DNA from: Edaphobacter bradus
GTDB taxonomy: Bacteria > Acidobacteriota > Terriglobia > Terriglobales > Acidobacteriaceae
Reading direction: 5' to 3'
Length of the DNA: 64,000 nt
NCBI RefSeq assembly: GCF_025685645.1
Contig: NZ_JAGSYF010000002.1
Coordinates: forward strand, 1 to 64,000
The notes under the pieces are model-generated. The model saw only the letters and a list, made by a program, of their open reading frames with translations. It was not told the origin of the DNA and searched no databases. Below, one piece after another: positions 1-64,000 of the stretch (its first letter is position 1; every line of letters begins with the position of its first letter). The translations under genes were made by a program, and so were the position numbers.

Positions 1-3000
1 TCATTGAAGGCGGTCTGCGTGCTGGTCTGAATGGTGAGTGTGATCGGCGTTGCCGCGCTGCCCGCCGCGATCGTTGCCGGCGAGAAGGTCGCGGTTGCTC
101 CGCTGGGCAGACCGCTTGCGCTCAACGTCAACGCATCGGGGAAGGTTGCTGCGCCGGTGGGGGAGAAGGTAAGGGTGAAGGTCGCTGCTGCCCCCGGGGC
201 CACGGTCGCAGTCCCAGAGCTGGAACCTGTCCCCGAGCCAGAGGAGAGCGTAAAGCTTGGGGTCACAGTGAAGCTGGGGGTCGCAGTCGCCGGGCCAAAG
301 TTTCCGCTGGCGACCTGGCTGGCACTTAGAACTACCGTACCCGCGCCTGTCAGTGTCACGGTTGAACCCGAGACCGTCGCCGGACCCGAGACCACCGAGT
401 AGGTGAAGGCTCCGGTGGAGTTGGAGGAGGCGGTGACCGTGAACGGTGCATCGCCATAGGTGTGGTTGGGAACCGTAAAGCTGATTGTCGGGGTAGCCAA
501 TGCGACCGTAAAGGTCGCGCTCTTCGTGCCAGAAGCAAAGTTCGCGTCCGCTGCCTCCGAGGCCTGCAGCACTACCGTTCCTGCGCCCGTCAGAGTGACC
601 GTCGAACCCGAGACCGTTGCCGGACCCGAGACTACCGAGTAGGTGAAGGCTCCGGTGGAGCTGGAGGTGGCGCTCACTGTGAAGGAAGTGTCGCCATAAG
701 TGTGGTTGGGAACGGTGAAAGCGATCGTCGGGGTGCCCGTTGCGACCGTGAAGGTCGCGTTCTTCGTGCTAGCAGCGAAGTTGGCGTCCGCGGCCTCGGA
801 GGCCAGCAGTACTACGGTTCCTGTGCCTGTCAGTGTCACGGTTGAACCCGCGACCGTTGCCGGGCCCGAGACCACCGAGTAGGTGAAGGCCCCGGTGGAG
901 TTGGAGGTGGCGCTGACCGTGAAGGGAGCGTCGCCGTAGGTGTGGTTGGGAACGGTGAAAGCGATCGTCGGGGTGCCCGTTGCGACCGTGAAGGTCGCGT
1001 TCTTCGTGCCAGCAGCGAAGTTGGCGTCTGCTGCCTCGGAGGCTTGGAGCACTACGGTTCCCGCGCCTGTCAGTGTCACGGTTGAACCCGCGACCGTTGC
1101 CGGGCCCGAGACCACCGAGTAGGTGAAGGCTCCGGTGGAGTTGGAGGTGGCGCTCACCGTGAAGGGAGCGTCACCGTAGGTGTGGTTAGGAACGGTGAAA
1201 GTGATCGTCGGAGTGCCCGCTGCGACCGTGAAGGTCGCGCTCTGCGTGCCAGCAGCATAGTTCGCGTCGGCTGCTTCGGAGGCCTGCAGCACCACCGTTC
1301 CTGTGCCTGTCAGCGTCACGGTTGAACCCGCGATCGTTGCCGGGCCCGAGACGACCGAGTAGGTGAAGGCTCCCGTGGAGTTGGAGGTGGCGCTCACCGT
1401 GAACGGAGCGTCGCCGTAGGTGTGGTTAGGAACGGTGAAGCTAATCGTCACGGCTTGTGCGATGACGGTCAGGCTGAAGTTCGCCGTCGCCGTCGCGCTG
1501 TTCGCATCCGTCACCGTCACGGTATACGTCGCTGCTGCGCTTGCTACCGTGGGTGTGCCCGTAATTGCTCCTGTGCTCGAACTAAAGCTCAGTCCGGCGG
1601 GCAGTGCAGGCGACACACTGTAGGTAAGGGTTCCCGTACCGCCGGAAGCAGTCACCGGGGTGAACGGCGTCGCCGCATGGTTCACCGTCAACGTTGTCGA
1701 GGCAATGGCCTGCGTCGCGGTCAGCGCCTGTGTCGCCGTTCCGCTCAGCGGGATGATCTGCGTGGCATAGCCGGGAGCCGCTGCGTTCAGGTGGTCGTCT
1801 GTGATCACCAGCGAACCTCTGACGGAGCCGGCCGCAGTTGGCGTAAAGCTGATCAGGTTCGTACAGGATGCGCCAGGGGCCAGCGTCGCCGCGCTCGAAC
1901 TCGACGAGAGCTGAGGGCAGGTGGAGCTGTTTCCGAACGTGAATCCGGCTGCAATGCTGGGGTTAAGGCCCGTTGCGGGTACCGGGAACGTGAGCGCTGC
2001 GTTGCCGATGTTGGTGAGCGTCACCGTCTGGGAGCTGTCGCTGCTGGTCTGCCCCACAGCCGTCGTTGCAAAGCTCAGGCTCGGAGCATCCGCGTAATCC
2101 AACTTCAGCACGCGGTTGTCGTTGCGATCCACGCTGTAGACGTTGCCGCTGCCGTCCACAGCTACACTAAAGGTACCATTCAGTCCGGTCGCGATCGTGC
2201 TCTGGGTGTAACTGCCGCCGGAGAGCGTCTCCTTCAGAACACTGCTGTAGCCGTCCGCGATGTAGACGTTGCCACTGCCGTCCACAGCTACACCACGGGA
2301 ACCGGTCAGTCCGCTCGCGATTGTGCTCTGGGTGTAACTGCCGCCGGAGAGCGTCTCCTTCAGCACACGGCCGCCGCCTGTAAACTCCACGATGTAGACA
2401 CTGCCGCTGCCGTCCACAGCTACAGCTATAGGCCCGCTCAGTCCAGTCCCGATCGTGCTCTGGGTGTAGGTGCCGCCGGAGAGGGTCTCCTTCAGAACAC
2501 GGTTGGTGTAGTAATCCGCGATGTAGACGTTGCCGTTGCCGTCCACAGCTATCTTAAAGGGACCATTCAGTCCAGTCCCGATCGTGCTCTCGGTGTAGCT
2601 GCCTCCGGCAGAGAGTGTCTCCTTCAGAACACGGTTGTTATAGGTATCCGCGATGTAGAGGTTGCCGCTTCCGTCAACAGCTACACCAAAGGGATTGACC
2701 AGTACACTTGTCGGGACCACACTTTGGCTGTAGGTACCGCCGGAGAGCGTCTCCTTCAGTACCTGGTTGTTGCCGCTATCCACGATGTAGACATTGCCGC
2801 TGCCGTCCAATACTGCATCTGCGAGATGGCTCAGTCCGCTCACGATCGCGCTCTGCGTAGCCGGCGTAAAGCTGACCTGCGGTCCCGATCCGGTTCCGTA
2901 GACATAGCCCGTCTCAATGACGTTGCCCGAGCCGTCGTAGAGGACCACTGCGCCGTAACGGGGGCCGGTGAGCGTGGGATTGAAGGTCACGTCGACCGTG

Positions 3001-4181
3001 CAGGTATTGCCGGCGTTGTAGGTGGTTCCCGAGACGCAGGCCGAGGCAGGCTGGCTGGTGGCAGCCTGGAAGTCCAAGCCGGCAGCTCCCATGGTCAGTA
3101 CCGCGTAAGGCGAAGCTCCCAGCGTACCGCTGGCGGTGAAGGTAAAGCTCAGGCTCTGGCTGGCGCTGGTGCTGCCCACCGCAACCGTATTGAAGTTGAC
3201 TCCGCCGGGCTGCAGCATCACCACGCGGTTGTTGCCGGAATCCGCGATATAGACGTTGCCGCTGCCGTCAACAGCTATACCAAAGGGAGCATTCAGTCCA
3301 CTCCCGATCGTACTCTGGGTGTAACTGCCGCCGGAGAGCGTCTCCTTCAGCACACGGCTGTTGTGGGTATCCGCGATGTAGACGTTGCCGCTGCCGTCAA
3401 CAGCTACACCACCGGGATTGTTCAGTCCACTCCCGATCGTGCTCTCGGTGTAGCTGCCGCCGGAGAGCGTCTCCTTCAACACCCGGTTGTTTAAGGTATC
3501 CGCGATGTAGACGTTGCCGCTGCCGTCAACAGTTACACCATTGGGACGGTTGAGTACACTCCCGATCGTGCTCTGGGTGTAGCTGCCGCCGGAGAGCGTC
3601 TCCTTCACCACCCGGTTGTTGGCGGTATCCGCGATGTAGACGTTGCCGCTGCCGTCAACAGCTACACCACCGGGACCGTTCAGCCCACTCCCGATCGTGC
3701 TCTCGGTGTAGCTGCCGCCGGAGAGCGTCTCCTTCAACACCCGGTTGTTAGCGGAATCCGCGATGTAGACGTTGCCGCTGCCGTCAACAACTACACCCCA
3801 GGTATAGCTCAGTCCACTCCCGATCGTGCTCTGGGTGTAGCTGCCGCCGGAGAGCGTCTCCTTCAGCACCCGGTGGTTATAGGTATCCGCGATGTAGATG
3901 TTGCCGCTGCCGTCCACAGCTACATCACCGGGACTGTTCAGTCCACTTGTCGAGACCGTACTTTGTGTGTAGGTGAAGTTCGCCGTCTGCGCGAATCCGC
4001 TTACGGCGCTGAGGCACAGAGTCGCCACGGCCAACAACGCGCAGCGAATAAGCTTCTTTCTGCGTGGGGCCTCTTTGATGTACCGATCCTCCAGCGCAGC
4101 CGCCTGGCTGTCGCTGGGAACCACTCGGGAAGCTACTCTGGGCGAGACATGGGAAGTGCCAAAGGCAGCGGAAAACAACAT
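1..4181 (-). CDS. Secreted NHL-repeat / Ig-like (MBG-type) repeat protein, partial at left edge
   Basis: The reverse strand is open from ATG at 4181 (AGGAGA about 8 nt upstream) to the window edge, at least 1393 codons, with no stop reached. The start gives an unusual leader: about 35 hydrophilic residues, then RRKKLIRCALLAVATLCL and a cleavage-like site ending GFAQ. Next come NHL beta-propeller units of about 43 residues (pattern AVDGSGNVYIADTxNNRVLKETLSGGSYTQSTIG), a spacer Ig-like region, a second NHL block, a choice-of-anchor-D-like segment (SFTPTAAGSVRGSLVI), a putative-Ig segment (PALPAGLSFSSSTG) and at least five MBG-like units of exactly 80 residues (FTVPNHTYGDAPFTVSATSN). Such proteins are typical large extracellular or surface proteins of Acidobacteria. 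The propellers may bind a ligand or partner; no enzymatic motif is visible. Its strand carries a long spurious open frame on the opposite side because of the repeats. Confidence 0.85.
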   Translation of the reverse strand, partial: MLFSAAFGTSHVSPRVASRVVPSDSQAAALEDRYIKEAPRRKKLIRCALLAVATLCLSAVSGFAQTANFTYTQSTVSTSGLNSPGDVAVDGSGNIYIADTYNHRVLKETLSGGSYTQSTIGSGLSYTWGVVVDGSGNVYIADSANNRVLKETLSGGSYTESTIGSGLNGPGGVAVDGSGNVYIADTANNRVVKETLSGGSYTQSTIGSVLNRPNGVTVDGSGNVYIADTLNNRVLKETLSGGSYTESTIGSGLNNPGGVAVDGSGNVYIADTHNSRVLKETLSGGSYTQSTIGSGLNAPFGIAVDGSGNVYIADSGNNRVVMLQPGGVNFNTVAVGSTSASQSLSFTFTASGTLGASPYAVLTMGAAGLDFQAATSQPASACVSGTTYNAGNTCTVDVTFNPTLTGPRYGAVVLYDGSGNVIETGYVYGTGSGPQVSFTPATQSAIVSGLSHLADAVLDGSGNVYIVDSGNNQVLKETLSGGTYSQSVVPTSVLVNPFGVAVDGSGNLYIADTYNNRVLKETLSAGGSYTESTIGTGLNGPFKIAVDGNGNVYIADYYTNRVLKETLSGGTYTQSTIGTGLSGPIAVAVDGSGSVYIVEFTGGGRVLKETLSGGSYTQSTIASGLTGSRGVAVDGSGNVYIADGYSSVLKETLSGGSYTQSTIATGLNGTFSVAVDGSGNVYSVDRNDNRVLKLDYADAPSLSFATTAVGQTSSDSSQTVTLTNIGNAALTFPVPATGLNPSIAAGFTFGNSSTCPQLSSSSSAATLAPGASCTNLISFTPTAAGSVRGSLVITDDHLNAAAPGYATQIIPLSGTATQALTATQAIASTTLTVNHAATPFTPVTASGGTGTLTYSVSPALPAGLSFSSSTGAITGTPTVASAAATYTVTVTDANSATATANFSLTVIAQAVTISFTVPNHTYGDAPFTVSATSNSTGAFTYSVVSGPATIAGSTVTLTGTGTVVLQASEAADANYAAGTQSATFTVAAGTPTITFTVPNHTYGDAPFTVSATSNSTGAFTYSVVSGPATVAGSTVTLTGAGTVVLQASEAADANFAAGTKNATFTVATGTPTIAFTVPNHTYGDAPFTVSATSNSTGAFTYSVVSGPATVAGSTVTLTGTGTVVLLASEAADANFAASTKNATFTVATGTPTIAFTVPNHTYGDTSFTVSATSSSTGAFTYSVVSGPATVSGSTVTLTGAGTVVLQASEAADANFASGTKSATFTVALATPTISFTVPNHTYGDAPFTVTASSNSTGAFTYSVVSGPATVSGSTVTLTGAGTVVLSASQVASGNFGPATATPSFTVTPSFTLSSGSGTGSSSGTATVAPGAAATFTLTFSPTGAATFPDALTLSASGLPSGATATFSPATIAAGSAATPITLTIQTSTQTAFN
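345..1450. repeat. Tandem 240-bp coding repeats (80-residue Ig-like units)
   Basis: The same block recurs with exact 240-bp period; anchor segments begin near 401, 641, 881, 1121 and 1361. The copies are near-identical but not perfect, so they are a recently amplified protein repeat inside the minus-strand gene and not a CRISPR or intergenic repeat. Confidence 0.9.
2100..3960. repeat. Tandem ~129-bp coding repeats (NHL units), two blocks
   Basis: A 43-codon unit repeats with a period near 129 bp in two blocks, roughly 2100-2870 and 3200-3960. They are separated by a non-repeat Ig-like segment. Within the 3' block, copies at about 3341, 3470, 3599, 3728 and 3858 are very similar. Confidence 0.85.
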
Positions 4182-4582
4182 TACTGTAGATCTCCTGAAA
4201 AGATGCATTGAAGCGGTTGAGTAAATCACTGTACGAAAGCGAACAAGAGTGGCTATCCGGCCATCTGCTGGCCGCAACGGGTGCCCTTACCCCCAAGGGG
4301 AAAAAGTGGATGAGATTAGATGAGATTAACTGAGAGGAATCCAGAGACGAAGAGGTGTCCTCCCCAGGCCGAAGACAAACCGACGAAGCACGACAGACAT
4401 GCAAAACTTTCTCTTCGACAGCCTGCAGAGGAACCGAGCTGTCCAGAGATTACAGAACAAACCGGAATATCCTTACACTGTGAAGTATTTGAATCTTGAG
4501 AAGTAAGAGCGTTTTTAGGCTACAAAACGGCGTCACATCGTGTCATCACCCAAAAGTTGCAACTAATTGCAAAATAGGGGGG
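4182..4582. other. Intergenic region upstream of the NHL-repeat gene
   Basis: No convincing gene. It holds the ribosome-binding site of the NHL gene and two perfect head-to-tail copies of GATGAGATTA around 4308-4330 (10-bp period). The repeat could be a regulator site for the 4181 gene, but it does not have the 11-bp spacing of the operator family found later in the window. Confidence 0.4.
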
Positions 4583-4726
4583 TTATCGGATCTCGTTGCT
4601 GGGTGGGGCGGTTATGACTACGGTTTTGGCGTTCAGGAATTCGCGCATTCCGGCGGCGGAGAGTTCGCGGCCGTAGCCTGAGTGTTCGATTCCTCCGAAG
4701 GGGAGGCGGGGGTCGCTGGCTACCAT
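4583..4726 (-). pseudogene. C-terminal remnant of an NAD(P)-dependent aldehyde dehydrogenase
   Basis: A 47-residue minus-strand frame ending in TAA at 4583 reads [19 protein letters not shown], then [11 protein letters not shown]. This is the characteristic C-terminal signature of succinate-semialdehyde-type aldehyde dehydrogenases (SDPRLPFGG...SGYGREL...GIREF.N.KTV). The family is normally about 450-480 residues. Upstream of position 4726 the reading frame loses all similarity, and the catalytic Cys and Glu regions are absent. It is therefore a gene stump left by a deletion or insertion. Confidence 0.8.
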
Positions 4727-4967
4727 GGGTAGTCATCTGGGCGCGGACACTCCCCAAGAGATGATTTCGCCTAACGGCCAAACGGCGCGAGATGTTTCCC
4801 TGAGTGTCGGCAAAAGTGAACTATCGCGTACTTCGAGCCTCTAGTGCCGGATCGAACCATTGAATGGCGCAATCCTCAGTACCGGGCCTATTACCGGCTA
4901 ACCGGAAACTCGGTCTACTGAGGTGTGTCGCTTCACGATTGCCGAGAATGTGGACAGGTTATAGTTG
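4727..4967. other. Unassigned stretch between gene fragments
   Basis: I see no coding signal or recognisable site here. It joins the aldehyde dehydrogenase stump to an AT-richer orphan frame and is probably rearrangement debris. Confidence 0.4.
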
Positions 4968-5273
4968 TTACTCGATGTTCTTGGACAACGACATCTCGAC
5001 CACGAAGAACAACCAGAAAGACCATCTCGGGCTGCGAATCAGCGCCGTTATTATCCCTGATCTGTACGGATTGAAATCAAAGATTCTCACTATTTCCTCG
5101 ATGATTTCTGACTTTGATTTTGTGCCAACGTCAAACAACTCGATCTTGTGATCTCCGCTCTTGTGCATTCGGCAAAACATGTTGAGCCGCGCATCATGGC
5201 CGTACTCCCTGAGATCACCGGCAAATTCGTAATACTTCGAGGGGCGGAAGGGGCTCTTCTCAGAGGCGGTCAA
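4968..5273 (-). CDS. Hypothetical protein or fragment (about 100 residues)
   Basis: This is an open frame of 101 codons starting at a TTG; the frame stays open four codons further up, to a TAG. No ribosome-binding site is obvious, so it may be an internal piece of a longer lost gene. The composition is protein-like (mixed charged and hydrophobic, with KIELFDVGTKSKSEIIEEIV and a hydrophobic stretch SFWLFFVVEM near the end). The DNA is more AT-rich than its surroundings, which suggests foreign origin. I do not recognise the family. It sits between an aldehyde dehydrogenase stump and a dead insertion sequence. Confidence 0.35.
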   Translation of the reverse strand: MTASEKSPFRPSKYYEFAGDLREYGHDARLNMFCRMHKSGDHKIELFDVGTKSKSEIIEEIVRIFDFNPYRSGIITALIRSPRWSFWLFFVVEMSLSKNIE

Positions 5274-5360
5274 ATTCGGATGTGAAACCTACTCTCCGGG
5301 GAATTCGGAGGTCGAGTTTATCGATCATCACGTACCCCGGGGAAAAAGTATGGGGTACTA

Positions 5361-5393
5361 GAGTTGCAGGCTATTAGACAGAGCCTGCAACTC
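5361..5393. other. Perfect 12-bp-stem hairpin at the left side of the IS remnant
   Basis: GAGTTGCAGGCT (5361-5372) and its exact reverse complement AGCCTGCAACTC (5382-5393) flank a 9-nt loop. No T-run follows, so it is not a standard terminator. It lies about 30 bp before the transposase homology and may be a relic of an element end or an old attachment site. Confidence 0.7.
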
Positions 5394-5423
5394 AAGACGG
5401 CTTCGCAACGCGGGGTCACGTAG

Positions 5424-5985
5424 TGGCAGCGGGCGGGGGTGCTGGACGGCATATTGTGGGCGCTCTGCGAAGACCTGTTGGCCCGAGGCGAACTCGGGCT
5501 GGAAGAGGCCTTCATCGACGTCTCCTTCGCGGGGGCCAAAAGGGGCGATCGCATTGGTCCAACACGCTGTGGCAAAGGGAGCAAGATCATGGCAATCGCG
5601 GACGGCCATGGTCTTCCTATCGCCGTGCGGGTTACAAGCGCTTCACCGAATGAGTCCACGCTGGTCGAAGACACACTCAGTCAACGCCACGTCGGTGGAT
5701 TGCCGAAACGGTTGATTGCAGACCGTGCCTACGATAGCGATCGGCTGGATGAACGGCTGCGCCAGGAGCACAGCATCGAATTGCTTGTGCCCAATCGCCG
5801 CAGGCGAAAGCGAACTCAGGTTGGACAGCCACTGCGCCGCTACCGCCGGCGTTGGAAAGCCGAGCGGCTGTTTTGCCTGGCTGAAGAACTACTGCCGTAT
5901 CTGCAGCCGCTGGGGACGCCATGCGGACAACTTTCTCGGAATGGTTCAACTCGGATGCAGGTTGATTCTCTTGAGACATCTATGA
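5424..5985 (+). pseudogene. IS5-family DDE transposase, 5'-truncated and frameshifted
   Basis: From TGG at 5424 the frame reads WQRAGVLDGILWALCEDLL, typical of the second part of IS5-group transposases. The three acidic DDE residues are visible: AFIDVSFAGA, ADRAYDSD and RRWKAERLF. At the T-run 5871-5874 one extra T shifts the frame. The expected ending (FAWLKNYCRICSRWGRHADN, then NFLGMVQLGC and LRHL, stop 5983-5985) continues in the next frame. A TAG immediately precedes the homology and the N-terminal third is missing. I could not identify terminal inverted repeats. The element abuts the stop codon of the DUF1275 gene at 5994. It is inactive as read. Confidence 0.85.
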
Positions 5986-5993
5986 GACTACTT

Positions 5994-6701
5994 CTAGTCC
6001 TTTTCTGCGTTTCTTGCGCAAGGCAACCGCGACGATATCAGCAACGCGAGGCTACAAAGTGACGACAGTACGACGGAAAAAGCGAGAGCCATGAAGACGG
6101 AGTGCCTTAGGGTTATCGAGCCTAACGCTGCACCAGCAAACATCGCCACCACCGCTGCAATTCGCCGCTGCAAACGGGGATTGGTTCCGCGCGCCAGGGA
6201 CGAATCCGCAGCAAGGCCCGTAATGGTCAACGTCAGCACTGTCGTTGTCAGGTCTGGAACGGCTAACTTACGTACGGCGGCATTTCTCATCCCCATCGCT
6301 ATGGCTGTGAAAGCGATCATCGCGTAAAGCCGTAGGAAATGCGGAGATGAAACGACACTATAGCCAAGTGCGGCCAGAGTTGCCCCGACTAAGAAAACAA
6401 TCTCCAATGCAAAAACCGAACTCGCGGCACGAAGCTGCGCCACTGCGCTTGCGCCAGCCATGATGCGACCGCCAACCGCGGCGCCTGCAAGAAACCCCAA
6501 GAGAGCAGTGATTGAACCGGCCAGGGACACCTGAGGTACACCCGTACTCGCAAATGCAAGAAGAACGATGTTTCCAGTCATGTTTGCTGTGAATACATGC
6601 CCGAGAGAAAGGAAGCTCACTGCATCGACAAGACCGGTAACGGCGGTCATCCCAAGCAGCGCATATGGGAGGATTGAGTCCGCAGTCAGCGCTTTCCACA
6701 T
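5994..6701 (-). CDS. DUF1275 (YoaK-type) membrane protein
   Basis: A 235-residue polytopic inner-membrane protein with the family opening ALLGMTAVTGLVDAVSFLSL followed by FTANMTGNIVLL, and the later conserved AIAMGMRNAAVRKLAVPDLT segment. Length is normal for the family, whose function is unknown. It is the last gene of the minus-strand run starting at 12094, 24 bp after the porin gene. Its stop codon lies within 10 bp of the IS5 remnant, so the insertion landed at the operon's end and may have removed its terminator. Confidence 0.85.
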   Translation of the reverse strand: MWKALTADSILPYALLGMTAVTGLVDAVSFLSLGHVFTANMTGNIVLLAFASTGVPQVSLAGSITALLGFLAGAAVGGRIMAGASAVAQLRAASSVFALEIVFLVGATLAALGYSVVSSPHFLRLYAMIAFTAIAMGMRNAAVRKLAVPDLTTTVLTLTITGLAADSSLARGTNPRLQRRIAAVVAMFAGAALGSITLRHSVFMALAFSVVLSSLCSLALLISSRLPCARNAEKD

Positions 6702-6725
6702 AAATCAAGACCTCTGCTCGTCAGA

Positions 6726-8147
6726 CTAAAACTTGTAGCCGGTCCACAAAGCCCAGTAGTTGAGGTTGCGCCCAGGTTGCGTCTCCTTCAGGAAACTGCC
6801 CGCATAAAAGATTCCGTAGTCACCCTGAAACCATAGGTGACGAGTCTTCTGCCAGCGAATCTGCGTGCCCGGCCTATGTCCGACATAACGCGCCTCGCTT
6901 GCATTGCCGGCACGGATCAGGCTTCCCGGTACGTTGTAGATGCCATCGTCAAGACTCTCTCGCCACTGCACGATCCAATCAAAAGAGGCAGCGACGTTGT
7001 GAGGCAGTGCTATCTCGACGTGAGGATGAACATCTATAAAGTTGATTGGGCCTGGTCCGGTCGTAGCCAAGACGCCGAAGTAGTCTCCCTTTGGGAAGAG
7101 AGGATTGAACGTGCCCAGAGTACTCGTGGCTGGATGATCGCCGCTTGAGATGTCGGCCTTCACGCTAAGACGCGGCTTCAATGGCCTACTTGTAAATCGA
7201 TAGCCGGTTTCTGTAGCAACCGTCCACGCTCGAATATTTCCCGAACCAAACGTGCCGAACTGCCACAGAGCTTCATTGTCAAAGTCCCAACCGGGCCGCT
7301 CGGTCGCAATGGGACGCGAGAGCCGTCCGCCGATGGAGTGACGTACTTCCTGAGCGGTGCCCCGTTGAAATGTGGCTTGCTTTCTATCCAACCCCAGGTA
7401 GTACAGTTCTACTGACGTTTTCGGCGCGGGTCGCGAAGCATAAACGCCCCAGAAACCTACCTGGTGGTTTGGCTGATCGTCAAAAACACCAAATTTGTCC
7501 AGGCGTGGACGCATGGCGAATCCGTCCACCAGCCATTCATTGATTTTGCTTTTGACCAGGAAACCAGCAAAACTCAGGCGGACATTCGGTCCCTCGCGAA
7601 CGTCGATAAGCCGTCCGGATCCGTACTCGAGTTCCTGTATTCCGGCCCTCACCTCGACCGAGTTCTGACCTTCTGCAGTTCCAACCTGCAGGAAGGCGGC
7701 TTGAAAGTCGAGTTTCTTTTCGTCGATCGGACGCGGGCCACCATTCCGGAAGGAATTGATACCGCTCTTAAAGTCGACAAACGTGCGAACGTGCTTTCCG
7801 TAATGGATATCGAAACCCAGCATGTACCTTTCATTCAGGTACCCATTCCAGTAAGGAGCCTGTCCCCAGTAATCGTTGCCGATCTGCTCCCATACTTCCC
7901 TGGCTTCTCCGCTGATCGTCATGAACCAATCACTGCTATCGCCTCGAAGCCGGATAAATTTGAGCGGGTCCCAGAAATCCTGACGGTTGGCGGGATTAGC
8001 CAGAAAGCTCCAGTCTTCGTCCTCACGCAATAACTTGATGCTCCTGTCAGGCGAGTCCGGGATGGCAGAAGATACGGACTGTGCCCCTACAGGAGTTCGT
8101 GTTACGAGCAACACAACTGCCGCCAGCATGGGAAAAAATCGCATCAA
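6726..8147 (-). CDS. Alginate-export-family outer-membrane channel
   Basis: A 473-residue protein with a cleavable signal peptide (MMRFFPMLAAVVLLV...VGAQ). The early conserved segment EDWSFLANPANRQDFWDPLKF leads into an aromatic-rich beta-barrel that ends LNYWALWTGYKF with a C-terminal Phe, as expected for an outer-membrane protein. The alginate-export fold (AlgE-like) forms an 18-strand anion-selective channel; many acidobacterial and proteobacterial members are simply nutrient porins. Its place between a VOC protein and a DUF1275 protein in a hydrolase operon suggests uptake of the operon's substrate rather than alginate secretion. Confidence 0.8.
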   Translation of the reverse strand: MMRFFPMLAAVVLLVTRTPVGAQSVSSAIPDSPDRSIKLLREDEDWSFLANPANRQDFWDPLKFIRLRGDSSDWFMTISGEAREVWEQIGNDYWGQAPYWNGYLNERYMLGFDIHYGKHVRTFVDFKSGINSFRNGGPRPIDEKKLDFQAAFLQVGTAEGQNSVEVRAGIQELEYGSGRLIDVREGPNVRLSFAGFLVKSKINEWLVDGFAMRPRLDKFGVFDDQPNHQVGFWGVYASRPAPKTSVELYYLGLDRKQATFQRGTAQEVRHSIGGRLSRPIATERPGWDFDNEALWQFGTFGSGNIRAWTVATETGYRFTSRPLKPRLSVKADISSGDHPATSTLGTFNPLFPKGDYFGVLATTGPGPINFIDVHPHVEIALPHNVAASFDWIVQWRESLDDGIYNVPGSLIRAGNASEARYVGHRPGTQIRWQKTRHLWFQGDYGIFYAGSFLKETQPGRNLNYWALWTGYKF

Positions 8148-8163
8148 GGTGTTTGCTTAACTA

Positions 8164-9099
8164 TCATTTCGGTTTTTCCGTGATCGAGTGGATCTCAGCA
8201 ATGTATCCGCCTGGGAATTGGACAACGGCAGAGGTTCGCTCGGCTGTGTAGGGAGCAACAAGAATCTCGACCCCGGCAGCCTTGGCCTTCGTTAGCGTAT
8301 CGGTTAGGTTCGGCACCTCATACCCCGTGATTTCCCGCCCGTAAGGATAAGGTAGATGGCCGTCCGTCACGAACACGACTAGCTTCCCGAAACCCGATTC
8401 GATCCGAATGCGCCGATAGGTTTCGCCCGGCTTCCCGATCTCAATGCCGGGAGCATGTCCATCATCAGAGACAACCCTGCCATGACTGAACGCAACATAG
8501 CTCGCTACGAATGCAGCTGCACGATCTGGGGAGACATAGGCACGGTTTTCCGGAATGGTTTGAAGCGCTTTATAAGAGGGCGCGGTTGTGTGCCAGTAAA
8601 GCTGCGTGTTCACGCCGCCGGGCCATTGGATAATAGCGTCTCTTCCTATGGGATCATTGAAGGGAGTGACGAGAACATCGGCACCGGCCATCCGGGCTGC
8701 GTTGATGGCCGCGTCCATGTCCGCCACCAGATAGCCGGTGCGCTCCGCTCCAAACGGATACGGTACCGGTGTTTTAAAGCCGAAGACCGAAATGCTGCCC
8801 ACGGGAGTCAACACGAGTTGTGACATGGTACTGCTTGGAGTTGGCGTCACGGTGAAGACGCCCTGTTTGGATGTGGTCCCGCCGAAGGTTGCTACAAGGC
8901 TGGCGACGAAGCGGTCGAAGTCCTCGGGCGCGACGTAGACGTGGGTCGTATCATATTGCGGCTCCACGGTCACGTTGGGCGTAACCGTAGCAGCATCGAC
9001 GACTGCCAGGGCGGTGCTCCGCATCGGGAACAGACGAGCAATTCCCGTACTCAGAAAGATCGCGATGGCAATCACGCCAAAGGATTTAGTGATACGCAT
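8164..9099 (-). CDS. Secreted double-domain VOC (glyoxalase-fold) protein
   Basis: A 311-residue protein with an N-terminal signal or anchor (about residues 5-35) and two tandem vicinal-oxygen-chelate units. The first includes THVYVAPEDFDRFVASL, GYLVADMDAAINAARMAGAD and QWPGGVNTQLYWHT. The second repeats the plan with AYVSPDRAAAFVASYVAF, GYEVPNLTDTLTKAKAAGVE and QFPGGYIAEIHS. VOC proteins are metal-dependent lyases, dioxygenases or resistance proteins. Here the His/Glu ligands at the ends of the repeats (YWH, EIH) are partly kept. Export to the periplasm is unusual for the family. Gene order ties it to the neighbouring porin (16 bp gap). The substrate cannot be read from sequence. Confidence 0.75.
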   Translation of the reverse strand: MRITKSFGVIAIAIFLSTGIARLFPMRSTALAVVDAATVTPNVTVEPQYDTTHVYVAPEDFDRFVASLVATFGGTTSKQGVFTVTPTPSSTMSQLVLTPVGSISVFGFKTPVPYPFGAERTGYLVADMDAAINAARMAGADVLVTPFNDPIGRDAIIQWPGGVNTQLYWHTTAPSYKALQTIPENRAYVSPDRAAAFVASYVAFSHGRVVSDDGHAPGIEIGKPGETYRRIRIESGFGKLVVFVTDGHLPYPYGREITGYEVPNLTDTLTKAKAAGVEILVAPYTAERTSAVVQFPGGYIAEIHSITEKPK

Positions 9100-9173
9100 T
9101 GAGTCTCCTTTCTCGAGGGGTCAGCATCACACGATGTTGGCGCGCAGCTCATTTGGCACGATGAGAACTCTCT

Positions 9174-9434
9174 TCAGTCCGCGTGAGGCTGAACTGATAC
9201 TACAGATTGCACATTTGCTCGCTGATCCCAATGCTTACCCACGAGACAAACGGATGCAGCATGTGTCACGCTGACTTTTTTCGTAAGAATCCAACCGCCG
9301 AGCTGTTCTCCGAGCACCATTCCCAGGAGGCCGAGCAGAGCGACGATTGGCGGGGCCGGACTCTTTACGCGAATCAGTCCGTACAAAATGCCGACAAACA
9401 AACCTACTGCAAATGAAATGAGCAGTACCTTCAT
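9174..9434 (-). CDS. XapX-domain (DUF1427) small membrane protein
   Basis: An 86-residue protein starting MKVLLISFAVGLFVGILYGL, followed by RVKSPAPPIVALLGLLGMVLGEQ. This is the XapX signature: two transmembrane helices around a conserved SPAPP turn. GGGAGAG precedes the ATG. The role of XapX proteins is unknown, but they recur beside small hydrolases and xanthosine/nicotinamide-type catabolic genes. It lies between the amidohydrolase (51 bp gap) and the VOC gene (74 bp gap) in one run. The C-terminal 35 residues are a soluble tail. Confidence 0.85.
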   Translation of the reverse strand: MKVLLISFAVGLFVGILYGLIRVKSPAPPIVALLGLLGMVLGEQLGGWILTKKVSVTHAASVCLVGKHWDQRANVQSVVSVQPHAD

Positions 9435-9485
9435 CAGTTGCTCTCCCTTCCAGTTCTTCAGGCCATTCTTTCGTCCGGTTGTGTT

Positions 9486-11321
9486 TTAGAACGCGAAACA
9501 GTCACAGCCGAGACTCCAAAGCCCGGATTTTCCGAATACACGAACGTGCCCATTTGGGCCCTTCTCCGCGTGACTCAGCTCTGAGTGCTGGCAAAAGGCG
9601 GAATGAGAGGCTCCAGCCAGTGATTTTGAAGCCTTGGTATAGCCGCCATAATGCGCGACAGGCGACCAGTCAGGACTGACAGGAAGCTCGGGAGGAGCAA
9701 GGCTTGCGTGCTCTTCAGTGGCGTACACAACCCTGCCACCGACGATGGTCAGCACCGATTCAAGATCTTTAATTTCTCCCTCCGGGATCGAGAAATAATC
9801 GGCAGAGAGAACGGCCAGATCAGCGAGCTGCCCAGGAACAAGCGCTCCCTTCTTACCATCCTCCGTGGAGAACCAACTGCTTCCCATGGTGTAAAGCTTC
9901 AGCGCTTCCGCCCGATCGAGCCGATTTTCTTCCGGATACAGACCAAGACCGCCTATGGTCTTGCCAGTTATAAGCCAATACAGAGAAAGGTAAGGGTTGT
10001 AGCTTGAGACGCGGGTTGCATCGGTCCCTGCTCCCACGGGAACACCCATCTCCAACATCCGCCGTATCGGCGGTGTGCGCTTCGCTTGCTGCGCCCCATA
10101 TCGCTCGACAAAGTACTCACCTTGGAATGCCATGCGGTTCTGCACCGCGATGCCGCCGCCCAGCGCTTTCACACGTTCGATATTGCGATCAGTAATCGTC
10201 TCGCAGTGATCGAAGAACCAGTGCAGGCCGTCAAACGGAATCTCTCGATTCACTTCTTCATAGACGTTCAAAGCTCGCTCGATCGTCTCGTTGTATGTCG
10301 CATGCAAGCGAAATGGCCAGCGATTCTCTACCAGATGTCTAATGACGGCATTCAGCTCGCTTTCCATCACGGGAACCATGTCCGGCCGCGGGACAAGAAA
10401 GTCTTCGAAGTCCGCAGCGGAAAAAACTAGCATTTCCCCTGCGCCATTGACGCGATAGAAATCATCGCCGTCCCCGGGCTTTGTCATTTTGGTCCAGCTC
10501 TGGAAGTCGGCCAGTTCCTGTTTCGGTTTCTGCGTGAAGAGGTTGTAAGCAAGCCGGACGGAAAGTTCTCCATTTCGGTGCAGTTCGTTCACAACGGCGT
10601 AGTCGTCGGGATAGTTCTGAAAGCCGCCGCCCGCATCGATCACACTGGTAATTCCAAAGCGGTTTAGCTCACGGAAAAAGAGCCTTGAAGAGTTGAGTTG
10701 GTCCTCGCGCGACAGTTTCGGACCCTTCGCGAGGGTGGAGTAGAGAATATTTGCGTTCGGCTTCGCGATGAGAAGACCTGTGGGGTTCCCGTGACGGTCG
10801 CGTTGAACTTCACCGGCCGGAAAGTCTGGGGCATTCTTGTCATAGCCCACAGCACGAAGCGCCGCTCCGTTCAACAGCGCTCTGTCGTACAAATGCATCA
10901 CGAAGACCGGTGTGTCCGGCGCTACTGCGTTGATCTCATCGAGCGTTGGCATGCGGCGTTCAGCGAATTGAAACTCCGTCCAACCGCCGATAACTCGGAC
11001 CCACTGCGGAGCGGGCGTCCGCTCCGCTTGATCTTTCAGCATGCGCAGAGCATCGGAGAGCGAAGGTACACCATCCCAGCGCAGCTCCATGTTGTAATTG
11101 AGGCCGCCGCGGATCGGATGCATGTGGGAATCGTTGAGGCCTGGAATGATGGTTCGGCCCTTTGCATCAATCACTTTGGTCGCAGGGCCACGCAGCCGTA
11201 AGATATCTTGCTCGTTGCCCGTGGCGATGATCTTTCCGTCTGTAATCGCGAGAGCTTCAACAAATGAAGGCGTGGAATTCGTCTCGATCTTTGCATTGTG
11301 CAAGATAGTATCCGTTGCCAT
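9486..11321 (-). CDS. Metal-dependent amidohydrolase (YtcJ-like)
   Basis: The start is at ATG 11321 with GAGGAAA just upstream, giving 611 residues; a longer in-frame extension overlaps the upstream gene and is rejected. The amidohydrolase plan is clear: TIIPGLNDSHMHP with the first His pair at about residues 66 and 68, FRLHATYNETI and HWFFDHCETI giving the later metal-site His residues, GAGTDATR with the catalytic Asp, and the C-terminal ALVPGQLADLAVLS that closes the small beta-sandwich. YtcJ-like members hydrolyse C-N bonds of amides or cyclic imides and are often of unknown specificity. It lies 62 bp after the isochorismatase-like gene, so the two hydrolases probably act on the same amide-type compound. 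Confidence 0.85.
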   Translation of the reverse strand: MATDTILHNAKIETNSTPSFVEALAITDGKIIATGNEQDILRLRGPATKVIDAKGRTIIPGLNDSHMHPIRGGLNYNMELRWDGVPSLSDALRMLKDQAERTPAPQWVRVIGGWTEFQFAERRMPTLDEINAVAPDTPVFVMHLYDRALLNGAALRAVGYDKNAPDFPAGEVQRDRHGNPTGLLIAKPNANILYSTLAKGPKLSREDQLNSSRLFFRELNRFGITSVIDAGGGFQNYPDDYAVVNELHRNGELSVRLAYNLFTQKPKQELADFQSWTKMTKPGDGDDFYRVNGAGEMLVFSAADFEDFLVPRPDMVPVMESELNAVIRHLVENRWPFRLHATYNETIERALNVYEEVNREIPFDGLHWFFDHCETITDRNIERVKALGGGIAVQNRMAFQGEYFVERYGAQQAKRTPPIRRMLEMGVPVGAGTDATRVSSYNPYLSLYWLITGKTIGGLGLYPEENRLDRAEALKLYTMGSSWFSTEDGKKGALVPGQLADLAVLSADYFSIPEGEIKDLESVLTIVGGRVVYATEEHASLAPPELPVSPDWSPVAHYGGYTKASKSLAGASHSAFCQHSELSHAEKGPNGHVRVFGKSGLWSLGCDCFAF

Positions 11322-11383
11322 AAGATTTTCCTCACAGGACTGTGGTGCCAGAAGGCAAGAAGACCCTTGCCCTCTGCTCGTTC

Positions 11384-12094
11384 CTACTTGTGCGCCCCAG
11401 CGAGCGCGGCGGGAATTACGTATTCGGGGAATTTCGTGGCGGGAGCGCCGTGTACCATCGTGTACACGTACTCGACTCCGATCCCATAAGCCCCGTAATG
11501 GTTCTTCACAATGTCCATCACGGCGTCGTAAGTTTCCTTGTGAGCCCAGTCGCGCTGCCACTCCAGCATTGTTGAGAGTGACGTCACGGGTTTCGCTCCC
11601 GCCTGGATTACTCGCTTCATAGCGTTGTCATGAGCGAGTTGACTCACGTCACCGCAGCAATCTTCCACCACGTAGACTTCGTAGCCGTCGTGGATCGCCT
11701 GCACTGTGGGAAGCGCCACGCAGGTCTCGGTCCACAGCCCAGCCAGCACGATCTTTTTGCGCCCTGTCTCTTCAATGGCCGCTACGAAGTTCTTGTCGTC
11801 CCAGGAGTTCATCGATGAACGCTCTATAGGCTCCCGGCCCGGGAATACAGCTCGGAGCTGAGGCCACATGTTGCCGCTGAACGCCTTTGTTTCAACTGTC
11901 GACAGTACGACCGGGACATCAAACACTCTGGCAGCTTTTGCAAGAGCCACTGTGTTGTTTATGATCCCCTGACGGTCAAAGTTACTGGTCCCAAATAGCA
12001 TTTGTGGCTGATGATCGATGAGCGTCACAACGCAATTGTCAGGAGTCAGCAACCCCTTCTCACTTCGTTTTGCCGGACCGCTGTTCTGAACCAT
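11384..12094 (-). CDS. Isochorismatase-family cysteine hydrolase (YcaC-like)
   Basis: A 236-residue protein with the cysteine-hydrolase triad in the expected places: Asp27 in CVVTLIDHQPQML, a Lys in GRKKIVLAGL and Cys125 in WTETCVALPT. The length and the MNSWDD and DNAMKRVIQAGAKPVTS segments match YcaC-type amidases, not true isochorismatases. These enzymes hydrolyse amide or nicotinamide-like bonds. It is the first gene of a minus-strand run of six and is divergent from the HxlR regulator (197 bp between start codons), a typical regulator-target arrangement. Confidence 0.85.
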   Translation of the reverse strand: MVQNSGPAKRSEKGLLTPDNCVVTLIDHQPQMLFGTSNFDRQGIINNTVALAKAARVFDVPVVLSTVETKAFSGNMWPQLRAVFPGREPIERSSMNSWDDKNFVAAIEETGRKKIVLAGLWTETCVALPTVQAIHDGYEVYVVEDCCGDVSQLAHDNAMKRVIQAGAKPVTSLSTMLEWQRDWAHKETYDAVMDIVKNHYGAYGIGVEYVYTMVHGAPATKFPEYVIPAALAGAHK

Positions 12095-12291
12095 GACTTT
12101 TCTCTCCTCTTAGAGGTGAATGGATTATGTAAGACGTTTCCGCCTTCAACACATCCGAAAGGTGGCTACGCCGCTGCTAAACGTGTTGTCGTGTTCAAGA
12201 AATTTCGCTTTCTTCGATGTAAGATCAAAATCACTTTGTACTACGAAGGGGACACCAGGAACCAAATGGATACCTGGTCACCAAAATTGAA
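12095..12291. promoter_or_regulatory. Divergent promoter region between the hydrolase operon and the HxlR gene
   Basis: This 197-bp space must carry both promoters. An imperfectly spaced inverted repeat, ACCAGG (12254-12259) and CCTGGT (12273-12278), lies just ahead of the HxlR start and could be its operator. A second detail is an in-frame-looking ATG at 12265 that ends at a TGA after nine codons. Confidence 0.4.
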
Positions 12292-12615
12292 GTGAGCGCT
12301 AAACGTATTGTCAGCATGTGTCCGATCGAGGAACTGCTCGTCCTGATTGGCGGCCGCTGGAAACCAGTCATTCTCTGGTGGCTTATGGGCACCGAAAAGC
12401 CGCTCCGGTTCAAAATCCTCCGGCAAAGCATGCCTCGAATCTCGCAGAAGGTATTGACGCAGCAGTTGCGAGAACTTGAGCGGGACGGACTTGTGAAAAG
12501 AGAGATGTTCTCCGAAATGCCTGTGCGTGTTGAATACTCGCTGACCGCGTTCGGACGAAAGCTCCGGCCTGTTCTGCAGGAGCTCGATTCCTGGGCTCGG
12601 AAGTATCTGCTTTAG
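12292..12615 (+). CDS. HxlR-family winged-helix transcriptional regulator
   Basis: A 107-residue protein beginning at GTG 12292. The family signature is clear: MCPIEELLVLIGGRWKPVIL, then LRFKILRQSMPRISQKVLTQ with the recognition helix, QLRELERDGLVKREMF and the wing VRVEYSLTAFGRKLRPVL. Cys10 is the position used for redox or electrophile sensing in HxlR/HypR relatives. No strong ribosome-binding site precedes the GTG, so the true start is a little uncertain. HxlR proteins often control adjacent divergent detoxification or catabolic operons, here the six genes running from 12094. Confidence 0.85.
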   Translation: MSAKRIVSMCPIEELLVLIGGRWKPVILWWLMGTEKPLRFKILRQSMPRISQKVLTQQLRELERDGLVKREMFSEMPVRVEYSLTAFGRKLRPVLQELDSWARKYLL

Positions 12616-12649
12616 GCAAAAACGAAGGCAAGCAGATTCCCCAGGGGAT

Positions 12650-12933
12650 GTCGCTGCCTCTCCGGCGTCACTCAGAGCGACGCGTGCCCTCCCCTGTCCC
12701 TCTGCCCAGATGTTTCCACCTGTGCCGCGTTTGCCAAGCTCCAACGCTCGATCAACGATTCCCAATTGCGAGTAGATCTCCAGCGTGCGCGCCTGCACTC
12801 CCAGCGCTCGGGTTTCAATCGATGGCGCAGCATGTCTGTCAATGATGAGGGTGCGTATACTGCGTCGAACAAGTTGATTAGCAAGCATCAGTCCGGTTGG
12901 GCCGGCCCCGACGACAAGAACATCGGTGTCCAT
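12650..12933 (-). pseudogene. N-terminal stump of an FAD-dependent aromatic monooxygenase
   Basis: From ATG 12933 the frame reads MDTDVLVVGAGPTGLMLANQ, the dinucleotide-binding start with GAGPTG, then ERTRALGVQ-type segment (ETRALGVQARTLEIYSQLGI) characteristic of PheA/TfdB/RdmE-type hydroxylases. Similarity stops at about residue 93 (VALSDAGEA). The family is 380-600 residues and the later GD and DG motifs are absent. The frame runs on meaninglessly across the HxlR gene. This is a deleted gene whose 3' part was probably lost when the HxlR region was joined to it. Confidence 0.8.
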
Positions 12934-13498
12934 TTAAGCCTCCAATGCAACCGGATCCATCCAGGTCATTTTCAGCTTGATCCGATATCTGCGGTCCCAT
13001 GCTTGAAATCCGGGAAACCGCTAAGGAGCTCCTAATCGCGCACAGGCTACCACGGACGGATGCCGACTTGCAAAACGAGATCAGTGTTTCCAGACCACAT
13101 GGCCGTATAGTCCGCATTTCGGACAAGTGACCCTCGGCGATCATCTGTTAAGAACAGGATTTCTGACAAGATCAATTCGTAACTAATGCGAAACTGCCTT
13201 CGGTTCTGCGGTTTATGGGCTTCGCCAAGGATTAGGTACTGATATGTCGGCTTCTGTTTACCAAATTGATAGTGGTCACACCCCGCATCATGGTACCTAT
13301 TGAAACCGAATCAATGGCGCAGGATTGCAGGGAGGTATCCCTTGTTGCAGTCCAACCTCAAATTGGTAGAGAAAACGAACCGTAAGAGATATCTAAACCC
13401 TGAAAAGTTCGAAAATCGTCCACTAGGGCCGACCATTCTTCAAACTGAGCCCTTTTGAAGATCATCTCGATGCCATGGCGACATTCAGGTGGAGTGGC
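12934..13498. other. 565-bp stretch without a gene
   Basis: I find no frame with protein-like composition and no RNA gene. It separates the catabolic region from the binding-protein island and includes the 3' flank of the long minus-strand operon ending at 13499. I could not identify a convincing terminator. Confidence 0.4.
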
Positions 13499-14524
13499 TT
13501 ACTTAAGTATCTCTCTTTGCTGTTGCACGAGATCGACCGTTAGCGGCAGGTAATCGCCCTCTTGGCTGATCGCCTCCTGGCCTTCGCGGCTGAGGATGTA
13601 GGACAGAAACTCGCTCACCTTAGGATCGATTGGCTTCCCTGGAGCCCTGTTGATGTAGATGGGGATGTCGCGGAGGAGTGGATAGGTGCGGTTGACGACG
13701 TTTTCGCGGGTCGGCGCAATGTAAGGTGCGCCTTCGCGGGTGGCGATGGGAATGGGCCTAACGTCGGATGTGAGATATCTGATGCCGGAGTAAGCGAGGC
13801 CGTACTTATCAGCGGCGAGCGCAATGAGGCTTCGTCGGCCAGCAGGGGTGATGGTCTTGCCCGTGCTGTCGTAGATGTTGTCGAACTGGTGAATGCCACA
13901 GTTCCAACTGGAGCTTCCGCCCATCGTGGCGGCAGAGAAGAAGACGCCGAAGCCGCTATCGCTGGCATAGCCGTAGAGGTGAATAGGCTTGTCCGCCCAA
14001 TCCCCGGCGAGGCCGAGGTCTCCCCATTTCTGAATGTTGATTGGGGCGCCGAGCTTACGTTCTGTGCCGAAGATGGCGTCGAGCTGCGGCAGGGTGAGCC
14101 CCTTGAGCGGGTTGTCCTTGTTGACGAAAACGACCATGGGAAAGGTCTTCCCTTCGACATCGTAGGCACCGGTTGCGGCGACGAAGCGAGTTGGGGCGTA
14201 GCCGAAGGTTTTGGAGAAACCGAGGCTTTCGACTGGCCAGATGTCGCGGCCCATATAGGCAAGGTCAGCATGGCCGGCATAAAGTCCACCAATGGCGGCG
14301 GCGGTGCTGTAGAGATGGTCTTCGAACCGAATGTCGGGCTGATATTTGTGGAAGCCATCTTCCCAGCGCTTCGCTAGAGCCACCATGCCGTCATTGCCCC
14401 AGACAACGAGGGTTCCGCTGACTTTCACGTGAGGCGTGTATTGCGGAAAGGAGGTGAGATCCTGTGCGGAGGCTGCGGCCGCGGCCAGCACCACGAAGAT
14501 GGAGAGTAGAGACGTCAGCTTCAT
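13499..14524 (-). CDS. PstS-like periplasmic binding protein (paralogue 1)
   Basis: 341 residues; signal peptide MKLTSLLSIFVVLAAAAASA then Q; AGGGAAG before ATG. The family plan is present: TLVVWGNDGMVALAKRWEDG (first ligand loop region), ADLAYMGRDIWPVE, ATGAYDVEGKTF, FVNKDNPL, QLDAIFGT, KWGDLGLAGDWADKPIHLYG and a C-terminal FLSYILSREGQEAISQEG. The segment after HLYGY reads ASDSGFGVFFSAAT; it keeps an S-G pair where PstS has its phosphate-binding GSGT, so it is the most PstS-like copy at this point. It lacks the RTGGW insert found in paralogues 2-5. Last gene of the eight-gene operon headed by the TonB receptor at 24796. Confidence 0.85.
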   Translation of the reverse strand: MKLTSLLSIFVVLAAAAASAQDLTSFPQYTPHVKVSGTLVVWGNDGMVALAKRWEDGFHKYQPDIRFEDHLYSTAAAIGGLYAGHADLAYMGRDIWPVESLGFSKTFGYAPTRFVAATGAYDVEGKTFPMVVFVNKDNPLKGLTLPQLDAIFGTERKLGAPINIQKWGDLGLAGDWADKPIHLYGYASDSGFGVFFSAATMGGSSSWNCGIHQFDNIYDSTGKTITPAGRRSLIALAADKYGLAYSGIRYLTSDVRPIPIATREGAPYIAPTRENVVNRTYPLLRDIPIYINRAPGKPIDPKVSEFLSYILSREGQEAISQEGDYLPLTVDLVQQQREILK

Positions 14525-14588
14525 AAGTCTTCCCTTTCGTGCAACTCATATTTTGGTGATGTCGCTGGAGGAGGGCTGCGCAGAGAGG

Positions 14589-15677
14589 TCATTCGAGCTT
14601 CTTGAGTTGCTCGCGTGCAACCTCGGGTGTGAGCGGGAGGTATCCGCCGTCGCGCAGAACGCCCTCTTGTCCCTGGCGGCTTAGGATGTAGGTGAGAAAT
14701 GCCTTGAGCTTCGGGTCTACGGGCTGGCCTGGCGGCCGATTGATGTAGACGTAAATGGATTCGACGAGCGGATAGGTCCGATTCGCCATATTCTCCAGCG
14801 TGGGCTCGACGAAGGGCCCACGTGCATCAGCAGCGAGCGCGAGTGGCCGCACTTCGTTGCTCTTACGCGCGCATTGTGGAGCGGTGTAGGCGATCCCGTA
14901 AGGATCCTTGGAGAGTGCGTCGATGATCATCTCGCAGCCTTGGGGCGGACGCGGGCCGGGTTTGAAGAGCATACCCACTTCGTTCAGCGCGAACTCGTGC
15001 AGTTCCGGGTTCCACTTATCGCCTCCCTGGAATGCCATTCGCTGCATCGAGAGGCAAAAGCTATTGGCGCTGAGATCATAAGCATAAGGATGGATAGGCT
15101 TGTCCGCCCACTCGCCAGTAAGTCCGAGTTGACCCCATGTGCGAATGTTCTTGTCGGGACCACGGGCGCTCGCAGTGGACCAATGCGTTCCTTGCCAGCC
15201 GCCCGTCCGCTGCGATCCGAAGATACCGTCGAGCTGCTGCACATCAAGTTTTACGAGAGGGTTCTTCTTATTGACGTAGATGACATTGGCGGGCATCTTT
15301 GCCGGCACATCGTAGGCACCCGTGGCAACAATGATCTCGAGGGGGTCGTAACCGTAGACCTCGTGGAAGGCGAGAGTTTCCATTGGCCAGCTGTGGTGTC
15401 CCATGAGGCCGAGGTCGGCGACGCCAGTATAGAGGGCGCCAATGGCGGCGGCGCCGCTCGGCAAAACGTCGGCGAAGCGGAGGCCGCGCTGGTGCTCGTG
15501 AATGCCTAGTTCCCAGGCGGTGAGCATCTGGAGCATCGTCTCATTGCCCCAAATCCGGATCTCGCCAAACTGATCGTTATTTCCCTGGTAGAGAGGGAGG
15601 CCATCGAGATTTTGTGCAGAGCCAGCGGTTGCCACGAGGGCTGTGATGATGAGAGCGATCATCTGTGTCCTTCGCAT
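14589..15677 (-). CDS. PstS-like periplasmic binding protein (paralogue 2)
   Basis: 362 residues from ATG 15677 (AAGGAG 8 nt upstream; an ATG six bases earlier sits too close to that site). Signal peptide MRRTQMIALIITALVATAGS-AQ. It carries IRIWGNETMLQMLTAWELGI, ADLGLMGHHSWPME, NKKNPLVKL, and the insert RTGGWQGTHWSTASARGPDK before NIRTWGQLGLTGEWADKPIH. The segment after the KPIH motif is AYDLSANSFCLSMQRMAFQ, unlike any other copy. The usual MGR is MGH here. C-terminus RQGQEGVLRDGGYLPLTPEV. Operon member, 65 bp before paralogue 1. Confidence 0.85.
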   Translation of the reverse strand: MRRTQMIALIITALVATAGSAQNLDGLPLYQGNNDQFGEIRIWGNETMLQMLTAWELGIHEHQRGLRFADVLPSGAAAIGALYTGVADLGLMGHHSWPMETLAFHEVYGYDPLEIIVATGAYDVPAKMPANVIYVNKKNPLVKLDVQQLDGIFGSQRTGGWQGTHWSTASARGPDKNIRTWGQLGLTGEWADKPIHPYAYDLSANSFCLSMQRMAFQGGDKWNPELHEFALNEVGMLFKPGPRPPQGCEMIIDALSKDPYGIAYTAPQCARKSNEVRPLALAADARGPFVEPTLENMANRTYPLVESIYVYINRPPGQPVDPKLKAFLTYILSRQGQEGVLRDGGYLPLTPEVAREQLKKLE

Positions 15678-15758
15678 CGGCATTCTCCTTGAACTACTGC
15701 TTGCGTAGCGAACTTGTGAGACGACAGCGTCAACGAAGTGATCGACGAGTCTTGTCGT

Positions 15759-16838
15759 CTACTGGAGCTTCTGAAGCTGCTCCAGTGCGAGTTGGGGGGT
15801 TAGGGGCAGGTATCCACCGGAGCGCGACACTACGTCCTGCCCCTCGCGGCTGAGCACATAGCTGAGGAACTCCTTCACCCCAGGATCGACCGGCTCGCCT
15901 GGCGTGCGATCGATGTAGATATAAACAGACCTGCTCAACGGATAGGTGCGGTCGGCGACCGTGGACTTGCTCAGTGGTATCGGGGTTGAGCCGCCCGCTG
16001 GTGTGATGGCGAGCGGTTTCAATGCATTTGTCTTGAAGCAGAGGCATGTATAGCCCACGCCGTAGCGGTCTTTGCTGAGAGCCTCGGCGATCTTGTCTCC
16101 CTCCGGGAATTCCCTAAGACCGGGGTTCCAGATATCGCCGCCCTGCATGATGTCCTTGCGGAAGGAGAGCATGGGACCGGAGACGGGTGAATAGATCGTT
16201 ACGGGATAACCGTAGACGTGGATGGGCTTGTCCGCCCACTCTCCAGTGAGACCGAGCTGACCCCAGGTGCGTATGTTTTGATCGGGACCACGTGCCGCTT
16301 CCGGGTGCCAGATGAACTTCTCATCCCATGCTCCGGTTCGCTGATCGCCAAAGATGCCGTCGAGCTGCTTGAGGCTGAGGCCAGAGAGAGGGTTGTCTTT
16401 GTTGACGAGGACAGCGAGGGCGAAGGTCCTGTCGGCAGCATCGAAGCTGCCAGTCGCGACCATAATCTCGAGCGGCAGATGGTGCTCACGCCGGAACATG
16501 ACATGACGTTCGAGGGGTAATATCGGACGGCTCATCAGAGCCATATCGGCCACGTGGGAGAAGAGCGCGGCCTGTGCGGTTTCAGTCCCCTTGAGGGTAT
16601 CGGAGAAACGGATTTCGGGCTGGTAGCGAACGAAGCCTTCTTCCCACAATTTCATCAGACCGGCCATCTCGTTGCTTCCCCAGCTGCGAAGGATCTCCGG
16701 CCCTGGAAGCTTCTGTTCCGGCTTGTATGGGGCCAGTTGCCGGGATGTCTGCGTGTAGACGGGGGTAGCGGCAACCGTGAGCGCGAGCAATGGCCAGAGA
16801 GGCGAGATCAAGGAACAGAGACGGTGAAAAGATTTCAT
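15759..16838 (-). CDS. PstS-like periplasmic binding protein (paralogue 3)
   Basis: 359 residues; signal peptide ends VAATPVYTQ; GGAGAA 9 nt before ATG. Motifs: ILRSWGSNEMAGLMKLWEEG, ADMALMSRPILPLE (MSR as in classical PstS-type SRP), VLVNKDNPLSGL, KQLDGIFGDQRTGAWDEKF, NIRTWGQLGLTGEWADKPIH. The variable ligand segment VTIYSPVSGPMLSFRKD is proline-rich and longer than in most copies. The YG-x-x-YTC region contains two nearby cysteines (YTCLCFKTN). Same minus-strand operon, 75 bp from paralogue 2. Confidence 0.85.
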   Translation of the reverse strand: MKSFHRLCSLISPLWPLLALTVAATPVYTQTSRQLAPYKPEQKLPGPEILRSWGSNEMAGLMKLWEEGFVRYQPEIRFSDTLKGTETAQAALFSHVADMALMSRPILPLERHVMFRREHHLPLEIMVATGSFDAADRTFALAVLVNKDNPLSGLSLKQLDGIFGDQRTGAWDEKFIWHPEAARGPDQNIRTWGQLGLTGEWADKPIHVYGYPVTIYSPVSGPMLSFRKDIMQGGDIWNPGLREFPEGDKIAEALSKDRYGVGYTCLCFKTNALKPLAITPAGGSTPIPLSKSTVADRTYPLSRSVYIYIDRTPGEPVDPGVKEFLSYVLSREGQDVVSRSGGYLPLTPQLALEQLQKLQ

Positions 16839-16908
16839 GAATTACTGTTCTCCGGATTTTTATGTACGTGTTCCGGGCGTTGCACTGCTGTGGCCTCCAC
16901 CATCCGGG

Positions 16909-18000
16909 TCATTCGAGCTTACGAAGTTGCTCGGCAACGAGCTGGGGGGTGAGGGGTAAAAAATCTCCTTCGCGCAGGGCGTCCTCCTGGCCCTGCCTGC
17001 TCAACACGTAGCGAAGGAACTCCCTGATCTTTGGTTCCACTTTCGGGTCGGCAGGAGAACCATCCGGCCGGTCGGGGGAAAAGTAGATGTAGGCGGTGCG
17101 CACAAGGGGATACGTGCGGTCGGTCGTGGTCTTGCGAGTAAGCTCGACGAAGGCCCCCGCGTCATTCTCCGCGAGAGCAAGAGGTTTCGTCTGCTGGGTC
17201 TGGTAGTTCAGCGAAGTGTACGCAATTCCGTATCGATCATGGCTGAGAGCGTCCATCATCTTTGCGCGATCGTCGTACTCCAGAAGGGACTCGTTCCAGC
17301 TATCAGCTCCTCCCATCACTCTGGTCTGAAAGAAGGAGATGCCACCGGGGTAGATACCTGGAGGGCCGTAAGCGTGGATGGGCTTGTCGGCCCAATCGCC
17401 CTTCAGTCCGAGTTGGCCCCATGTACGGATGTCCTGCTCGGTACCACGGGCGATCTCGGAGTGCCAATTCAGATCCTGCCATCCTCCGGTACGATGTGCG
17501 CCATAGATGCCGTCAAGCTGATTCACGGTCAGTTTTGCGAGGGGGTTTTCCCGGTTGACGAAGACGGCAATTGCTGCCGCCTTGTGCGGCACGTTGTAGC
17601 TGCCTGTTGCGACGGCGATCTCGACGGGATAGAGGAGTGATCGACGGTAAACGCCATAAAACTCGTAGGGGTAGATCTTGCGTGTAGATACCGCAATATC
17701 CGCAACCCACTCGTGCAGCCCGAATTGGGCAGTGGCCGTCCCCTTCAGGGTGTCTGAGAAGTAGACGTCTGGTTGATATCTGTGGAAGCCATCTTCCCAT
17801 CGTTTCATCAAGGGACCCATCTGGTCACTGCCCCAACTCCGGATGACGCCGGCCAGCTTCGCACCGGGCTTGTATTCCGGAAGAGACGGGACGCTCTGCG
17901 CCCACATTGGCGCGGTCATCCCGGCGAGAGTTAAGCCGGCGAAAAGGCTGAGAGTCCGGCTGGAGGATCGATGATGAGTGACCATAGTCGGCAGTTTCAT
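16909..18000 (-). CDS. PstS-like periplasmic binding protein (paralogue 4)
   Basis: 363 residues with a long signal peptide (hydrophobic core LSLFAGLTLAGMTAPMWAQ after a basic His/Arg/Ser start). It has VIRSWGSDQMGPLMKRWEDG, ADIAVSTRKIYPYEF in place of the MGRxIWP motif, FVNRENPLAKL, RTGGWQDLNWHSEIARGTEQ and DIRTWGQLGLKGDWADKPIH. The variable segment GPPGIYPGGISFFQTRVM is glycine/proline-rich. Its linker to the C-terminal helix carries an extra SPDRPDGSPADPKVEP stretch. No clear ribosome-binding site. Operon member, 36 bp after paralogue 5. Confidence 0.85.
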   Translation of the reverse strand: MKLPTMVTHHRSSSRTLSLFAGLTLAGMTAPMWAQSVPSLPEYKPGAKLAGVIRSWGSDQMGPLMKRWEDGFHRYQPDVYFSDTLKGTATAQFGLHEWVADIAVSTRKIYPYEFYGVYRRSLLYPVEIAVATGSYNVPHKAAAIAVFVNRENPLAKLTVNQLDGIYGAHRTGGWQDLNWHSEIARGTEQDIRTWGQLGLKGDWADKPIHAYGPPGIYPGGISFFQTRVMGGADSWNESLLEYDDRAKMMDALSHDRYGIAYTSLNYQTQQTKPLALAENDAGAFVELTRKTTTDRTYPLVRTAYIYFSPDRPDGSPADPKVEPKIREFLRYVLSRQGQEDALREGDFLPLTPQLVAEQLRKLE

Positions 18001-18036
18001 AGATGGCTCGATACGTCTGAGGTCAAGGGGCTGAAG

Positions 18037-19212
18037 CTAATCAAGCTTTCGCAGCGTTTCGTGAGCAGCTTCCGGATTGAGAGGGATAAACATTCCGTCG
18101 TCGACGACGATCTGCTGGCCTTCGCGACTGAGGACAAATTTGAGGAACTCTTTGAGCCGGGGGTCGAACGGCTTGCCCGGCGGCCGATTGAGGTAGAGAT
18201 AAACTGAGTTAACCAGTGGGTAGGTGCGTTGATAGCAACTCTCGGCAGTAGGCTGAATGTATGGTCCCTGATCCTGTGCGCCGATTGCGAGCGCTTTCAC
18301 GCCGGGATTCTTCTCGACGACACGCATCAGGTTGAAACCGATGCCGCCTGGGTCGTTTGCGACGCTTGAGACGATCTGCGCGTCGGCAGGGATCTCGACA
18401 CCTCCGCGTACAATCTCGTTCATCGCGGGGTTCCACTTGTCGCCGCCTTTGAAGACGACGCGCTGGATCAGCTCCGACCAGTTGCTCAAGGTGGCGTCGA
18501 TCCCGTAGAGGTGGATCGGCTTGTCCTTCCAGTCGCCCGTAAGGCCGAGCTGGCCCCAAGTGCGAATGTCCCCTTCGGGACCTCGCGCGCTCGCGGTCGA
18601 CCAATGCGTCCCGTTCCAGCCGCCGGTGCGCTGGGCACCAAAGATGCCATCGAGCTGTCTCAGAGAGAGTTGGCCTATGGGGTTGTCTTTGTTGACAAAG
18701 ATGATCGCAGCCGGCGTGTTGCCCTTCCTCAGATTGAAACCTCCGGTCGCGAACATCACTTCAAAAGGGTCATAGCCGAAGGTTTCCTCGAAGGCCTTGA
18801 GATCTGAGCGCCACGCGGTGTGACCCATTACATTGATGTCGGCAGTGCCGGCGCAGAGGCCGCTGAAGCCGGTTGGGAGCATGTAGTCGCCGAAGCGGAC
18901 AAGGGGGTGGAGTTTGAGGAACGCATCCTCCCACTCGTGAATGAGGTGCTGTGTGAGCTCGGTTCCGTGGATGCGGATGACGCCGTGAAGTTGTTGCGGG
19001 TTGGTCTCGTCGTGGTAGGGTGGTAGGCCGCTCAGATCATATTGCTGGGCGAGGGCGGGGCGGCGTGCCATCAATGAGACCAGACCGATCAGCGCCAGAA
19101 GCCTACAAAGCCTCGCCGCCGGCGAACGGCCGCTCGTGCGTGACGAATGCGAGGCTCGCGCGAGGTCTTTGCGATTCTGGACGGCCTGCGTTCTGATCGA
19201 ATTCATCTGCAT
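18037..19212 (-). CDS. PstS-like periplasmic binding protein (paralogue 5)
   Basis: 391 residues; the N-terminus is long and basic (about 35 residues) before the hydrophobic core RLLALIGLVSLMARRPALAQ. AGGG lies before the second ATG at 19206, which is an alternative start. Motifs: VIRIHGTELTQHLIHEWEDA, ADINVMGHTAWRSDL (again MGH), FVNKDNPIGQL, RTGGWNGTHWSTASARGPEG, DIRTWGQLGLTGDWKDKPIH and the variable segment IDATLSNWSELIQRVVFKG. The late segment NDPGGIGFN replaces the usual DPYGIAYT. Only 3 bp separate it from paralogue 6, so translation is probably coupled. Confidence 0.85.
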   Translation of the reverse strand: MQMNSIRTQAVQNRKDLARASHSSRTSGRSPAARLCRLLALIGLVSLMARRPALAQQYDLSGLPPYHDETNPQQLHGVIRIHGTELTQHLIHEWEDAFLKLHPLVRFGDYMLPTGFSGLCAGTADINVMGHTAWRSDLKAFEETFGYDPFEVMFATGGFNLRKGNTPAAIIFVNKDNPIGQLSLRQLDGIFGAQRTGGWNGTHWSTASARGPEGDIRTWGQLGLTGDWKDKPIHLYGIDATLSNWSELIQRVVFKGGDKWNPAMNEIVRGGVEIPADAQIVSSVANDPGGIGFNLMRVVEKNPGVKALAIGAQDQGPYIQPTAESCYQRTYPLVNSVYLYLNRPPGKPFDPRLKEFLKFVLSREGQQIVVDDGMFIPLNPEAAHETLRKLD

Positions 19213-19215
19213 CCC

Positions 19216-20376
19216 TCAGTCCAGCTTCTTTAGCTCTGCGGGAACATCTTTGGGATCAAGCGACATGAAACCGTCGCTTGCGGTCATGGAGGAGATGATC
19301 TCCTGGCCCTCCTTTGAGAGGGCGAGCCGCAAGTACTCCCGGATCCACGGCTCCATCGGCTTGCCTGGTGCACGGTTAACCATCAGGTGAATGCCTCCTG
19401 CGAGGGGATAGAGATCGCCAGGTGTGCCGCGCGAGATCTTGCTGTCTGCCGTCTCGGACAAAGGAAGAAGCCGGACTTTGCCGCTCAGGTCGACGGAGCG
19501 GTCCCAACCTTCGTCGACGGGAAACCAGCCGATGAAGCCGATGCCGAAGGGATCATTCGCCACTGCATTCATCACATCTTCAATGGAGGGCAGGTATTCA
19601 CCGCGGGCTGTCCACGGATAGCCGCCCAGACGCATGCGCGTGGTGGAAACAACGGGCAGACCGCGCAGGGTGGGCAGATAGACGTGGATCTCGCGCTTGG
19701 CATAGTCGCCGCCATTGTTGCCCAGATTCGCTTCGTGGAAGGCGACCTGGCCCCAGCGTGTGATATCCCCCTTGGGAGATCCCTGCGTGAAGATCGATGT
19801 GACCTGATCGAGATCGAGCGCCGATACAGGGTTGCGTACGTTGACCCATACTGCGGGCGGAAACTTGCCCGGAGGATAGTGATCTGCGTCGGGCGTGTTA
19901 TCCCAGCCGATCTGAACGTCGGTGGGCTGATAGCCATAGACGGAAGCGAACGCGTCCTTGTCCCAGAATGTGGCATCGCGTGCAATCGGGCCAATAGCAG
20001 ATTTTCCGGAGGTGATGCCGCTGATTGCTTCTGCGGAGGACATCATATGCAAGGAAAATCTGAAGCCGGGGTGAGTTTTGACGAAGAGTTCGTTGAGCTT
20101 TTCGATCAACGGCTGAACGAGGTCATTGCCAGTCATGTAGATGCTGCCGTCCGGCCGCAAATAGGTTGCGCCGGCGGGGAACTTCACCGACTGAGCGACA
20201 TAGGGCTGTGGACCATCGAGGGCCTTCTCCTGGGCGAAGCCATGAGAAGAATACGGGCCTTGCACGATGATCAGCGCCGCGGCAAAGGCAATGAGATGGA
20301 TATGCCGGCGTCGCGAAGTGTTCAGGTATAAGTGGGTTGGCTTCCTGCAACTCCTCTTATGGCTTGACGGGTTCAT
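19216..20376 (-). CDS. Divergent PstS-like binding protein (paralogue 6)
   Basis: 386 residues from ATG 20376, which has AGGAC 8 nt upstream; an in-frame ATG at 20406 is possible. Signal peptide core IHLIAFAAALIIVQG, ending GFAQ. This is one of the two most divergent copies: the first loop reads DGSIYMTGNDLVQPLIEKLN, the MGR motif is replaced by SAIGPIARDATFWDKDAF, and the TWGQLG element is TRWGQVAFHEANLGNNGG. The ligand segment LPTLRGLPVVSTTRM has no counterpart. The C-terminal helix KEGQEIISSMTASDGFMSL, with PAELKKLD, keeps the family ending. Its placement next to paralogue 7 suggests the two diverged as a pair. Confidence 0.8.
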   Translation of the reverse strand: MNPSSHKRSCRKPTHLYLNTSRRRHIHLIAFAAALIIVQGPYSSHGFAQEKALDGPQPYVAQSVKFPAGATYLRPDGSIYMTGNDLVQPLIEKLNELFVKTHPGFRFSLHMMSSAEAISGITSGKSAIGPIARDATFWDKDAFASVYGYQPTDVQIGWDNTPDADHYPPGKFPPAVWVNVRNPVSALDLDQVTSIFTQGSPKGDITRWGQVAFHEANLGNNGGDYAKREIHVYLPTLRGLPVVSTTRMRLGGYPWTARGEYLPSIEDVMNAVANDPFGIGFIGWFPVDEGWDRSVDLSGKVRLLPLSETADSKISRGTPGDLYPLAGGIHLMVNRAPGKPMEPWIREYLRLALSKEGQEIISSMTASDGFMSLDPKDVPAELKKLD

Positions 20377-20409
20377 GCAAGTGTCCTTTGGCTGTGCGAT
20401 TGCCATGAC

Positions 20410-21486
20410 TCATCGGAGCTTCGCCAGGTCGTTCCCAACTTCGACGGTATCGAGCGGGATGTAGCCGTGAGGATCCTCGGCGATAATCCGTTGCCCTTCC
20501 TTCGACAGAACCATCCGCATGTACTCCTTTACGAATGGGTCGAAGGGCTTGCCCGAGACGAGCCGGCCATAGAGATACAGATAGCGGTCCAAAGGGTAGC
20601 GCCCGCTCTGAACACTGGCTGCGTCTGGGCGAGAAGGTTCACCGAGGTCGCCACCAGTGACGTTGACGAGCTTGACGTCGGAGGTGACCTCGTTGGCGGC
20701 TACAAGCCCGATTGCGAGCGGGTCTGAGGCGACGTTCCTGAGCACGGCTGCATAGGTGGTGAACATCGCGTAGTTCACGACGGGCTGACCTCCCCCGAGT
20801 TTGCGCGTGAAGACATACTCTCCGAACGTCGGATCCTGGGAGGGGTAATGATCGCTCCAGGGAAGGCCGCAGGGATGGATGGATTGGGCTTCCAACTCGC
20901 CTTTCAGGCCAAGCTGGCCCCAGTGGCTGTAAACAGGTCTGCGGACCGGTTCCGTGAAAATGGATGTAAGCTGAGCGACCGACAGGGTGTCGATAGGGCT
21001 GCTCTTGTTCACGACAACTGCGATCGGGCTAAGCTTTGCGGCGGGAGTCACAGAGGCGTGTGCGACGCGGATTGCAAAGGATGGGCCATGGACAATATCG
21101 GTGTAGACGAGATTGCTCTGATAGTCCAGAGCCATAGGAGCGAAAGCCGTTGAGTCCCACATCAGCGAGTAGAGAGCACCGTAGCTGTTGCTCTTCACGT
21201 AGGTGAACTTCGTCCCCGGATGGGACTGAGTAAAGAGCGCGTTCAGCTTCAGGATCATCCCTTCCATGTCATCGAAGCCGACGATACGGATGGTTCCGTC
21301 CGGCATGACGTAGCCTGCGCCCTTGGGAGGCGCTGCTGGCTGGGGCTGATAAGAGGGGAGCGATGCGTCCGCCTGCCTGATGGGTGCGCCGCCAAGAGCG
21401 TTAGCAGGTGCTGTGGCCATCGTCGTCACAGCCAGGATGCCGTCGAGGACCACAAGCCACCGTATTGCCTTGCTCTTTGCCATCAT
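20410..21486 (-). CDS. Divergent PstS-like binding protein (paralogue 7)
   Basis: 358 residues from the double ATG at 21486/21483; the longer in-frame extension overlaps the TonB receptor and is rejected. Signal peptide RWLVVLDGILAVTTMATAPA. The N-terminal motif is GTIRIVGFDDMEGMILKLNA; the MGR motif has become AFAPMALDYQSNL. VVNKSSPIDTL and QLTSIFTEPVRRPVY stand for the usual NKDNPL/QLDGIFG. SHWGQLGLKGELEAQSIHPC introduces a Cys where Tyr is normal. With paralogue 6 it shares the PDG(S/T)I start. First binding protein after the TonB receptor in the operon, 61 bp downstream of it. Confidence 0.8.
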   Translation of the reverse strand: MMAKSKAIRWLVVLDGILAVTTMATAPANALGGAPIRQADASLPSYQPQPAAPPKGAGYVMPDGTIRIVGFDDMEGMILKLNALFTQSHPGTKFTYVKSNSYGALYSLMWDSTAFAPMALDYQSNLVYTDIVHGPSFAIRVAHASVTPAAKLSPIAVVVNKSSPIDTLSVAQLTSIFTEPVRRPVYSHWGQLGLKGELEAQSIHPCGLPWSDHYPSQDPTFGEYVFTRKLGGGQPVVNYAMFTTYAAVLRNVASDPLAIGLVAANEVTSDVKLVNVTGGDLGEPSRPDAASVQSGRYPLDRYLYLYGRLVSGKPFDPFVKEYMRMVLSKEGQRIIAEDPHGYIPLDTVEVGNDLAKLR

Positions 21487-21547
21487 CGTATGTCTCGCAC
21501 TTTCATTGAACTGTTCGGTTGCAGAGTGTTCAATGCGATGCAGCTCC

Positions 21548-24500
21548 TTAGAAGAGCAGCTTAAGGGCGAACTGCAGCTGGCGCCCTTGAGTGGCGACGG
21601 AGGTGAGCGTACCGGCTGTACCGGATAGGGAGCCGTTGACATTGAAGATCTGCGTCTGTGCACTCGCCGGGTTGGCAAAGTTAGTGTGGTTGGTTACGTT
21701 GAAGGCCTGTGCTTGAAACTGGGCGCGTAAGCGCTCGGTAATGACCTGATCCTTCATCAGACCTGTCGTCCAGTTGAAGAGGCCCGGGCCGTCGAGGGTG
21801 TTGCGGCGGCCGGTGCCGAGTCGGGGTCCGGCGAGGCCGGGGCCGTAGGCGTAAGTGCCAGGGAAGGCGAAACACGAGGTATCGATGTAGTGGACGTTGT
21901 GACTGTTCGTGCAGCTGCGACCGTGGACGATGCGATCAGGAAACTGAAATGTCTGGGAGCCGAGCAATCCGAGAGGGTCGCCGCCGACGACCGGGGTGAA
22001 GGGGATACCGGAACGAATGGTGAAGATATTGTTTGTGCTCCATCCGCGGAGGATAGAGGTGTAGCCTCCTCCTCGCTTAATGTTCGGAAGAGGAGCGATA
22101 GCGTTTGCGGAGAAGACGTGGCGGATATCGAAATCAGAGTCTGCGCGGTCGAGACTGAGGTCGAAGGCGGGAAGACCTGAGACCGAGTTGCCAAAGCTGG
22201 CGCCCGAGACTTGCGAGGAGCTGTCATCGATGGAGTGCGACCAGGTATAGGCGATCTTGCCGATAACTCCCTTGGGAGCCGCGTAGCTGATGGAGGTCTG
22301 GAGAGAGTGGTAGATTGAGCTGCCAGCGTAGATGGTGTCGGACTCTGTGCCGACGGCGGGGTTCAATTGCAAGGCGGAGCGCGCGGCGCCGGTGACCTTG
22401 GAGAGGTCAGGCCAGTAGTAGTTGCCGGAGGGGTCCTTGCCTAAGCTGGGGACGTTGTTGATGTCATTGGTGCTGAATAACTGATGAACTCCATGCGAGC
22501 CGATGTAGCCAATCTGGAAGACTGTGTTGGGCGTGAGCTGCTGCTGGAGATTGACGTTGTTTTGGATAACGTAACTGCGAGGCGGGTTCTGGGGCGTATA
22601 GATAACGCGAAGTTGGGGTGTTGTGGTGACGAATGGTGTGACAGGAAAGAGACCCTTTCCTGTAGTGCCAGAGTACGTAACCCGTCCCTCTTGGTAGGAG
22701 GGGGCGCTCGAAAGGAGTTGGAGCTGCAATGTGTAATTCAGGGGCAGGATGTCGTAGATGCCTGAGGCGACGGACACAATAGTTTTCCCATTGCGGAAGG
22801 GATCCCAGGCAACGCCAATACGTGGCTCGAAGTTTTTGGTCGTCGGATTATTGGTGAAAAAGGTGTGGATCGGAACGGCTGCGGGCGAGGTCTGGGTGGG
22901 CAGCGCGCCGATCCGACCGCGAGTCTCAGTCGTGTCCGTCACCATCTCGTACCGAAGCCCAAGGTTGATGGTGAGGTAGTTGCGCATCTTCCAACTGTCC
23001 TGGACGTAGGCAGAATAGAGCGTCTGCCGCAAGTCGTGCGGGACAACGGGCGTTCCTGGAACGCGGCCCTCGAAGAACGTGGGCACGTTGGTGAGGAAGT
23101 TGTTGATCGATCCGAAGTTCCACTCCCCATTTGGAAGAACGCCGCCATTGGTGTTGTTCTGGATGTATTCGATCACCCCTCCGAAGGTGATGGAGTGCTT
23201 GCCGCGCACATAAGTGGCATCGTCGTAGAGTTGGTAGGAGTTGTAGTGGTAGGAGTTTGTGCCGACTGCACCTGAACCACCCTGAACGGTAGTAAGGCTG
23301 GAAACGAGAAGCTGTCCCGTAGTGTAACCGGCATAGTACGCGAGGGCGGGATTATTGACCGCAGGATTGATGACGGCCTTTTCGGTTGGAGCGATGGCGA
23401 CGGAGCGGTTGTAGCCAAGCCGGAAGGAGTTGGTGAGTCTCGGCGAGAAGAGATGTACCTCTTCGATCGCAGCCGTGGTCCGGCGCGAAATAGCTTCATC
23501 GTAAAGGGTGTTGGTCTGATCCGCGGAGTCAAGCGAGGCGGTGTCGTAGAGCAGCGTACCGTGAATTGAATCGCTCTGTGAGAAGTTGTGGTCCCCGTGG
23601 ACAGTGGAAAAATCCTCGTTCGCTTTCTGCGTCGTCAAAAAGCTATAGATTCCCGTATTTCCGCTTACGGTCGAATTGGGGAGGGGGAAGAGTGTGAGGA
23701 AGGGAGATACGGCGGGGCTGATCTTGAGCTGCTGCAGGCCGTTCTTACACGTGGAGCCACTGGTGCAAGTGACGAGTCCGGTGCGCGCGTTCGGTGAGAG
23801 CACGGTCGATTGCATCGAGACTCCCTGCGCCTGACGGAAGCCCTCATAGTTGAAGAAGAAGAATGTCTTGTCGCGAATGATTGGACCGCCGAGGGTTCCG
23901 CCGAATTGGTTGCGACGGAAGGAGGGCTCGCCACCACCAACCGGATCGAAGTAACTGCGGGCATCGAAGACGCTGTTGCGGATGAAATCGTACGCCGAAC
24001 CGTGTAGCTGATTGGAACCCTGGCGGGTGATGGAATTAATGACGCCACCGGACATGCGGCCGTACTGCGCGGGGGCGTCCGAGGTGATTACGTTGAACTC
24101 CTGCACTGCGTCGACGCCGAGCGTGGCTCCCGAGACAGAGCCGGGGCCGCCGTTGGCGTAATCGTTGATGTTAACACCGTCGAGTCGATAACTGTTCTGC
24201 TGTGGCCGATTGCCACCGATGGTCAACTGTGCCCCCAGGCCACGGGATAGCCGGGTTGTGGCAGTGGCCGCACCTGGAAATTGAGTGAGTATCTGAGAGA
24301 CACCGGAGTTGAGTGTCGCTAACGTGGTCCAGTCGCGGCCGTTGAGCGGGAGGTCTCGGGTCTGTTTTCCATCCACGATGCCCTGGACGGAAGTGTCGAC
24401 AGAGTTGACCTGGTTGCTCGAGCTTTCGACTGTGATGGTGATGTCGGTTGTGGCGAGCGTCAGCGGAATGTCAAAGTCGCGCACGGCGCCAACCGTGAGC

Positions 24501-24796
24501 AGTACGTCGGTCTGGACGTTGGTGGCGAAACCAGAGGCCGAGGTGGTGACCTTGTATCTCCCGGCGCTGAGGTTCGGTGCGGAGTAGATGCCCTCGTTGT
24601 TCGAGGTCACATCCCGGGATACTCCAGTCAACTGGGATACGATACCTATCCGCGCATTGGGCACTACCGCCCCGTTTGGATCCGTCACCGTCCCCTGGAG
24701 CGTTGCGCCGCCGCTCTGCGCGTAACTTGCCGAAGTGAGTGCTACGGAAGTGATCGTGATTGCAGTGAGGAGAGTGCGTCTAGCCTTTGCGAACAT
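21548..24796 (-). CDS. Oar-like TonB-dependent outer-membrane receptor 1
   Basis: 1082 residues. After the signal peptide (cleavage after SYAQ) comes a carboxypeptidase-regulatory-like domain (GGATLQGTVTDPNGAVVPNA, about residues 28-110), then the plug with DLPLNGRDWTTLATL, IGGNRPQQNSYRLDGVNIND, the QEFNVITSDAPAQYGR segment and NSITRQGSNQLHGSAYDFIR. A long beta-barrel ends GRQLQFALKLLF with a C-terminal Phe. Receptors of this type import large or scarce solutes with energy from TonB-ExbBD; the ligand is unknown. It heads an eight-gene run with seven PstS-like genes and has the island's 38-bp operator plus a -10-like hexamer upstream. Confidence 0.9.
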   Translation of the reverse strand: MFAKARRTLLTAITITSVALTSASYAQSGGATLQGTVTDPNGAVVPNARIGIVSQLTGVSRDVTSNNEGIYSAPNLSAGRYKVTTSASGFATNVQTDVLLTVGAVRDFDIPLTLATTDITITVESSSNQVNSVDTSVQGIVDGKQTRDLPLNGRDWTTLATLNSGVSQILTQFPGAATATTRLSRGLGAQLTIGGNRPQQNSYRLDGVNINDYANGGPGSVSGATLGVDAVQEFNVITSDAPAQYGRMSGGVINSITRQGSNQLHGSAYDFIRNSVFDARSYFDPVGGGEPSFRRNQFGGTLGGPIIRDKTFFFFNYEGFRQAQGVSMQSTVLSPNARTGLVTCTSGSTCKNGLQQLKISPAVSPFLTLFPLPNSTVSGNTGIYSFLTTQKANEDFSTVHGDHNFSQSDSIHGTLLYDTASLDSADQTNTLYDEAISRRTTAAIEEVHLFSPRLTNSFRLGYNRSVAIAPTEKAVINPAVNNPALAYYAGYTTGQLLVSSLTTVQGGSGAVGTNSYHYNSYQLYDDATYVRGKHSITFGGVIEYIQNNTNGGVLPNGEWNFGSINNFLTNVPTFFEGRVPGTPVVPHDLRQTLYSAYVQDSWKMRNYLTINLGLRYEMVTDTTETRGRIGALPTQTSPAAVPIHTFFTNNPTTKNFEPRIGVAWDPFRNGKTIVSVASGIYDILPLNYTLQLQLLSSAPSYQEGRVTYSGTTGKGLFPVTPFVTTTPQLRVIYTPQNPPRSYVIQNNVNLQQQLTPNTVFQIGYIGSHGVHQLFSTNDINNVPSLGKDPSGNYYWPDLSKVTGAARSALQLNPAVGTESDTIYAGSSIYHSLQTSISYAAPKGVIGKIAYTWSHSIDDSSSQVSGASFGNSVSGLPAFDLSLDRADSDFDIRHVFSANAIAPLPNIKRGGGYTSILRGWSTNNIFTIRSGIPFTPVVGGDPLGLLGSQTFQFPDRIVHGRSCTNSHNVHYIDTSCFAFPGTYAYGPGLAGPRLGTGRRNTLDGPGLFNWTTGLMKDQVITERLRAQFQAQAFNVTNHTNFANPASAQTQIFNVNGSLSGTAGTLTSVATQGRQLQFALKLLF

Positions 24797-24873
24797 GCGA
24801 GCTCCCGGACCGTGGAATAGCAGGGATTGCTTCCCTTCGATGAAACCAAGCAGGCTCTCCTTCGGGTCAGGAG

Positions 24874-24928
24874 CATTTACGGCTCCCGGAATGAAGGTTG
24901 TCTGAACTAAAAATGAAAATGGATTAAT
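24874..24928 (-). promoter_or_regulatory. 38-bp four-box operator and -10-like hexamer for TonB receptor 1
   Basis: Reading the minus strand: ATTAA (24928), TTCAT (24917), TTCAG (24906), TTCAT (24895, ending 24891), each separated by 6 bp. TAAATG at 24879-24874 follows after 11 bp. The receptor ATG is 78 nt further on. Confidence 0.8.
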
Positions 24929-25023
24929 CAGATCATTGTTTGAGTTGACACAGGATATGCGTTTGTTTCTCTATCCCTCGATTCTGATCTGCCAATCGCG
25001 GATGGACCTACCTAACAGGCCAA

Positions 25024-26043
25024 TCAAGGTAGTTGATACGTCATAATCTTTGCAACATTCTTCGTTTCTCCCGGCGAAGCCGCGACAAACATCTTTTTCA
25101 TGTCTGGCAACAGAATTCCGGTTTTCGCCCCGGGAGCGCTCGGCACCTTGGCAATCATCTTCACCTGTTGCGGATCCGATGTGTCATAAATTCCGATGTA
25201 GCCCTCACCACCAGGGACATAAAGGCGGTGCGTTGTCGCGTCCATCATCACTTCGTCGGCACGCAGCGGTGCCGGCGCCTTGCTCACTACCGCCCCGGTA
25301 TCGCTGTTCATCACAACGACCATGCCCGGGTCCCGGCATACTACATAGAGCCGTTTGGCTCCTTCATCAAATGCAACCATCGCGTTCGCTTTCGCCGGTA
25401 GTACGGCCCACTCCGCAATCTCCTTCATCGTCTTCCGATTGACTACGGCCAGTTTGTTCGTTTGCGCAAGATTGATGAATAGCCGGTCCCCATTCTTCTC
25501 GAGTGCCATCGCTTCAACGTGGTTGTCGTCGAACACTACCTCGCCTAGTTTCTTGCCCGTGTCCGGGTTAATTGCCTCGATCTCGGCCGTCTTCATGTCC
25601 ACGTCTTTGCCTCCCGTGACGACATACCAGACGTTCGCCACAGCATCATAGCCCGCCGAATCGGCTCCAGGTGTCAGCGTTACGGTTCCCTTCTTCTCGT
25701 AGGTCGCCGCGTCCAGCACTGCTGTCATCTCCTTGCCGCTGTCAGTCACCAAGATGTTCGGCGAGTTCGGACGCACCAGCACCGTATGTGGCGCTCCGAA
25801 CCCAGCGATCGTCTTCAAATGATTACCGGTCTTCAGATCGAATATTTCGAGGGTCGCATGATCCTCCGCCGCGACCAGAATCCGCCCCCGCTGGCGATCA
25901 ATCGCGAAGTGGTCAAAGTCGCCTGTGTAGCCTGGCAACTCCACCGTCTTGACCAGCTTGAGTTGAGCGTTGCTTTGGGCAGCGGCACTTGTAGCTAACG
26001 TCGCAGCGGTGAGCATCAAAGCTCCCGCGAATATCTTCTTCAT
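25024..26043 (-). CDS. Secreted YVTN-type beta-propeller protein 1
   Basis: 339 residues from ATG 26043 (AGGAT upstream; a longer in-frame start is unnecessary). Signal peptide MKKIFAGALMLTAATLATSA-AAQ. Repeated blade strands follow the pattern DxxRGRILVAAEDHATLEIFDLKTG, e.g. DRLFINLAQTNKLAVVNRKT and HRLYVPGGEGYIGIYDTSD, consistent with a seven-bladed propeller. YVTN proteins include lactonases and periplasmic scaffold or ligand-binding propellers; no phytase-type acidic metal cluster or lactonase Glu pattern is obvious to me. It is controlled by its own copy of the island operator and is the closest relative here of the propeller at 35041. Confidence 0.8.
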   Translation of the reverse strand: MKKIFAGALMLTAATLATSAAAQSNAQLKLVKTVELPGYTGDFDHFAIDRQRGRILVAAEDHATLEIFDLKTGNHLKTIAGFGAPHTVLVRPNSPNILVTDSGKEMTAVLDAATYEKKGTVTLTPGADSAGYDAVANVWYVVTGGKDVDMKTAEIEAINPDTGKKLGEVVFDDNHVEAMALEKNGDRLFINLAQTNKLAVVNRKTMKEIAEWAVLPAKANAMVAFDEGAKRLYVVCRDPGMVVVMNSDTGAVVSKAPAPLRADEVMMDATTHRLYVPGGEGYIGIYDTSDPQQVKMIAKVPSAPGAKTGILLPDMKKMFVAASPGETKNVAKIMTYQLP

Positions 26044-26138
26044 GGATTTATCCTCATTCTTCTCGTCTGCAAACCTCGACGGCGTGACCTTCGTAAGTCG
26101 CACGGGCTTGACGTCTCCCGTTAGCCTCGTGGGGCCGG

Positions 26139-26176
26139 ATGAGCCGTTGCTGAACCCGCAATGAAATTGTTTTCAT
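26139..26176 (-). promoter_or_regulatory. 38-bp four-box operator for beta-propeller 1
   Basis: Minus strand: ATGAA (26176-26172), TTCAT (26165-26161), TTCAG (26154-26150), CTCAT (26143-26139), each with a 6-bp spacer. It lies 95 bp before the ATG at 26043. The first half (ATGAA-AACAAT-TTCAT) differs by one base from the site at 59227. Confidence 0.75.
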
Positions 26177-26305
26177 GTGCTGTTGACAGCAGGCGAAACA
26201 TTCGACGTTCGAAATCGCAACGGCGCAGGCACAAGAATCAACTGAAGCGAACAATCGAATCGCTCACTAGACTTGCAAACACGCCTTTGGCGTTGTTTGT
26301 TGATC

Positions 26306-26360
26306 CTGAATGAGTTTTCATGCTTGATTCATGGGTACTTCATTCCGGCCAAAGTAAATG
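26306..26360 (+). promoter_or_regulatory. 38-bp four-box operator and -10-like hexamer for the MFS carrier
   Basis: Plus strand: CTGAA (26306), TTCAT (26317), TTCAT (26328), TTCAT (26339), all 11 bp apart. TAAATG at 26355-26360 follows the last box by 11 bp. The second half, TTCATGGGTACTTCATT, is identical to that at the AtoE promoter. Confidence 0.85.
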
Positions 26361-26452
26361 GTCGGGGTATCAGATTGAGACAATGCTGCCGGCTCCTGGG
26401 TCACAGCCCTTAGCCTGCTCGCTCTGCTTTTTTAGACACACCCAAGGACTCC

Positions 26453-27715
26453 ATGTACGTCGCCTCCGTTGATCCCGCATCCAGTCTGCAACAGGAGGTC
26501 GATACACCCGGTTGGCAATTTGCCGTAATCGGAGGCATCCTCGGCTGGGTGCTCGACGCCTTCGACTTCTTCGTTGTCGTCTTTCTCTTCAACGAGCTCT
26601 CCGCGAAGTTCCAAGTCAGCAAGTCCGCCATCGTTGTCTCGCTCACCCTTACACTTGCCATGCGTCCCGTCGGCGCTCTCCTCTTCGGCTGGCTCGCGGA
26701 TCGCTTCGGCCGCCGCCGGCCGCTCATGGTGTGCGTGCTCTACTTCTCCACGATGACCGTCCTCAGTGGCTTCGCGCCCAGCTACCTTGCGTTCATGATC
26801 TTTCGCGCACTCTACGGCATTGGCATGGGTGGCTACTGGGGCATCGGAGCGGCCTACTCCATGGAGAGCGCTCCCCGCCGTAAACGAGGCTTCCTCTCCG
26901 GCATGATGCAGGGCGGCTATCCTTTCGGCTACCTCATGGCTTCTATTGCCATCCAGACCGTCCCACCGCGCTTCGGTTGGCAGGCCATGTTCGTAGTCGG
27001 CTCGGTCGTCGCCGTGCTCATCGTGCTTATCACTCTGAAGGCTCCAGAGTCTGACGCCTGGAAGCTGCACCGCAGCCCATCGATCTGGTCCATGGGCGCG
27101 ACCCTCATGCATAACATCCGCCCCTTTGCTTACCTTCTGCTCGTGATGACCGTAATGACCTGCCTCTCGCACGGCACCCAGGATCTCTACCCCGACTTCC
27201 TCAAGGGCCTCCCTTGGGTTACTAAGGCAACGGTCTTCGGCATGAAGGCGACATATGGCATTCCCGTCCTTTACAACGTCGGCGCGATCATCGGTGCGAT
27301 CATCATCGGCGGGTTGTCCGAGCGCATCGGCCGTCGCTATGCCCTCATGATCGCCCTCACGCTCTGCCTGATTTCGATCCCCGCCTGGGCCTTTGGCGGC
27401 ACACTCGTCGCTATTGTCCTCGGCTCGTTCTGCATGCAGACCGGCGTGCAGGGAGCCTTCGGAGTCATCCCGGCGCACCTCAATGAGCTCTCGCCAGACG
27501 CCATTCGCGGCCTCTTCACAGGCTTCGTCTACCAGCTTGGCGTGTTGTTCTCTTCGCCGCTGCCAGCGCTCCAGAATCTTCTGGAAAAGCGCCTCGGCTA
27601 TTCCTGGGCACTGACCTCGTTCGAGCTGTGCGTCATCGCATCGCTCATGCTCATCTTCGGATTCGGCCCAGAGAATCGCGGGCGCAGCTTCAAAACCAGG
27701 AGTCCCATCCCATGA
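26453..27715 (+). CDS. MFS carrier of the SHS (Jen1/NanT-like) monocarboxylate family
   Basis: A 420-residue, 12-helix inner-membrane protein. DAFDFFVVVFLFNEL in helix 1, GWLADRFGRRRPLM in the 2-3 loop and GGYWGIGAAYSMESAPRRKRG in the 4-5 region are typical of the sialate/lactate:H+ symporters. TCLSHGTQDLYPDF in the middle closely matches the substrate-site motif of Jen1-type lactate/pyruvate carriers (N-x-x-S/T-H-x-S/T-Q-D), with Thr in place of the first Asn. Predicted role: proton-linked uptake of a small carboxylate. Its TGA overlaps the ATG of the next binding-protein gene (ATGA), so the two are translationally coupled. Operator and -10 element lie about 95 bp upstream. Confidence 0.85.
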   Translation: MYVASVDPASSLQQEVDTPGWQFAVIGGILGWVLDAFDFFVVVFLFNELSAKFQVSKSAIVVSLTLTLAMRPVGALLFGWLADRFGRRRPLMVCVLYFSTMTVLSGFAPSYLAFMIFRALYGIGMGGYWGIGAAYSMESAPRRKRGFLSGMMQGGYPFGYLMASIAIQTVPPRFGWQAMFVVGSVVAVLIVLITLKAPESDAWKLHRSPSIWSMGATLMHNIRPFAYLLLVMTVMTCLSHGTQDLYPDFLKGLPWVTKATVFGMKATYGIPVLYNVGAIIGAIIIGGLSERIGRRYALMIALTLCLISIPAWAFGGTLVAIVLGSFCMQTGVQGAFGVIPAHLNELSPDAIRGLFTGFVYQLGVLFSSPLPALQNLLEKRLGYSWALTSFELCVIASLMLIFGFGPENRGRSFKTRSPIP

Positions 27716-28794
27716 AGATCTCCAAAGCATTCCTAGTGGGCACAATCTTTGCCACTTCCTCCATATACGCGCAGACCGGATCGCAACCCGCAACGAAGCC
27801 GACCAACCGCACGCCGGCAGCCCTCGCGAACGTCGCGAGCGCGGCCGACTACAAACCTGGTCCGCCGGCACCGGGCGTCATCCGCGTTTGGGGCAACGAC
27901 TTCATGACCAGGCTCGAATCCATCTGGGAAGAGGGCTTCCGCAAGTTTCATCCGGAGATCCGTTTCGAGGACACCCTTAAGAGCTCCGCCCAAGCTGTAG
28001 GCGCACTCTACACCAACGTCGCCGACGTCGGCCTCCTCGGCCGCGAGCCCTGGCCCATGGAAGTCCTGGGCTTCCAGAAGATGTTCAACTACGACCCGCT
28101 CGCCATTGCCGCGGCCACGGGAAGCTTCGACGCCGAAGGCAAGACCTGGCCCTTCATCATTTTTGTTAACAAAAGCAACCCCATTCAGCACCTCGATCTC
28201 CAGCAGCTCGATGCTATTTTCGGCACCGGCCTCAAGCGCGGCGCTAAAGTGCCCATCACGCGCTGGGGACAGCTCGGTCTGACCGGCGAGTGGGCCGACC
28301 GCCCAATCCATGTCAACGGCTACGACATGCAAATTCCCGGATTTACTTATGGCTTCCAGCAGATCGTCTTCATGGGCAGCGACAAGTGGACCGGCAGCCT
28401 GCGGGAGTTCTACAACACCCATTACCCGGATGGAAGGCTCATCCATACCGGTGGCGACCTCATGACAGCTGAGATCGCGAAGGATGAGGATGCCATCGGC
28501 TTCACCGGTATGCAATTCGCCAACGACGGCGTCAAGTTTCTACCGATCTCCGTGAACTCCGGAGGCCCCTACATCACACCCAACGTCGAAAACACCGCCA
28601 ACCGCACGTATCCGATGGTCCGCGCCATCTATATCCTGGTCAATCGTAAACCCGGCACGCCGCTTGACCCCAAGCTCAACGAGTTCCTCCACTACGTCCT
28701 CAGCAAACAGGGTCAGGCCGACGTACTCAAGGAGGGCGACTTCCTCCCCATGCCCCCCGAGTTCCTCGCGGAGCAACTCAAGAAGCTCGACTAG
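27712..28794 (+). CDS. PstS-like periplasmic binding protein (paralogue 8), coupled to the MFS carrier
   Basis: 360 residues from ATG 27712, overlapping the MFS stop by 4 bp, with AGGAG about 10 nt before. Signal peptide MKISKAFLVGTIFATSSIYAQ. After a Pro/Thr/Ala linker come VIRVWGNDFMTRLESIWEEG, ADVGLLGREPWPME, ATGSFDAEGKTWPFIIFVNK, QLDAIFGTGLKRGAKV and RWGQLGLTGEWADRPIHVNG, without the RTGGW insert. The ligand segment is YDMQIPGFTYGFQQIV. The C-terminus KQGQADVLKEGDFLPMPPEF is the usual closing helix. Being encoded with a secondary carrier and not an ABC permease is the notable point. Confidence 0.85.
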   Translation: MKISKAFLVGTIFATSSIYAQTGSQPATKPTNRTPAALANVASAADYKPGPPAPGVIRVWGNDFMTRLESIWEEGFRKFHPEIRFEDTLKSSAQAVGALYTNVADVGLLGREPWPMEVLGFQKMFNYDPLAIAAATGSFDAEGKTWPFIIFVNKSNPIQHLDLQQLDAIFGTGLKRGAKVPITRWGQLGLTGEWADRPIHVNGYDMQIPGFTYGFQQIVFMGSDKWTGSLREFYNTHYPDGRLIHTGGDLMTAEIAKDEDAIGFTGMQFANDGVKFLPISVNSGGPYITPNVENTANRTYPMVRAIYILVNRKPGTPLDPKLNEFLHYVLSKQGQADVLKEGDFLPMPPEFLAEQLKKLD

Positions 28795-28838
28795 GAAATC
28801 CTTGATGAGGCGAGGCTGCTTTAGGCAAAAGATGCAGA

Positions 28839-28863
28839 CTTAGCGTTCAAAGGCCACGCTAAG
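28839..28863. terminator. Stem-loop between two convergent operons
   Basis: CTTAGCGT (28839-28846) and ACGCTAAG (28856-28863) form a perfect 8-bp stem with a 9-nt loop in the 128 bp between the stops of paralogue 8 and TonB receptor 2. No T-run follows, so intrinsic termination is only a suggestion. Confidence 0.45.
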
Positions 28864-28922
28864 GTCCCACACCCGACTGTCGAAAACCCTTCTTGCACGC
28901 CAGGCAGCCCCGACGTTTGCCT

Positions 28923-31900
28923 TCAAAAGATGATCTTCAGACCGAACTGGATCTGCCGTTCTGTCGTCGACGTCGTCGTCAGCAAGGGGCTATTCAGTGG
29001 AGTTCCTGCCGCATTGAACAACGCCGACGCTGTCCGCGACGGAACTGAGAAGTTTGGATGGTTTAGCAGATTGAATGCCTCCGCGCGGAACTCAACCCTG
29101 GCCGTCTCAGAGAGTCGTGCAAACGATGTATTTTTCACTATCGAAGCGTCAAGCGTTGCAATGCCTGGTCCGAATACCGAGTTGCGTCCTGCGTTGCCAA
29201 GCCGAGGGAAGTAGCCACCCGTCGCCGGGATATTCGCCGGGAAGGCGAAGCAGCTACGCTTCAGGTAGTTGGCCTTGTCCCTCAGGTTTACCGGGTTTCC
29301 AGTGCACCCCGGCCCCATCAGACGATCCGGAAGCGAGAGCGGGTTGTTGTTGCTCAAGCCCAGCGGGTCGCCACTGATCAGGGGCGTGAACGGCAGTCCA
29401 CTCGCAACTCGCACGATGCCCCCAAGTTGATATCCGCTGGTGAGCGCCCGTATGAAAGCCTGCGAGGCTTTCGGCCCTTCGAAGGTATAAAGCCCATTGA
29501 TGACGATGTTCTGGCCAATATTGAAGTCCGAAAGTCCCTTAAATCTGCCGATCACCGTCGGGAAAGGAGAGATGATCGAGTTCGTGAAGTTCGTCCCGCC
29601 ATTCGAAGATGAAGACTCGTCGATCGATTTCGCCCATGTATAAGCAATACCGAGTCGTGCATTCCTGGCCGATCCCCGCAACGCTACATTCAGCGCATGG
29701 TAGCTCGTCGATTCATTGAATAGTGTCGTATCGACGCCGCCGACCTTTGGGTTCTGCTTGACTCCGGTCGTCTTACACGTCTGCACGCCCTTGACGGTCG
29801 TGCAGGCAAACTTCGGCCAGATCAGGTTATGCAGGTCCGACGTCTGTAACGGCTCCACGATGTTTCCATCGTTCGCCTTCAATGTCTGCCGAACTCCGTG
29901 CGATCCGGTCCAGCCCATCTCCAGGCTTATATTCCTCGCCAGTTCCTGTTGGATATTCACAATGAACTGCTGCACATAAGGACGTCCCGGATTCTGCTGG
30001 ATGTATGTCACCTTATTGGTTGCCGCGGCAATCGCCAGTGGATATGTCTTAGCAGGAAACGTGCCCGCGAGAACCGTCGTATCAGTCAAGTTGGCCGTGC
30101 TGCCATAGGGGGCAACCGTCAGAGTCGAGAGCGTGAACTGGTACGTAAGCGGAAGATTGTCATAGATGCCATACGAGGCTCGGACAGAGGTCTTGCCGGC
30201 ACCAAACGGATCCCACGCAACGCCGACACGCGGAGCAAGATTTGTCAACGTAGGATTCTGAAAGAGCGCCCCTCCAAGTTTGAGCGTTGGTGAAGCAGGG
30301 TTCGTCAGTGTGGCGATATGTCCATACTTCTCCGTGACGGAACTCGTCGGCTCGTACCGTACGCCATAGATCAACGTGAGATTCTTCCGGAAATGGTAGC
30401 TATCAAATGCGTACGCGCCGTACACCTTCTGCCGCAGATAGATCGGGATACCGCTACCGGGAATGTTTGAGGTGAACTGAGTCGGTTTATTCGTCAGGAA
30501 ATTCGAAAGCGATCCAAACGTAAAGAAGCCGTTCGTGACGTTTCCGCGATCGTTGGATTGAATCTGCTCAAAGGAGAACCCCACCTGAAGCGAGTGACTG
30601 CCTTTGGTGATGTAGACGTCATCAGCCGCCTGGTAACTGTTGTAGTGCCAGGAGTAGGTTCCCTCCGCCCCTACACCCCCAAAAAACGTGCTCAGACCTG
30701 AGATCTGCAACTCACCCACATTCTGCCCCGGCACAAATCCCAGAGCAGTATCGGAAGCCAGCGGGTTGATCGCAATACTCGAGGCCGGCGCGATCGAAAA
30801 GGTGTATGCATAGCCGACGCGCGCGAAGTTCACAATGTTCGGCAAAAGCTGATGGGACTCCTGGATCGAATACACCTTGCGGTTGATATTCAATCCCGTT
30901 AACACAAAGTTGAACCCGTCCGGCTGGGTGTCTGTCGAGTCATCGCTCAGGGCCGTCCCATGAATCGCATCCCTGGGCGAAAGCGTGTAGTCGGCGCGGC
31001 CGGTGAACAGGTTCTCGCTTGCCACTGCCTTTGAGTCAAACGTCCACGTGCCCACGTCACCGCTCGTTCCTGCGTTAGGCAGAGGGAACAGCGCCAAATA
31101 TGGAATCACGGCGGGGCTGACTGTCACATGCCCAGACACCAGCGCTCCGGTACGGGCAGCGGCGCTCGGCACTGTATCGATCGTCGCCGTCGTCCGGCTC
31201 TGACGTAGCCCTTCATAGTTGAAGAAGAAGAACGCCTTGTCTTTGAGCACCGGGCCACCGATCGCCCCGCCGAACTGGTTGCGCTTGAACGGTGCCGAGC
31301 CGGTCGAGAAGTAGTTCTTCGCATCCAACGCGCTGTTACGGATAAACTCATACGCTGAACCGTGGAACTTGTTCGTCCCTTGGCGCGTTACACCCGAGAT
31401 CACGCCTCCCGATGTACGGCCATAGTCCGCTGTCGCATTCGAGGTAACAACCGAGAACTCCTGGATTGCGTCGACGCCCAGCGTCCCGCCCAAAGCTCCG
31501 CCCGGGCCCGATCCGGAGTAGTCGTTTGTCGTAATTCCATCCAGACGATAGTTGTTCTGCTGCGGACGCGTGCCACCAATCGAAATCTGCGTGCCGACTC
31601 CACGGTTCGACCGGGTGTTGTCGCCAGATGAGATGTTCAGCTGATTGTCAACCGTGTGAACGTTCGGCTCGAGAACGCTCAACGAAGTCCAGTCGCGTCC
31701 GTTTAGTGGAAGCTCGCGTAGCGTCTTGCCGTCCACGGTCTGATTCAACTGAGTCGAGCCCAGGTCCACCACCGGCGTAGCTGAGGTCACGTAGACCGTC
31801 TTGTCTTCGGTGCCTACTTGCATCTGCACCTGAAGCACGGTGTCGTGACTGACGTCCACGAGCGCCTCGGCCTTTGCGTTCGCAAACCCTGCCTCTACAA

Positions 31901-32153
31901 AGGTCACATCGTATGTTCCAGGATCGAGGTTGGGCTCATTGAACAGCCCACTCGCCGTCGTCTTCAACACCTGCGAGATTCCCGTCGACCGGTTGGTGAT
32001 CGTCACCGTCACACCAGGGATTACGGCACCGGTCGGGTCCGTAACGGTTCCTGTGATAGATCCGCCAGACACCTGTGCGACGGCTCCTGTCACGCCTGCC
32101 AACAGAAATGTCGCCAACACCAAAACGTTTGCTGCACTTCGCGTGGCTCTCAT
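28923..32153 (-). CDS. Oar-like TonB-dependent outer-membrane receptor 2
   Basis: 1076 residues, clearly paralogous to receptor 1. AGGGAG precedes the ATG. Signal peptide ends GAVAQ; regulatory-like domain SGGSITGTVTDPTGAVIPGV; plug segments RELPLNGRDWTSLSVLEPN, IGGTRPQQNNYRLDGITTND, SVVTSNATADYGRTSGGV and HGSAYEFIRNSALDAKNYFS; barrel to RQIQFGLKIIF. A CTTVKGVQTCKTTG loop in the distal third contains a Cys pair that receptor 1 lacks; it may close an extracellular loop involved in ligand recognition. It is second in a two-gene run behind paralogue 9 (74 bp gap), the reverse of the receptor-first order at 24796. Confidence 0.9.
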   Translation of the reverse strand: MRATRSAANVLVLATFLLAGVTGAVAQVSGGSITGTVTDPTGAVIPGVTVTITNRSTGISQVLKTTASGLFNEPNLDPGTYDVTFVEAGFANAKAEALVDVSHDTVLQVQMQVGTEDKTVYVTSATPVVDLGSTQLNQTVDGKTLRELPLNGRDWTSLSVLEPNVHTVDNQLNISSGDNTRSNRGVGTQISIGGTRPQQNNYRLDGITTNDYSGSGPGGALGGTLGVDAIQEFSVVTSNATADYGRTSGGVISGVTRQGTNKFHGSAYEFIRNSALDAKNYFSTGSAPFKRNQFGGAIGGPVLKDKAFFFFNYEGLRQSRTTATIDTVPSAAARTGALVSGHVTVSPAVIPYLALFPLPNAGTSGDVGTWTFDSKAVASENLFTGRADYTLSPRDAIHGTALSDDSTDTQPDGFNFVLTGLNINRKVYSIQESHQLLPNIVNFARVGYAYTFSIAPASSIAINPLASDTALGFVPGQNVGELQISGLSTFFGGVGAEGTYSWHYNSYQAADDVYITKGSHSLQVGFSFEQIQSNDRGNVTNGFFTFGSLSNFLTNKPTQFTSNIPGSGIPIYLRQKVYGAYAFDSYHFRKNLTLIYGVRYEPTSSVTEKYGHIATLTNPASPTLKLGGALFQNPTLTNLAPRVGVAWDPFGAGKTSVRASYGIYDNLPLTYQFTLSTLTVAPYGSTANLTDTTVLAGTFPAKTYPLAIAAATNKVTYIQQNPGRPYVQQFIVNIQQELARNISLEMGWTGSHGVRQTLKANDGNIVEPLQTSDLHNLIWPKFACTTVKGVQTCKTTGVKQNPKVGGVDTTLFNESTSYHALNVALRGSARNARLGIAYTWAKSIDESSSSNGGTNFTNSIISPFPTVIGRFKGLSDFNIGQNIVINGLYTFEGPKASQAFIRALTSGYQLGGIVRVASGLPFTPLISGDPLGLSNNNPLSLPDRLMGPGCTGNPVNLRDKANYLKRSCFAFPANIPATGGYFPRLGNAGRNSVFGPGIATLDASIVKNTSFARLSETARVEFRAEAFNLLNHPNFSVPSRTASALFNAAGTPLNSPLLTTTSTTERQIQFGLKIIF

Positions 32154-32227
32154 TTTTTTTACTCCCTAACTTCGTTGCGTGTTTCGCAGAAAAACTCTGA
32201 CCGCCCCCAAACTGTTCGAAGCCGCTC

Positions 32228-33400
32228 CTACTCGAGCTTCCTCCGTCCTTCCTTCACCATGTCCGCCGTCAAGGGCAGGTATTTTCCATCGCGAGCGATA
32301 TCCATCTGCCCCTCCTGGCTCAGGATGTAACGCATGAACTCCTTCACCGTCGGATCGCTTCCTGGATTCAGGTACATGTACACCTGGTCGTGAAGCGGAT
32401 AAGTTCGGTTCTGCACCGTCTCGACCGTGATCGGGATATATGGTCCGCCGTCCTTCGACGCAATCGCGAGAGCCTTAGTCTGCGACGTCTGGAAGGTCGT
32501 CTCCGAGTACGCGATTCCATACGGATCCTTCGACAGATCCTCCAGCATCAGCTCGGCTCCGATCGCAAGGGTCCCATCTGCCTTCGAGTAGTTCGCGTAC
32601 TCCATAAGCGTCGGGTTCCACTTCGAGCTACCCTCCAGCACCTCATCCTCAAATCGCACCGCCTGGTGATACCGCAGGTTCACGCCGTACGCGTGAATGG
32701 GCTTGTCCTTCCACTCTCCCGTTAACCCCAGCTGACCCCATGTGCGGATGTTCTGCGCCGCGCTGCGCGCCCGCTCCGGATGCCACGTCGTACCTTCCCA
32801 CGCGCCTGTACGTTCTGCGCCGAAGATGCCTTCCAGCTGTGCCATCGTCAGCTGGGTCAACGGGTTCGACTTGTTCACGAATATCCCGAACGCCGGCGAC
32901 CAGCCCGGAACGTCATACGACCCCGTTGCGTAGACAATCTCGATAGGATCGGTGTTCTTCAACCGTTCATAAGCGAGCAGGTCTTCGAAGGTCATTCTGC
33001 GCGACGGCCCGAGGTCGGAGACCCCTAGGAACAGCGCAGGAATCGCCGCAGATGGACTCTTCAGGTTGTAAACGAACTTGACGTTGGGATGGAATTTCTT
33101 GAAGCCTGCCTCCCAATACTCGCCTATGTGGCTGTCCGCAACATAGTTCGAACCCGTCATCCGAATTGTGCCTGAGATCTCCTGCGTCGGCACGTAGTGC
33201 GGCAATGCAGAAAGGTCGAACTTGGTAATCGGATAACGCACCAGGTTCCGACGACTGGCGACGTGCTCATTACGTGCCTTCTGCACTTCCAGCGCATTGC
33301 GACCCTGCGCGTGTAGCGTGCCCAATCCCACAGATAACAACAAAACCGAAAGTAGAGCGCCCGTCCCGAGTTTGGGCTTTCCTCTGTGTTTCATCGTCAT
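32228..33400 (-). CDS. PstS-like periplasmic binding protein (paralogue 9), N-extended subgroup
   Basis: 390 residues; GAGGGAG precedes ATG 33400 (a second ATG at 33394 is equally placed). Signal peptide ends GTLHAQ. Mature N-terminus carries a charged helical extension (ALEVQKARNEHVASRRN) then FDLSALPHYVP, shared only with paralogues 10 and 12. Motifs: TIRMTGSNYVADSHIGEYWE, SDLGPSRRMTFEDL in place of MGRxIWP, FVNKSNPLTQL, RTGAWEGTTWHPERARSAAQ, NIRTWGQLGLTGEWKDKPIH and ligand segment VNLRYHQAVRFEDEVL. First gene of the run containing TonB receptor 2, so this extended subgroup may be the receptor's cognate partner. Confidence 0.85.
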   Translation of the reverse strand: MTMKHRGKPKLGTGALLSVLLLSVGLGTLHAQGRNALEVQKARNEHVASRRNLVRYPITKFDLSALPHYVPTQEISGTIRMTGSNYVADSHIGEYWEAGFKKFHPNVKFVYNLKSPSAAIPALFLGVSDLGPSRRMTFEDLLAYERLKNTDPIEIVYATGSYDVPGWSPAFGIFVNKSNPLTQLTMAQLEGIFGAERTGAWEGTTWHPERARSAAQNIRTWGQLGLTGEWKDKPIHAYGVNLRYHQAVRFEDEVLEGSSKWNPTLMEYANYSKADGTLAIGAELMLEDLSKDPYGIAYSETTFQTSQTKALAIASKDGGPYIPITVETVQNRTYPLHDQVYMYLNPGSDPTVKEFMRYILSQEGQMDIARDGKYLPLTADMVKEGRRKLE

Positions 33401-33574
33401 GGACTCCCTCGTTTCTTCCTCAGTGTCACTGTTAGCCCTGCGCAGACTTCCAATCCTCGAATTGGTAGAAGGACTCGATCTCGCCTCGGATTATGCTGAC
33501 CTGGGGGTTGTTCCTCAGGTTCGCGCGGCGGATTGTCGCAACGGAAAAAAATTCAGTTTGCGAGGCAGCTACAC

Positions 33575-33628
33575 CTTGTAGGTTTGCAGAATGAAGGCGG
33601 AATGAAGCGCTCATGAAATCCGGTTCAT
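33575..33628 (-). promoter_or_regulatory. 38-bp four-box operator for paralogue 9 / TonB receptor 2
   Basis: Minus strand: ATGAA (33628-33624), then TTCAT three times (33617-33613, 33606-33602, 33595-33591), all at 11-bp intervals. TACAAG at 33580-33575 is a -10-like hexamer 10 bp after the last box. The leader to the ATG at 33400 is about 175 nt. Confidence 0.85.
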
Positions 33629-33739
33629 GTGCTCTTGATCAGACTTACGATCGTTCGCTCCAGCTGCTACGATGATCGATCGATTCCAGGAAAGGCAAAA
33701 TCAGCCTTGATACGCTCCGTCGGCAACGAAACCCAATTC

Positions 33740-33794
33740 ATGAAATCAATTTCACCTTCACATCACGTATCTTTCATTCCGGCAACCTCAAATG
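33740..33794 (+). promoter_or_regulatory. 38-bp four-box operator and -10-like hexamer for paralogue 10
   Basis: Plus strand: ATGAA (33740), TTCAC (33751), ATCAC (33762), TTCAT (33773), each 11 bp apart. CAAATG at 33789-33794 follows by 11 bp. The start codon at 33818 is only 24 nt beyond the hexamer, so the mRNA leader would be very short. Confidence 0.7.
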
Positions 33795-33817
33795 CTCCTG
33801 CACCTTCGATCCGAATC

Positions 33818-35020
33818 ATGATGATTTTCAACCTACGTCTTACTGGTATCCTCTCCCTCGCGTTGGTTCCTCTTTTCCTTGTTCCCGCTCACGCCCAGAC
33901 CTCCGCCGATCAGCAGAGGTTGGACAAGGAGTCCAGCGACGAACAGGCCGCTCGCGCCAAAAGCGTCACCAGCAAGGGCAGGCTGCGCGCCTACACCCGC
34001 AAGTGGGACCTCTCCGATCTACCTCCCTACGTGCCGCAGGTCAAAGTCTCCGGAACCATTCGCGAGTGGGGCTCAAACTACCTCGCCGACAGCCCGCTCG
34101 CTGGCTACTGGGAGACCGCGTTCCAGAAGTTTCAGCCCGATATCAAGTTCGACGATCACCTCAAGACCAGCGAACACGCCATCTCCGCTCTCTGCTTCGG
34201 CGTCTCCGATCTCGGTCCCATGGGCCGACAGATCATGTGGGATGAGCGCACGGCGTTTCAGCGTGAGTTCGACTACCAGCCCACCGGAATCGTCGTCATG
34301 ACAGGAAGCTTCGACGTGTCCGGCTGGAACCCGGCCATCGGCATCTTTGTCAACAAAGCCAACCCGCTCGCCCATCTCTCGCTCAAGCAGCTCGATGGCA
34401 TCTTCCTGGCCCCGCGCTCTGGCGCCTGGCGCGGCCTGACGTTTGACGAGTCGCTCGCCCGTGGCCCGGACGGTAACATCACTACCTGGGGCCAACTCGG
34501 CCTCACTGGCGAGTGGGCCGACAAGCCTATCCATGTCCTCGGCTACAACCTGCTCTTCCACTTCCCTGAGGAGATCACAACCCGATCCATGGGCGGCGTT
34601 ACCGATAAGTGGAACGAGAACCTCGTCGAGTACGCCAATAAGGTCATGCCCGACGGCACCCTCAAGCTGGCAGGTGACCTCATGCTGCAGGATCTCGCCA
34701 AGGACCCCTATGCCATCGCCTACGTCGCCGGCGGCAGCAAGTGGGCCGGACCTCAGGTCAAGACAGTCGCCCTCGGCGCCAGGGACGGCGGCCCCTACTT
34801 CGATCTCACCATTGAGAACGTTCAAAGCCGCACCTACCCTATGTACGCCGACGTCTTCTTCTATCTCAACCGCGATCCGAAGAAGCCCGTCGATCCCAAG
34901 TTGAAGGAGTATCTCCGCTTCCTGCTCAGCCGCGAGGGCCAGCAGCAGGTCGTCAAAGACGGCAAGTACCTTCCCCTCACCGGCGAAGTAGCCCGCGAAC
35001 AACTTAAGAAACTCGAATAA
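33818..35020 (+). CDS. PstS-like periplasmic binding protein (paralogue 10), N-extended subgroup
   Basis: 400 residues from the ATG-ATG at 33818; the frame is open much further upstream but the extension runs through the operator and lacks protein character. Signal peptide core LTGILSLALVPLFLVPAHAQ. Charged helical extension rich in Glu/Lys/Arg, then WDLSDLPPYVPQVKVSGTIR, WGSNYLADSPLAGYWETAFQ, SDLGPMGRQIMWDERTAF, FVNKANPLAHL, SGAWRGLTFDESLARGPDG and TTWGQLGLTGEWADKPIHVL. The ligand segment YNLLFHFPEEITTRSM shares the NL-aromatic start with paralogues 9 and 12. First gene of a three-gene run with a propeller and paralogue 11. No Shine-Dalgarno is visible, which fits a near-leaderless mRNA. Confidence 0.8.
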   Translation: MMIFNLRLTGILSLALVPLFLVPAHAQTSADQQRLDKESSDEQAARAKSVTSKGRLRAYTRKWDLSDLPPYVPQVKVSGTIREWGSNYLADSPLAGYWETAFQKFQPDIKFDDHLKTSEHAISALCFGVSDLGPMGRQIMWDERTAFQREFDYQPTGIVVMTGSFDVSGWNPAIGIFVNKANPLAHLSLKQLDGIFLAPRSGAWRGLTFDESLARGPDGNITTWGQLGLTGEWADKPIHVLGYNLLFHFPEEITTRSMGGVTDKWNENLVEYANKVMPDGTLKLAGDLMLQDLAKDPYAIAYVAGGSKWAGPQVKTVALGARDGGPYFDLTIENVQSRTYPMYADVFFYLNRDPKKPVDPKLKEYLRFLLSREGQQQVVKDGKYLPLTGEVAREQLKKLE

Positions 35021-35040
35021 TGAAACGCTAAGGACCCCCA

Positions 35041-36060
35041 ATGAACCTGACGGCACTCTATCTCGCTGCCCTCCTCGCTTGTCCTGCTTTCGCGCAGCAA
35101 ACGGCAGAGCACAACGACGCCTTCCGCCTCGTCGCGAAGATCCCAGTCCCCGGAATGACCGGCACCTGGGATCACCTTGCCGCCGACTCTTCCACCAGCC
35201 GTCTCTTCCTCTCCGCACAGGAAGATAACGAGGTCCGCGTCATCGATCTTGCCGGCCGCAAACCGCTCCACACCATCTCCGGCGGCTTCAATCGGCCGCA
35301 AGGCGAGTTCTTCGTTCCCGGAGCCAACTCCCTTGCGGTCACCAACGGACGCGACGGCACGCTCCGTTCCTTCGACGGCAAAACCTACGAGCCCATCAAA
35401 GTACTCTCACTCACTCTCGGCGCCGACATGATGGACTACGACCCAGAGTCCAAATACCTCTACATCGATCATGGCGGAGTCGATTCCAACCGCGGCCCCG
35501 GCGCCCTCGCTGTCGTCGACACAACCGACTGGCATCTGGTCAGGGACATTGCCACGGAGTACCGCCCCGCCGCGCTCGAAATCCAGCCCTCGACCCATCG
35601 CCTCTTCGTTACGCTTCCCGGCCTCAGCCAGGTCGGCGTCATTGACACCCGGACCTCAACCATCATTGCTCGTTTCCAGGCACCCAGGCCGACTAAGCCT
35701 GTTGCCATCGCGCTCGACACAGCCGACAAGCGTGTCTTCGTTGGGACCCGCTCCCCGGACAACTTCATAGCCTTCGACACGGAGACCGGCAAGACAGTCG
35801 CAACACTCGACAGCCTCAGCGGCATCGAGGGCATGTACTTCGACGCCGCGCACAAACGCATCTACGTCACCGGGCTGGATGGTAACGTGCAAGCCATCCA
35901 GACAATCGACCCGGATCACTACAAGGAGCTCGCCCGCTTCTTCACCGGGCCCAAGGCCGGAACCTCAATCTTCATTCCCAAACTGAATCTCTTCTGTGTC
36001 GCCTTGCCACCGGCAGACGGCAAGGTCGCCGAAGTCTGGCTCTTCGAGCCTCTCCCCTAA
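35041..36060 (+). CDS. Secreted YVTN-type beta-propeller protein 2
   Basis: 339 residues, the same length as propeller 1. Signal peptide MNLTALYLAALLACPAFA-QQ. Blade strands include WDHLAADSSTSRLFLSAQED, YLYIDHGGVDSNRGPGALAV, HRLFVTLPGLSQVGVIDTRT and KRIYVTGLDGNVQAIQTID. The GADMMDYDPESKYLYI segment corresponds to GADSAGYDAVANVWYV in propeller 1, so the two are true paralogues. It lies 20 bp after paralogue 10 and 5 bp before paralogue 11, a tight operon. That a propeller is sandwiched between two binding proteins argues that it works with them, for example as a scaffold or a ligand-processing partner. Confidence 0.8.
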   Translation: MNLTALYLAALLACPAFAQQTAEHNDAFRLVAKIPVPGMTGTWDHLAADSSTSRLFLSAQEDNEVRVIDLAGRKPLHTISGGFNRPQGEFFVPGANSLAVTNGRDGTLRSFDGKTYEPIKVLSLTLGADMMDYDPESKYLYIDHGGVDSNRGPGALAVVDTTDWHLVRDIATEYRPAALEIQPSTHRLFVTLPGLSQVGVIDTRTSTIIARFQAPRPTKPVAIALDTADKRVFVGTRSPDNFIAFDTETGKTVATLDSLSGIEGMYFDAAHKRIYVTGLDGNVQAIQTIDPDHYKELARFFTGPKAGTSIFIPKLNLFCVALPPADGKVAEVWLFEPLP

Positions 36061-36065
36061 CCGAC

Positions 36066-37091
36066 ATGACCATCAAAGAGACAATCCTCCTCGGGGCCTT
36101 GCTGTTGCCCGCACCGGCCCACTCCCAGAGCCCTGAAGACCTCGCCCCCTACCACCCCGACCAGGCGGTCTCCGGTACCATCACCAGCTGGGGCCATGTA
36201 TTCCTCAAGAAGGTCATGCTCGACTGGGAAGCCGGCTTCCAGAAGTTTCATCCCGACATCCACTTCAACGACAACCTCGTCTCGAGCGCAGCCGCCACTG
36301 GAGCCCTCTTCACCCATACTGCCGACCTTGGCATCCTGGGCCGCGAGATCCGTCCCATGGAAGTCGCCGGCTACAGCCGCGTCATGAAGCAGAAGCCTTT
36401 TCCCTTTGAGGTCATGACAGGTAGTTTCGCCAACGCCGATAAGTCCGTCGCCCTTGGCATCTTCGTCAGCAAAGACAACCCACTCAAGTCCATCACCTTC
36501 GCCCAGCTTGACTCGGTCTTCGGAGCCGAGCATCGTCGCGGCAACCGGAACATTCGTACCTGGGGTGAGCTCGGCCTCACCGGTGACTGGGCCTCGCGCC
36601 CCATCAACCTCTATTCGGGCGTACTCGACGCTGCCCCCGGCTTCTTCTTCTCGCAGGTCGTCATGCGCGGTAGCTTGCTTTGGAATGAAAATCTCAAGCC
36701 TCTTGACGATCTCGATCTTCCAGGCGGCAAAGTATACGAAGCCCAGCAACGCATCGTGGACGCCCTCGGACAGGACCGCTTCGGCATGGCTCTCTCTGGC
36801 GCAGGTGCCTACAACCCTAACGTCAAGCTGCTCTCCGTCTCTATCGAAGACACCGATCCGAAGATTCTTCCCACTCCAACTACTGTGGCCGATCGCACCT
36901 ACCCCTTATCGCGCTCCGTTTGGATCTACATCAACCACAAACCCGGCGAGCCAATCGACCCAATGATTCGTGAGTTCCTCCGCTACATCTTCAGTCGCGA
37001 GGGTCAGCAAGCCGTAGCCCGCGACGGCGACTATCTTCCGCTCACCGACAAACTCGCCGCCGAACAACTCCGCAAGCTCCACACTCAATGA
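36066..37091 (+). CDS. PstS-like periplasmic binding protein (paralogue 11)
   Basis: 341 residues; short signal peptide MTIKETILLGALLLPAPAHS-QS. TITSWGHVFLKKVMLDWEAG, ADLGILGREIRPMEVAGYSR, FVSKDNPLKSI, QLDSVFGAEHRRGNRNIRTW and GELGLTGDWASRPINLYS. There is no RTGGW insert. The ligand segment is GVLDAAPGFFFSQVVMRGS, and the usual late YGIAYT is FGMALSG. Third gene of the run from 33818; it converges on paralogue 12 with 34 bp between stops. Confidence 0.85.
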   Translation: MTIKETILLGALLLPAPAHSQSPEDLAPYHPDQAVSGTITSWGHVFLKKVMLDWEAGFQKFHPDIHFNDNLVSSAAATGALFTHTADLGILGREIRPMEVAGYSRVMKQKPFPFEVMTGSFANADKSVALGIFVSKDNPLKSITFAQLDSVFGAEHRRGNRNIRTWGELGLTGDWASRPINLYSGVLDAAPGFFFSQVVMRGSLLWNENLKPLDDLDLPGGKVYEAQQRIVDALGQDRFGMALSGAGAYNPNVKLLSVSIEDTDPKILPTPTTVADRTYPLSRSVWIYINHKPGEPIDPMIREFLRYIFSREGQQAVARDGDYLPLTDKLAAEQLRKLHTQ

Positions 37092-37125
37092 TCGCTTCCA
37101 GCTAAAGCCAAAAGCTTCAACTGCG

Positions 37126-38304
37126 TTACTCTAACTTTTTCAGTTGTGCTCTCACTTCTTCCGCGGTCAGCGGCAGATACTTACCGTCCCTCTCGATCGC
37201 CTCTTGCCCCTCGCGGCTCAGCGTGTAGCGCAGGAACTCCTTCTCCTTAGGATCAACCGGCTTCCCGTTCTCGCAGTTGAGATAGTAGTACACCTCGAGA
37301 AGCAGCGGATACGTCCGGTTCCGCACGTTGTCGATCGTCAAATCCACCCATGGTCCGTTGTCCTTCTCCGAGATCGCCAACGCCTTGGTTTGCGGGGTCA
37401 GAAACATCGCGCCGCTATAAGCAATCCCATATGGATCCTTTGAGAGATCCTTCATCAATTCGTCTGCCGCGATTTGCAGCGTCCCATCCGGTCGCGCGTA
37501 GTTTGCATACTCCGTAAGACTTTCGGTCCACTTGTCTCCGCCCTTCATCACGATCTCCTGAAAGTCGTTCGCCATCCCGTATTTCAGGTTTAGCCCATAC
37601 ACGTGGATCGGCGCGTTTTTCCACTTGCCCGTTAGCCCCAACTGCCCCCAGGTCCGAATGTTCTCGGAGGCTGGTCGACCCTTCTCCGGATGCCACGTCG
37701 TTCCTTCCCACCCACCCGTCCGTGCCGCCCCGAAGATGCCGTCGAGCTGCTTCAGACTCAGCTTAGCGATGGGGTTTTCTTTGTTCACCATCACGGCCAG
37801 GGCAGGGCTCCAGCCCGGCACGTCGAACGAGCCCGTCGCGATCGTAATGCGCAGCGGGTCTTTGTTGTAGACGCGCTGATACATCTCGGTCTCTTGAAAG
37901 GTGAACAGCCGGCACGCAGCCATGTCGGCCACACCTGTCGCCAAGGCAGCCGCGGACTCAAGTGCCGTTAGCATGTTGAAGCTGAATGTCACATTGGGTT
38001 GATATTTGTGAAACCCTGCAACCCAATAGTCGTTCAGGTTGCTGTCCTGGAAATAGTTCGAACCCCAGATTCGAATGTTGCCCGAGACCTGCTGCTCGGG
38101 CTGGTACTCCGGCAATCCAGAGAGGTCGAACTTGCGCGTATAGTACGCCTTCTTCGCGCGTCCGGCCACGTGCTCGGCGCGGGCCTTCTGCACGTCAAGC
38201 CCATTGCGTTGCTGTTCCTGCGTGTTCGCATGGAGGGCGAACCCACACACCACAACTGCAGCTGCCAGACGCAGCGTTACAGCAGATCGTCGTTCGGGAA
38301 TCAT
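37126..38304 (-). CDS. PstS-like periplasmic binding protein (paralogue 12), N-extended subgroup
   Basis: 392 residues with a strong GGAGG site before the ATG. Signal peptide LRLAAAVVVCGFALHANTQE. It has the extension GLDVQKARAEHVAGRAKKAY, close to that of paralogue 9, then FDLSGLPEYQP, NIRIWGSNYFQDSNLNDYWV, ADMAACRLFTFQETEMYQR (the MGR motif is lost), MVNKENPIAKL, RTGGWEGTTWHPEKGRPASE, NIRTWGQLGLTGKWKNAPIH and ligand segment LNLKYGMANDFQEIVM. Paralogue 9 is its nearest relative by motifs. Last gene of the four-gene minus run starting at 41595. Confidence 0.85.
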   Translation of the reverse strand: MIPERRSAVTLRLAAAVVVCGFALHANTQEQQRNGLDVQKARAEHVAGRAKKAYYTRKFDLSGLPEYQPEQQVSGNIRIWGSNYFQDSNLNDYWVAGFHKYQPNVTFSFNMLTALESAAALATGVADMAACRLFTFQETEMYQRVYNKDPLRITIATGSFDVPGWSPALAVMVNKENPIAKLSLKQLDGIFGAARTGGWEGTTWHPEKGRPASENIRTWGQLGLTGKWKNAPIHVYGLNLKYGMANDFQEIVMKGGDKWTESLTEYANYARPDGTLQIAADELMKDLSKDPYGIAYSGAMFLTPQTKALAISEKDNGPWVDLTIDNVRNRTYPLLLEVYYYLNCENGKPVDPKEKEFLRYTLSREGQEAIERDGKYLPLTAEEVRAQLKKLE

Positions 38305-38330
38305 CTCGTAACCTCCAGCATCGTTTTGCT

Positions 38331-39404
38331 CTACTCGAGCTTGCGCAGCTGCTCTTCAATCACCTTCTCGTTCAAGGGAAGATACGCGCCATCCTTAGCC
38401 ACCGCCGCCATTCCATCGCGACTCAGAATGTAGCGCAGAAACTCCTTCACCTTCGCGTCGACAGGTTGTCCCGGGACCCGATTCAGGTACACCGTCGTAA
38501 AGCGCGTAATCGGGTACTCGCGCCTCCACGCCGTCTCGACGGTTGGGTAGACGAACGGCCCGCTCGCGTTCCCGCCCAAGGCAAGCATCTTCACATCAGG
38601 GTTGGTGTAGAGGATGTTCGCGAACGCGATCCCGTTCGGATCCTTCGCCAGCGCCGCCAGCACATATACGCCGGCGTTGATGACCTCGCCATTCGCTTCA
38701 TGCCCATTGTCGAAATCCTTCAGATCCTCGTTCCAGCGTCCGGAGTCGTTGAGCGTTACGCGATTGAAGTAGCCCGCCATGCCGGTGTCGAAGTTGTACC
38801 CGTACACGTGCACCGGGCGGTCCTTCCACTGACCGGACAGACCCGCCTCGCCCCATGTACGGATCGGCTTGTGCGTCGCCCTCTCGCAACTGCCCGTGCC
38901 GCTCACGACCAGGTCGCCGCTGCATCCGAAGATCGCCTGCGCCTGCTCCATCGTCAGGTGGGCCAGCGGATTGTCCTTGTGAACAAACACCATCAAGGCA
39001 AACGTCTTGTGCGGCGTGTTGAAGCTGCCTGAGCTGATCTCGACTCCCAGCGGGTAGTAGCCGAAACGCCCATAGAATCCGTTGATCTCTGAGCGATACC
39101 CCTCGCGCCCGATGAAGGTCAAGTCTGCGATACCGCCATACAATCCGGCAAGCGACGCCTCGGTGCCCTTAAGGTTGGTTTCGAACTGCACGTCCGGCTG
39201 ATACTTGCGGAAGCCATCCTCCCACTCCTTCATCAACGCGGGAATGTAGTTGTTTCCCCAATTGCGAATCGTACCCGAGACCTTCTGCTGCGGCTGGTAA
39301 GGCTTCAGGTCCTTGAGAAAGTCAGGTTGCTGGCCGAAGTCAGCGAGAGGCGCGGCCAGCAGCACAACTGCGCCGGCGATGGGGACAAGGCGTCGCATCG
39401 TCAT
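38331..39404 (-). CDS. PstS-like periplasmic binding protein (paralogue 13) with a Cys-pair insert
   Basis: 357 residues. GAAGGAAG precedes the ATG, which overlaps the stop of paralogue 14 by 4 bp (ATGA). Signal peptide ends APLADFGQQ. TIRNWGNNYIPALMKEWEDG, ADLTFIGREGYRSEINGFYG, FVHKDNPLAHL (His for Asn) and IRTWGEAGLSGQWKDRPVHV. Between QAIFG and IRTWG is a unique insert CSGDLVVSGTGSCERATHKP whose two cysteines could form a periplasmic disulfide. The ligand segment is YNFDTGMAGYFNRVTL. 26 bp from paralogue 12. Confidence 0.85.
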   Translation of the reverse strand: MTMRRLVPIAGAVVLLAAPLADFGQQPDFLKDLKPYQPQQKVSGTIRNWGNNYIPALMKEWEDGFRKYQPDVQFETNLKGTEASLAGLYGGIADLTFIGREGYRSEINGFYGRFGYYPLGVEISSGSFNTPHKTFALMVFVHKDNPLAHLTMEQAQAIFGCSGDLVVSGTGSCERATHKPIRTWGEAGLSGQWKDRPVHVYGYNFDTGMAGYFNRVTLNDSGRWNEDLKDFDNGHEANGEVINAGVYVLAALAKDPNGIAFANILYTNPDVKMLALGGNASGPFVYPTVETAWRREYPITRFTTVYLNRVPGQPVDAKVKEFLRYILSRDGMAAVAKDGAYLPLNEKVIEEQLRKLE

Positions 39405-40462
39405 TGAATCTTCCTTCGTTCCTGGGTAACAACATCTGAGGTCAACGGCAGATAGCCGCCATCCTCCTGGATAATCCGCTGACCTTCGCGGCTCAGTACA
39501 AAGCTTAGGAACTCCCGAACCCGCGGATCCAACGGCTTACCAGGCGGACGGTTGACGAAGACTGAGATCGTCTGTGTCAGCGGGTAAGCTCGCGATTGTA
39601 GCGTCGCTTCGGTCGGCATCACGGGTCTGCCATTCGGTTCGACCGAGACCGGGATTGCCCGCACATTCGAGTTACGGAACTCGAACGTCGAAAACGCAAT
39701 GCCGCCGGGATCCTTTGCAAGCGCATCCAGAATCGCCTGGCCCGCCCGCTTTGTCCGCTTGGGTTCGTCTCGTATATCGGAAAACTCATGCAAATCGCAG
39801 TTCCACTTCTGGCTGCCCTTCATCACTAGCCGCTCGAACGTTTGCGACTGCGCCCGTGCGATCCCGAAGCCGTACGGGGTAATCCGTCGGCTCGCCCACA
39901 TGCCGGTCAGCCCGAGGCCGCCCCACTCCCGTAGATTGTGATCGCTGCGGCGATGGTCGGCGCCGAAGATGGCGTCGAGTTGCGCCAGCGAAATCTGCCT
40001 CAGGGGATTGTTCTTGTTCACAAAGATCACCAGCGCCGGCGAATGATTGGGCACCTTCAGGTTGCCGGTCGCTACGGAGATCTCAAGCGGATCATAGCCA
40101 AACACCTGCTGGTAGCCGTCAAGCTCAATGGCCATGACGCGGCGGTCGATCAGGGCAACGTCCGCGGCACCCGTGTACAGGCCGCCGATGGCAGACGCGT
40201 TGCCCAGCATGCCGTCTTCTAGGCTCGCACTCGGTTGATACTTGCGGAAGCCTGCGTCGAGCGAGCGCAACAGTGCGCCCAGGTAATGATTGGAGCGATT
40301 TCCATGACCCCATACTCGAATCACCCCAGAGACAGTCACCGCTGGGTGGTAGCTGGGCAGACCGTCAACGTGTTGCCCGTATGCCGAAATCGCTGAAGCC
40401 ATCGGGAGAACCATAAGCGCGCCAAAGACTAACGAACGCACTCCAGAGGGTAGAACTCGCAT
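39401..40462 (-). CDS. PstS-like periplasmic binding protein (paralogue 14)
   Basis: 353 residues; signal peptide core SLVFGALMVLPMASAISAYG-Q. VIRVWGHGNRSNHYLGALLR carries a three-residue-longer first loop; ADVALIDRRVMAIELDGYQQ lacks the MG of MGR; FVNKNNPLRQI, QLDAIFGADHRRSDHNLREW and GGLGLTGMWASRRITPYG follow. The ligand segment is FGIARAQSQTFERLVMKGSQ, then KWNCDLHEF with a Cys seen also in paralogues 1 and 19. Second gene of the 41595 run. Confidence 0.85.
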   Translation of the reverse strand: MRVLPSGVRSLVFGALMVLPMASAISAYGQHVDGLPSYHPAVTVSGVIRVWGHGNRSNHYLGALLRSLDAGFRKYQPSASLEDGMLGNASAIGGLYTGAADVALIDRRVMAIELDGYQQVFGYDPLEISVATGNLKVPNHSPALVIFVNKNNPLRQISLAQLDAIFGADHRRSDHNLREWGGLGLTGMWASRRITPYGFGIARAQSQTFERLVMKGSQKWNCDLHEFSDIRDEPKRTKRAGQAILDALAKDPGGIAFSTFEFRNSNVRAIPVSVEPNGRPVMPTEATLQSRAYPLTQTISVFVNRPPGKPLDPRVREFLSFVLSREGQRIIQEDGGYLPLTSDVVTQERRKIQ

Positions 40463-40518
40463 CGCACTCTTACATTTCCCGCTCTCCGTCTGCGCGTTAC
40501 GCGCCGTCGGCCCGGAAG

Positions 40519-41595
40519 TTATTCCAGCTTCTTCAATTCGCGCTCGACTACGTTTCCGGGCAGCGGATAGTACATCCCCAGCGGGAGGATGTCCTGCTGG
40601 CCTTCGCGGCTCAAGACGTAGCGCATGAACTCCTTCGCGCGGGAGTCGATCGGCTTACCCGGCTCGCGGTTCAGGTAAAAGTACGCATCGCGAATGAAGG
40701 GATAGCTGCGGTTCTGCACATTGGCCTCGGTCAGCGGAACATACGGGCCCGCCTCTGTCTCCGCCAGGTCGATCTGCTTCAGATTCGGGTAGTTCTTCGA
40801 GTGCAGGATTGGTCCCCACGCAATGCCGTACTTGTCCTTCGAGAGCTCCTCAAACATGCGTTCGCTGGCGACCTTTTCGCCCTCCGGGCCCGGAACGATC
40901 TCCTTCTCTTCCACAAACTCTTTGTAGTTCTCATTCCATTTTCCTGACCAGTGAAACAACCTTCTCTCAAAGCTCACCACGAAGCCTGGCGCCGAGTAAC
41001 CGTAGGTTTGAATCGGCTTGTTGGCAAACTCACCCGTGAGTCCAAGCTGGCCCCACGTGCGGATGTTTTCTTCAGGCCCACGCGCATACTTCGCCGTGTA
41101 GAAGATGCCGTCCCATCCACCCGTCCGCTCCGAGCCGAAGATATCGGCAACCTGCTTCATGGTTAGTTTCGTCAGCGGGTTGTCCTTGTTCACCAAAATC
41201 TGGATCGCCCACAACGTGCCGCGCTTCTCATACCCGCCCGTAGCGACCGAGATCTCCAGCGGCTGGTAGCGGTACACCTCGTAGAAGGGCATAACGTCGG
41301 TGATCTTGGCGTCATCGCCTGCCGGGGCCAGATCGGCGCCGGCAAGATAGAGCCCGGCGATGGCGCCTTCGCTGCTGTGCGAAAAGTTGTTGACGAACAC
41401 GACGTCAGGATGGAACTTTTTAAATCCCGTCTCCCACGCGACAACCTGGCCTTTGAGTTCGCTGCCGTTCACCTTGATCGCACCGGTGACGGTGACCTCA
41501 GGTTTATAGGCAGGCAGCAAAGCAGGGTCCTGAATTTGTGCGTAGGCATGAACCGCAAGGGCGAAGAAGAGCAGGCCGATAACTTTTCTGTACAT
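40519..41595 (-). CDS. PstS-like periplasmic binding protein (paralogue 15)
   Basis: 358 residues from ATG 41595 (GAGGTT upstream); an in-frame extension to 41739 passes through the operator and is rejected. Signal peptide MYRKVIGLLFFALAVHAYAQ. AIKVNGSELKGQVVAWETGF, ADLAPAGDDAKITDVMPFYE (no MGR), LVNKDNPLTKL, RTGGWDGIFYTAKYARGPEE, NIRTWGQLGLTGEFANKPIQ and ligand segment YSAPGFVVSFERRLFHWSG. The late segment is YGIAWGPILHSKNYPNL. First gene of a four-copy run (15-14-13-12) with its own operator, the only run made of binding proteins alone. Confidence 0.85.
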   Translation of the reverse strand: MYRKVIGLLFFALAVHAYAQIQDPALLPAYKPEVTVTGAIKVNGSELKGQVVAWETGFKKFHPDVVFVNNFSHSSEGAIAGLYLAGADLAPAGDDAKITDVMPFYEVYRYQPLEISVATGGYEKRGTLWAIQILVNKDNPLTKLTMKQVADIFGSERTGGWDGIFYTAKYARGPEENIRTWGQLGLTGEFANKPIQTYGYSAPGFVVSFERRLFHWSGKWNENYKEFVEEKEIVPGPEGEKVASERMFEELSKDKYGIAWGPILHSKNYPNLKQIDLAETEAGPYVPLTEANVQNRSYPFIRDAYFYLNREPGKPIDSRAKEFMRYVLSREGQQDILPLGMYYPLPGNVVERELKKLE

Positions 41596-41669
41596 AGAAC
41601 CTCGTGGTTTGAATAAACTTCCGTCGTCCGCTGGAACACGCGAAGTGTCCAGGAAAAAGGGCATAGCAA

Positions 41670-41723
41670 CGAATAGGCCCGAGGAATAAGCGTGTTCTGA
41701 ACCGCACATAAAATTTTGTTCAT
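41670..41723 (-). promoter_or_regulatory. 38-bp four-box operator for the paralogue 15-12 operon
   Basis: Minus strand: ATGAA (41723-41719), TTTAT (41712-41708), TTCAG (41701-41697), CTTAT (41690-41686), 11 bp apart. TATTCG at 41675-41670 is a -10-like hexamer 10 bp downstream. The ATG is 75 nt beyond it. Confidence 0.75.
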
Positions 41724-41849
41724 GCATCCCAGCTCGCAATGGCGGAGTAGTATATTCGCCCCTATCACTGAGCGTGCATTGAACGGCCGTATGCTACGTC
41801 TTCGACGTTGCCGCAGGGCGCATGGCAAAGGGAAGGGACTTCGAGGCGC

Positions 41850-43097
41850 ATGAAACTAAGAACCATCCTGTTCTGGACTCATCTGCTGACCGGCTGTGTC
41901 TTCGGCCTCTTCATCGCGTTCATGGCATCGACAGGCATGCTACTCGCATATCAACGGCAAGCATTCACATTCGCTGAACGAAATGTCTCTATCTCCGAAG
42001 TGAAGCCGGGCGCGCGCCGACTGCCGATTGAAGAACTCGTCCGGCGAGCCACGATCCTAGAAGGGACTCCTCCGCCCTCGGCGCTCATACTGCGAGATGT
42101 CAATGAACCCGTGTGCTTCCAGACCGGCCGCTTCACCGTGCTCTACCTGGACCCATACACCGGCGCATCACTTGGACACGGCGCGATCCGCGTGCGTCGT
42201 TTCTTTGCGACCGTCGAAGGACTTCATCGCTGGTTTGGAATCTCCGGCGGCCTGCGGTCACGCGGACGCTCCCTCAAGGCCGCTGCGAACCTGGGTTTGC
42301 TGGTTATGTTGCTGACCGGCTTCTGCCTTTGGTGGCCGACCGCGTTCAGGGTTCGCTATCTGCGCCCGATCGTGTGCCTTCGGCGAGGCTTGAAGGGTAG
42401 AGCGCGTAACTGGAACTGGCACAATACCTTTGGAATCTGGACCTTGCCGTTGCTGCTAGTCATCGTGCTCACGGGTACGATTCTCTCGTATGGCTGGGCG
42501 AATGATCTCTTATTTCGCACGACCGGAAACGCGATACCTGCTGAAGACCACGTCTTTCGCCCCGCTGGCGCGTTACACGTCCTCAGTTCGTCGCCGCGCT
42601 GGGAACCGCTACTAGGTCGCGCCGAGTCGCAACTGGCCACGTGGCAGAGAATCAACCTGATCGTGCCAGACGACGCGAATGCGCCGGTGCTCTTCACCAT
42701 CGACAGCGGCAACGGAGGGAAGCCACAATCTCAAGGGGAACTGGTATTGAATGCGAGGACGGGTGAGGTGTTGAGCTGGGTTCCCTTCCGCGCGAAGAAT
42801 CTCGGCCAACGGTTGCGCGAACTCGCGCGCTGGACGCACACGGGCGAGTCCGTGGGAATCATCGGTCAGACGGCCGCGTTTCTGGCCGCCGCGGGTGCGC
42901 TGGTGCTCGTTTGGACCGGCCTCGCTCTCGCGCTGCATCGGCTTCGTGCCTGGCAGGCACGGAACGCACGCGTAACCGCTCGGAACCAAGCCGCTCCCTA
43001 TTTCATTCCAGTTTGCGAAGCTCGTGAGCTGAAAGCTGCGCGGTCAGTGGCAGGTAGCCTCCCGCCCTCTCCACAATCTCCTGACCATCGCGGCTGA
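41850..43097 (+). CDS. PepSY-associated transmembrane protein 1
   Basis: 415 residues from ATG 41850 with GAGG close upstream. Layout of the PepSY-TM family: helix 1 ILFWTHLLTGCVFGLFIAFM, a periplasmic PepSY domain (LYLDPYTGASLGHGAIRVRR), the GLHRWFG motif, helices 2 and 3 (LGLLVMLLTGFCLWWPTAF; LPLLLVIVLTGTILSYGWA), a second PepSY region and a last helix LAAAGALVLVWTGLALALHR. Relatives reduce ferric siderophores or modulate periplasmic proteins, often beside TonB receptors; heme-type His residues are present (H in LHRWF, WHNTFG, RWTHTG). The last 95 bp overlap paralogue 16 tail-to-tail. It is divergent from the paralogue 15 operon. Confidence 0.8.
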   Translation: MKLRTILFWTHLLTGCVFGLFIAFMASTGMLLAYQRQAFTFAERNVSISEVKPGARRLPIEELVRRATILEGTPPPSALILRDVNEPVCFQTGRFTVLYLDPYTGASLGHGAIRVRRFFATVEGLHRWFGISGGLRSRGRSLKAAANLGLLVMLLTGFCLWWPTAFRVRYLRPIVCLRRGLKGRARNWNWHNTFGIWTLPLLLVIVLTGTILSYGWANDLLFRTTGNAIPAEDHVFRPAGALHVLSSSPRWEPLLGRAESQLATWQRINLIVPDDANAPVLFTIDSGNGGKPQSQGELVLNARTGEVLSWVPFRAKNLGQRLRELARWTHTGESVGIIGQTAAFLAAAGALVLVWTGLALALHRLRAWQARNARVTARNQAAPYFIPVCEARELKAARSVAGSLPPSPQSPDHRG

Positions 43098-44055
43098 GTA
43101 CGTACCGAAAGAACTCCGCAAGCTTTGCATCGATAGGCTTTCCCGGGTCACGGTTGATATAACAGGTGATCACCTGCTCGAGCGGATAACTGTGATCTTC
43201 GACCGACTCCTTTGTCGGCAGTATGAAATGTCCGCTTGTAGCCTCGAGCGCCAGCGGCTTGATCGCGGTGTTCTTGTAGAGCAGGCTCGAGTAACCGATA
43301 CCATACGGATCTTCTCCGACCGCATCCGAGATCCGCTGTCCCGCATCTAGCAGCGTTCCGCCGGGACGCTTAACGTCACCGAACTCCTTCAACTCCGGAT
43401 TCCAGATCGCACTCCCCCCGAAGACCCGCTGCTGCATCAGGTACCCGAAGCCGCGATGAATCTCAAAGCCGTATACATGTACAGGTGCATCCGCCCACTC
43501 GTCCGTAAGTCCGAGATCGCCCCATGTCTTCACCGTATCGCGCCCGCCAAACACGCGTTCCATCTGCTTCGTCGTCAAGTGTTGGATCGGATTCTTCTTG
43601 TTTGCATAAACAACGAGGGCGAACTCCTTGTTTCGGATATCGAGGCTTCCGGTCATGATGTCAATACCCAGGGGCGGATGGTGAAAGACATCTTCAAAGG
43701 CCTCGACCTCCACCGGCAAGATGTCACGCCCTAGCAACGCGATGTCCCCCGTGCCCGTATAGAGTGCACCCATCGCTGAGGCGGTGCCATGCAATTCGTT
43801 GTCGAAGACAATTCTCGGCTGCTGTTTCCGAAATCCATCCTCAAGTGCAACCATCAGTGACGTAATGAAGTCATGCCCAAGCGCACCATGCCCCCAGATT
43901 CGGATCGTGCCCTGAACCTGCGTCTTCGGCTTGTACTCCGGCGCCCTGGTCAGGGCTTGAGGACTTACTTGTCGCGGCTGCACACACGCAAGCGCCAGCA
44001 GCGCGCAACATCTCGCGCAAAGCCCCCAGCTCCTGTTGCGAGTTTCAGTTCGCAT
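43003..44055 (-). CDS. PstS-like periplasmic binding protein (paralogue 16)
   Basis: 350 residues from ATG 44055 (AGGAG 11 nt upstream); a TTG at 44064 is the alternative. The start lies inside the end of paralogue 17. The signal peptide is Cys-rich (GLCARCCALLALACVQP) and ends VSPQ. TIRIWGHGALGHDFITSLMV has the longer first loop seen in paralogue 14. GDIALLGRDILPVEVEAFED, YANKKNPIQHL, QMERVFGGRDTVKTWGDLGL and DEWADAPVHVYG follow, then the ligand segment FEIHRGFGYLMQQRVFGGS. C-terminus RDGQEIVERAGGYLPLTAQL. Its stop lies within the 3' end of PepSY protein 1. Confidence 0.85.
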   Translation of the reverse strand: MRTETRNRSWGLCARCCALLALACVQPRQVSPQALTRAPEYKPKTQVQGTIRIWGHGALGHDFITSLMVALEDGFRKQQPRIVFDNELHGTASAMGALYTGTGDIALLGRDILPVEVEAFEDVFHHPPLGIDIMTGSLDIRNKEFALVVYANKKNPIQHLTTKQMERVFGGRDTVKTWGDLGLTDEWADAPVHVYGFEIHRGFGYLMQQRVFGGSAIWNPELKEFGDVKRPGGTLLDAGQRISDAVGEDPYGIGYSSLLYKNTAIKPLALEATSGHFILPTKESVEDHSYPLEQVITCYINRDPGKPIDAKLAEFFRYVLSRDGQEIVERAGGYLPLTAQLSAHELRKLE

Positions 44056-45094
44056 CCGTCGCAATCTCCTGCTCCTCCGTCGGCATCTCCCGTTGGAGAC
44101 TCTGCACTTGAACCGCCGCCACTGCTGGAGTCAATGCAGCGAACCGTCCATCCTCGCGCACCATCTCCTGGCCCACCGGGCTCAGGATGTAGCGCAAAAA
44201 CGCAGCGAGCGCCGGATCGATCGGCTTGCCGGGTTCTCGGCGAACATAGAACGACAGCGTTCGCGTCAACGGGTAGCTGCGATCCGCGACCGTCTGGCTG
44301 GTGGGTGCAACCGCGGCGGCATCATCGCTCTTCGCCACCGGCAACAGCTTCAGCCCTTCTCTGGCAAAGCCTGCGCCGGTAAGTCCGATCGCCAACGGAT
44401 CGGCCGCAACCGCCGCCGCAATCCGCGCAGCCGCAATGCCCTTCCCATCGCGGTCCGAGAGATAGCGTCCCTCCACATTTGGCTTGAAGTCGCCGCGAAA
44501 AACGGCCTTGCGGAAATTGACTCCTTCGGGATCGTCCGGTCCATAGCCATACACATGGATCGGCCTATTCGCCCACTCACCCGTCAGCCCGAGATCTCCC
44601 CATACCCTTAGGTTTCCTCCTCCCCGGCGATGCTCGCTTCCATAAATCCCCGCCAACTGCCGCAGCGTTAGAGAAGCAATCGGATTCGTCGCGTTGGCAA
44701 TCACTACCGGCGTGTAGGTCTGGTCCGGGCTCGTCAGTGCGCTGGTGACAACCTCGACGCCGAATGGAAGATACTGAAACACCCATCGATAGGCCATCGT
44801 CTCGTTCGGCCAAAGTTCACGCCCCATTACAGAGATGTCTGCGACGCCAGTGTAGAGACCTGCCATCGCCGTCGCAGCCCCGTGGAAGGTGTTCGTAAAA
44901 CGTACCTCACCATGCTCGCGCATGAAGCCTCGCTCCCATCGGTCTACCAGGCTGTCCATTCCACCGTAGCCGTAGAGGCGAATGGTCACGATGCCTTGCT
45001 TCTGCATGGAATTCGACTGAGCCGTAGCTGTAAAGGTACAGATCAAGCAAGATATGGCCGCGACTTGGACAAATCCACGAATTCTGCCGTACAC
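44045..45094 (-). CDS. PstS-like periplasmic binding protein (paralogue 17)
   Basis: 349 residues from GTG 45094, chosen because GGAGG sits just before it. Signal peptide GFVQVAAISCLICTFTATAQ. It lacks the PxYxP lead-in of most copies and goes directly to IVTIRLYGYGGMDSLVDRWE. ADISVMGRELWPNETMAYRW is a good MGRxIWP motif; VIANATNPIASL replaces VNKDNPL; QLAGIYGSEHRRGGGNLRVW, GDLGLTGEWANRPIHVYG and the ligand segment YGPDDPEGVNFRKAVFRGD follow. The C-terminus extends past the family end with EMPTEEQEIATDAN. First of a two-gene run with paralogue 16. Confidence 0.85.
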   Translation of the reverse strand: MYGRIRGFVQVAAISCLICTFTATAQSNSMQKQGIVTIRLYGYGGMDSLVDRWERGFMREHGEVRFTNTFHGAATAMAGLYTGVADISVMGRELWPNETMAYRWVFQYLPFGVEVVTSALTSPDQTYTPVVIANATNPIASLTLRQLAGIYGSEHRRGGGNLRVWGDLGLTGEWANRPIHVYGYGPDDPEGVNFRKAVFRGDFKPNVEGRYLSDRDGKGIAAARIAAAVAADPLAIGLTGAGFAREGLKLLPVAKSDDAAAVAPTSQTVADRSYPLTRTLSFYVRREPGKPIDPALAAFLRYILSPVGQEMVREDGRFAALTPAVAAVQVQSLQREMPTEEQEIATDAN

Positions 45095-45230
45095 GTTCTT
45101 GCCTCCATGGAAAGGATGAAGCTGGAATCACCGGTTGGGCTGCCCAAAATCAAGGGAAAGTAGGCAAACTCAGACGTGCATGCAGCAAGAAGGCTCTTCC
45201 TTGGGACGCGAGGAAACTTATGGCTCTAAA

Positions 45231-45268
45231 ATGAACGACGTCTAAAGTGAAAATGAAAATGGCTTCAT
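45231..45268 (-). promoter_or_regulatory. 38-bp four-box operator for the paralogue 17-16 operon
   Basis: Minus strand: ATGAA (45268-45264), TTCAT (45257-45253), TTTAG (45246-45242), TTCAT (45235-45231), 11 bp apart. It lies 136 bp before the GTG at 45094. No exact match to the TAAATG hexamer follows. Confidence 0.75.
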
Positions 45269-45353
45269 CAGTTCTTCGTTCAAGAGGGAGCGCCAGTTAG
45301 CCACCGAGCCGGATGCGCAACATCGGAGATGAGTCTGCGGGAGAGATAGAGAA

Positions 45354-45391
45354 GTTAATGCCTTTTCACCATTTGTTCAGGTAGGATTCAT
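45354..45391 (+). promoter_or_regulatory. 38-bp four-box operator for paralogue 18
   Basis: Plus strand: GTTAA (45354), TTCAC (45365), TTCAG (45376), TTCAT (45387), 11 bp apart; the first box is the weakest. It ends 63 bp before ATG 45455. A TATATAAATG stretch follows at about 45416. Confidence 0.65.
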
Positions 45392-45454
45392 CTCTTCAGC
45401 TTGAAGTGGCGATGCTATATAAATGCTCTCCGGAAGGAACTCGCAATCTACTCC

Positions 45455-46492
45455 ATGAAAAAGATACTTGCCCTCGCTCTCGTAGTGATGCCTTTCCATG
45501 TTCACGCTCAGAACCTCGAGACGCCGGCAACTCGCCCGAATCCGCCTCTGCCCTATAGCGCCACAGTTGACTCGTCTATTCCTGAGTACAAGCCGGTAAA
45601 GGGACTCTCCGGATCTCTGAAGGGAGTGGAATCGAACACGGTTACGGCAGTTACGGATGCATGGATCGCTGGATTTACGAAGATATATCCCAACGTGAAG
45701 ATCTCCGTTGATATCGGAGGGTCGGGCCAGGGGGGACCGCGTTTGACCGCCGGTACGGCTGACTTCGGCTTCATTGCGCGCGAGATGATGGGACGCGAAG
45801 AGACGCCATTTATCGACAAATTCGGATACAAGCCACTCGCTATCGCTGTCTCGGGTGGCAGCCTGGCTGTCAAAGCATTTACGGACTGTGTCGTCTTCAT
45901 CGTGAACAAGGACAATCCACTGGAAGAGATTACCTTTCCGCAGTTGGATGCCATCTATTCAGCAACTCACAACCGCGGTATCAAGGCGCCCATTACTACC
46001 TGGGGGCAACTCGGATTGACCGGCGAGTGGGTGGACAAGCCCATTCATGTCTGGGGTGTAGAGATACCGAATGGCTACGATACGTTTGTGAACATGCATG
46101 TTCTGGCAAACGGCCAGTGGCGCGAAGGCATCCAGTCGCAACACACCGTCATCCCGCTTTCCGATAAGGTTGCTACCGACAAATATGCAATCAGCTACAC
46201 GGGGCTCGCCTGGGATACCAACCCGAATACCAAGGTGCTAAAGCTCGCCGTGCATCCCGGCGACCCTTTCCTGGAGCCGACCTTCGAAAGCGTCGCCTCG
46301 CAGAAGTACCCCTTGAGCCGCGTAATCTACATCTTCATCAATCGAGAGCCGGGCAAGCCAATTAACCCTGTGCTGCGCGAATTCATCCGTTATACGTTGA
46401 GCCAACAGGGCCAGCAGGTCATCGTGCAGGACCGCATCTTCACACCGCTGCCCGCCGCGATGGATGCCCGTGAGACAGAGAAGCTGAAGTAG
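45455..46492 (+). CDS. PstS-like periplasmic binding protein (paralogue 18), closest to classical PBP loops
   Basis: 345 residues from ATG 45455. Signal peptide MKKILALALVVMPFHVHAQ. Unlike the other copies it keeps a glycine-rich second loop, VDIGGSGQGGPRLTAGTADF, the form seen in ordinary PstS-type binding proteins (GSGTG). The arginine motif is GFIAREMMGREE. FIVNKDNPLEEI, QLDAIYSATHNRGIKAPI, TTWGQLGLTGEWVDKPIHVW and ligand segment VEIPNGYDTFVNMHVLANG follow. C-terminus QQGQQVIVQDRIFTPLPAAM. It is the island's deepest outlier together with 6 and 7 and may show what the ancestor looked like. 36 bp before the phosphodiesterase-fold gene. Confidence 0.85.
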   Translation: MKKILALALVVMPFHVHAQNLETPATRPNPPLPYSATVDSSIPEYKPVKGLSGSLKGVESNTVTAVTDAWIAGFTKIYPNVKISVDIGGSGQGGPRLTAGTADFGFIAREMMGREETPFIDKFGYKPLAIAVSGGSLAVKAFTDCVVFIVNKDNPLEEITFPQLDAIYSATHNRGIKAPITTWGQLGLTGEWVDKPIHVWGVEIPNGYDTFVNMHVLANGQWREGIQSQHTVIPLSDKVATDKYAISYTGLAWDTNPNTKVLKLAVHPGDPFLEPTFESVASQKYPLSRVIYIFINREPGKPINPVLREFIRYTLSQQGQQVIVQDRIFTPLPAAMDARETEKLK

Positions 46493-46528
46493 ATATCTTG
46501 CGTCGTGTGAAACCCGGGAGAGATTCGA

Positions 46529-48019
46529 TTGCGATGGAATAGGAGACAGACTGCGCGAACCCTGCTTTCCTGCGCCACACTTCTCTGGATTCCGGTGCTC
46601 GCCTGCGTCGCACAGGAACAGTACCCAAAGCCTCTGATTCACACACCTGCAGATCACCCGGCGGCGCGGGTCATCCTCATCAGTATCGACGGGATGCACG
46701 CGCTTGACCTGGCAAATTGGGTTTCGGCCCATCCCCGCTCTGCACTCGCCGAGTTGAGTGCGCGCGGGGTGACCTATACCAATGCTCATGTTCCGTGGGG
46801 CGACCCAGCAGCAGGCTCCGTGGCGCTTGCCACTGGAGGCACTCCACTAACAACCGGCATCGTAAGCAGCGACGGATATGACCGCACGCTCTCTCCTCCT
46901 GGATCACATTGCCAGAGCAGGGGCGCGCCAATCCTGCTCAATGAGAGAATCGCGTCCTCCGACGGTCGATCCGGAAAGCTTGATGCCTCGAAGCTGCCGC
47001 TCGATCCTCAGCGCGGATGTGCGCCGGTCTTTCCGCATGATCTGCTGCGCGTGAACAACATCTTCGAGGTAGTCGAGGCAACTGGCGGCCGTACCGCATG
47101 GGCGGGTGAGAGCGCGGCGTTGACCGACCTCTATCAGGGACCTTCGGGCAACGGCCTTGATGAGGCTTGCGGGTTTGAGCGACCCGAATCAAACGTCGCA
47201 ACCAGCCTCGCAAACGACGAGCACCGCATAACCATTCTCTTGAACTGGATCGACGGCAGAAATTGCACTGGTAGCAAAGACGCGCCGGTACCGGAGATCT
47301 TCGGCATGAGTTTCACATCCATCGGCGCAGCGCAGGCGGACGTGAGCATGGGGTATAGCGATGTAACTGGGACCCCGTCCGCTGGCCTCGAGAAGAGCAT
47401 TGCTTTCACGGATGGAGCGATCAGCCGCATCATCGGCAAGCTAAAAGAGCGAGGCCTCTACGATTCAACGTGGATCATCGTGACCTCAGCCTATGGGCAG
47501 GCGCCTATGGACCGGCGGAAGCGCCGCATCATCGCAGATACACGGCTGACGGCTGTCGCGAACTCCATTCGGCCCGGCCTTGCTGCTCATGTGAGCACAG
47601 GAGATATCGGGATGATATGGCTCAATGACTCCTCAATGACCGGAGCCTTGGTCAAGGCTTATGGAGAACAGGCCGCCGCACTCGGCATTCAGGAGATCTA
47701 CTCTGGCACGAGGATAGGACTCACTCTCAACCTGCCCGATCACGATATGCGAATGCCCGACATTATTCTGCAGCCTGAACTCGGTGTGATCTGGAGCACC
47801 GCGAACGATACGGCGCTGGCAAGTCACGGCGGAATGCAGGACGAAGATACTCACGTTGCCTTGCTAGTCTCGGGCTCGCAACTCACCGGACGAACCGATA
47901 AGACGTGGGTCCCCACCTCGCAGATCGCTCCCCTGCTCCTGCGCGCGCTTGGCATGGAGAAATTTGATTTGCAGGCGCTCCATCGCGAACATACGCCTGC
48001 ACTGCCTGGCATCTTCTGA
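46529..48019 (+). CDS. Secreted phosphodiesterase/alkaline-phosphatase-fold protein, probably catalytically degenerate
   Basis: 496 residues from TTG 46529 (GGGAGAG upstream). Signal peptide core LLSCATLLWIPVLACVAQ. The type I phosphodiesterase fold is recognisable from VILISIDGMHALDLANW (Asp54), TYTNAHVPWGDPAAGSVALA, TGGTPLTTGIVSSDGYDR, EKSIAFTDGAISRIIGKL and ALASHGGMQDEDTHVALLVS (His433). In active relatives the nucleophile region reads PSDSFPG and the metal site reads (D/K)HG. Here they are WGDPAAG (residues 90-96) and SAYGQ (320-324), so the nucleophile Ser/Thr and the His ligand appear lost. It may bind, not cleave, a phosphate-ester-like ligand. It follows paralogue 18 by 36 bp, the only phosphate-linked fold in the island. 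Confidence 0.75.
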   Translation: MRWNRRQTARTLLSCATLLWIPVLACVAQEQYPKPLIHTPADHPAARVILISIDGMHALDLANWVSAHPRSALAELSARGVTYTNAHVPWGDPAAGSVALATGGTPLTTGIVSSDGYDRTLSPPGSHCQSRGAPILLNERIASSDGRSGKLDASKLPLDPQRGCAPVFPHDLLRVNNIFEVVEATGGRTAWAGESAALTDLYQGPSGNGLDEACGFERPESNVATSLANDEHRITILLNWIDGRNCTGSKDAPVPEIFGMSFTSIGAAQADVSMGYSDVTGTPSAGLEKSIAFTDGAISRIIGKLKERGLYDSTWIIVTSAYGQAPMDRRKRRIIADTRLTAVANSIRPGLAAHVSTGDIGMIWLNDSSMTGALVKAYGEQAAALGIQEIYSGTRIGLTLNLPDHDMRMPDIILQPELGVIWSTANDTALASHGGMQDEDTHVALLVSGSQLTGRTDKTWVPTSQIAPLLLRALGMEKFDLQALHREHTPALPGIF

Positions 48020-48055
48020 CGCTTCGCGAGGATGCTCGCCTCTGTCTCTAGGCAA

Positions 48056-48832
48056 CTAGTTAAGAGAAAGCGCAGGGATCGCAGCCTTCTCTTTCCGGAT
48101 CGCACTCTTGTCGTCACTCCACTTCTTCCATGCAGGGTTCGTGACGGCCAGTTCCGCGCGGGTTTTGTTCTTGACGATCTCGCGCGCGGCAAGAGACTTG
48201 AGGTCCTTGTACTCAAGCACAATGAAGCTGGACCACGGCGCGCCGGCGGGGTTTTGGTTGACATAGCAAGAGTAGGAGGAAAGTACGCCAGCCTTCATCC
48301 AGCCCTCAAACTGCGGAGCAACATATCCCCGAACGTAACTGACATACTTTGGCATATCGACGGTCACATCGTACTCAAGCACAAAAAACTGGGAATCCTT
48401 TGTCGTTACCGCGCCCGACCCTTCTCCGACGACATCAGCTGTACCGGACGTCTCGGCAACAGCAGTCGTCTGCGCCTTCTCGGTCAGTCCGCCGGGGTAG
48501 GCCTCTTCGATCTTCTGCCACCGGCCGAGGTCAGTGAAGTGCTTGAAGCGCAGGACCAGAAACATGTCCGGCGTATTATCTGCCGCATACGTAGTGAAAA
48601 GAGCGTTGTAGGCAGCGAAGATACCCTCATTCTTCCATTTCTCTAACTGACCAATCCCTTCGCTTTGCATGACCTTGCGAAAGCTTGCTCGCGCCCCCGG
48701 CCTGGCGTGATATGTGATGATGAGGGCAGTAGGCCCATCTATCTGCTCTTGAGCATGTGCTTGATTGGAAGCGCCAACCAGAGAGAGCCCAACGACAGCC
48801 ACAACAGTACGGATACCATGTGCAACTTTCAT
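48056..48832 (-). CDS. Secreted protein with two dimeric-alpha/beta-barrel-like halves
   Basis: 258 residues from ATG 48832 (AGGG upstream); a much longer in-frame extension overlaps the next gene and is rejected. Signal peptide IRTVVAVVGLSLVGASNQAHA. The mature part looks like two tandem units: ALIITYHARPGARASFRKVM with YNALFTTYAADNTPDMFLVL, and FVLEYDVTVDMPKYVSYVRG with YSCYVNQNPAGAPWSSFIVL. Each has a strand, a helix and a W-K/E-x-G-I/V turn, as in NIPSNAP/antibiotic-monooxygenase-like folds. No catalytic residue can be assigned. Last gene of the four-gene minus run from 52217, 7 bp after its neighbour. Confidence 0.6.
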   Translation of the reverse strand: MKVAHGIRTVVAVVGLSLVGASNQAHAQEQIDGPTALIITYHARPGARASFRKVMQSEGIGQLEKWKNEGIFAAYNALFTTYAADNTPDMFLVLRFKHFTDLGRWQKIEEAYPGGLTEKAQTTAVAETSGTADVVGEGSGAVTTKDSQFFVLEYDVTVDMPKYVSYVRGYVAPQFEGWMKAGVLSSYSCYVNQNPAGAPWSSFIVLEYKDLKSLAAREIVKNKTRAELAVTNPAWKKWSDDKSAIRKEKAAIPALSLN

Positions 48833-48839
48833 GTGAACC

Positions 48840-49565
48840 CTACTTCCCGCCCAGAGCCCAGGCTGCACAGGAATCGAACAGGCGCAAGCCATCCGGGATG
48901 AGGAGATCGAACTGGTCGGGGGCAAGTCCGAAGAAGATGCGGCGCGCGGGAGCAGTAAACTCATGGTCCATGTAAACGCCCTTCTCGTAAGCGAAGATGA
49001 ACCCCTTCTCGGGCTCCCCGGGAAGGAAGGCGATAACCTGAGCAGAGGGTTCAGGACGGCCCCAGTTGTAGATTTTGATGGCGTGTTTGACCGGCATGAA
49101 CATTCCGTTTGGAAAGCCAGCCTGGATGGGATTCGGCGCGTTGACGAGCCAGAGAAACGATTGCTCTTCCTTCTCATCCTCACCGTAGTCCTTTTGCGGC
49201 TGATAGCCAGTCATGCCGAGAAAATCCAACAGCCAGGGCTTCGTCGTAAAAACAGGAACCTTTGTGTTGCGGTAGGTATTTGTGACCGTCTTTGCCTTGA
49301 CGTCGCTTGCGAGGTAAACGAGATCATAGCTCTCCGCTGAAGGTGGGTTGATGTCCGAGACCATGTTCACGATCATCCCCAGCGATTCGAAGTGCTTCTT
49401 GGTGTTCGCATCGATGGCCGCAGTGGGGCTGGAGATCGCCGCAACAAGCAGGAGCTTCTTTCCTTTGAAGATGGGATTCGGCGTGTCCTCAGCTTGACCG
49501 GTTCCGCTGACGAGAACAAGAGCGACTGCAAGAGCAAAAACGGTTTTTATGCATTTGCGGATCAT
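48840..49565 (-). CDS. Secreted single-unit protein of an unassigned flavodoxin/ThuA-like domain
   Basis: 241 residues from ATG 49565 (AGGAG upstream). Signal peptide MIRKCIKTVFALAVALVLVS. One copy of a unit present twice in the next protein: GKKLLLVAAISSP, KKHFESLGMIV, YDLVYLASDV, NTYRNTKVPVFTTKPWLLDF, LPGEPEKGFIFAYEKGVYMD, APARRIFFGL and LRLFDSCAAWALG. Alternating strand/helix order suggests a ThuA- or flavodoxin-like fold; the YEKG...APxRR...LFDxxxxWA ending is known to me from secreted proteins of soil bacteria without assigned function. Pairs with the 511-residue protein. Confidence 0.65.
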   Translation of the reverse strand: MIRKCIKTVFALAVALVLVSGTGQAEDTPNPIFKGKKLLLVAAISSPTAAIDANTKKHFESLGMIVNMVSDINPPSAESYDLVYLASDVKAKTVTNTYRNTKVPVFTTKPWLLDFLGMTGYQPQKDYGEDEKEEQSFLWLVNAPNPIQAGFPNGMFMPVKHAIKIYNWGRPEPSAQVIAFLPGEPEKGFIFAYEKGVYMDHEFTAPARRIFFGLAPDQFDLLIPDGLRLFDSCAAWALGGK

Positions 49566-49639
49566 AGGATGCTCCTGGCGAAATCCATTACGACGTACAA
49601 GCTGCAATTTCTGCAGACCGTAGGAGGGCGGCAGGCTCA

Positions 49640-51175
49640 CTAGCGCTGCTTTGCAGGTTCGCTGATCGTCCACAGGACGACCGCATCGAAGAGGGCATGG
49701 CCTTGCTCGGTGAGGTCGTCGAAGGCCGGGTTATCCACAGGGAGCATAGTGCGCCGGGCAGGTGCGACATACTCATCAGCCATTGCTGCCCCCTTCTCAT
49801 AGCCAAAGATCGCGCGTTCGTGGAAGGAGTTGGGGAGTGTCGCGATGATGGTCGCGGAAGGCAGCGGCATCGCCCACTTTAGAACATCTGCCTCCTTGAT
49901 GTACTTCACATAACCCGGCTTCAATCCCGCCGCCATCAGATGGTATGACCCAACGATCTCAAGATAGGCCTCCGGCGGATCTTCGCTCTCCTTCGCTTCA
50001 CCGTGCTCGCCATAATCGACGTAGCGATGACGGTTCGCCATCTTCAGCGTGTCGGCCATCAGGCCTTCGAGACAAAGAATCGGAATCTTCGCGTCGCGAT
50101 ATTTGTTGCTCATCTTGTACTTGGAGTTTGTCGCGGAGAGAACGATCACGTCCTGGCCAATGGCCATCGTGTCGGGCTGGCTTTGATCCGCCTCCGTAAC
50201 AATGAAACCGAGGTCTTTAAGGTGCTCGGCGATGTGATCATCGGACTCTTCGCCCTCGGGCGTATTCAGTCGACGAACGAAGAGCAGCTTCTTTCCTTTG
50301 GCGGCCGCAGCGAGTCTGCTCTTGAGTGCCGCCGCGTTGTAGGGCTCCGGAACAACGGGAGGGCTGAGGGCCCACCGGATACTCGCGTCAAAGAGTTTGA
50401 GGCCGACCCACCACTGTGCAAGGTTGGAATCCGTCTCGGCTTCTCCATGAACGTCAGTCAGGTAACGAAACGTTGCATCTTGAAGATAGAAGCCGACACG
50501 GCGCGACGGTGCCACGAAGCCGCTGTACATCGTCGCACCTTTCTCATAGGTGAAAACTCCCGCATGCGTTGGCTCGCCTTCGACGTTGACAACTATGTTG
50601 GCAGACGGAGCCGGCTTAGCCCAGCCGAATGCCTGTGGCAACAAGTATGTTGTGCCGAACATCTGCGAGCGAGGGATAGCGAGCTCGCTTACGATCGGGT
50701 TGGTGACATTGGGGAAGTACCCGTACAACATCGTGAAGGCGCGCGCATAGTCCTGCACCGGATCAAGGGTCTCGAAATCGGTGTGACGCTCCGGACCGGT
50801 CATCTTCATATCGGGATAGTCGACAGTATTCCAAGTAAACACGGGGATCGCGCTATCGGCATACTTGCCCTGGATCTCACGCGGATTCGCAGTGGAGGAG
50901 AGAAGAATAAGGTCTTCTCCAGCGGCTTTCGAAGCATCGTCATCCTCGGTTCCCATCGTGACCACATACCCCTGCTGCTCAAGGTGTTTCTTAACGAGTA
51001 AGTCATCGTTGAGATGATCCTTCTCGGCCTCTCCAGCAATCATGAGGATCTTTTTGCCGCGAAGTTGGGAGCTATTCAGAATATGATCGTCACTTTGCGC
51101 TTGGACAAGTGGAAGTATGAAGAGGAAAAGGGTCGCAACTATAGGAACTCTCACAGAGCTGTTGAGCTTGAACAT
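49640..51175 (-). CDS. Secreted two-unit protein of the same unassigned domain
   Basis: 511 residues from ATG 51175. Signal peptide MFKLNSSVRVPIVATLFLFI, ending LVQAQ. Two tandem units of about 240 residues: the first with GKKILMIAGEAEKDH, DLILLSSTANPREIQGKYAD, VFTYEKGATMYSGFVAPSRR and LKLFDASIRWALS; the second with GKKLLFVRRLNTPEGEE, DVIVLSATNSKYKMSNKYRD, AIFGYEKGAAMADEYVAPAR and HALFDAVVLWTIS. Together with the neighbour this makes three diverged copies of one domain in two genes, evidence of local duplication and fusion. It follows the propeller gene by 31 bp. Confidence 0.65.
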   Translation of the reverse strand: MFKLNSSVRVPIVATLFLFILPLVQAQSDDHILNSSQLRGKKILMIAGEAEKDHLNDDLLVKKHLEQQGYVVTMGTEDDDASKAAGEDLILLSSTANPREIQGKYADSAIPVFTWNTVDYPDMKMTGPERHTDFETLDPVQDYARAFTMLYGYFPNVTNPIVSELAIPRSQMFGTTYLLPQAFGWAKPAPSANIVVNVEGEPTHAGVFTYEKGATMYSGFVAPSRRVGFYLQDATFRYLTDVHGEAETDSNLAQWWVGLKLFDASIRWALSPPVVPEPYNAAALKSRLAAAAKGKKLLFVRRLNTPEGEESDDHIAEHLKDLGFIVTEADQSQPDTMAIGQDVIVLSATNSKYKMSNKYRDAKIPILCLEGLMADTLKMANRHRYVDYGEHGEAKESEDPPEAYLEIVGSYHLMAAGLKPGYVKYIKEADVLKWAMPLPSATIIATLPNSFHERAIFGYEKGAAMADEYVAPARRTMLPVDNPAFDDLTEQGHALFDAVVLWTISEPAKQR

Positions 51176-51206
51176 ATCTTTCCCCGTCCTGATCGATTTC
51201 AATTGA

Positions 51207-52217
51207 TTAGTAGCCCGCAACAACCACGACCGGAGCGCCTGAGTGCATCGCAGTGATGAATAGATGACGTGTCTTTGCGTCGAATGCGATGCTACCCAAA
51301 CCGGGTTCCAGCTTGTACTGGCCCCCGACGGTGTAATTGATATAGGCATTCATGCGGACTCCAGTAAGAGTACCGTCCTGGTGCGCCACGAACGACGCAG
51401 CCTTCCATTGCCCCTTCCCCTGCGGCGTCCAGGCGAAGGTCTCGCGGGCAGGTCCTGCACCACCCTTGAGTTCAATGAATGTAAAGCCGGAGTCCGTGTC
51501 GATGATCTCGATCACCCCGTCCTCGCAGGCAACGAAGAGGCGGCGTCCCTTGGTATCAAGCGCCAGACCCGACGGCTTACTGCCACTCATGATGGGATAG
51601 TCGCCATCATTTTTCCCGGTTCCGTGATTGAGAACGTGAATGACGTTCCCGGACGTATCGGCAACATAGACGTGACCGAGCGTCCCACACACGATCTGGC
51701 CGGCACCGGTGGCGATACGATCCGACTTGACGACCTTGCCGGACTCCGCGTCGACGGTCGCCAACGAGCCTCCCGCACTGACAGCTTCCACTGTCTTCGC
51801 ATCATCGTCGTAGCAAAGGGAGGAGGCCCCCCTAGTGGGCAGTTTCTCGGTAGCGGTAATCTTCATATCCGCAAGCGAGAATGCGATGATACTTCCATCT
51901 CCAGTCGCGAACCCCTTCGTGGATGCACCCTGCTCGTCGCCATTCATGACAGGAATAAGCAGTACATCCTGCGCATTTTTCAGCTGGATATTCCCAAGCT
52001 TGTCCCCTGTGTCTGCGTTGAGGACAGTGATGCCGTCATCGCCCGCAATAAATAGGCGGCGACTATCGCTATCCACGGCTATCCCCTGCGCGCTCGCGCC
52101 TGAGAGTTTGTACTCCCCCAGAGATTTGTAAGTTTGCGCGGACACGTCGTGAACAGCCAGCCATACACACATTGCGCTGCAGAGCCACAGTGCTTTGATA
52201 CTTGGAATGCGATGCAT
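51207..52217 (-). CDS. Secreted YVTN-type beta-propeller protein 3
   Basis: 336 residues from ATG 52217 (an ATG at 52226 is also possible). Signal peptide IKALWLCSAMCVWLAVHDVS-AQ. Blade motifs: IAVDSDSRRLFIAGDDGITV, LCYDDDAKTVEAVSAGGSL, LGHVYVADTSGNVIHVLNHG, LALDTKGRRLFVACEDGVIE and IAFDAKTRHLFITAMHSGAP. It is more divergent than propellers 1 and 2. First gene of a four-gene minus run with the triplicated-domain proteins. Upstream on this strand a palindromic ATGAA-N6-TTCAT (52322-52307) is shared with the PepSY 2 promoter, so both directions may be controlled together. Confidence 0.75.
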   Translation of the reverse strand: MHRIPSIKALWLCSAMCVWLAVHDVSAQTYKSLGEYKLSGASAQGIAVDSDSRRLFIAGDDGITVLNADTGDKLGNIQLKNAQDVLLIPVMNGDEQGASTKGFATGDGSIIAFSLADMKITATEKLPTRGASSLCYDDDAKTVEAVSAGGSLATVDAESGKVVKSDRIATGAGQIVCGTLGHVYVADTSGNVIHVLNHGTGKNDGDYPIMSGSKPSGLALDTKGRRLFVACEDGVIEIIDTDSGFTFIELKGGAGPARETFAWTPQGKGQWKAASFVAHQDGTLTGVRMNAYINYTVGGQYKLEPGLGSIAFDAKTRHLFITAMHSGAPVVVVAGY

Positions 52218-52306
52218 GAGTGCCATCCAAATGGGAATAAGAAACGAGAGCAAATCTAGTTAGACGAATCGCGACTGTCAACCAAATTGAAGCCCGTAAA
52301 ACTGAA

Positions 52307-52344
52307 ATGAACAACATTTCATCCGGCACTCAGTGATTGCTAAT
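52307..52344 (+). promoter_or_regulatory. 38-bp four-box operator for PepSY protein 2, with an overlapping second palindrome
   Basis: Plus strand: ATGAA (52307), TTCAT (52318), CTCAG (52329), CTAAT (52340), 11 bp apart. A second ATGAA-N6-TTCAT (52343-52358) begins inside the last box. The 196-bp space serves two divergent genes. Confidence 0.7.
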
Positions 52345-52413
52345 GAAGTTTCCTTCATCTTGCTCTTGCGTGCCCAATATCCTAATAAGCAAAATCTCGA
52401 TAGGCTGAGCCCA

Positions 52414-53511
52414 ATGAAGAAACTTGTCTTGAATCTCCATTTATGTGTTGGTGTGATCGCCGCGCTCTTCCTTATCTCGCTGAGCATCACAGGGGCAATC
52501 ATCGCCTTCGAAAATGAGTTGAACCGCGCGGTTCACCCTCAACTGACGAATGTGAGACCGGAGGGTCAGCCACTGGATTGGGACAGCGTTCGCGCTCGAG
52601 TCGAGCAGCAAGCGCCCGGTTGGAAGTTGATTCGATTTTATTTTCCTGACCGGTCCGATCGGTCCACCTACGTTCGCCTGCGCTCGAGCACGACCCACCG
52701 TATTCGCCACGTCTACGTCAACCAATACACAGGTGCCATCCTTGGCAGCACAGAAGACGGCAGCAACTGGATACTTAAAGTTCACGACCTGCACGTTAAC
52801 CTGCTATCGGGAAAGATTGGGAATCGGATCGTGACCTGGAGCACGTTTGGGCTGCTGCTCCTCTCACTCTCAGGGATCATCTTGTGGTGGCCGCGCAAAG
52901 TATTTCGCTTTCAGCGAACGCCTTCATTGGTACGCTTCAACCGCGACCTGCATTACAGCGTCGGATTCTGGTCTTTTCTTGCCATGTTTGCTTTTTCAAT
53001 CACGGGTCTGGCGCTGCACTACCAGACGGGGAAGTTGTTGAATCTGCTGAATACTCCAGCTACGGCTGCCAGCATGCCCGGCCACGGAACCTCGATCGAG
53101 GGGATGTTGAGAACGGCGCGCGAAGCGCTCCCCGGAAGCACGATCCCGCGGCTTCTGCTTCCCGAAAAAGCCGGGGATCCAGTCTTTATTTACCAACGGT
53201 TTCCTGAGGACAGGACACCGGCTGGCCGCAGCTTCACGACGCTTGACCCTAAGACTGGCGCGGTTCTCAGCTTTGGATCAACGAGAACAGCCCCCCTTCT
53301 GCAAACAGCACTCGTGCAATGGACTCGGGAGATTCACACCGGCACGATTCTGGGGTTCCCCACTCAGATTGCAGCTTCCTTCTTTGGGCTCATGCTTTCC
53401 GTCCTCGCCATCACCGGTTCGGTCATCTGGATCAGCAAACAATGGGCGTTGGCAAGGGGGCGTCGCGCCCTTCTGCGAAGGGACAGAGCCCAAGCCCTCT
53501 CCGGAAACTGA
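52414..53511 (+). CDS. PepSY-associated transmembrane protein 2
   Basis: 365 residues from ATG 52414. Helix 1 LHLCVGVIAALFLISLSITG; first PepSY region with YVNQYTGAILGSTEDGSNWI; the HDLHVNLLSG motif (cf. LHRWFG in PepSY 1); helix pair TFGLLLLSLSGIILWWPRKV; DLHYSVGFWSFLAMFAFSIT; second PepSY region FTTLDPKTGAVLSFGSTRTA; IHTGTILG; last helix FFGLMLSVLAITGSVIWISK. The repeated His residues (HDLH, DLHY, IHTG) are in positions that could bind heme. It has its own operator. The AtoE carrier follows after a further promoter. Confidence 0.8.
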   Translation: MKKLVLNLHLCVGVIAALFLISLSITGAIIAFENELNRAVHPQLTNVRPEGQPLDWDSVRARVEQQAPGWKLIRFYFPDRSDRSTYVRLRSSTTHRIRHVYVNQYTGAILGSTEDGSNWILKVHDLHVNLLSGKIGNRIVTWSTFGLLLLSLSGIILWWPRKVFRFQRTPSLVRFNRDLHYSVGFWSFLAMFAFSITGLALHYQTGKLLNLLNTPATAASMPGHGTSIEGMLRTAREALPGSTIPRLLLPEKAGDPVFIYQRFPEDRTPAGRSFTTLDPKTGAVLSFGSTRTAPLLQTALVQWTREIHTGTILGFPTQIAASFFGLMLSVLAITGSVIWISKQWALARGRRALLRRDRAQALSGN

Positions 53512-53551
53512 CACGCTACGGAGGCCAAGGGAACGAGGCTTCGCGGGATCC

Positions 53552-53606
53552 CTGAAAGGGTTTTCATCTACAGTTCATGGGTACTTCATTTGCGTGCAAG
53601 TAAATG
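53552..53606 (+). promoter_or_regulatory. 38-bp four-box operator and -10-like hexamer for the AtoE carrier
   Basis: Plus strand: CTGAA (53552), TTCAT (53563), TTCAT (53574), TTCAT (53585), exactly 11 bp apart; TAAATG at 53601-53606 after 11 bp. The first 16 bp, CTGAAAGGGTTTTCAT, are identical to the site before the two-component genes. Confidence 0.9.
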
Positions 53607-53655
53607 GCGTAGCTTGAGTTTTCAATCTCTCCGAGAAGGCCAAAAAGAACATCCC

Positions 53656-55044
53656 ATGGACGAAGTAACTGTACTCAGTCACGAGCACAAATACACAGCA
53701 CTCGGAAGGGTGACCACCTTCTTCGTCTACCTTTTTGACCAGATCATGCCGGACCCTTATGTCTTCGCTGTGATTCTGACGTTTGTCGCAGCGTTGCTGG
53801 CGTTCTTCTTCGCACCCAATGCGCGCCCACAGCAGATTGCCACTGCCTGGTATGGCGGTGTCTTCAACCTGTTTACCTTCGCCTTCCAGATGGTGATCAT
53901 GCTGGTAGCTGGATACGCTCTGGCCAGCGCACCGGCAATTCGCAACCTGCTCGGCAGGATCGCCTCGATTCCGACAAACCCCGCGGCTGCCGTATCTCTA
54001 ACGATCGTCGTCTCCATGATTGCGTCATGGATCAACTGGGGGATGGGTCTGGTGACGGCTGCGCTTTTGGCACGTGAGATCGCCAAACGTATACCCATGG
54101 ACTTCGGCTGGCTAGTCGCTGCGGCCTATAGTGGGTTCGTCATCTCGACGGAGGGATTGTCCGGATCAATTGCATTGTCGCAGGCCACGCATGGCTCGGC
54201 GCTTAACATCGTCGAGAAGGTCACCGGTATCGTCACGCCGCTGTCTCACACCGTCTTCACACGCTTCAATCTGATTCCACTCGCTGTGCTGCTGATTGTC
54301 CTCCCCATTGTCTTCCGCTACATCGGGCCGGCCCCGGCGAACACCTTCGCTGCAAACCCCGATAAGCTACGCAGCGAAGACGCAACTCCGCAGGCAAAAG
54401 AGAAGACCAATACCCTCGGTGGCAAACTCGACAACGCCTGGATTTTGACAGTGCTTCTGGTCTTGTTCATCGCCACAGCGCTTGGGATGGAGCTTTACCG
54501 GACAAAGGGATCGCTGGACCTGAACTCTGTCATCATGACGCTCCTTATGCTCGGGCTTCTGTTGCACTGGACACCCGCTGCCTACGTAGCGGCCATCAAG
54601 CACGCCGCCCGCATCTCCGGGCCGCTTATCCTGCAGTATCCACTGTATGGCGGGCTCATGGGCATCATGACAACAACTGGCTTGGCAGGCGTACTCTCCA
54701 AGGTCTTCCTCTCGTTCTCGACCGCACACAGCATCCACTTCTGGACCTACCTCACCTCGGTCATCATCACCTTCTTCGTTCCAAGCGGAGGCGGCCACTG
54801 GGCGGTGCAAGGTCCCTTTGCCGTTCCTGCAGCTCGAGATCTGCATGCATCGCTCGCCGGCGTAACCATGTCCGTAGCAATGGGCGAGTCCGTGGCAAAC
54901 ATGTTGCAGCCATTCTTCGCTTTACCCATCCTCGCTATCGCAGGAATCAAGGTTCAGCGCATGATGGGCTTCATGGTGATTACCTTTCTCGTCTCCTTTG
55001 TCGCCTTTGGCCTTTCCCTTCTGTTCCTCGTGCCAGCACAGTGA
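53656..55044 (+). CDS. AtoE-type short-chain fatty acid carrier
   Basis: 462 residues from ATG 53656 (50 nt after the -10-like hexamer). A polytopic inner-membrane protein of the AtoE/TIGR00366 family: YLFDQIMPDPYVFAVILTFV, MIASWINWGMGLVTAALLAR, GFVISTEGLSGSIALSQATH, GPLILQYPLYGGLMGIMTTT, FFVPSGGGHWAVQGPFAVPA and MGESVANMLQPFFALPILAI. Family members carry acetoacetate, butyrate and similar short carboxylates by secondary transport. Length is normal (AtoE about 440). The next binding-protein gene starts 6 bp after its stop, a second carrier-plus-PstS-like pair after the one at 26453. Confidence 0.9.
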   Translation: MDEVTVLSHEHKYTALGRVTTFFVYLFDQIMPDPYVFAVILTFVAALLAFFFAPNARPQQIATAWYGGVFNLFTFAFQMVIMLVAGYALASAPAIRNLLGRIASIPTNPAAAVSLTIVVSMIASWINWGMGLVTAALLAREIAKRIPMDFGWLVAAAYSGFVISTEGLSGSIALSQATHGSALNIVEKVTGIVTPLSHTVFTRFNLIPLAVLLIVLPIVFRYIGPAPANTFAANPDKLRSEDATPQAKEKTNTLGGKLDNAWILTVLLVLFIATALGMELYRTKGSLDLNSVIMTLLMLGLLLHWTPAAYVAAIKHAARISGPLILQYPLYGGLMGIMTTTGLAGVLSKVFLSFSTAHSIHFWTYLTSVIITFFVPSGGGHWAVQGPFAVPAARDLHASLAGVTMSVAMGESVANMLQPFFALPILAIAGIKVQRMMGFMVITFLVSFVAFGLSLLFLVPAQ

Positions 55045-55050
55045 TCAATT

Positions 55051-56088
55051 GTGAAAGTCGCGACGACCTTGCCAGACCGATCACTTAGAAGGCCTCAGAG
55101 ACTTGTGGCCGCCGGCATCGCCGCACTGTTCGCGGCACAGATGGAAGCACAGAGCTCGCCTATGCCTCCTTACACTCCCACCCGACAGGTTGCCGGAGTC
55201 ATTCACACATGGGGCAGTCCACAGATTAGCGACCTGCTCCGTCGCTACGAAGACGGTTTTCGAAAATTTCAGCCATTTGTCCACTTTGAAGACGATCTCA
55301 AAAGCACCGTCTCCGGAGTTGCGGGAGTCTACACCGGGCGTGCCGACATCGCCCTTATGGGCCGCGAGATCTGGCCCAGCGAAGTTCAGGCGTTCGAGTC
55401 TGTTACTGGTCATTCGCCGATCGCCATTGAGGTTGCTACCGGTGCCTACGATGTCCCCAAAGCCACGTATGCGCTGATGATCTTCGTCCATGGGTCGAAT
55501 CCCATTACAAGCCTTTCCACCGTCCAGCTCGACCACATCTTCGGAGACGCTCAACAAAAGCCGGTTCGGACGTGGGGTGAACTCGGACTCAAGGGCACAT
55601 GGGCAAAGCGGAGTATCCACCTCTACGGCTTCAGCATGGACAATGACAAGGCGTTGATCTTCAGCCGGATCATCTTCAAACAGAGTGCGCGATGGAACTG
55701 CAACTTACACGAGTATTCCAACTCCTCCGGCGTTATTGCGGCCGACGCTGGTGACCTGATCCTTCGAGCTGTCGCAAAGGACCCTGCTGGCATTGGAATC
55801 TCCAACATCCATTACGCCACCCAGTCTGTTAAGGTCTTGCCACTCTCCATGCAGGATAAGGAGCCCCCCGTAGCGCCCACGCGCAAGAATGTCGCTTCGA
55901 GACGCTACCCCTTATCTCGCGCGGTGTACATGGTGATAAATCGGAGCGCAGAGAACCCCGCTGTGCTTGAATTCCTTCACTACGTCCTGAGCCGCCAGGG
56001 CCAGGAGGACGTCCGCAACGATGGGATGTATCTCCCCCTAACACCGAACATCGTCGAAGAGCAGCGACGTTTGCTGGAATCCAGATGA
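55051..56088 (+). CDS. PstS-like periplasmic binding protein (paralogue 19), coupled to the AtoE carrier
   Basis: 345 residues from GTG 55051, 6 bp after the AtoE stop. Signal peptide RRPQRLVAAGIAALFAAQME-AQ. VIHTWGSPQISDLLRRYEDG, ADIALMGREIWPSEVQAFES (the clearest MGRxIWP in the set), FVHGSNPITSL, QLDHIFGDAQQKPVRTWGEL and GLKGTWAKRSIHLYG. No RTGGW insert. The ligand segment is FSMDNDKALIFSRIIFKQS, then RWNCNLHEY as in paralogue 14. C-terminus RQGQEDVRNDGMYLPLTPNI. It converges on the histidine kinase gene with 86 bp between stops. Confidence 0.85.
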   Translation: MKVATTLPDRSLRRPQRLVAAGIAALFAAQMEAQSSPMPPYTPTRQVAGVIHTWGSPQISDLLRRYEDGFRKFQPFVHFEDDLKSTVSGVAGVYTGRADIALMGREIWPSEVQAFESVTGHSPIAIEVATGAYDVPKATYALMIFVHGSNPITSLSTVQLDHIFGDAQQKPVRTWGELGLKGTWAKRSIHLYGFSMDNDKALIFSRIIFKQSARWNCNLHEYSNSSGVIAADAGDLILRAVAKDPAGIGISNIHYATQSVKVLPLSMQDKEPPVAPTRKNVASRRYPLSRAVYMVINRSAENPAVLEFLHYVLSRQGQEDVRNDGMYLPLTPNIVEEQRRLLESR

Positions 56089-56174
56089 GCTTTTCGGCAT
56101 GTGGATTTATGTAGCCGACAGCACGCAGTTTTCGAGAACGCAAACCGCCCCTGGTTCGCTCCAGGCTCCATTCG

Positions 56175-57701
56175 TCACTTCACCACTTGATCGTGTTCTA
56201 TTACCCTTCGCTGAGCTCCACTGGCAAAACGGAGATCATTCTCAACGATGGAGAGACTAGAGATAGAGGTTACCTCAGTCTCTAGCCCTGCTGGCGAGGG
56301 AGCGAGAGGCAGTTCGACCCGAACAGTAGTGCCCCTTCCTTCTACGCTCTGGATTCCGACGGAACCCCCATGTGCATTGCAGATGGCCTGCACGATGGAC
56401 AGACCCAATCCAGTGCCGCCTGACTCGCGTGAGCGTGCCTTGTCAGACCGATAAAAGCGCTGAAATACGTTTGACAAAGACTCGGCAGGAATACCAATGC
56501 CGGTATCGCTTACCTCGAGAACAGCCGTGTGTTGTGCAGCAACGACGGAAACGTTAATCTCTCCGTGGTCTGGAGTGTACTTGATTGCATTGTCGAGTAG
56601 GTTGACCATTACCTGCTTGATGCGCCCTGGGTCCGCGAGGATCAGTGCTGGCGAAGCATGCGTGCTGCGCATCGTTATCTGCTTCTCTTCGGCGAGGAGG
56701 TGCATCTGGTCAAGAGTCCACAGTGCCAACTGACTCAAATCGACTGTTTGGCGAACCATGGCGTCTGCTCCGCTATCGAGGCGGGAGATGGTGAGGAGAT
56801 TCTCCACGATCTTTGACATGCGATCAATCTCCTCAAGTGAACTTCCGACAGATTCCCTCATGGAGTCCGGAAGTTGTGGTGCCTGGACCACTTGCTCCAG
56901 TTCTCCCTTAAGGATTGTCAAGGGAGTTCGCAGCTCATGCGATACGTCGGCAGAGAAACGTCTGTTGTGGTCTAATGCATCCTCCAGTCGGCTGATCATG
57001 CGATTCAACGAGAGTGACAGGCGCTCCATCTCGTCGCCGGTAGCAATTACAGACAGGCGCTCGCCAAGTTTGTGCGTTCCAATCCGTTCCGCCTGCTCGG
57101 TAAGTTCGATGAGCGGGCGGAGGGGCCTTGTCATAAGGAGATGGCCGCCCAGAACAGCCGCGATCAGGATCAACGGGGTGATAAGAAGAAGAATTCTGCG
57201 CAGACTGGAGAGAACCCGATCAATCAAGGACAGAGACGCTCCTGTCTCGATGAGATATTTCGTCCCTGATGGCGTGGAATAGGGTTGCGAAAAGATCAGC
57301 AGGCGGCGCCCCCTGTCCTGAATCTCCCGACGAAAGGACTCCTTACTTTCCAGGACTGGGAGATGAGAGATCTTGGACGCTGCGATGTACGGATCACGGG
57401 TGTCACCGGATTCGTACAGGACTTTTCCGTCCTGCCGTGTAATTCGTATAAATCGGCCGCTGTGCTCCGGTGCGTATGCCTCGGCGACCTCGCCGGCCAT
57501 CCACGTCATTCCCTTTGCTTCCTCAAAGGAGACAAAATCTGCCGCAATCGCCTTCGCTTCGCTGGACATGGAGTGCTCGAGCGATGTTCTAAGATAGCCC
57601 TCCAATCCAAAATAGAGCGCGGCGCCAAAGACGACCAGGGCGGTAGCGAGCAGACCAACATACCAGGTGGTAACACGGCCGCGCAGGGTATTGAGACTCA
57701 T
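56175..57701 (-). CDS. Sensor histidine kinase (CusS/heavy-metal-sensor type)
   Basis: 508 residues. TM1 about residues 13-33, a periplasmic sensor of about 130 residues, TM2 about 169-190 (LLLITPLILIAAVLGGHLLM), HAMP about 190-243, then H-box SADVSHELRTP with His255, N-box NLLDNAIKYTP with Asn371, G1 DTGIGIP and G2 GGTGLGLSIV. The sensor region (SGRFIRITRQDGKVLYESGD; PSGTKYLIETGASL) resembles the CusS/QseC-type periplasmic domain. Start overlaps the response regulator stop (ATGA). It sits inside the binding-protein island and shares the island's operator through its operon promoter, so it likely senses the imported solute or a periplasmic partner. Metal sensing cannot be excluded. Confidence 0.9.
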   Translation of the reverse strand: MSLNTLRGRVTTWYVGLLATALVVFGAALYFGLEGYLRTSLEHSMSSEAKAIAADFVSFEEAKGMTWMAGEVAEAYAPEHSGRFIRITRQDGKVLYESGDTRDPYIAASKISHLPVLESKESFRREIQDRGRRLLIFSQPYSTPSGTKYLIETGASLSLIDRVLSSLRRILLLITPLILIAAVLGGHLLMTRPLRPLIELTEQAERIGTHKLGERLSVIATGDEMERLSLSLNRMISRLEDALDHNRRFSADVSHELRTPLTILKGELEQVVQAPQLPDSMRESVGSSLEEIDRMSKIVENLLTISRLDSGADAMVRQTVDLSQLALWTLDQMHLLAEEKQITMRSTHASPALILADPGRIKQVMVNLLDNAIKYTPDHGEINVSVVAAQHTAVLEVSDTGIGIPAESLSNVFQRFYRSDKARSRESGGTGLGLSIVQAICNAHGGSVGIQSVEGRGTTVRVELPLAPSPAGLETEVTSISSLSIVENDLRFASGAQRRVIEHDQVVK

Positions 57702-58378
57702 AACTCGCCGCCGGCGCGGATCATATAGCCTGCGCCACGCACGGTCCGGATCAGCTTGATCTCATGGCCGTCGTCTACCTTCGCACGAAGGTGACGTACA
57801 TAGACATCCACGATGTTCGTGATGCCGTCGAAGCTTTGATCCCAGACATGCTCAATAATCATGTTGCGCGAAAGAACCCGCTCCACATTCTGCATGAGGT
57901 ATTCAAGCAGCGAGTACTCCTTTACCGTCAATTCGATTCGCTTCCCTCCCCGCTTCACCTGTTGGGTGAGTCGATCCAGTTCAAGATCGCTTACCGTCAG
58001 GGTACTGGACCGGTTGACCGGTCCCCTGCGGAGAAGAGCCTTGGTGCGAACAAGAAGTTCGGCAAAGGCAAACGGTTTCGTCAGATAATCATCAGCGCCA
58101 CTATCGAATAGCAGCACTTTATCTTCTACTGTATCCCGTGCTGTAAGGACCAGGATCGGGACACACGTGTCATTGCGACGAATCCGTTGCAGCACTTCCT
58201 TGCCGTCCATCCTCGGAAGCATGAGATCCAGAATGATCAGGTCATACGGATACGTCTCGGCCATCTCCAGGCCCTCGCGCCCATCCGCGACCACATCGAC
58301 AGCGTAGCGCTCAGCCGCAAGACCGCGCTCCACAAATCCTGACACCTTGGGCTCATCCTCGACCAATAAAATACGCAT
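57698..58378 (-). CDS. OmpR/PhoB-family response regulator
   Basis: 226 residues. Receiver with the acidic pocket E7-D8, phosphoacceptor Asp51 in IILDLMLPRMDG, VLTARD and the LTKPF lysine. A winged-helix DNA-binding domain follows (IELTVKEYSLLEYLMQN, LSRNMIIEHVWDQ, NIVDVYVRHLRAKVDD, RTVRGAGYMI). Regulators of this type bind tandem half-sites at 10-11-bp spacing, exactly the geometry of the 38-bp element. The element lies 34 bp upstream of its own ATG, suggesting autoregulation. First gene of the two-gene operon with the kinase (4-bp overlap). Confidence 0.95.
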   Translation of the reverse strand: MRILLVEDEPKVSGFVERGLAAERYAVDVVADGREGLEMAETYPYDLIILDLMLPRMDGKEVLQRIRRNDTCVPILVLTARDTVEDKVLLFDSGADDYLTKPFAFAELLVRTKALLRRGPVNRSSTLTVSDLELDRLTQQVKRGGKRIELTVKEYSLLEYLMQNVERVLSRNMIIEHVWDQSFDGITNIVDVYVRHLRAKVDDGHEIKLIRTVRGAGYMIRAGGEL

Positions 58379-58411
58379 TGTGAAGCCCCCGATACTTTAA
58401 AAATGTCGGTC

Positions 58412-58449
58412 GTAAAGCGGACATTAAGACTACATGAAAACCCTTTCAG
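58412..58449 (-). promoter_or_regulatory. 38-bp four-box operator for the two-component operon
   Basis: Minus strand: CTGAA (58449-58445), TTCAT (58438-58434), TTAAT (58427-58423), TTTAC (58416-58412), 11 bp apart. The first 16 bp match the AtoE site exactly; the last two boxes are weak, as might suit modest autoregulation. Confidence 0.65.
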
Positions 58450-58555
58450 GTTCACCTCACCTTCAGTACGGGAGTCTATTTCAGTGCGCGTTATGCCTGA
58501 GATAAAGAGGGACTTGCCGGCATCTGCATAGCTAATGGATGTTAGTTCGGCCGTC

Positions 58556-59089
58556 CTATTTCACCGATTGAAATAGCGCCGATTCTTCAGGCAACTGCAC
58601 CTTCATTTCGTCTCGAATTTGCTCGGCGATCTTCTCTAGCGCCGCCTTGTCGTCGCCCGCTTTGTAATTGAATACCACCCCGAGCGCGCCAATCGTTTTG
58701 CCGGAGGCGTCCTGCAGCGCCAACTCATCCTCGAAGTGTTTGCCGTTCGCGCTCACCTCGAGATTGCTCTTTCCCGTCCGAATGCAACGAAGATCATCTT
58801 CGTCGCCAATCTTGCCAATGCGCCCGAAATTTGAGGCAACAATGACATTCTTGTGATGTGGCGGCGCTGCGTGGATAGCCAGAAGAAGGACTTCCGGGTG
58901 TTTTGCCAGGGCCTCATCCACTAGCTTTTGTGCGAATGGTGCGGGAGTCGTATACGAAGGGTCCATCTCCTTCGCATCTACTTTCCGCAGACCAGAGACA
59001 GCCTGTTCCCTATTCTCCTGTGCCAGAATTTGACCAACAAAAACACTGGAGAGCGCTGCTATACAGGCCAGGTGAACTATTTTTCTCAT
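58556..59089 (-). CDS. Small secreted protein, possibly Cache/PDC-like
   Basis: 177 residues from ATG 59089 with AGGAG upstream. Signal peptide MRKIVHLACIAALSSVFVGQ. The mature part contains FAQKLVDEALAKHPEVLLLA, HAAPPHHKNVIVASNFGRIG, KHFEDELALQDASGKTIGAL and VVFNYKAGDDKAALEKIAEQ. The strand-turn pattern L(A/Q)D-x-x-G-x-x-I-G-x-L-x-V resembles the core of single-Cache (PDC) sensor domains, here free-standing and periplasmic. The HPEVLLLAIHAAPPHH segment is His-rich and could bind a metal. It has its own copy of the island operator, placing it in the regulon next to the two-component genes; a role as a periplasmic accessory to the kinase is an inference. Confidence 0.65.
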   Translation of the reverse strand: MRKIVHLACIAALSSVFVGQILAQENREQAVSGLRKVDAKEMDPSYTTPAPFAQKLVDEALAKHPEVLLLAIHAAPPHHKNVIVASNFGRIGKIGDEDDLRCIRTGKSNLEVSANGKHFEDELALQDASGKTIGALGVVFNYKAGDDKAALEKIAEQIRDEMKVQLPEESALFQSVK

Positions 59090-59189
59090 CAATTCTCCTA
59101 ATCCAGACAATCAATTTCTCCGGTAAAAGAATGAAGCGGAGATTTCATCAACATGTTCCAATCTTTCCTATTGAAGATTGCTCTCGCAC

Positions 59190-59227
59190 ATTAGTGATGG
59201 CTGAAACTAGAATGAAATTGTCTTCAT
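59190..59227 (-). promoter_or_regulatory. 38-bp four-box operator for the Cache-like protein gene
   Basis: Minus strand: ATGAA (59227-59223), TTCAT (59216-59212), TTCAG (59205-59201), CTAAT (59194-59190), 11 bp apart. It lies 100 bp before the ATG at 59089. Confidence 0.75.
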
Positions 59228-59694
59228 TTGAGCTCTTTGAAAACTGGAAGACCGCCAGGTATTTCGCGAGCGGCCAGATAATCTTCACAAGATTCAGTGC
59301 AAAAGAGATCCTCTATAAGCGTCTTATTGGTCTCTCGAATCTTGTGGTACGGTCAATCCTTTCAGTCAGTTAGCCTGGATCGCGATTAGACGGAGTGCCA
59401 GACGTAGGGCTATAGGGGTCGGAGGGGCACCTACCGGACAATGACGGTATGCCCGGACGCGTCAAAAATCGACGATACAGACGTGCAAAGGAACCAGAGT
59501 TGGGCGTACTATGTTCGATCGAGTGACGGTCTTCTTCATTGGGTCGTGCGGGCGGAATACTGCGAAGGTTCGTTTATCTTCCAGTGAGAGTGCCGCGCCC
59601 CAGAGCCCGACATGCAAATACTGGTGTTCGGCGCACCTGCCTCGTTCTTCCTTTGAATGCCACTCTTAGACGCAACTGTGTGCAAGGAGTTGCC
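59228..59694. other. Gene-free stretch at the right border of the island
   Basis: I see no coding frame with protein-like character and no RNA gene. The end holds the AAGGAG ribosome-binding site of the CBS gene. Confidence 0.4.
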
Positions 59695-60144
59695 ATGAGA
59701 GTCTTCGATCCCGTGTTGTTCATTCTACGTAAGAAGGGCACGGAGGTATGGCATGTACCTCCCGATGCGACTGTTTATGATGCCATGAAGATGATGGCGG
59801 ACAAGGATGTGGGTGCGTTGCTGGTTATGGACGGCGAGCACCTTGAAGGTGTCGTTTCGGAGCGGGATTATGCCCGGAAAGTGATCATTCAGGGGCGTTC
59901 GTCGAAGGAGACTCCCGTGCGCGAGATCATGTCGGAGCCGATGATTACCATCCGCCCGGAGTGTTCCGTGGACGAGGCCATGCGGCTCATCACAACACAT
60001 CGGGTCCGTCACCTTCCGGTGGTCTGCGACGGCAAGGTTCATGGTGTGATCTCGATTGGAGACCTGGTGCAGTGGATCTCCTTCGCGCAGGATCAGACCA
60101 TTGAACAGCTCGAGAATTACATCGAAGGGAAATACCCCTGCTAG
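59695..60144 (+). CDS. CBS-pair domain protein
   Basis: 149 residues from ATG 59695 (AAGGAG 7 nt upstream); a longer upstream frame has no such site. Two CBS units: VPPDATVYDAMKMMADKDVG with ALLVMDGEHLEGVVSERDYA, and SEPMITIRPECSVDEAMRLI with HLPVVCDGKVHGVISIGDLV. Stand-alone CBS pairs bind adenosine nucleotides or S-adenosylmethionine and act as energy-status sensors. It is soluble and cytosolic. It converges on nuoN with 26 bp between stops; no link to the binding-protein island is apparent and it lacks the operator. Confidence 0.9.
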   Translation: MRVFDPVLFILRKKGTEVWHVPPDATVYDAMKMMADKDVGALLVMDGEHLEGVVSERDYARKVIIQGRSSKETPVREIMSEPMITIRPECSVDEAMRLITTHRVRHLPVVCDGKVHGVISIGDLVQWISFAQDQTIEQLENYIEGKYPC

Positions 60145-60170
60145 ATCGTCGCCCGCGGCTCTTGCACGGA

Positions 60171-61616
60171 TTATCCGAGGTTGTGTGTCGCCTCTACGAT
60201 AACGTTCCAGAGAAGTGCCGGGTAAACGCCAAGCAGAAACACCAGACCTGTCAGAGCGGCCAATGCCAGAGCTGCCGGGATGGACAAGGGAAGTGTACCC
60301 GGGTCTCCTGCCGCGATGTGCTCCGCAGGCTGGGAGTACATGACGACGATGATGCGAAGGTAGTAGAAAAGACCGATCGTGCTGCTAACGACAAGGGTAA
60401 AGAGAAGCACCCAGCGGGATTGTGAAGCGCCTGCGATAAGGACATAGAACTTGCCGAGGAATCCTGCTGTGAGCGGAATTCCGGCGAGCGAAAGAAGCAT
60501 GGTGGTGAACGTGGCTGCGACGAGCGGCCTCTGCCAGAAGAGCCCACGGAAGCTATCCAGCGAAGCAGCTTCCCATCGCGTGCCCGAGAGGACGGTCATG
60601 GTGCCGAAGGCGCCGAGGATGGTCACCATATAGGCCGCCAGGTAGTAGGTGGCTGCCGAAGCTCCGAGTACTCCACCTGCGAGCAACGCAACCAGAAGAT
60701 AGCCCATATGCGCAATGGACGAGTATGCGAGGATCCTCTTGACGTTAGTCTGCCGCAGCGCGAGAAGATTACCCGTCAGCATCGAAGCGATGGCGATGAT
60801 CGAGAGGACAAGGCCCGGCGCTCCGGCCAGCCCCCCAACCTCCGAATGAAACCAGCGCAAGAGCAATGCAAACATGCCACCTTTCGATATGGTGGCGATA
60901 AACGTAGTGACCGGCAAGGGCGCGCCCTCGTAAACATCCGGCGTCCAGAGGTGAAAAGGGACAACTGCCAGCTTGAAGCCTACCCCCGTGAGGGTGAGCG
61001 CCAAGCCTGCGAGGAAAAGAAGTGAGCTCGCTTGCCTGGTTGAATGAGTCATTGCAGTGAATTGGGAGAGTTCCATGGTCCCTGATCCCGAATAAATGAG
61101 AGCAAGACCAAAGAGCAGAATGGATGAGGACGACGCGGCCAGAATCAGATACTTGATCCCCGCTTCGACGGCCCTCTCAGTGCGAGCGTATGCGATCAAC
61201 GTGTAGAGCGCCACACTCAACAGCTCAAGACCAAGGAAGAAGGACGCGAAGTTTCGGCTGGCCACAAGCACCATCGCACCCGTCGTTGCGAGCAGTACGA
61301 GGAGGTAAAACTCCTCACGATGTTCCTTGCGCCGATCCAGGTAGTCGTAGCCGAGCAGAAATACAAATGCCGTGGCGAGGAGGAGAATCGCCACATAGAT
61401 AAGGGAGTAAGAGTCAAAGATAAAGAAAGCAGTGACCTGCCGCGGCACAACGGACGACGCAAAGGGCAGGCTCGCGAGCGCCACAAACAGGCCGATCAAT
61501 GAAATAGCGGCGGCAGCCATGTGACTGCGCCGGATAGCAATTGAGAGCATCAATAGAACCGCAGTTACCGAAACGATCAGCATCGGCAATGATGCGGTAA
61601 AGTCGGCGTGGCTCAT
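60171..61616 (-). CDS. nuoN: NADH-quinone oxidoreductase subunit N
   Basis: 481 residues, an antiporter-like membrane subunit of complex I with about 14 helices. Hallmarks: YLILAASSSSILLFGLALIY, the broken-helix region GVGFKLAVVPFHLWTPDVYE, then GAPLPVTTFIATISKGGMFA with the proton-channel lysines, and the later RILAYSSIAHMGYLLVALLA. AGGAGA upstream lies within the end of nuoM. It couples quinone reduction to proton pumping. Last gene of a nuoL-nuoM-nuoN run, whose normal order is kept. Confidence 0.95.
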   Translation of the reverse strand: MSHADFTASLPMLIVSVTAVLLMLSIAIRRSHMAAAAISLIGLFVALASLPFASSVVPRQVTAFFIFDSYSLIYVAILLLATAFVFLLGYDYLDRRKEHREEFYLLVLLATTGAMVLVASRNFASFFLGLELLSVALYTLIAYARTERAVEAGIKYLILAASSSSILLFGLALIYSGSGTMELSQFTAMTHSTRQASSLLFLAGLALTLTGVGFKLAVVPFHLWTPDVYEGAPLPVTTFIATISKGGMFALLLRWFHSEVGGLAGAPGLVLSIIAIASMLTGNLLALRQTNVKRILAYSSIAHMGYLLVALLAGGVLGASAATYYLAAYMVTILGAFGTMTVLSGTRWEAASLDSFRGLFWQRPLVAATFTTMLLSLAGIPLTAGFLGKFYVLIAGASQSRWVLLFTLVVSSTIGLFYYLRIIVVMYSQPAEHIAAGDPGTLPLSIPAALALAALTGLVFLLGVYPALLWNVIVEATHNLG

Positions 61617-61619
61617 TCT

Positions 61620-63116
61620 TTATCTCCTGACCAGCTCCTGTGGAAGTGCGCTTTGCTGCGCGGTAGCGAGGCTTGGACGGATGGCGCGCAGAACCGGCTG
61701 CGGATAGAGGCCTATCCAAACAAGGCAGATCATCATCAGGCCAAGGGCCGCCCATTCGCGCGGCCGCATGTCCGGCAGTCTCCAATGATGCCGGTTGGGG
61801 CCTTGAAACGCGCCTTGCGCAAACCTCAAACCGTAGAGAGTGGCGGCGAGAAGGCCGAGGGTAGCGACAGTGGCGAGACCAACATTCGCCCGGTATGTCC
61901 CAAGCAGGACGAGAAATTCACCCACGAAGTCCCCCAGCCCTGGAAGCCCGAGTGAAGCCATAGCAAATACAAGGCCCGCCCCACTGAGCACCGGCATGGT
62001 CTCCCACAGGCCTCCCATCTGCGATATCTCGCGCGTATGCAGTCTTTCCTGAAGCAGGCCAGCAAGAATAAACAGGGCACCCGTGCTGATTCCATGACTT
62101 ATCATCTGGACCACGGCGCCTTCGAGGGCGATTTGATTTCCGGCGAAGACTCCGAGCAGCACGAACCCCATGTGACTCACGCTGGTGTAAGCGACGAGGC
62201 GCTTGAGGTCGGTCTGGCCGACGGCGAGCACCGCACCATAGAGAATTCCGATCACGCCAATGGTCATCATCAAGGGAGCCAGCTCATGCGACGGACCTGG
62301 AAAGAGCGGCAGTACAAAACGAATCAGTCCGTATGCTCCCGTCTTCAACAAGAGCCCCGCCAGCACGACGCTTCCCGCAGTGGGAGCTTCTGTGTGCGCA
62401 TCCGGGAGCCAGGTGTGAAAGGGGAATGCAGGCAGTTTCACCGCGAACGCAATGAGAAACCCAAGCATCAGCAGACGGGCCGCGCGAGGCGACAGAGTTG
62501 TCTGGAGCAACTGCTCATAGTCGAAGGTGAAGACGCCGGTTGACTGGTAGTGAAAAACCGCCAGCGCAACGATCGCAATCAACATCAACAGACCACTCAA
62601 TTGCGTGAAGAGGAAGAACTTTGTCGACGCATAGATTCGCCTCTCGTGTCCCCATATGCCGATCAGGAAGTACATCGGCACCAGCATCAACTCCCAGAAC
62701 AAATAGAAGAGAAGGAGATCTGTTGCAAGAAAGACGCCCGTGATGCCAGCCAATACCCAGAGCAGGTTGAAGTGAAAGAAGCCGACTCGCTCCTGAATCT
62801 CAGTCCAGGAACAGAGGACCGCCATAACGCCAAGGAAGTAGGTGAGCAGAAGTAATGCCAGGCTTAGCCCATCGATTGCAAGGTGGATGTGGATGCCGAA
62901 CTGCGGAATCCAGGCGACGTTGCATTCCACAAACCAGCGCTCCGGCGTGAACTGCGATCGGCCTGCGCGGGCCATCCAGACCCCGAGGCACGTTGCAAAG
63001 TCTGCCAGCACGCTGACGACAGCAATCCAACGCGCCACAACCGTGCTTCGACGTGCAACGATCCAGGATGCGATGCCGCCGATAATCAGAATCACGATGA
63101 GACTCGGGAGAATCAT
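61620..63116 (-). CDS. nuoM: NADH-quinone oxidoreductase subunit M
   Basis: 498 residues from ATG 63116 (GAGG 10 nt upstream); an in-frame start at 63146 inside nuoL is less likely. Hallmarks of NuoM: FYLFWELMLVPMYFLIGIWG with the essential Glu, PFHTWLPDAHTEAPTAGSVV with the broken helix, LAGLLLKTGAYGLIRFVLPL with the central lysine, and DLKRLVAYTSVSHMGFVLLG. Integral proton-pumping subunit of complex I. The stop is 3 bp from the nuoN start codon and the start lies 10 bp after the nuoL stop. Confidence 0.95.
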   Translation of the reverse strand: MILPSLIVILIIGGIASWIVARRSTVVARWIAVVSVLADFATCLGVWMARAGRSQFTPERWFVECNVAWIPQFGIHIHLAIDGLSLALLLLTYFLGVMAVLCSWTEIQERVGFFHFNLLWVLAGITGVFLATDLLLFYLFWELMLVPMYFLIGIWGHERRIYASTKFFLFTQLSGLLMLIAIVALAVFHYQSTGVFTFDYEQLLQTTLSPRAARLLMLGFLIAFAVKLPAFPFHTWLPDAHTEAPTAGSVVLAGLLLKTGAYGLIRFVLPLFPGPSHELAPLMMTIGVIGILYGAVLAVGQTDLKRLVAYTSVSHMGFVLLGVFAGNQIALEGAVVQMISHGISTGALFILAGLLQERLHTREISQMGGLWETMPVLSGAGLVFAMASLGLPGLGDFVGEFLVLLGTYRANVGLATVATLGLLAATLYGLRFAQGAFQGPNRHHWRLPDMRPREWAALGLMMICLVWIGLYPQPVLRAIRPSLATAQQSALPQELVRR

Positions 63117-63126
63117 GCGAAACACC

Positions 63127-64000
63127 TCAACGAGCAAAGAATGCAATTGCGAGGATCACTGCAGTGCCCATGGCAAGACCGGTTGCATACCAGCGCACGC
63201 GTCCGGTTTGTGTCAACCGCAACGCACGGTAGCTTAGTACGGTCATCTGCGCTAAGCCGTTGACCGGTACATCCGCCGGATCGCTCGCGCTCTTGCGGGC
63301 GAGCCACTGGAACGGCCGGACGAACAGCCGGTCGTACATCCAATCAAATCCCCAACCGGCGAGCCACAATTGCTCGAGGATATTCTGCGCGGGCTGCCGT
63401 GAACGCTGCGGCCCAAAGAGCAGGTACGCCAAACCGAGGCCGAGTGCGAACACTGTGCTGGCACAGAGCGCGGTGATAGTCTCCGTAATCGGGCCTATGT
63501 GCACTTCCTCGAGCGGCGGCAATACGCTGCTTAGAAAGTTGGAAAACGCGGGCACTCCGCCAAAATGTGGAGGTGTATCCACATATCCGCCTACAAGCGA
63601 CAGAACACAAAGCACAGTCAGCGAGACGCGCACCGCGAGGCCACTCTCTTCGCGAACTTGCGACTGCTGCGGACCATAGAAGGCCAGCAGGATCATCCTG
63701 AAGGTGTAGAGCGAGGTGAGCAGAGCACCGGTCATCCCGGCAATCCAGAACCAGGCACTGCCGTTTGGGCCGGCCCACGATTGCCACAGGATGAGGTCCT
63801 TGCTGAAGAAGCCAGCAGTGATGAGCGGCAGGCCTGCCAATGCTGAGCCGCCGATTACGAACGACCAGAAGGCAAGCCGCAACTCGGAGCGGAGCCCGCC
63901 CATGCGGTACAAGTCCTGCTCGTGCACAGCATGGATGACTACGCCAGCGGCCAGAAAGAGAAGCGCCTTGAAGAAGGCATGCGTCATGAGATGGAACATG
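63127..64000 (-). CDS. nuoL: NADH-quinone oxidoreductase subunit L, 3' part
   Basis: The minus-strand frame is open from the right edge to TGA at 63127-63129; about 290 C-terminal residues are present, whereas NuoL is usually 600-650. MFHLMTHAFFKALLFLAAGV with the conserved helix lysine, MGGLRSELRLAFWSFVIGGS and LAGLPLITAGFFSKDLILWQ are typical, followed by the long C-terminal lateral-helix region (FVRPFQWLARKSASDPADV). It is the most distal proton-pumping subunit of complex I. The gene continues beyond the window. Confidence 0.95.
   Translation of the reverse strand, partial: MFHLMTHAFFKALLFLAAGVVIHAVHEQDLYRMGGLRSELRLAFWSFVIGGSALAGLPLITAGFFSKDLILWQSWAGPNGSAWFWIAGMTGALLTSLYTFRMILLAFYGPQQSQVREESGLAVRVSLTVLCVLSLVGGYVDTPPHFGGVPAFSNFLSSVLPPLEEVHIGPITETITALCASTVFALGLGLAYLLFGPQRSRQPAQNILEQLWLAGWGFDWMYDRLFVRPFQWLARKSASDPADVPVNGLAQMTVLSYRALRLTQTGRVRWYATGLAMGTAVILAIAFFAR

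Follow-up and report, generated by a model that had tools for sequence, protein, structure and literature searches.

A receptor-linked island of nineteen PstS-fold binding proteins in Edaphobacter bradus as a candidate uptake system apart from phosphate

Introduction

What could a bacterium do with nineteen PstS-like binding proteins encoded in one island, where no phosphate permease lies beside them? This question is raised by a 64,000-nucleotide stretch of DNA (the window) from the soil acidobacterium Edaphobacter bradus, in which 19 intact ORFs for secreted PstS-fold proteins, here termed PBPs, lie between 13499 and 56088 (Table 1). The initial annotation had recognised these genes, their motifs and their subgroups, all of which stand as described, and had listed the PBPs as the content of the island, leaving out two TonB-dependent receptors (TBDRs), three beta-propellers, two PepSY-TM proteins and a transporter. 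In public records such proteins are labelled 'phosphate-binding' or 'substrate-binding', and a literature search of open-licence papers found no published account of PstS arrays with TonB receptors.

Results

The PBPs as a family

All 19 PBPs match TIGR02136 (ptsS_2; E 1e-16 to 1e-44, 60-153 bits) and none reaches its curated cut-off of 206.6 bits; against TIGR00975, whose PstS cut-off is 205, the true PstS of this genome reaches 376.7. PF12849 was the match for each of the ten PBPs scanned against Pfam, above its cut-off in nine, with no TctC match listed for these ten. An HMM built from the 19 recovered exactly those 19 across the 4.75 Mb genome, with no further PBP outside the island at E<=1e-5. 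By eye, an N-terminal signal sequence ending in A-Q is recognisable in most of the 19 and none is lipoprotein-like; the starts of several genes are internal to the longest ORF, and for gene 7, as an example, the end moves from 21678 to 21486. An RTGGW-type insert is carried by PBPs 2-5, 9, 10, 12 and 15 and an N-extension by 9, 10 and 12, with 6, 7 and 18 as outliers. The AF2 model of PBP15 (pLDDT 95.3) has as its best PDB match the Pseudomonas aeruginosa PstS 4omb (Z 27.1, rmsd 6.6 over 295 residues), and the PBPs are, as judged from this predicted structure, of the PstS fold.

Table 1. Coordinates, strand and remarks for features of the island and its flank
Feature	Coordinates	Strand	Remarks
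PBP01, secreted PstS-fold	13499..14524	-	Last gene of TBDR1 operon; PF12849 + TIGR02136 below cut-off; gaps 64-75 bp
PBP02	14589..15683	-	Related to PBP05
PBP03	15759..16838	-	Related to PBP04
PBP04	16909..18000	-	63% to Verrucomicrobiota; 05-04 pair kept in Opitutaceae and Proteobacteria
PBP05	18037..19206	-	
PBP06	19216..20376	-	Divergent; 07-06 pair conserved
PBP07	20410..21486	-	Divergent; first PBP after TBDR1
TBDR1, TonB-dependent receptor	21548..24796	-	CarboxypepD_reg, Plug, PF25183 barrel; heads operon with PBP07-01
PROP1, secreted YncE-like beta-propeller	25024..26103	-	81% homologue in G031 island
PBP08	27712..28794	+	
TBDR2, TonB-dependent receptor	28923..32153	-	61% in G031 island
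PBP09	32228..33400	-	N-extended; directly upstream of TBDR2, same strand
PBP10	33818..35020	+	N-extended
PROP2, beta-propeller	35041..36060	+	Flanked by PBP10 (20 bp gap) and PBP11 (5 bp gap)
PBP11	36066..37091	+	
PBP12	37126..38304	-	N-extended; 68% orthologue in G031 island
PBP13	38331..39404	-	
PBP14	39401..40462	-	4 bp overlap with PBP13
PBP15	40519..41595	-	Five phyla hold orthologues, often with a fused NIPSNAP-like domain
PEPSY1, PepSY_TM inner-membrane protein	41808..43097	+	PF03929, 2e-38
PBP16	43003..44055	-	
PBP17	44045..45094	-	
PBP18	45455..46492	+	Copy closest to true PstS, without R-x3-SGT; 152.8 bits to TIGR02136
Secreted alkaline-phosphatase-superfamily phosphodiesterase-like protein	46529..48019	+	PF01663; homologue beside PBPs in L105
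Presumably NIPSNAP-like protein	48056..48826	-	No Pfam match to this protein; matches N-terminal domain fused to PBP15 orthologues
PROP3, beta-propeller	51207..52253	-	
PEPSY2, PepSY_TM inner-membrane protein	52333..53511	+	PF03929, 5e-55
AtoE-type short-chain fatty acid transporter	53590..55044	+	Also within G031 and G025 islands
PBP19	55051..56088	+	6 bp after AtoE gene
Sensor histidine kinase	56175..57701	-	Nearest model CzcS/CopS, below cut-off
Response regulator	57698..58378	-	87% in G031 island; nearest model CzcR/CopR, below cut-off
DUF59k, secreted sensor-like protein	58556..59110	-	Resembles PAS/GAF/Cache-type folds weakly

The phosphate site and the missing permease

The Arg of the R-x3-SGT motif, which is retained in the genome's own PstS and in 29/29 pst-type homologues, occurs in 0/19 island PBPs and in about 1% of 324 relatives, and the SGT Thr is likewise missing from all 19, while the scaffold W, NP and YP are retained despite these losses. 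The island PBPs are like PstS of the TIGR02136 type (e.g. 4omb) in their type II PBP fold, 33% identity, and secretion and scaffold motifs, and unlike it in lacking both phosphate-contact residues and an adjoining PstCAB/PhoU and in scoring below the cut-off. The left window edge is the contig end, and in the window and the next 20 kb on its other side no tblastn match was found to the PstC, PstA, PstB or PhoU of this genome, which extends the absence noted by the initial annotation; a complete, ordinary pst operon is present elsewhere in the genome, as had been anticipated. In the 71 related loci, pstC, pstA and phoU are absent throughout, and the PstB matches in L098 and L110 proved to be 25-32% matches to general ABC ATPases, not pst. 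A PstS role for the 19 was rejected from these residues, the sub-cut-off scores and the neighbourhood. Loss of phosphate binding in the PstS manner from all 19, read from these residues, is given close to an even chance as one element of the joint explanation proposed below. At the phosphate-contact positions, as set by alignment to PstS, residues are more conserved within PBP groups and more different between them (combined p 0.002), a pattern that gives indirect evidence for the ligand diversification suggested earlier.

Origin and distribution of the arrays

A total of 343 array proteins form a single clade apart from true PstS (support 96, SH-aLRT 99); the predicted separation was borne out, but the clade is not acidobacterial, as had been proposed, and spans at least five phyla, with orthologous groups common to Verrucomicrobiota, Pseudomonadota, Eremiobacterota and Actinomycetota. 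When the 19 were constrained to one clade the tree was rejected (lnL difference 1408, p-AU 0.0003), and their placement relative to the arrays of other phyla required 16 changes against a shuffled mean of 16.3, as if random; by score, 15/19 are closer to a protein of another phylum than to any other of the 18. The repeated tandem duplication in situ put forward by the initial annotation is contradicted by the tree tests and, judged from this phylogeny, the 19 belong to old orthologous groups.

Arrays of at least three PBPs occur in 53 of the 71 related loci, the largest with up to 16, and one 3 Mb Opitutaceae draft genome holds 83 copies. A few of these PBPs are found in actinomycetes, which are without an outer membrane, so that a TonB receptor is not always required. 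Plasmid carriage of the island was considered and rejected, as plasmids (Novosphingobium, Paraburkholderia, Arthrobacter) hold distant homologues only. The nuo genes flanking the island are unusual in being a second copy, at 34-38% to the nuoN found in ten genus members, and therefore no empty site can be drawn in relatives.

Receptors, propellers and fusions

TBDR1 and PBP07-06-05-04-03-02-01 make up one operon, co-transcribable, with gaps of 9-75 bp, and a TBDR is found in 22/53 array loci, many contigs being short. DUF59k is present in 21/53 array loci, and its domain is elsewhere fused to a TBDR plug or to a propeller. A PROP2-type propeller is fused to PBP11 in L122 and L124, NIPSNAP-PBP15 fusions are seen among relatives, and PBP-PBP fusions also occur, with four PBPs in a single ORF in two genomes. 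Taken together, these fusions suggest that the parts of the island work together. Counting against the reading favoured below, PepSY and the CopRS-like regulators speak for metals over acids.

Carboxylate transporters near the arrays

A context overlooked by the initial annotation is that of carboxylate transporters. In 0.79 Mb of array loci, five 2HCT genes were seen where 0.084 were expected (P 3e-8) and five DctA genes where 0.46 were expected (P 1e-4), along with two CitMHS and one TcuC, a further TcuC lying in G051. Background densities were taken from 17 genomes, some of which were chosen for carrying such a neighbour, and the enrichment test is therefore conservative. A di-, tricarboxylate or citrate transporter is present in only 11/53 array loci, and the carboxylate transporters vary between genomes, so that their link to the arrays may be loose. 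The sole transporter of this kind in the window is AtoE, which lies in full length inside the island in 3/3 of the genus genomes that hold arrays of at least three PBPs and occurs in 3/57 other genus genomes (hypergeometric P 6e-4); it is not exclusive to the island, as it is also present in G006, G007 and G009, where no PBP array was found at E 1e-20.

Discussion

The reading that we favour, at just short of even confidence, is uptake linked to TonB receptors, in which the PBPs have left phosphate behind and secondary transporters complete the route, organic acids or their metal chelates being the most likely ligands. Matching gene sets in four other phyla point to an undescribed uptake system. 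In this system, a family of ligands would enter through TonB receptors in the outer membrane, and the PBPs, each orthologous group with its own pocket, would catch the ligands and hold them near the receptor, acting as a set with the beta-propellers and the sensor-like domain. The inner membrane would then be crossed via secondary transporters and not PstCAB, with AtoE serving here and DctA, 2HCT, CitMHS or TcuC in other genomes, while the PepSY-TM proteins would perhaps reduce the metal of a chelate. A bolder version, which we regard as appreciably less probable, is that of a new TonB-coupled, ABC-independent machine, in which PstS-fold sets, some of them fused, would pass organic acids or metal complexes from receptor to secondary carboxylate transporters, and would be inherited in at least five phyla as mobile modules.

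Parts of this arrangement resemble known systems. In Rhodoplanes, 434 copies of Bug/TctC solute-binding proteins (SBPs) have been described, with a longest array of nine genes and with more than half of the SBPs finding their top match within that genome itself (PMC5994714). Like the Bug/TctC proteins of Bordetella and Rhodoplanes, the PBPs belong to large SBP families in which many members lie apart from a permease of their own and close to a variety of transporters and regulators, carboxylates being the recurrent theme; they differ in that the ten island PBPs scanned match PF12849, not TctC, and, relative to Rhodoplanes, in having arrays of up to 16 that are tied to TonB receptors and groups common to several phyla. 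As in SusC/SusD systems, a TonB receptor is encoded beside its own ligand-binding proteins, but SusD is a surface helical protein, whereas the island PBPs are secreted, PstS-fold and many per receptor. Loci for PepSY-containing ferric siderophore reductases also place a PepSY_TM protein beside a TonB receptor, to which the island adds PstS-fold arrays and carboxylate transporters.

Among the other explanations, recent local tandem duplication and drift with no special function would fit adjacent genes of the same fold, but it is scarcely credible given a median pairwise identity of 36.5% (maximum 54%), the intactness of all ORFs, the groups common to other phyla and the rejected one-clade tree. 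It is also improbable that the PBPs are extra phosphate or phosphate-ester binding proteins using the genome's PstCAB; while PstS is nearest in sequence and fold, a phosphodiesterase-like gene lies within the island and the pst operon is complete, the contact residues and family-level scores are wanting in 19/19, no pst permease occurs in any of the 71 loci, and 19 SBPs per permease would be unusual.

Two further alternatives deserve more weight, both being unlikely. That the ligands of the PBPs are metal complexes, ferric or other, from siderophore-type TonB receptors, with PepSY-TM reducing the metal and carboxylate transporters only recycling the chelator, is the less improbable of them: PepSY_TM occurs twice in the window and in 12 related loci, a PBP06-like gene adjoins TBDR and PepSY in G021 and G024 (the G021 TBDR being of siderophore type), a plasmid of Paraburkholderia sp. 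PGU19 carries a PepSY protein, a 2Fe-2S protein, two PBPs and a TBDR, the regulators are nearest to CzcRS/CopRS, and the wider fold is common to FbpA-type proteins. Against this, no conserved His/Tyr metal-ligand set is present across groups at aligned positions, the enriched transporters are carboxylate importers and not metal permeases, and no siderophore biosynthesis genes were seen in the window. Somewhat less probable still is sensing in place of uptake, whereby the PBPs would show ligands to the histidine kinase and sensor-like domain or act extracellularly. In G031 and G051 the two-component system has been kept along with the island, DUF59k bears a weak likeness to sensory folds, and P. 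aeruginosa PstS has a reported transport-independent role in biofilms; however, up to 16 PBPs per array is far beyond the need of one kinase, and the transporter enrichment and TBDR operons favour uptake. A lanthanide link was also considered, as YncE and TonB genes lie near xoxF3 in acidobacteria (PMC10875860), and was set aside with no xoxF among the window ORFs read.

Given their public names, large PBP families have probably been misread as phosphate uptake. If receptor-linked uptake holds and organic acids or metal-acid chelates are handled, the arrays may be a substantial route of acid uptake for soil and rhizosphere bacteria, and they would be a second case, beside TctC/Bug, in which a binding-protein fold has multiplied apart from the pump it belongs to. 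Through the fusions, periplasmic hand-over from TonB receptor to inner membrane becomes directly testable.

PstS-like proteins and an altered phosphate site

The window covers bases 1-64000 of contig C2 in a 4.75 Mb genome (99.7% complete), and its island at 13499-56088 contains 19 intact genes, PBP01 to PBP19, which open reading frame calls and translation show to encode secreted proteins of about 340-400 residues. PF12849 is matched by ten of them (the ten scanned with Pfam), and the NCBI model ptsS_2 matches all 19 at 60-153 bits, far under its cut-off of 206.6; the host's true PstS scores 376.7 bits to TIGR00975. A profile built from the 19 proteins recovers exactly those 19 genome-wide, with no further ones. 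The observation in the initial annotation of 19 secreted PstS-fold genes, with their motifs and subgroups, is thereby confirmed, as is the lack of a pst permease in the window, where tblastn with the host's own PstC, PstA, PstB and PhoU gave zero matches (next 20 kb included). The ordinary pst operon anticipated elsewhere is a complete pstS-pstC-pstA-pstB-phoU on contig C1 near 1.25 Mb, adjoined by a two-component pair. The accompanying interpretation, repeated tandem duplication followed by ligand diversification, is partly supported.

In an alignment of 373 proteins, the R-x3-SGT arginine, which corresponds to the phosphate ligand Arg135 of E. coli, is present in the host's PstS and in 29/29 true PstS (pst-type) homologues, and in 0/19 window PBPs and about 1% of their 324 relatives. 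The SGT threonine is likewise found in none of the 19, and a scaffold W, an NP pair and a YP pair are retained. Judged from these residues, the window PBPs probably do not bind phosphate in the PstS way. The predicted model of PBP15 (mean pLDDT 95.3) has P. aeruginosa PstS (4omb) as its closest PDB match (Z 27.1, rmsd 6.6 over 295 residues). Positions aligned with phosphate contacts, taken from the alignment and not from a ligand-bound structure, are more conserved within orthologous groups (0.79 vs 0.69) and differ more between them (4.8 vs 3.6 consensus residues across nine groups; combined p 0.002), a pattern that different ligands would be expected to give.

Partner genes in the island

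The initial annotation had overlooked partner genes lying among the PBPs, which are listed below with flanking features.

Features of the window other than the PBP genes
Feature	Start	End	Strand
TonB-dependent receptor TBDR1	21548	24796	
TonB-dependent receptor TBDR2	28923	32153	
Secreted beta-propellers	25024; 35041; 51207		
PepSY_TM proteins, two	41808; 52333		
Phosphodiesterase-like protein	46529		
Short-chain fatty acid transporter (AtoE)	53590		
Two-component system	56175	58378	
Small secreted protein DUF59k	58556	59110	-
NHL-type repeat open frame, at least 1428 aa, running off the contig end	3	4286	-
Tandem repeat in NHL-type frame, 240 bp x 4.6	331	1439	
Tandem repeat in NHL-type frame, 129 bp x 5.7	3218	3947	
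FAD-dependent monooxygenase at left island border, just 230 aa, probably truncated	12241	12933	-
Two mutually similar secreted proteins without Pfam match	48840	51349	-
Respiratory complex I genes	60171	63999	

TBDR1 is followed by PBP07-06-05-04-03-02-01, and since all lie on one strand, 9-75 bp apart, they look like a single operon. Propeller 2 lies 20 bp from PBP10 and 5 bp from PBP11. Complex I genes also occur in locus L045 (1-10600); NuoN is only 34-38% identical to NuoN of ten same-genus genomes, and this complex I therefore looks like a second, foreign-type copy.

Neighbours and fusions in other genomes

A GTDB genome scan with seven PBPs gave 342 hits, from which 71 loci were kept, many from MAGs and others from isolates. 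None of the 71 contains pstC, pstA or phoU. At least three PBPs are found in 53 of them (maximum 16 in 21 kb), and among these 53 array loci, where many contigs are cut short, TonB receptors occur in 22, propellers in 16 and DUF59k in 21. Of the related loci, 12 have PepSY_TM proteins. In two genomes of the same genus, G021 and G024, a PBP06-like gene directly adjoins a PepSY_TM protein and a TonB receptor; the receptor in G021 is of siderophore type. A plasmid of Paraburkholderia sp. PGU19 combines two PBPs and a TonB receptor with a PepSY protein and a 2Fe-2S protein.

Secondary carboxylate transporters are enriched at arrays. In 0.79 Mb of array loci, with expected counts from densities in 17 whole genomes, five 2HCT (citrate/malate) transporters were seen vs 0.084 expected (P 3e-8) and five DctA vs 0.46 (P 1e-4), along with two CitMHS and one TcuC; another TcuC is found in G051, a genome of another order. 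AtoE lies inside the island in 3/3 genus genomes with arrays of at least three PBPs; a full-length AtoE is present in only 3/57 other genus genomes. Single cases of array-adjoining enzymes include an isocitrate lyase family member, malate synthase, PrpD and galactarate dehydratase. A homologue of the protein pair at 48840-51349 adjoins a 2HCT transporter in L066. In the island of G031, an RND efflux system comprising the pump and an outer-membrane efflux protein (L047:9579-15620) separates the PBP array from the conserved propeller and two-component genes.

Two PBPs share a single open reading frame in many loci, and four do so in two genomes (L122:2171-5770 and L124:11055; 1200 and 1240 aa), both of which also have a PBP11-propeller 2 fusion. 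A NIPSNAP-like domain, which has its own gene in the window, forms a fusion with PBP15 in about 15 loci. The DUF59k domain, whose model (pLDDT 94.1) is weakly like PAS/GAF/Cache sensor folds (TM about 0.4), is fused N-terminally to the plug of a TonB receptor in two loci, L072 and L090, and to a propeller in L059. Taken together, the fusions suggest that the receptor is the centre of a periplasmic assembly.

Origin and spread

Any PBP copy is present in only 5/36 other genus genomes (11 in G031, three in G025, a single copy in each of three others); G051 has four and one Opitutaceae draft genome 83. The 71 loci span Acidobacteriota, Opitutaceae and other Verrucomicrobiota, Alpha-, Beta- and Gammaproteobacteria, Eremiobacterota and Actinomycetes, with Paraburkholderia piptadeniae, Sphingomonas gilva, Novosphingobium kunmingense, Streptomyces scopuliridis and Actinopolymorpha alba as isolate carriers. 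This patchy spread is most naturally read as horizontal transfer. The PBP-family gene in L103 has a gene for a family-5 solute-binding protein next to it.

All 343 array-type proteins, the window PBPs among them, form one clade separate from pst-type PstS (support 96; in a mixture-model tree, SH-aLRT 99), as had been predicted. That the clade would be acidobacterial was not borne out, as the PBP15 group (support 100) includes Streptomyces, and the groups of PBP10, 06, 05, 04, 07, 16 and 18 each have members from other phyla. Nor was repeated tandem duplication upheld: the window PBPs are scattered within the array clade (16 label changes vs a shuffled mean of 16.3), forcing them into a single clade costs 1408 log units (p-AU 0.0003), and 15/19 score better to another phylum than to any island paralogue, which together rule out local duplication as the main source. 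The most alike pair in the island shares 54% identity. The modules 07-06, 05-04 and 10-propeller-11 stay together across loci. The scatter, the rejected single clade and the cross-phylum best scores argue that old groups were brought together to form the set and that modules stayed intact.

A candidate uptake route

The most likely role of these genes is an uptake route in which a TonB receptor would import a ligand, a PBP set with differing pockets would capture it, propeller and sensor-like proteins would help, and a secondary transporter would carry it over the inner membrane. We infer that the ligands are organic acids, because of the carboxylate transporter neighbours, or metal-organic acid chelates, because PepSY proteins and CopRS-like regulators also point to metals. 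The TonB receptor is not universal to the family, since Actinomycetes, which have no outer membrane, carry a few PBPs (L082, L103, L156: Streptomyces, Actinopolymorpha, Arthrobacter plasmid); on the Arthrobacter plasmid, a PBP adjoins a propeller.

The nearest known parallel is the TctC/Bug expansion in Rhodoplanes, with 434 solute-binding proteins, a longest array of nine genes, and over half of the proteins having their best match within their own genome (PMC5994714). Both are expanded binding-protein arrays without their pump; however, the array PBPs are PstS-like in fold, reach 16 per array, are linked to TonB receptors and form groups common to several phyla. In the open-licence literature, no published account of PBP arrays with TonB receptors was found, and there is a real chance that these arrays represent a new uptake class.
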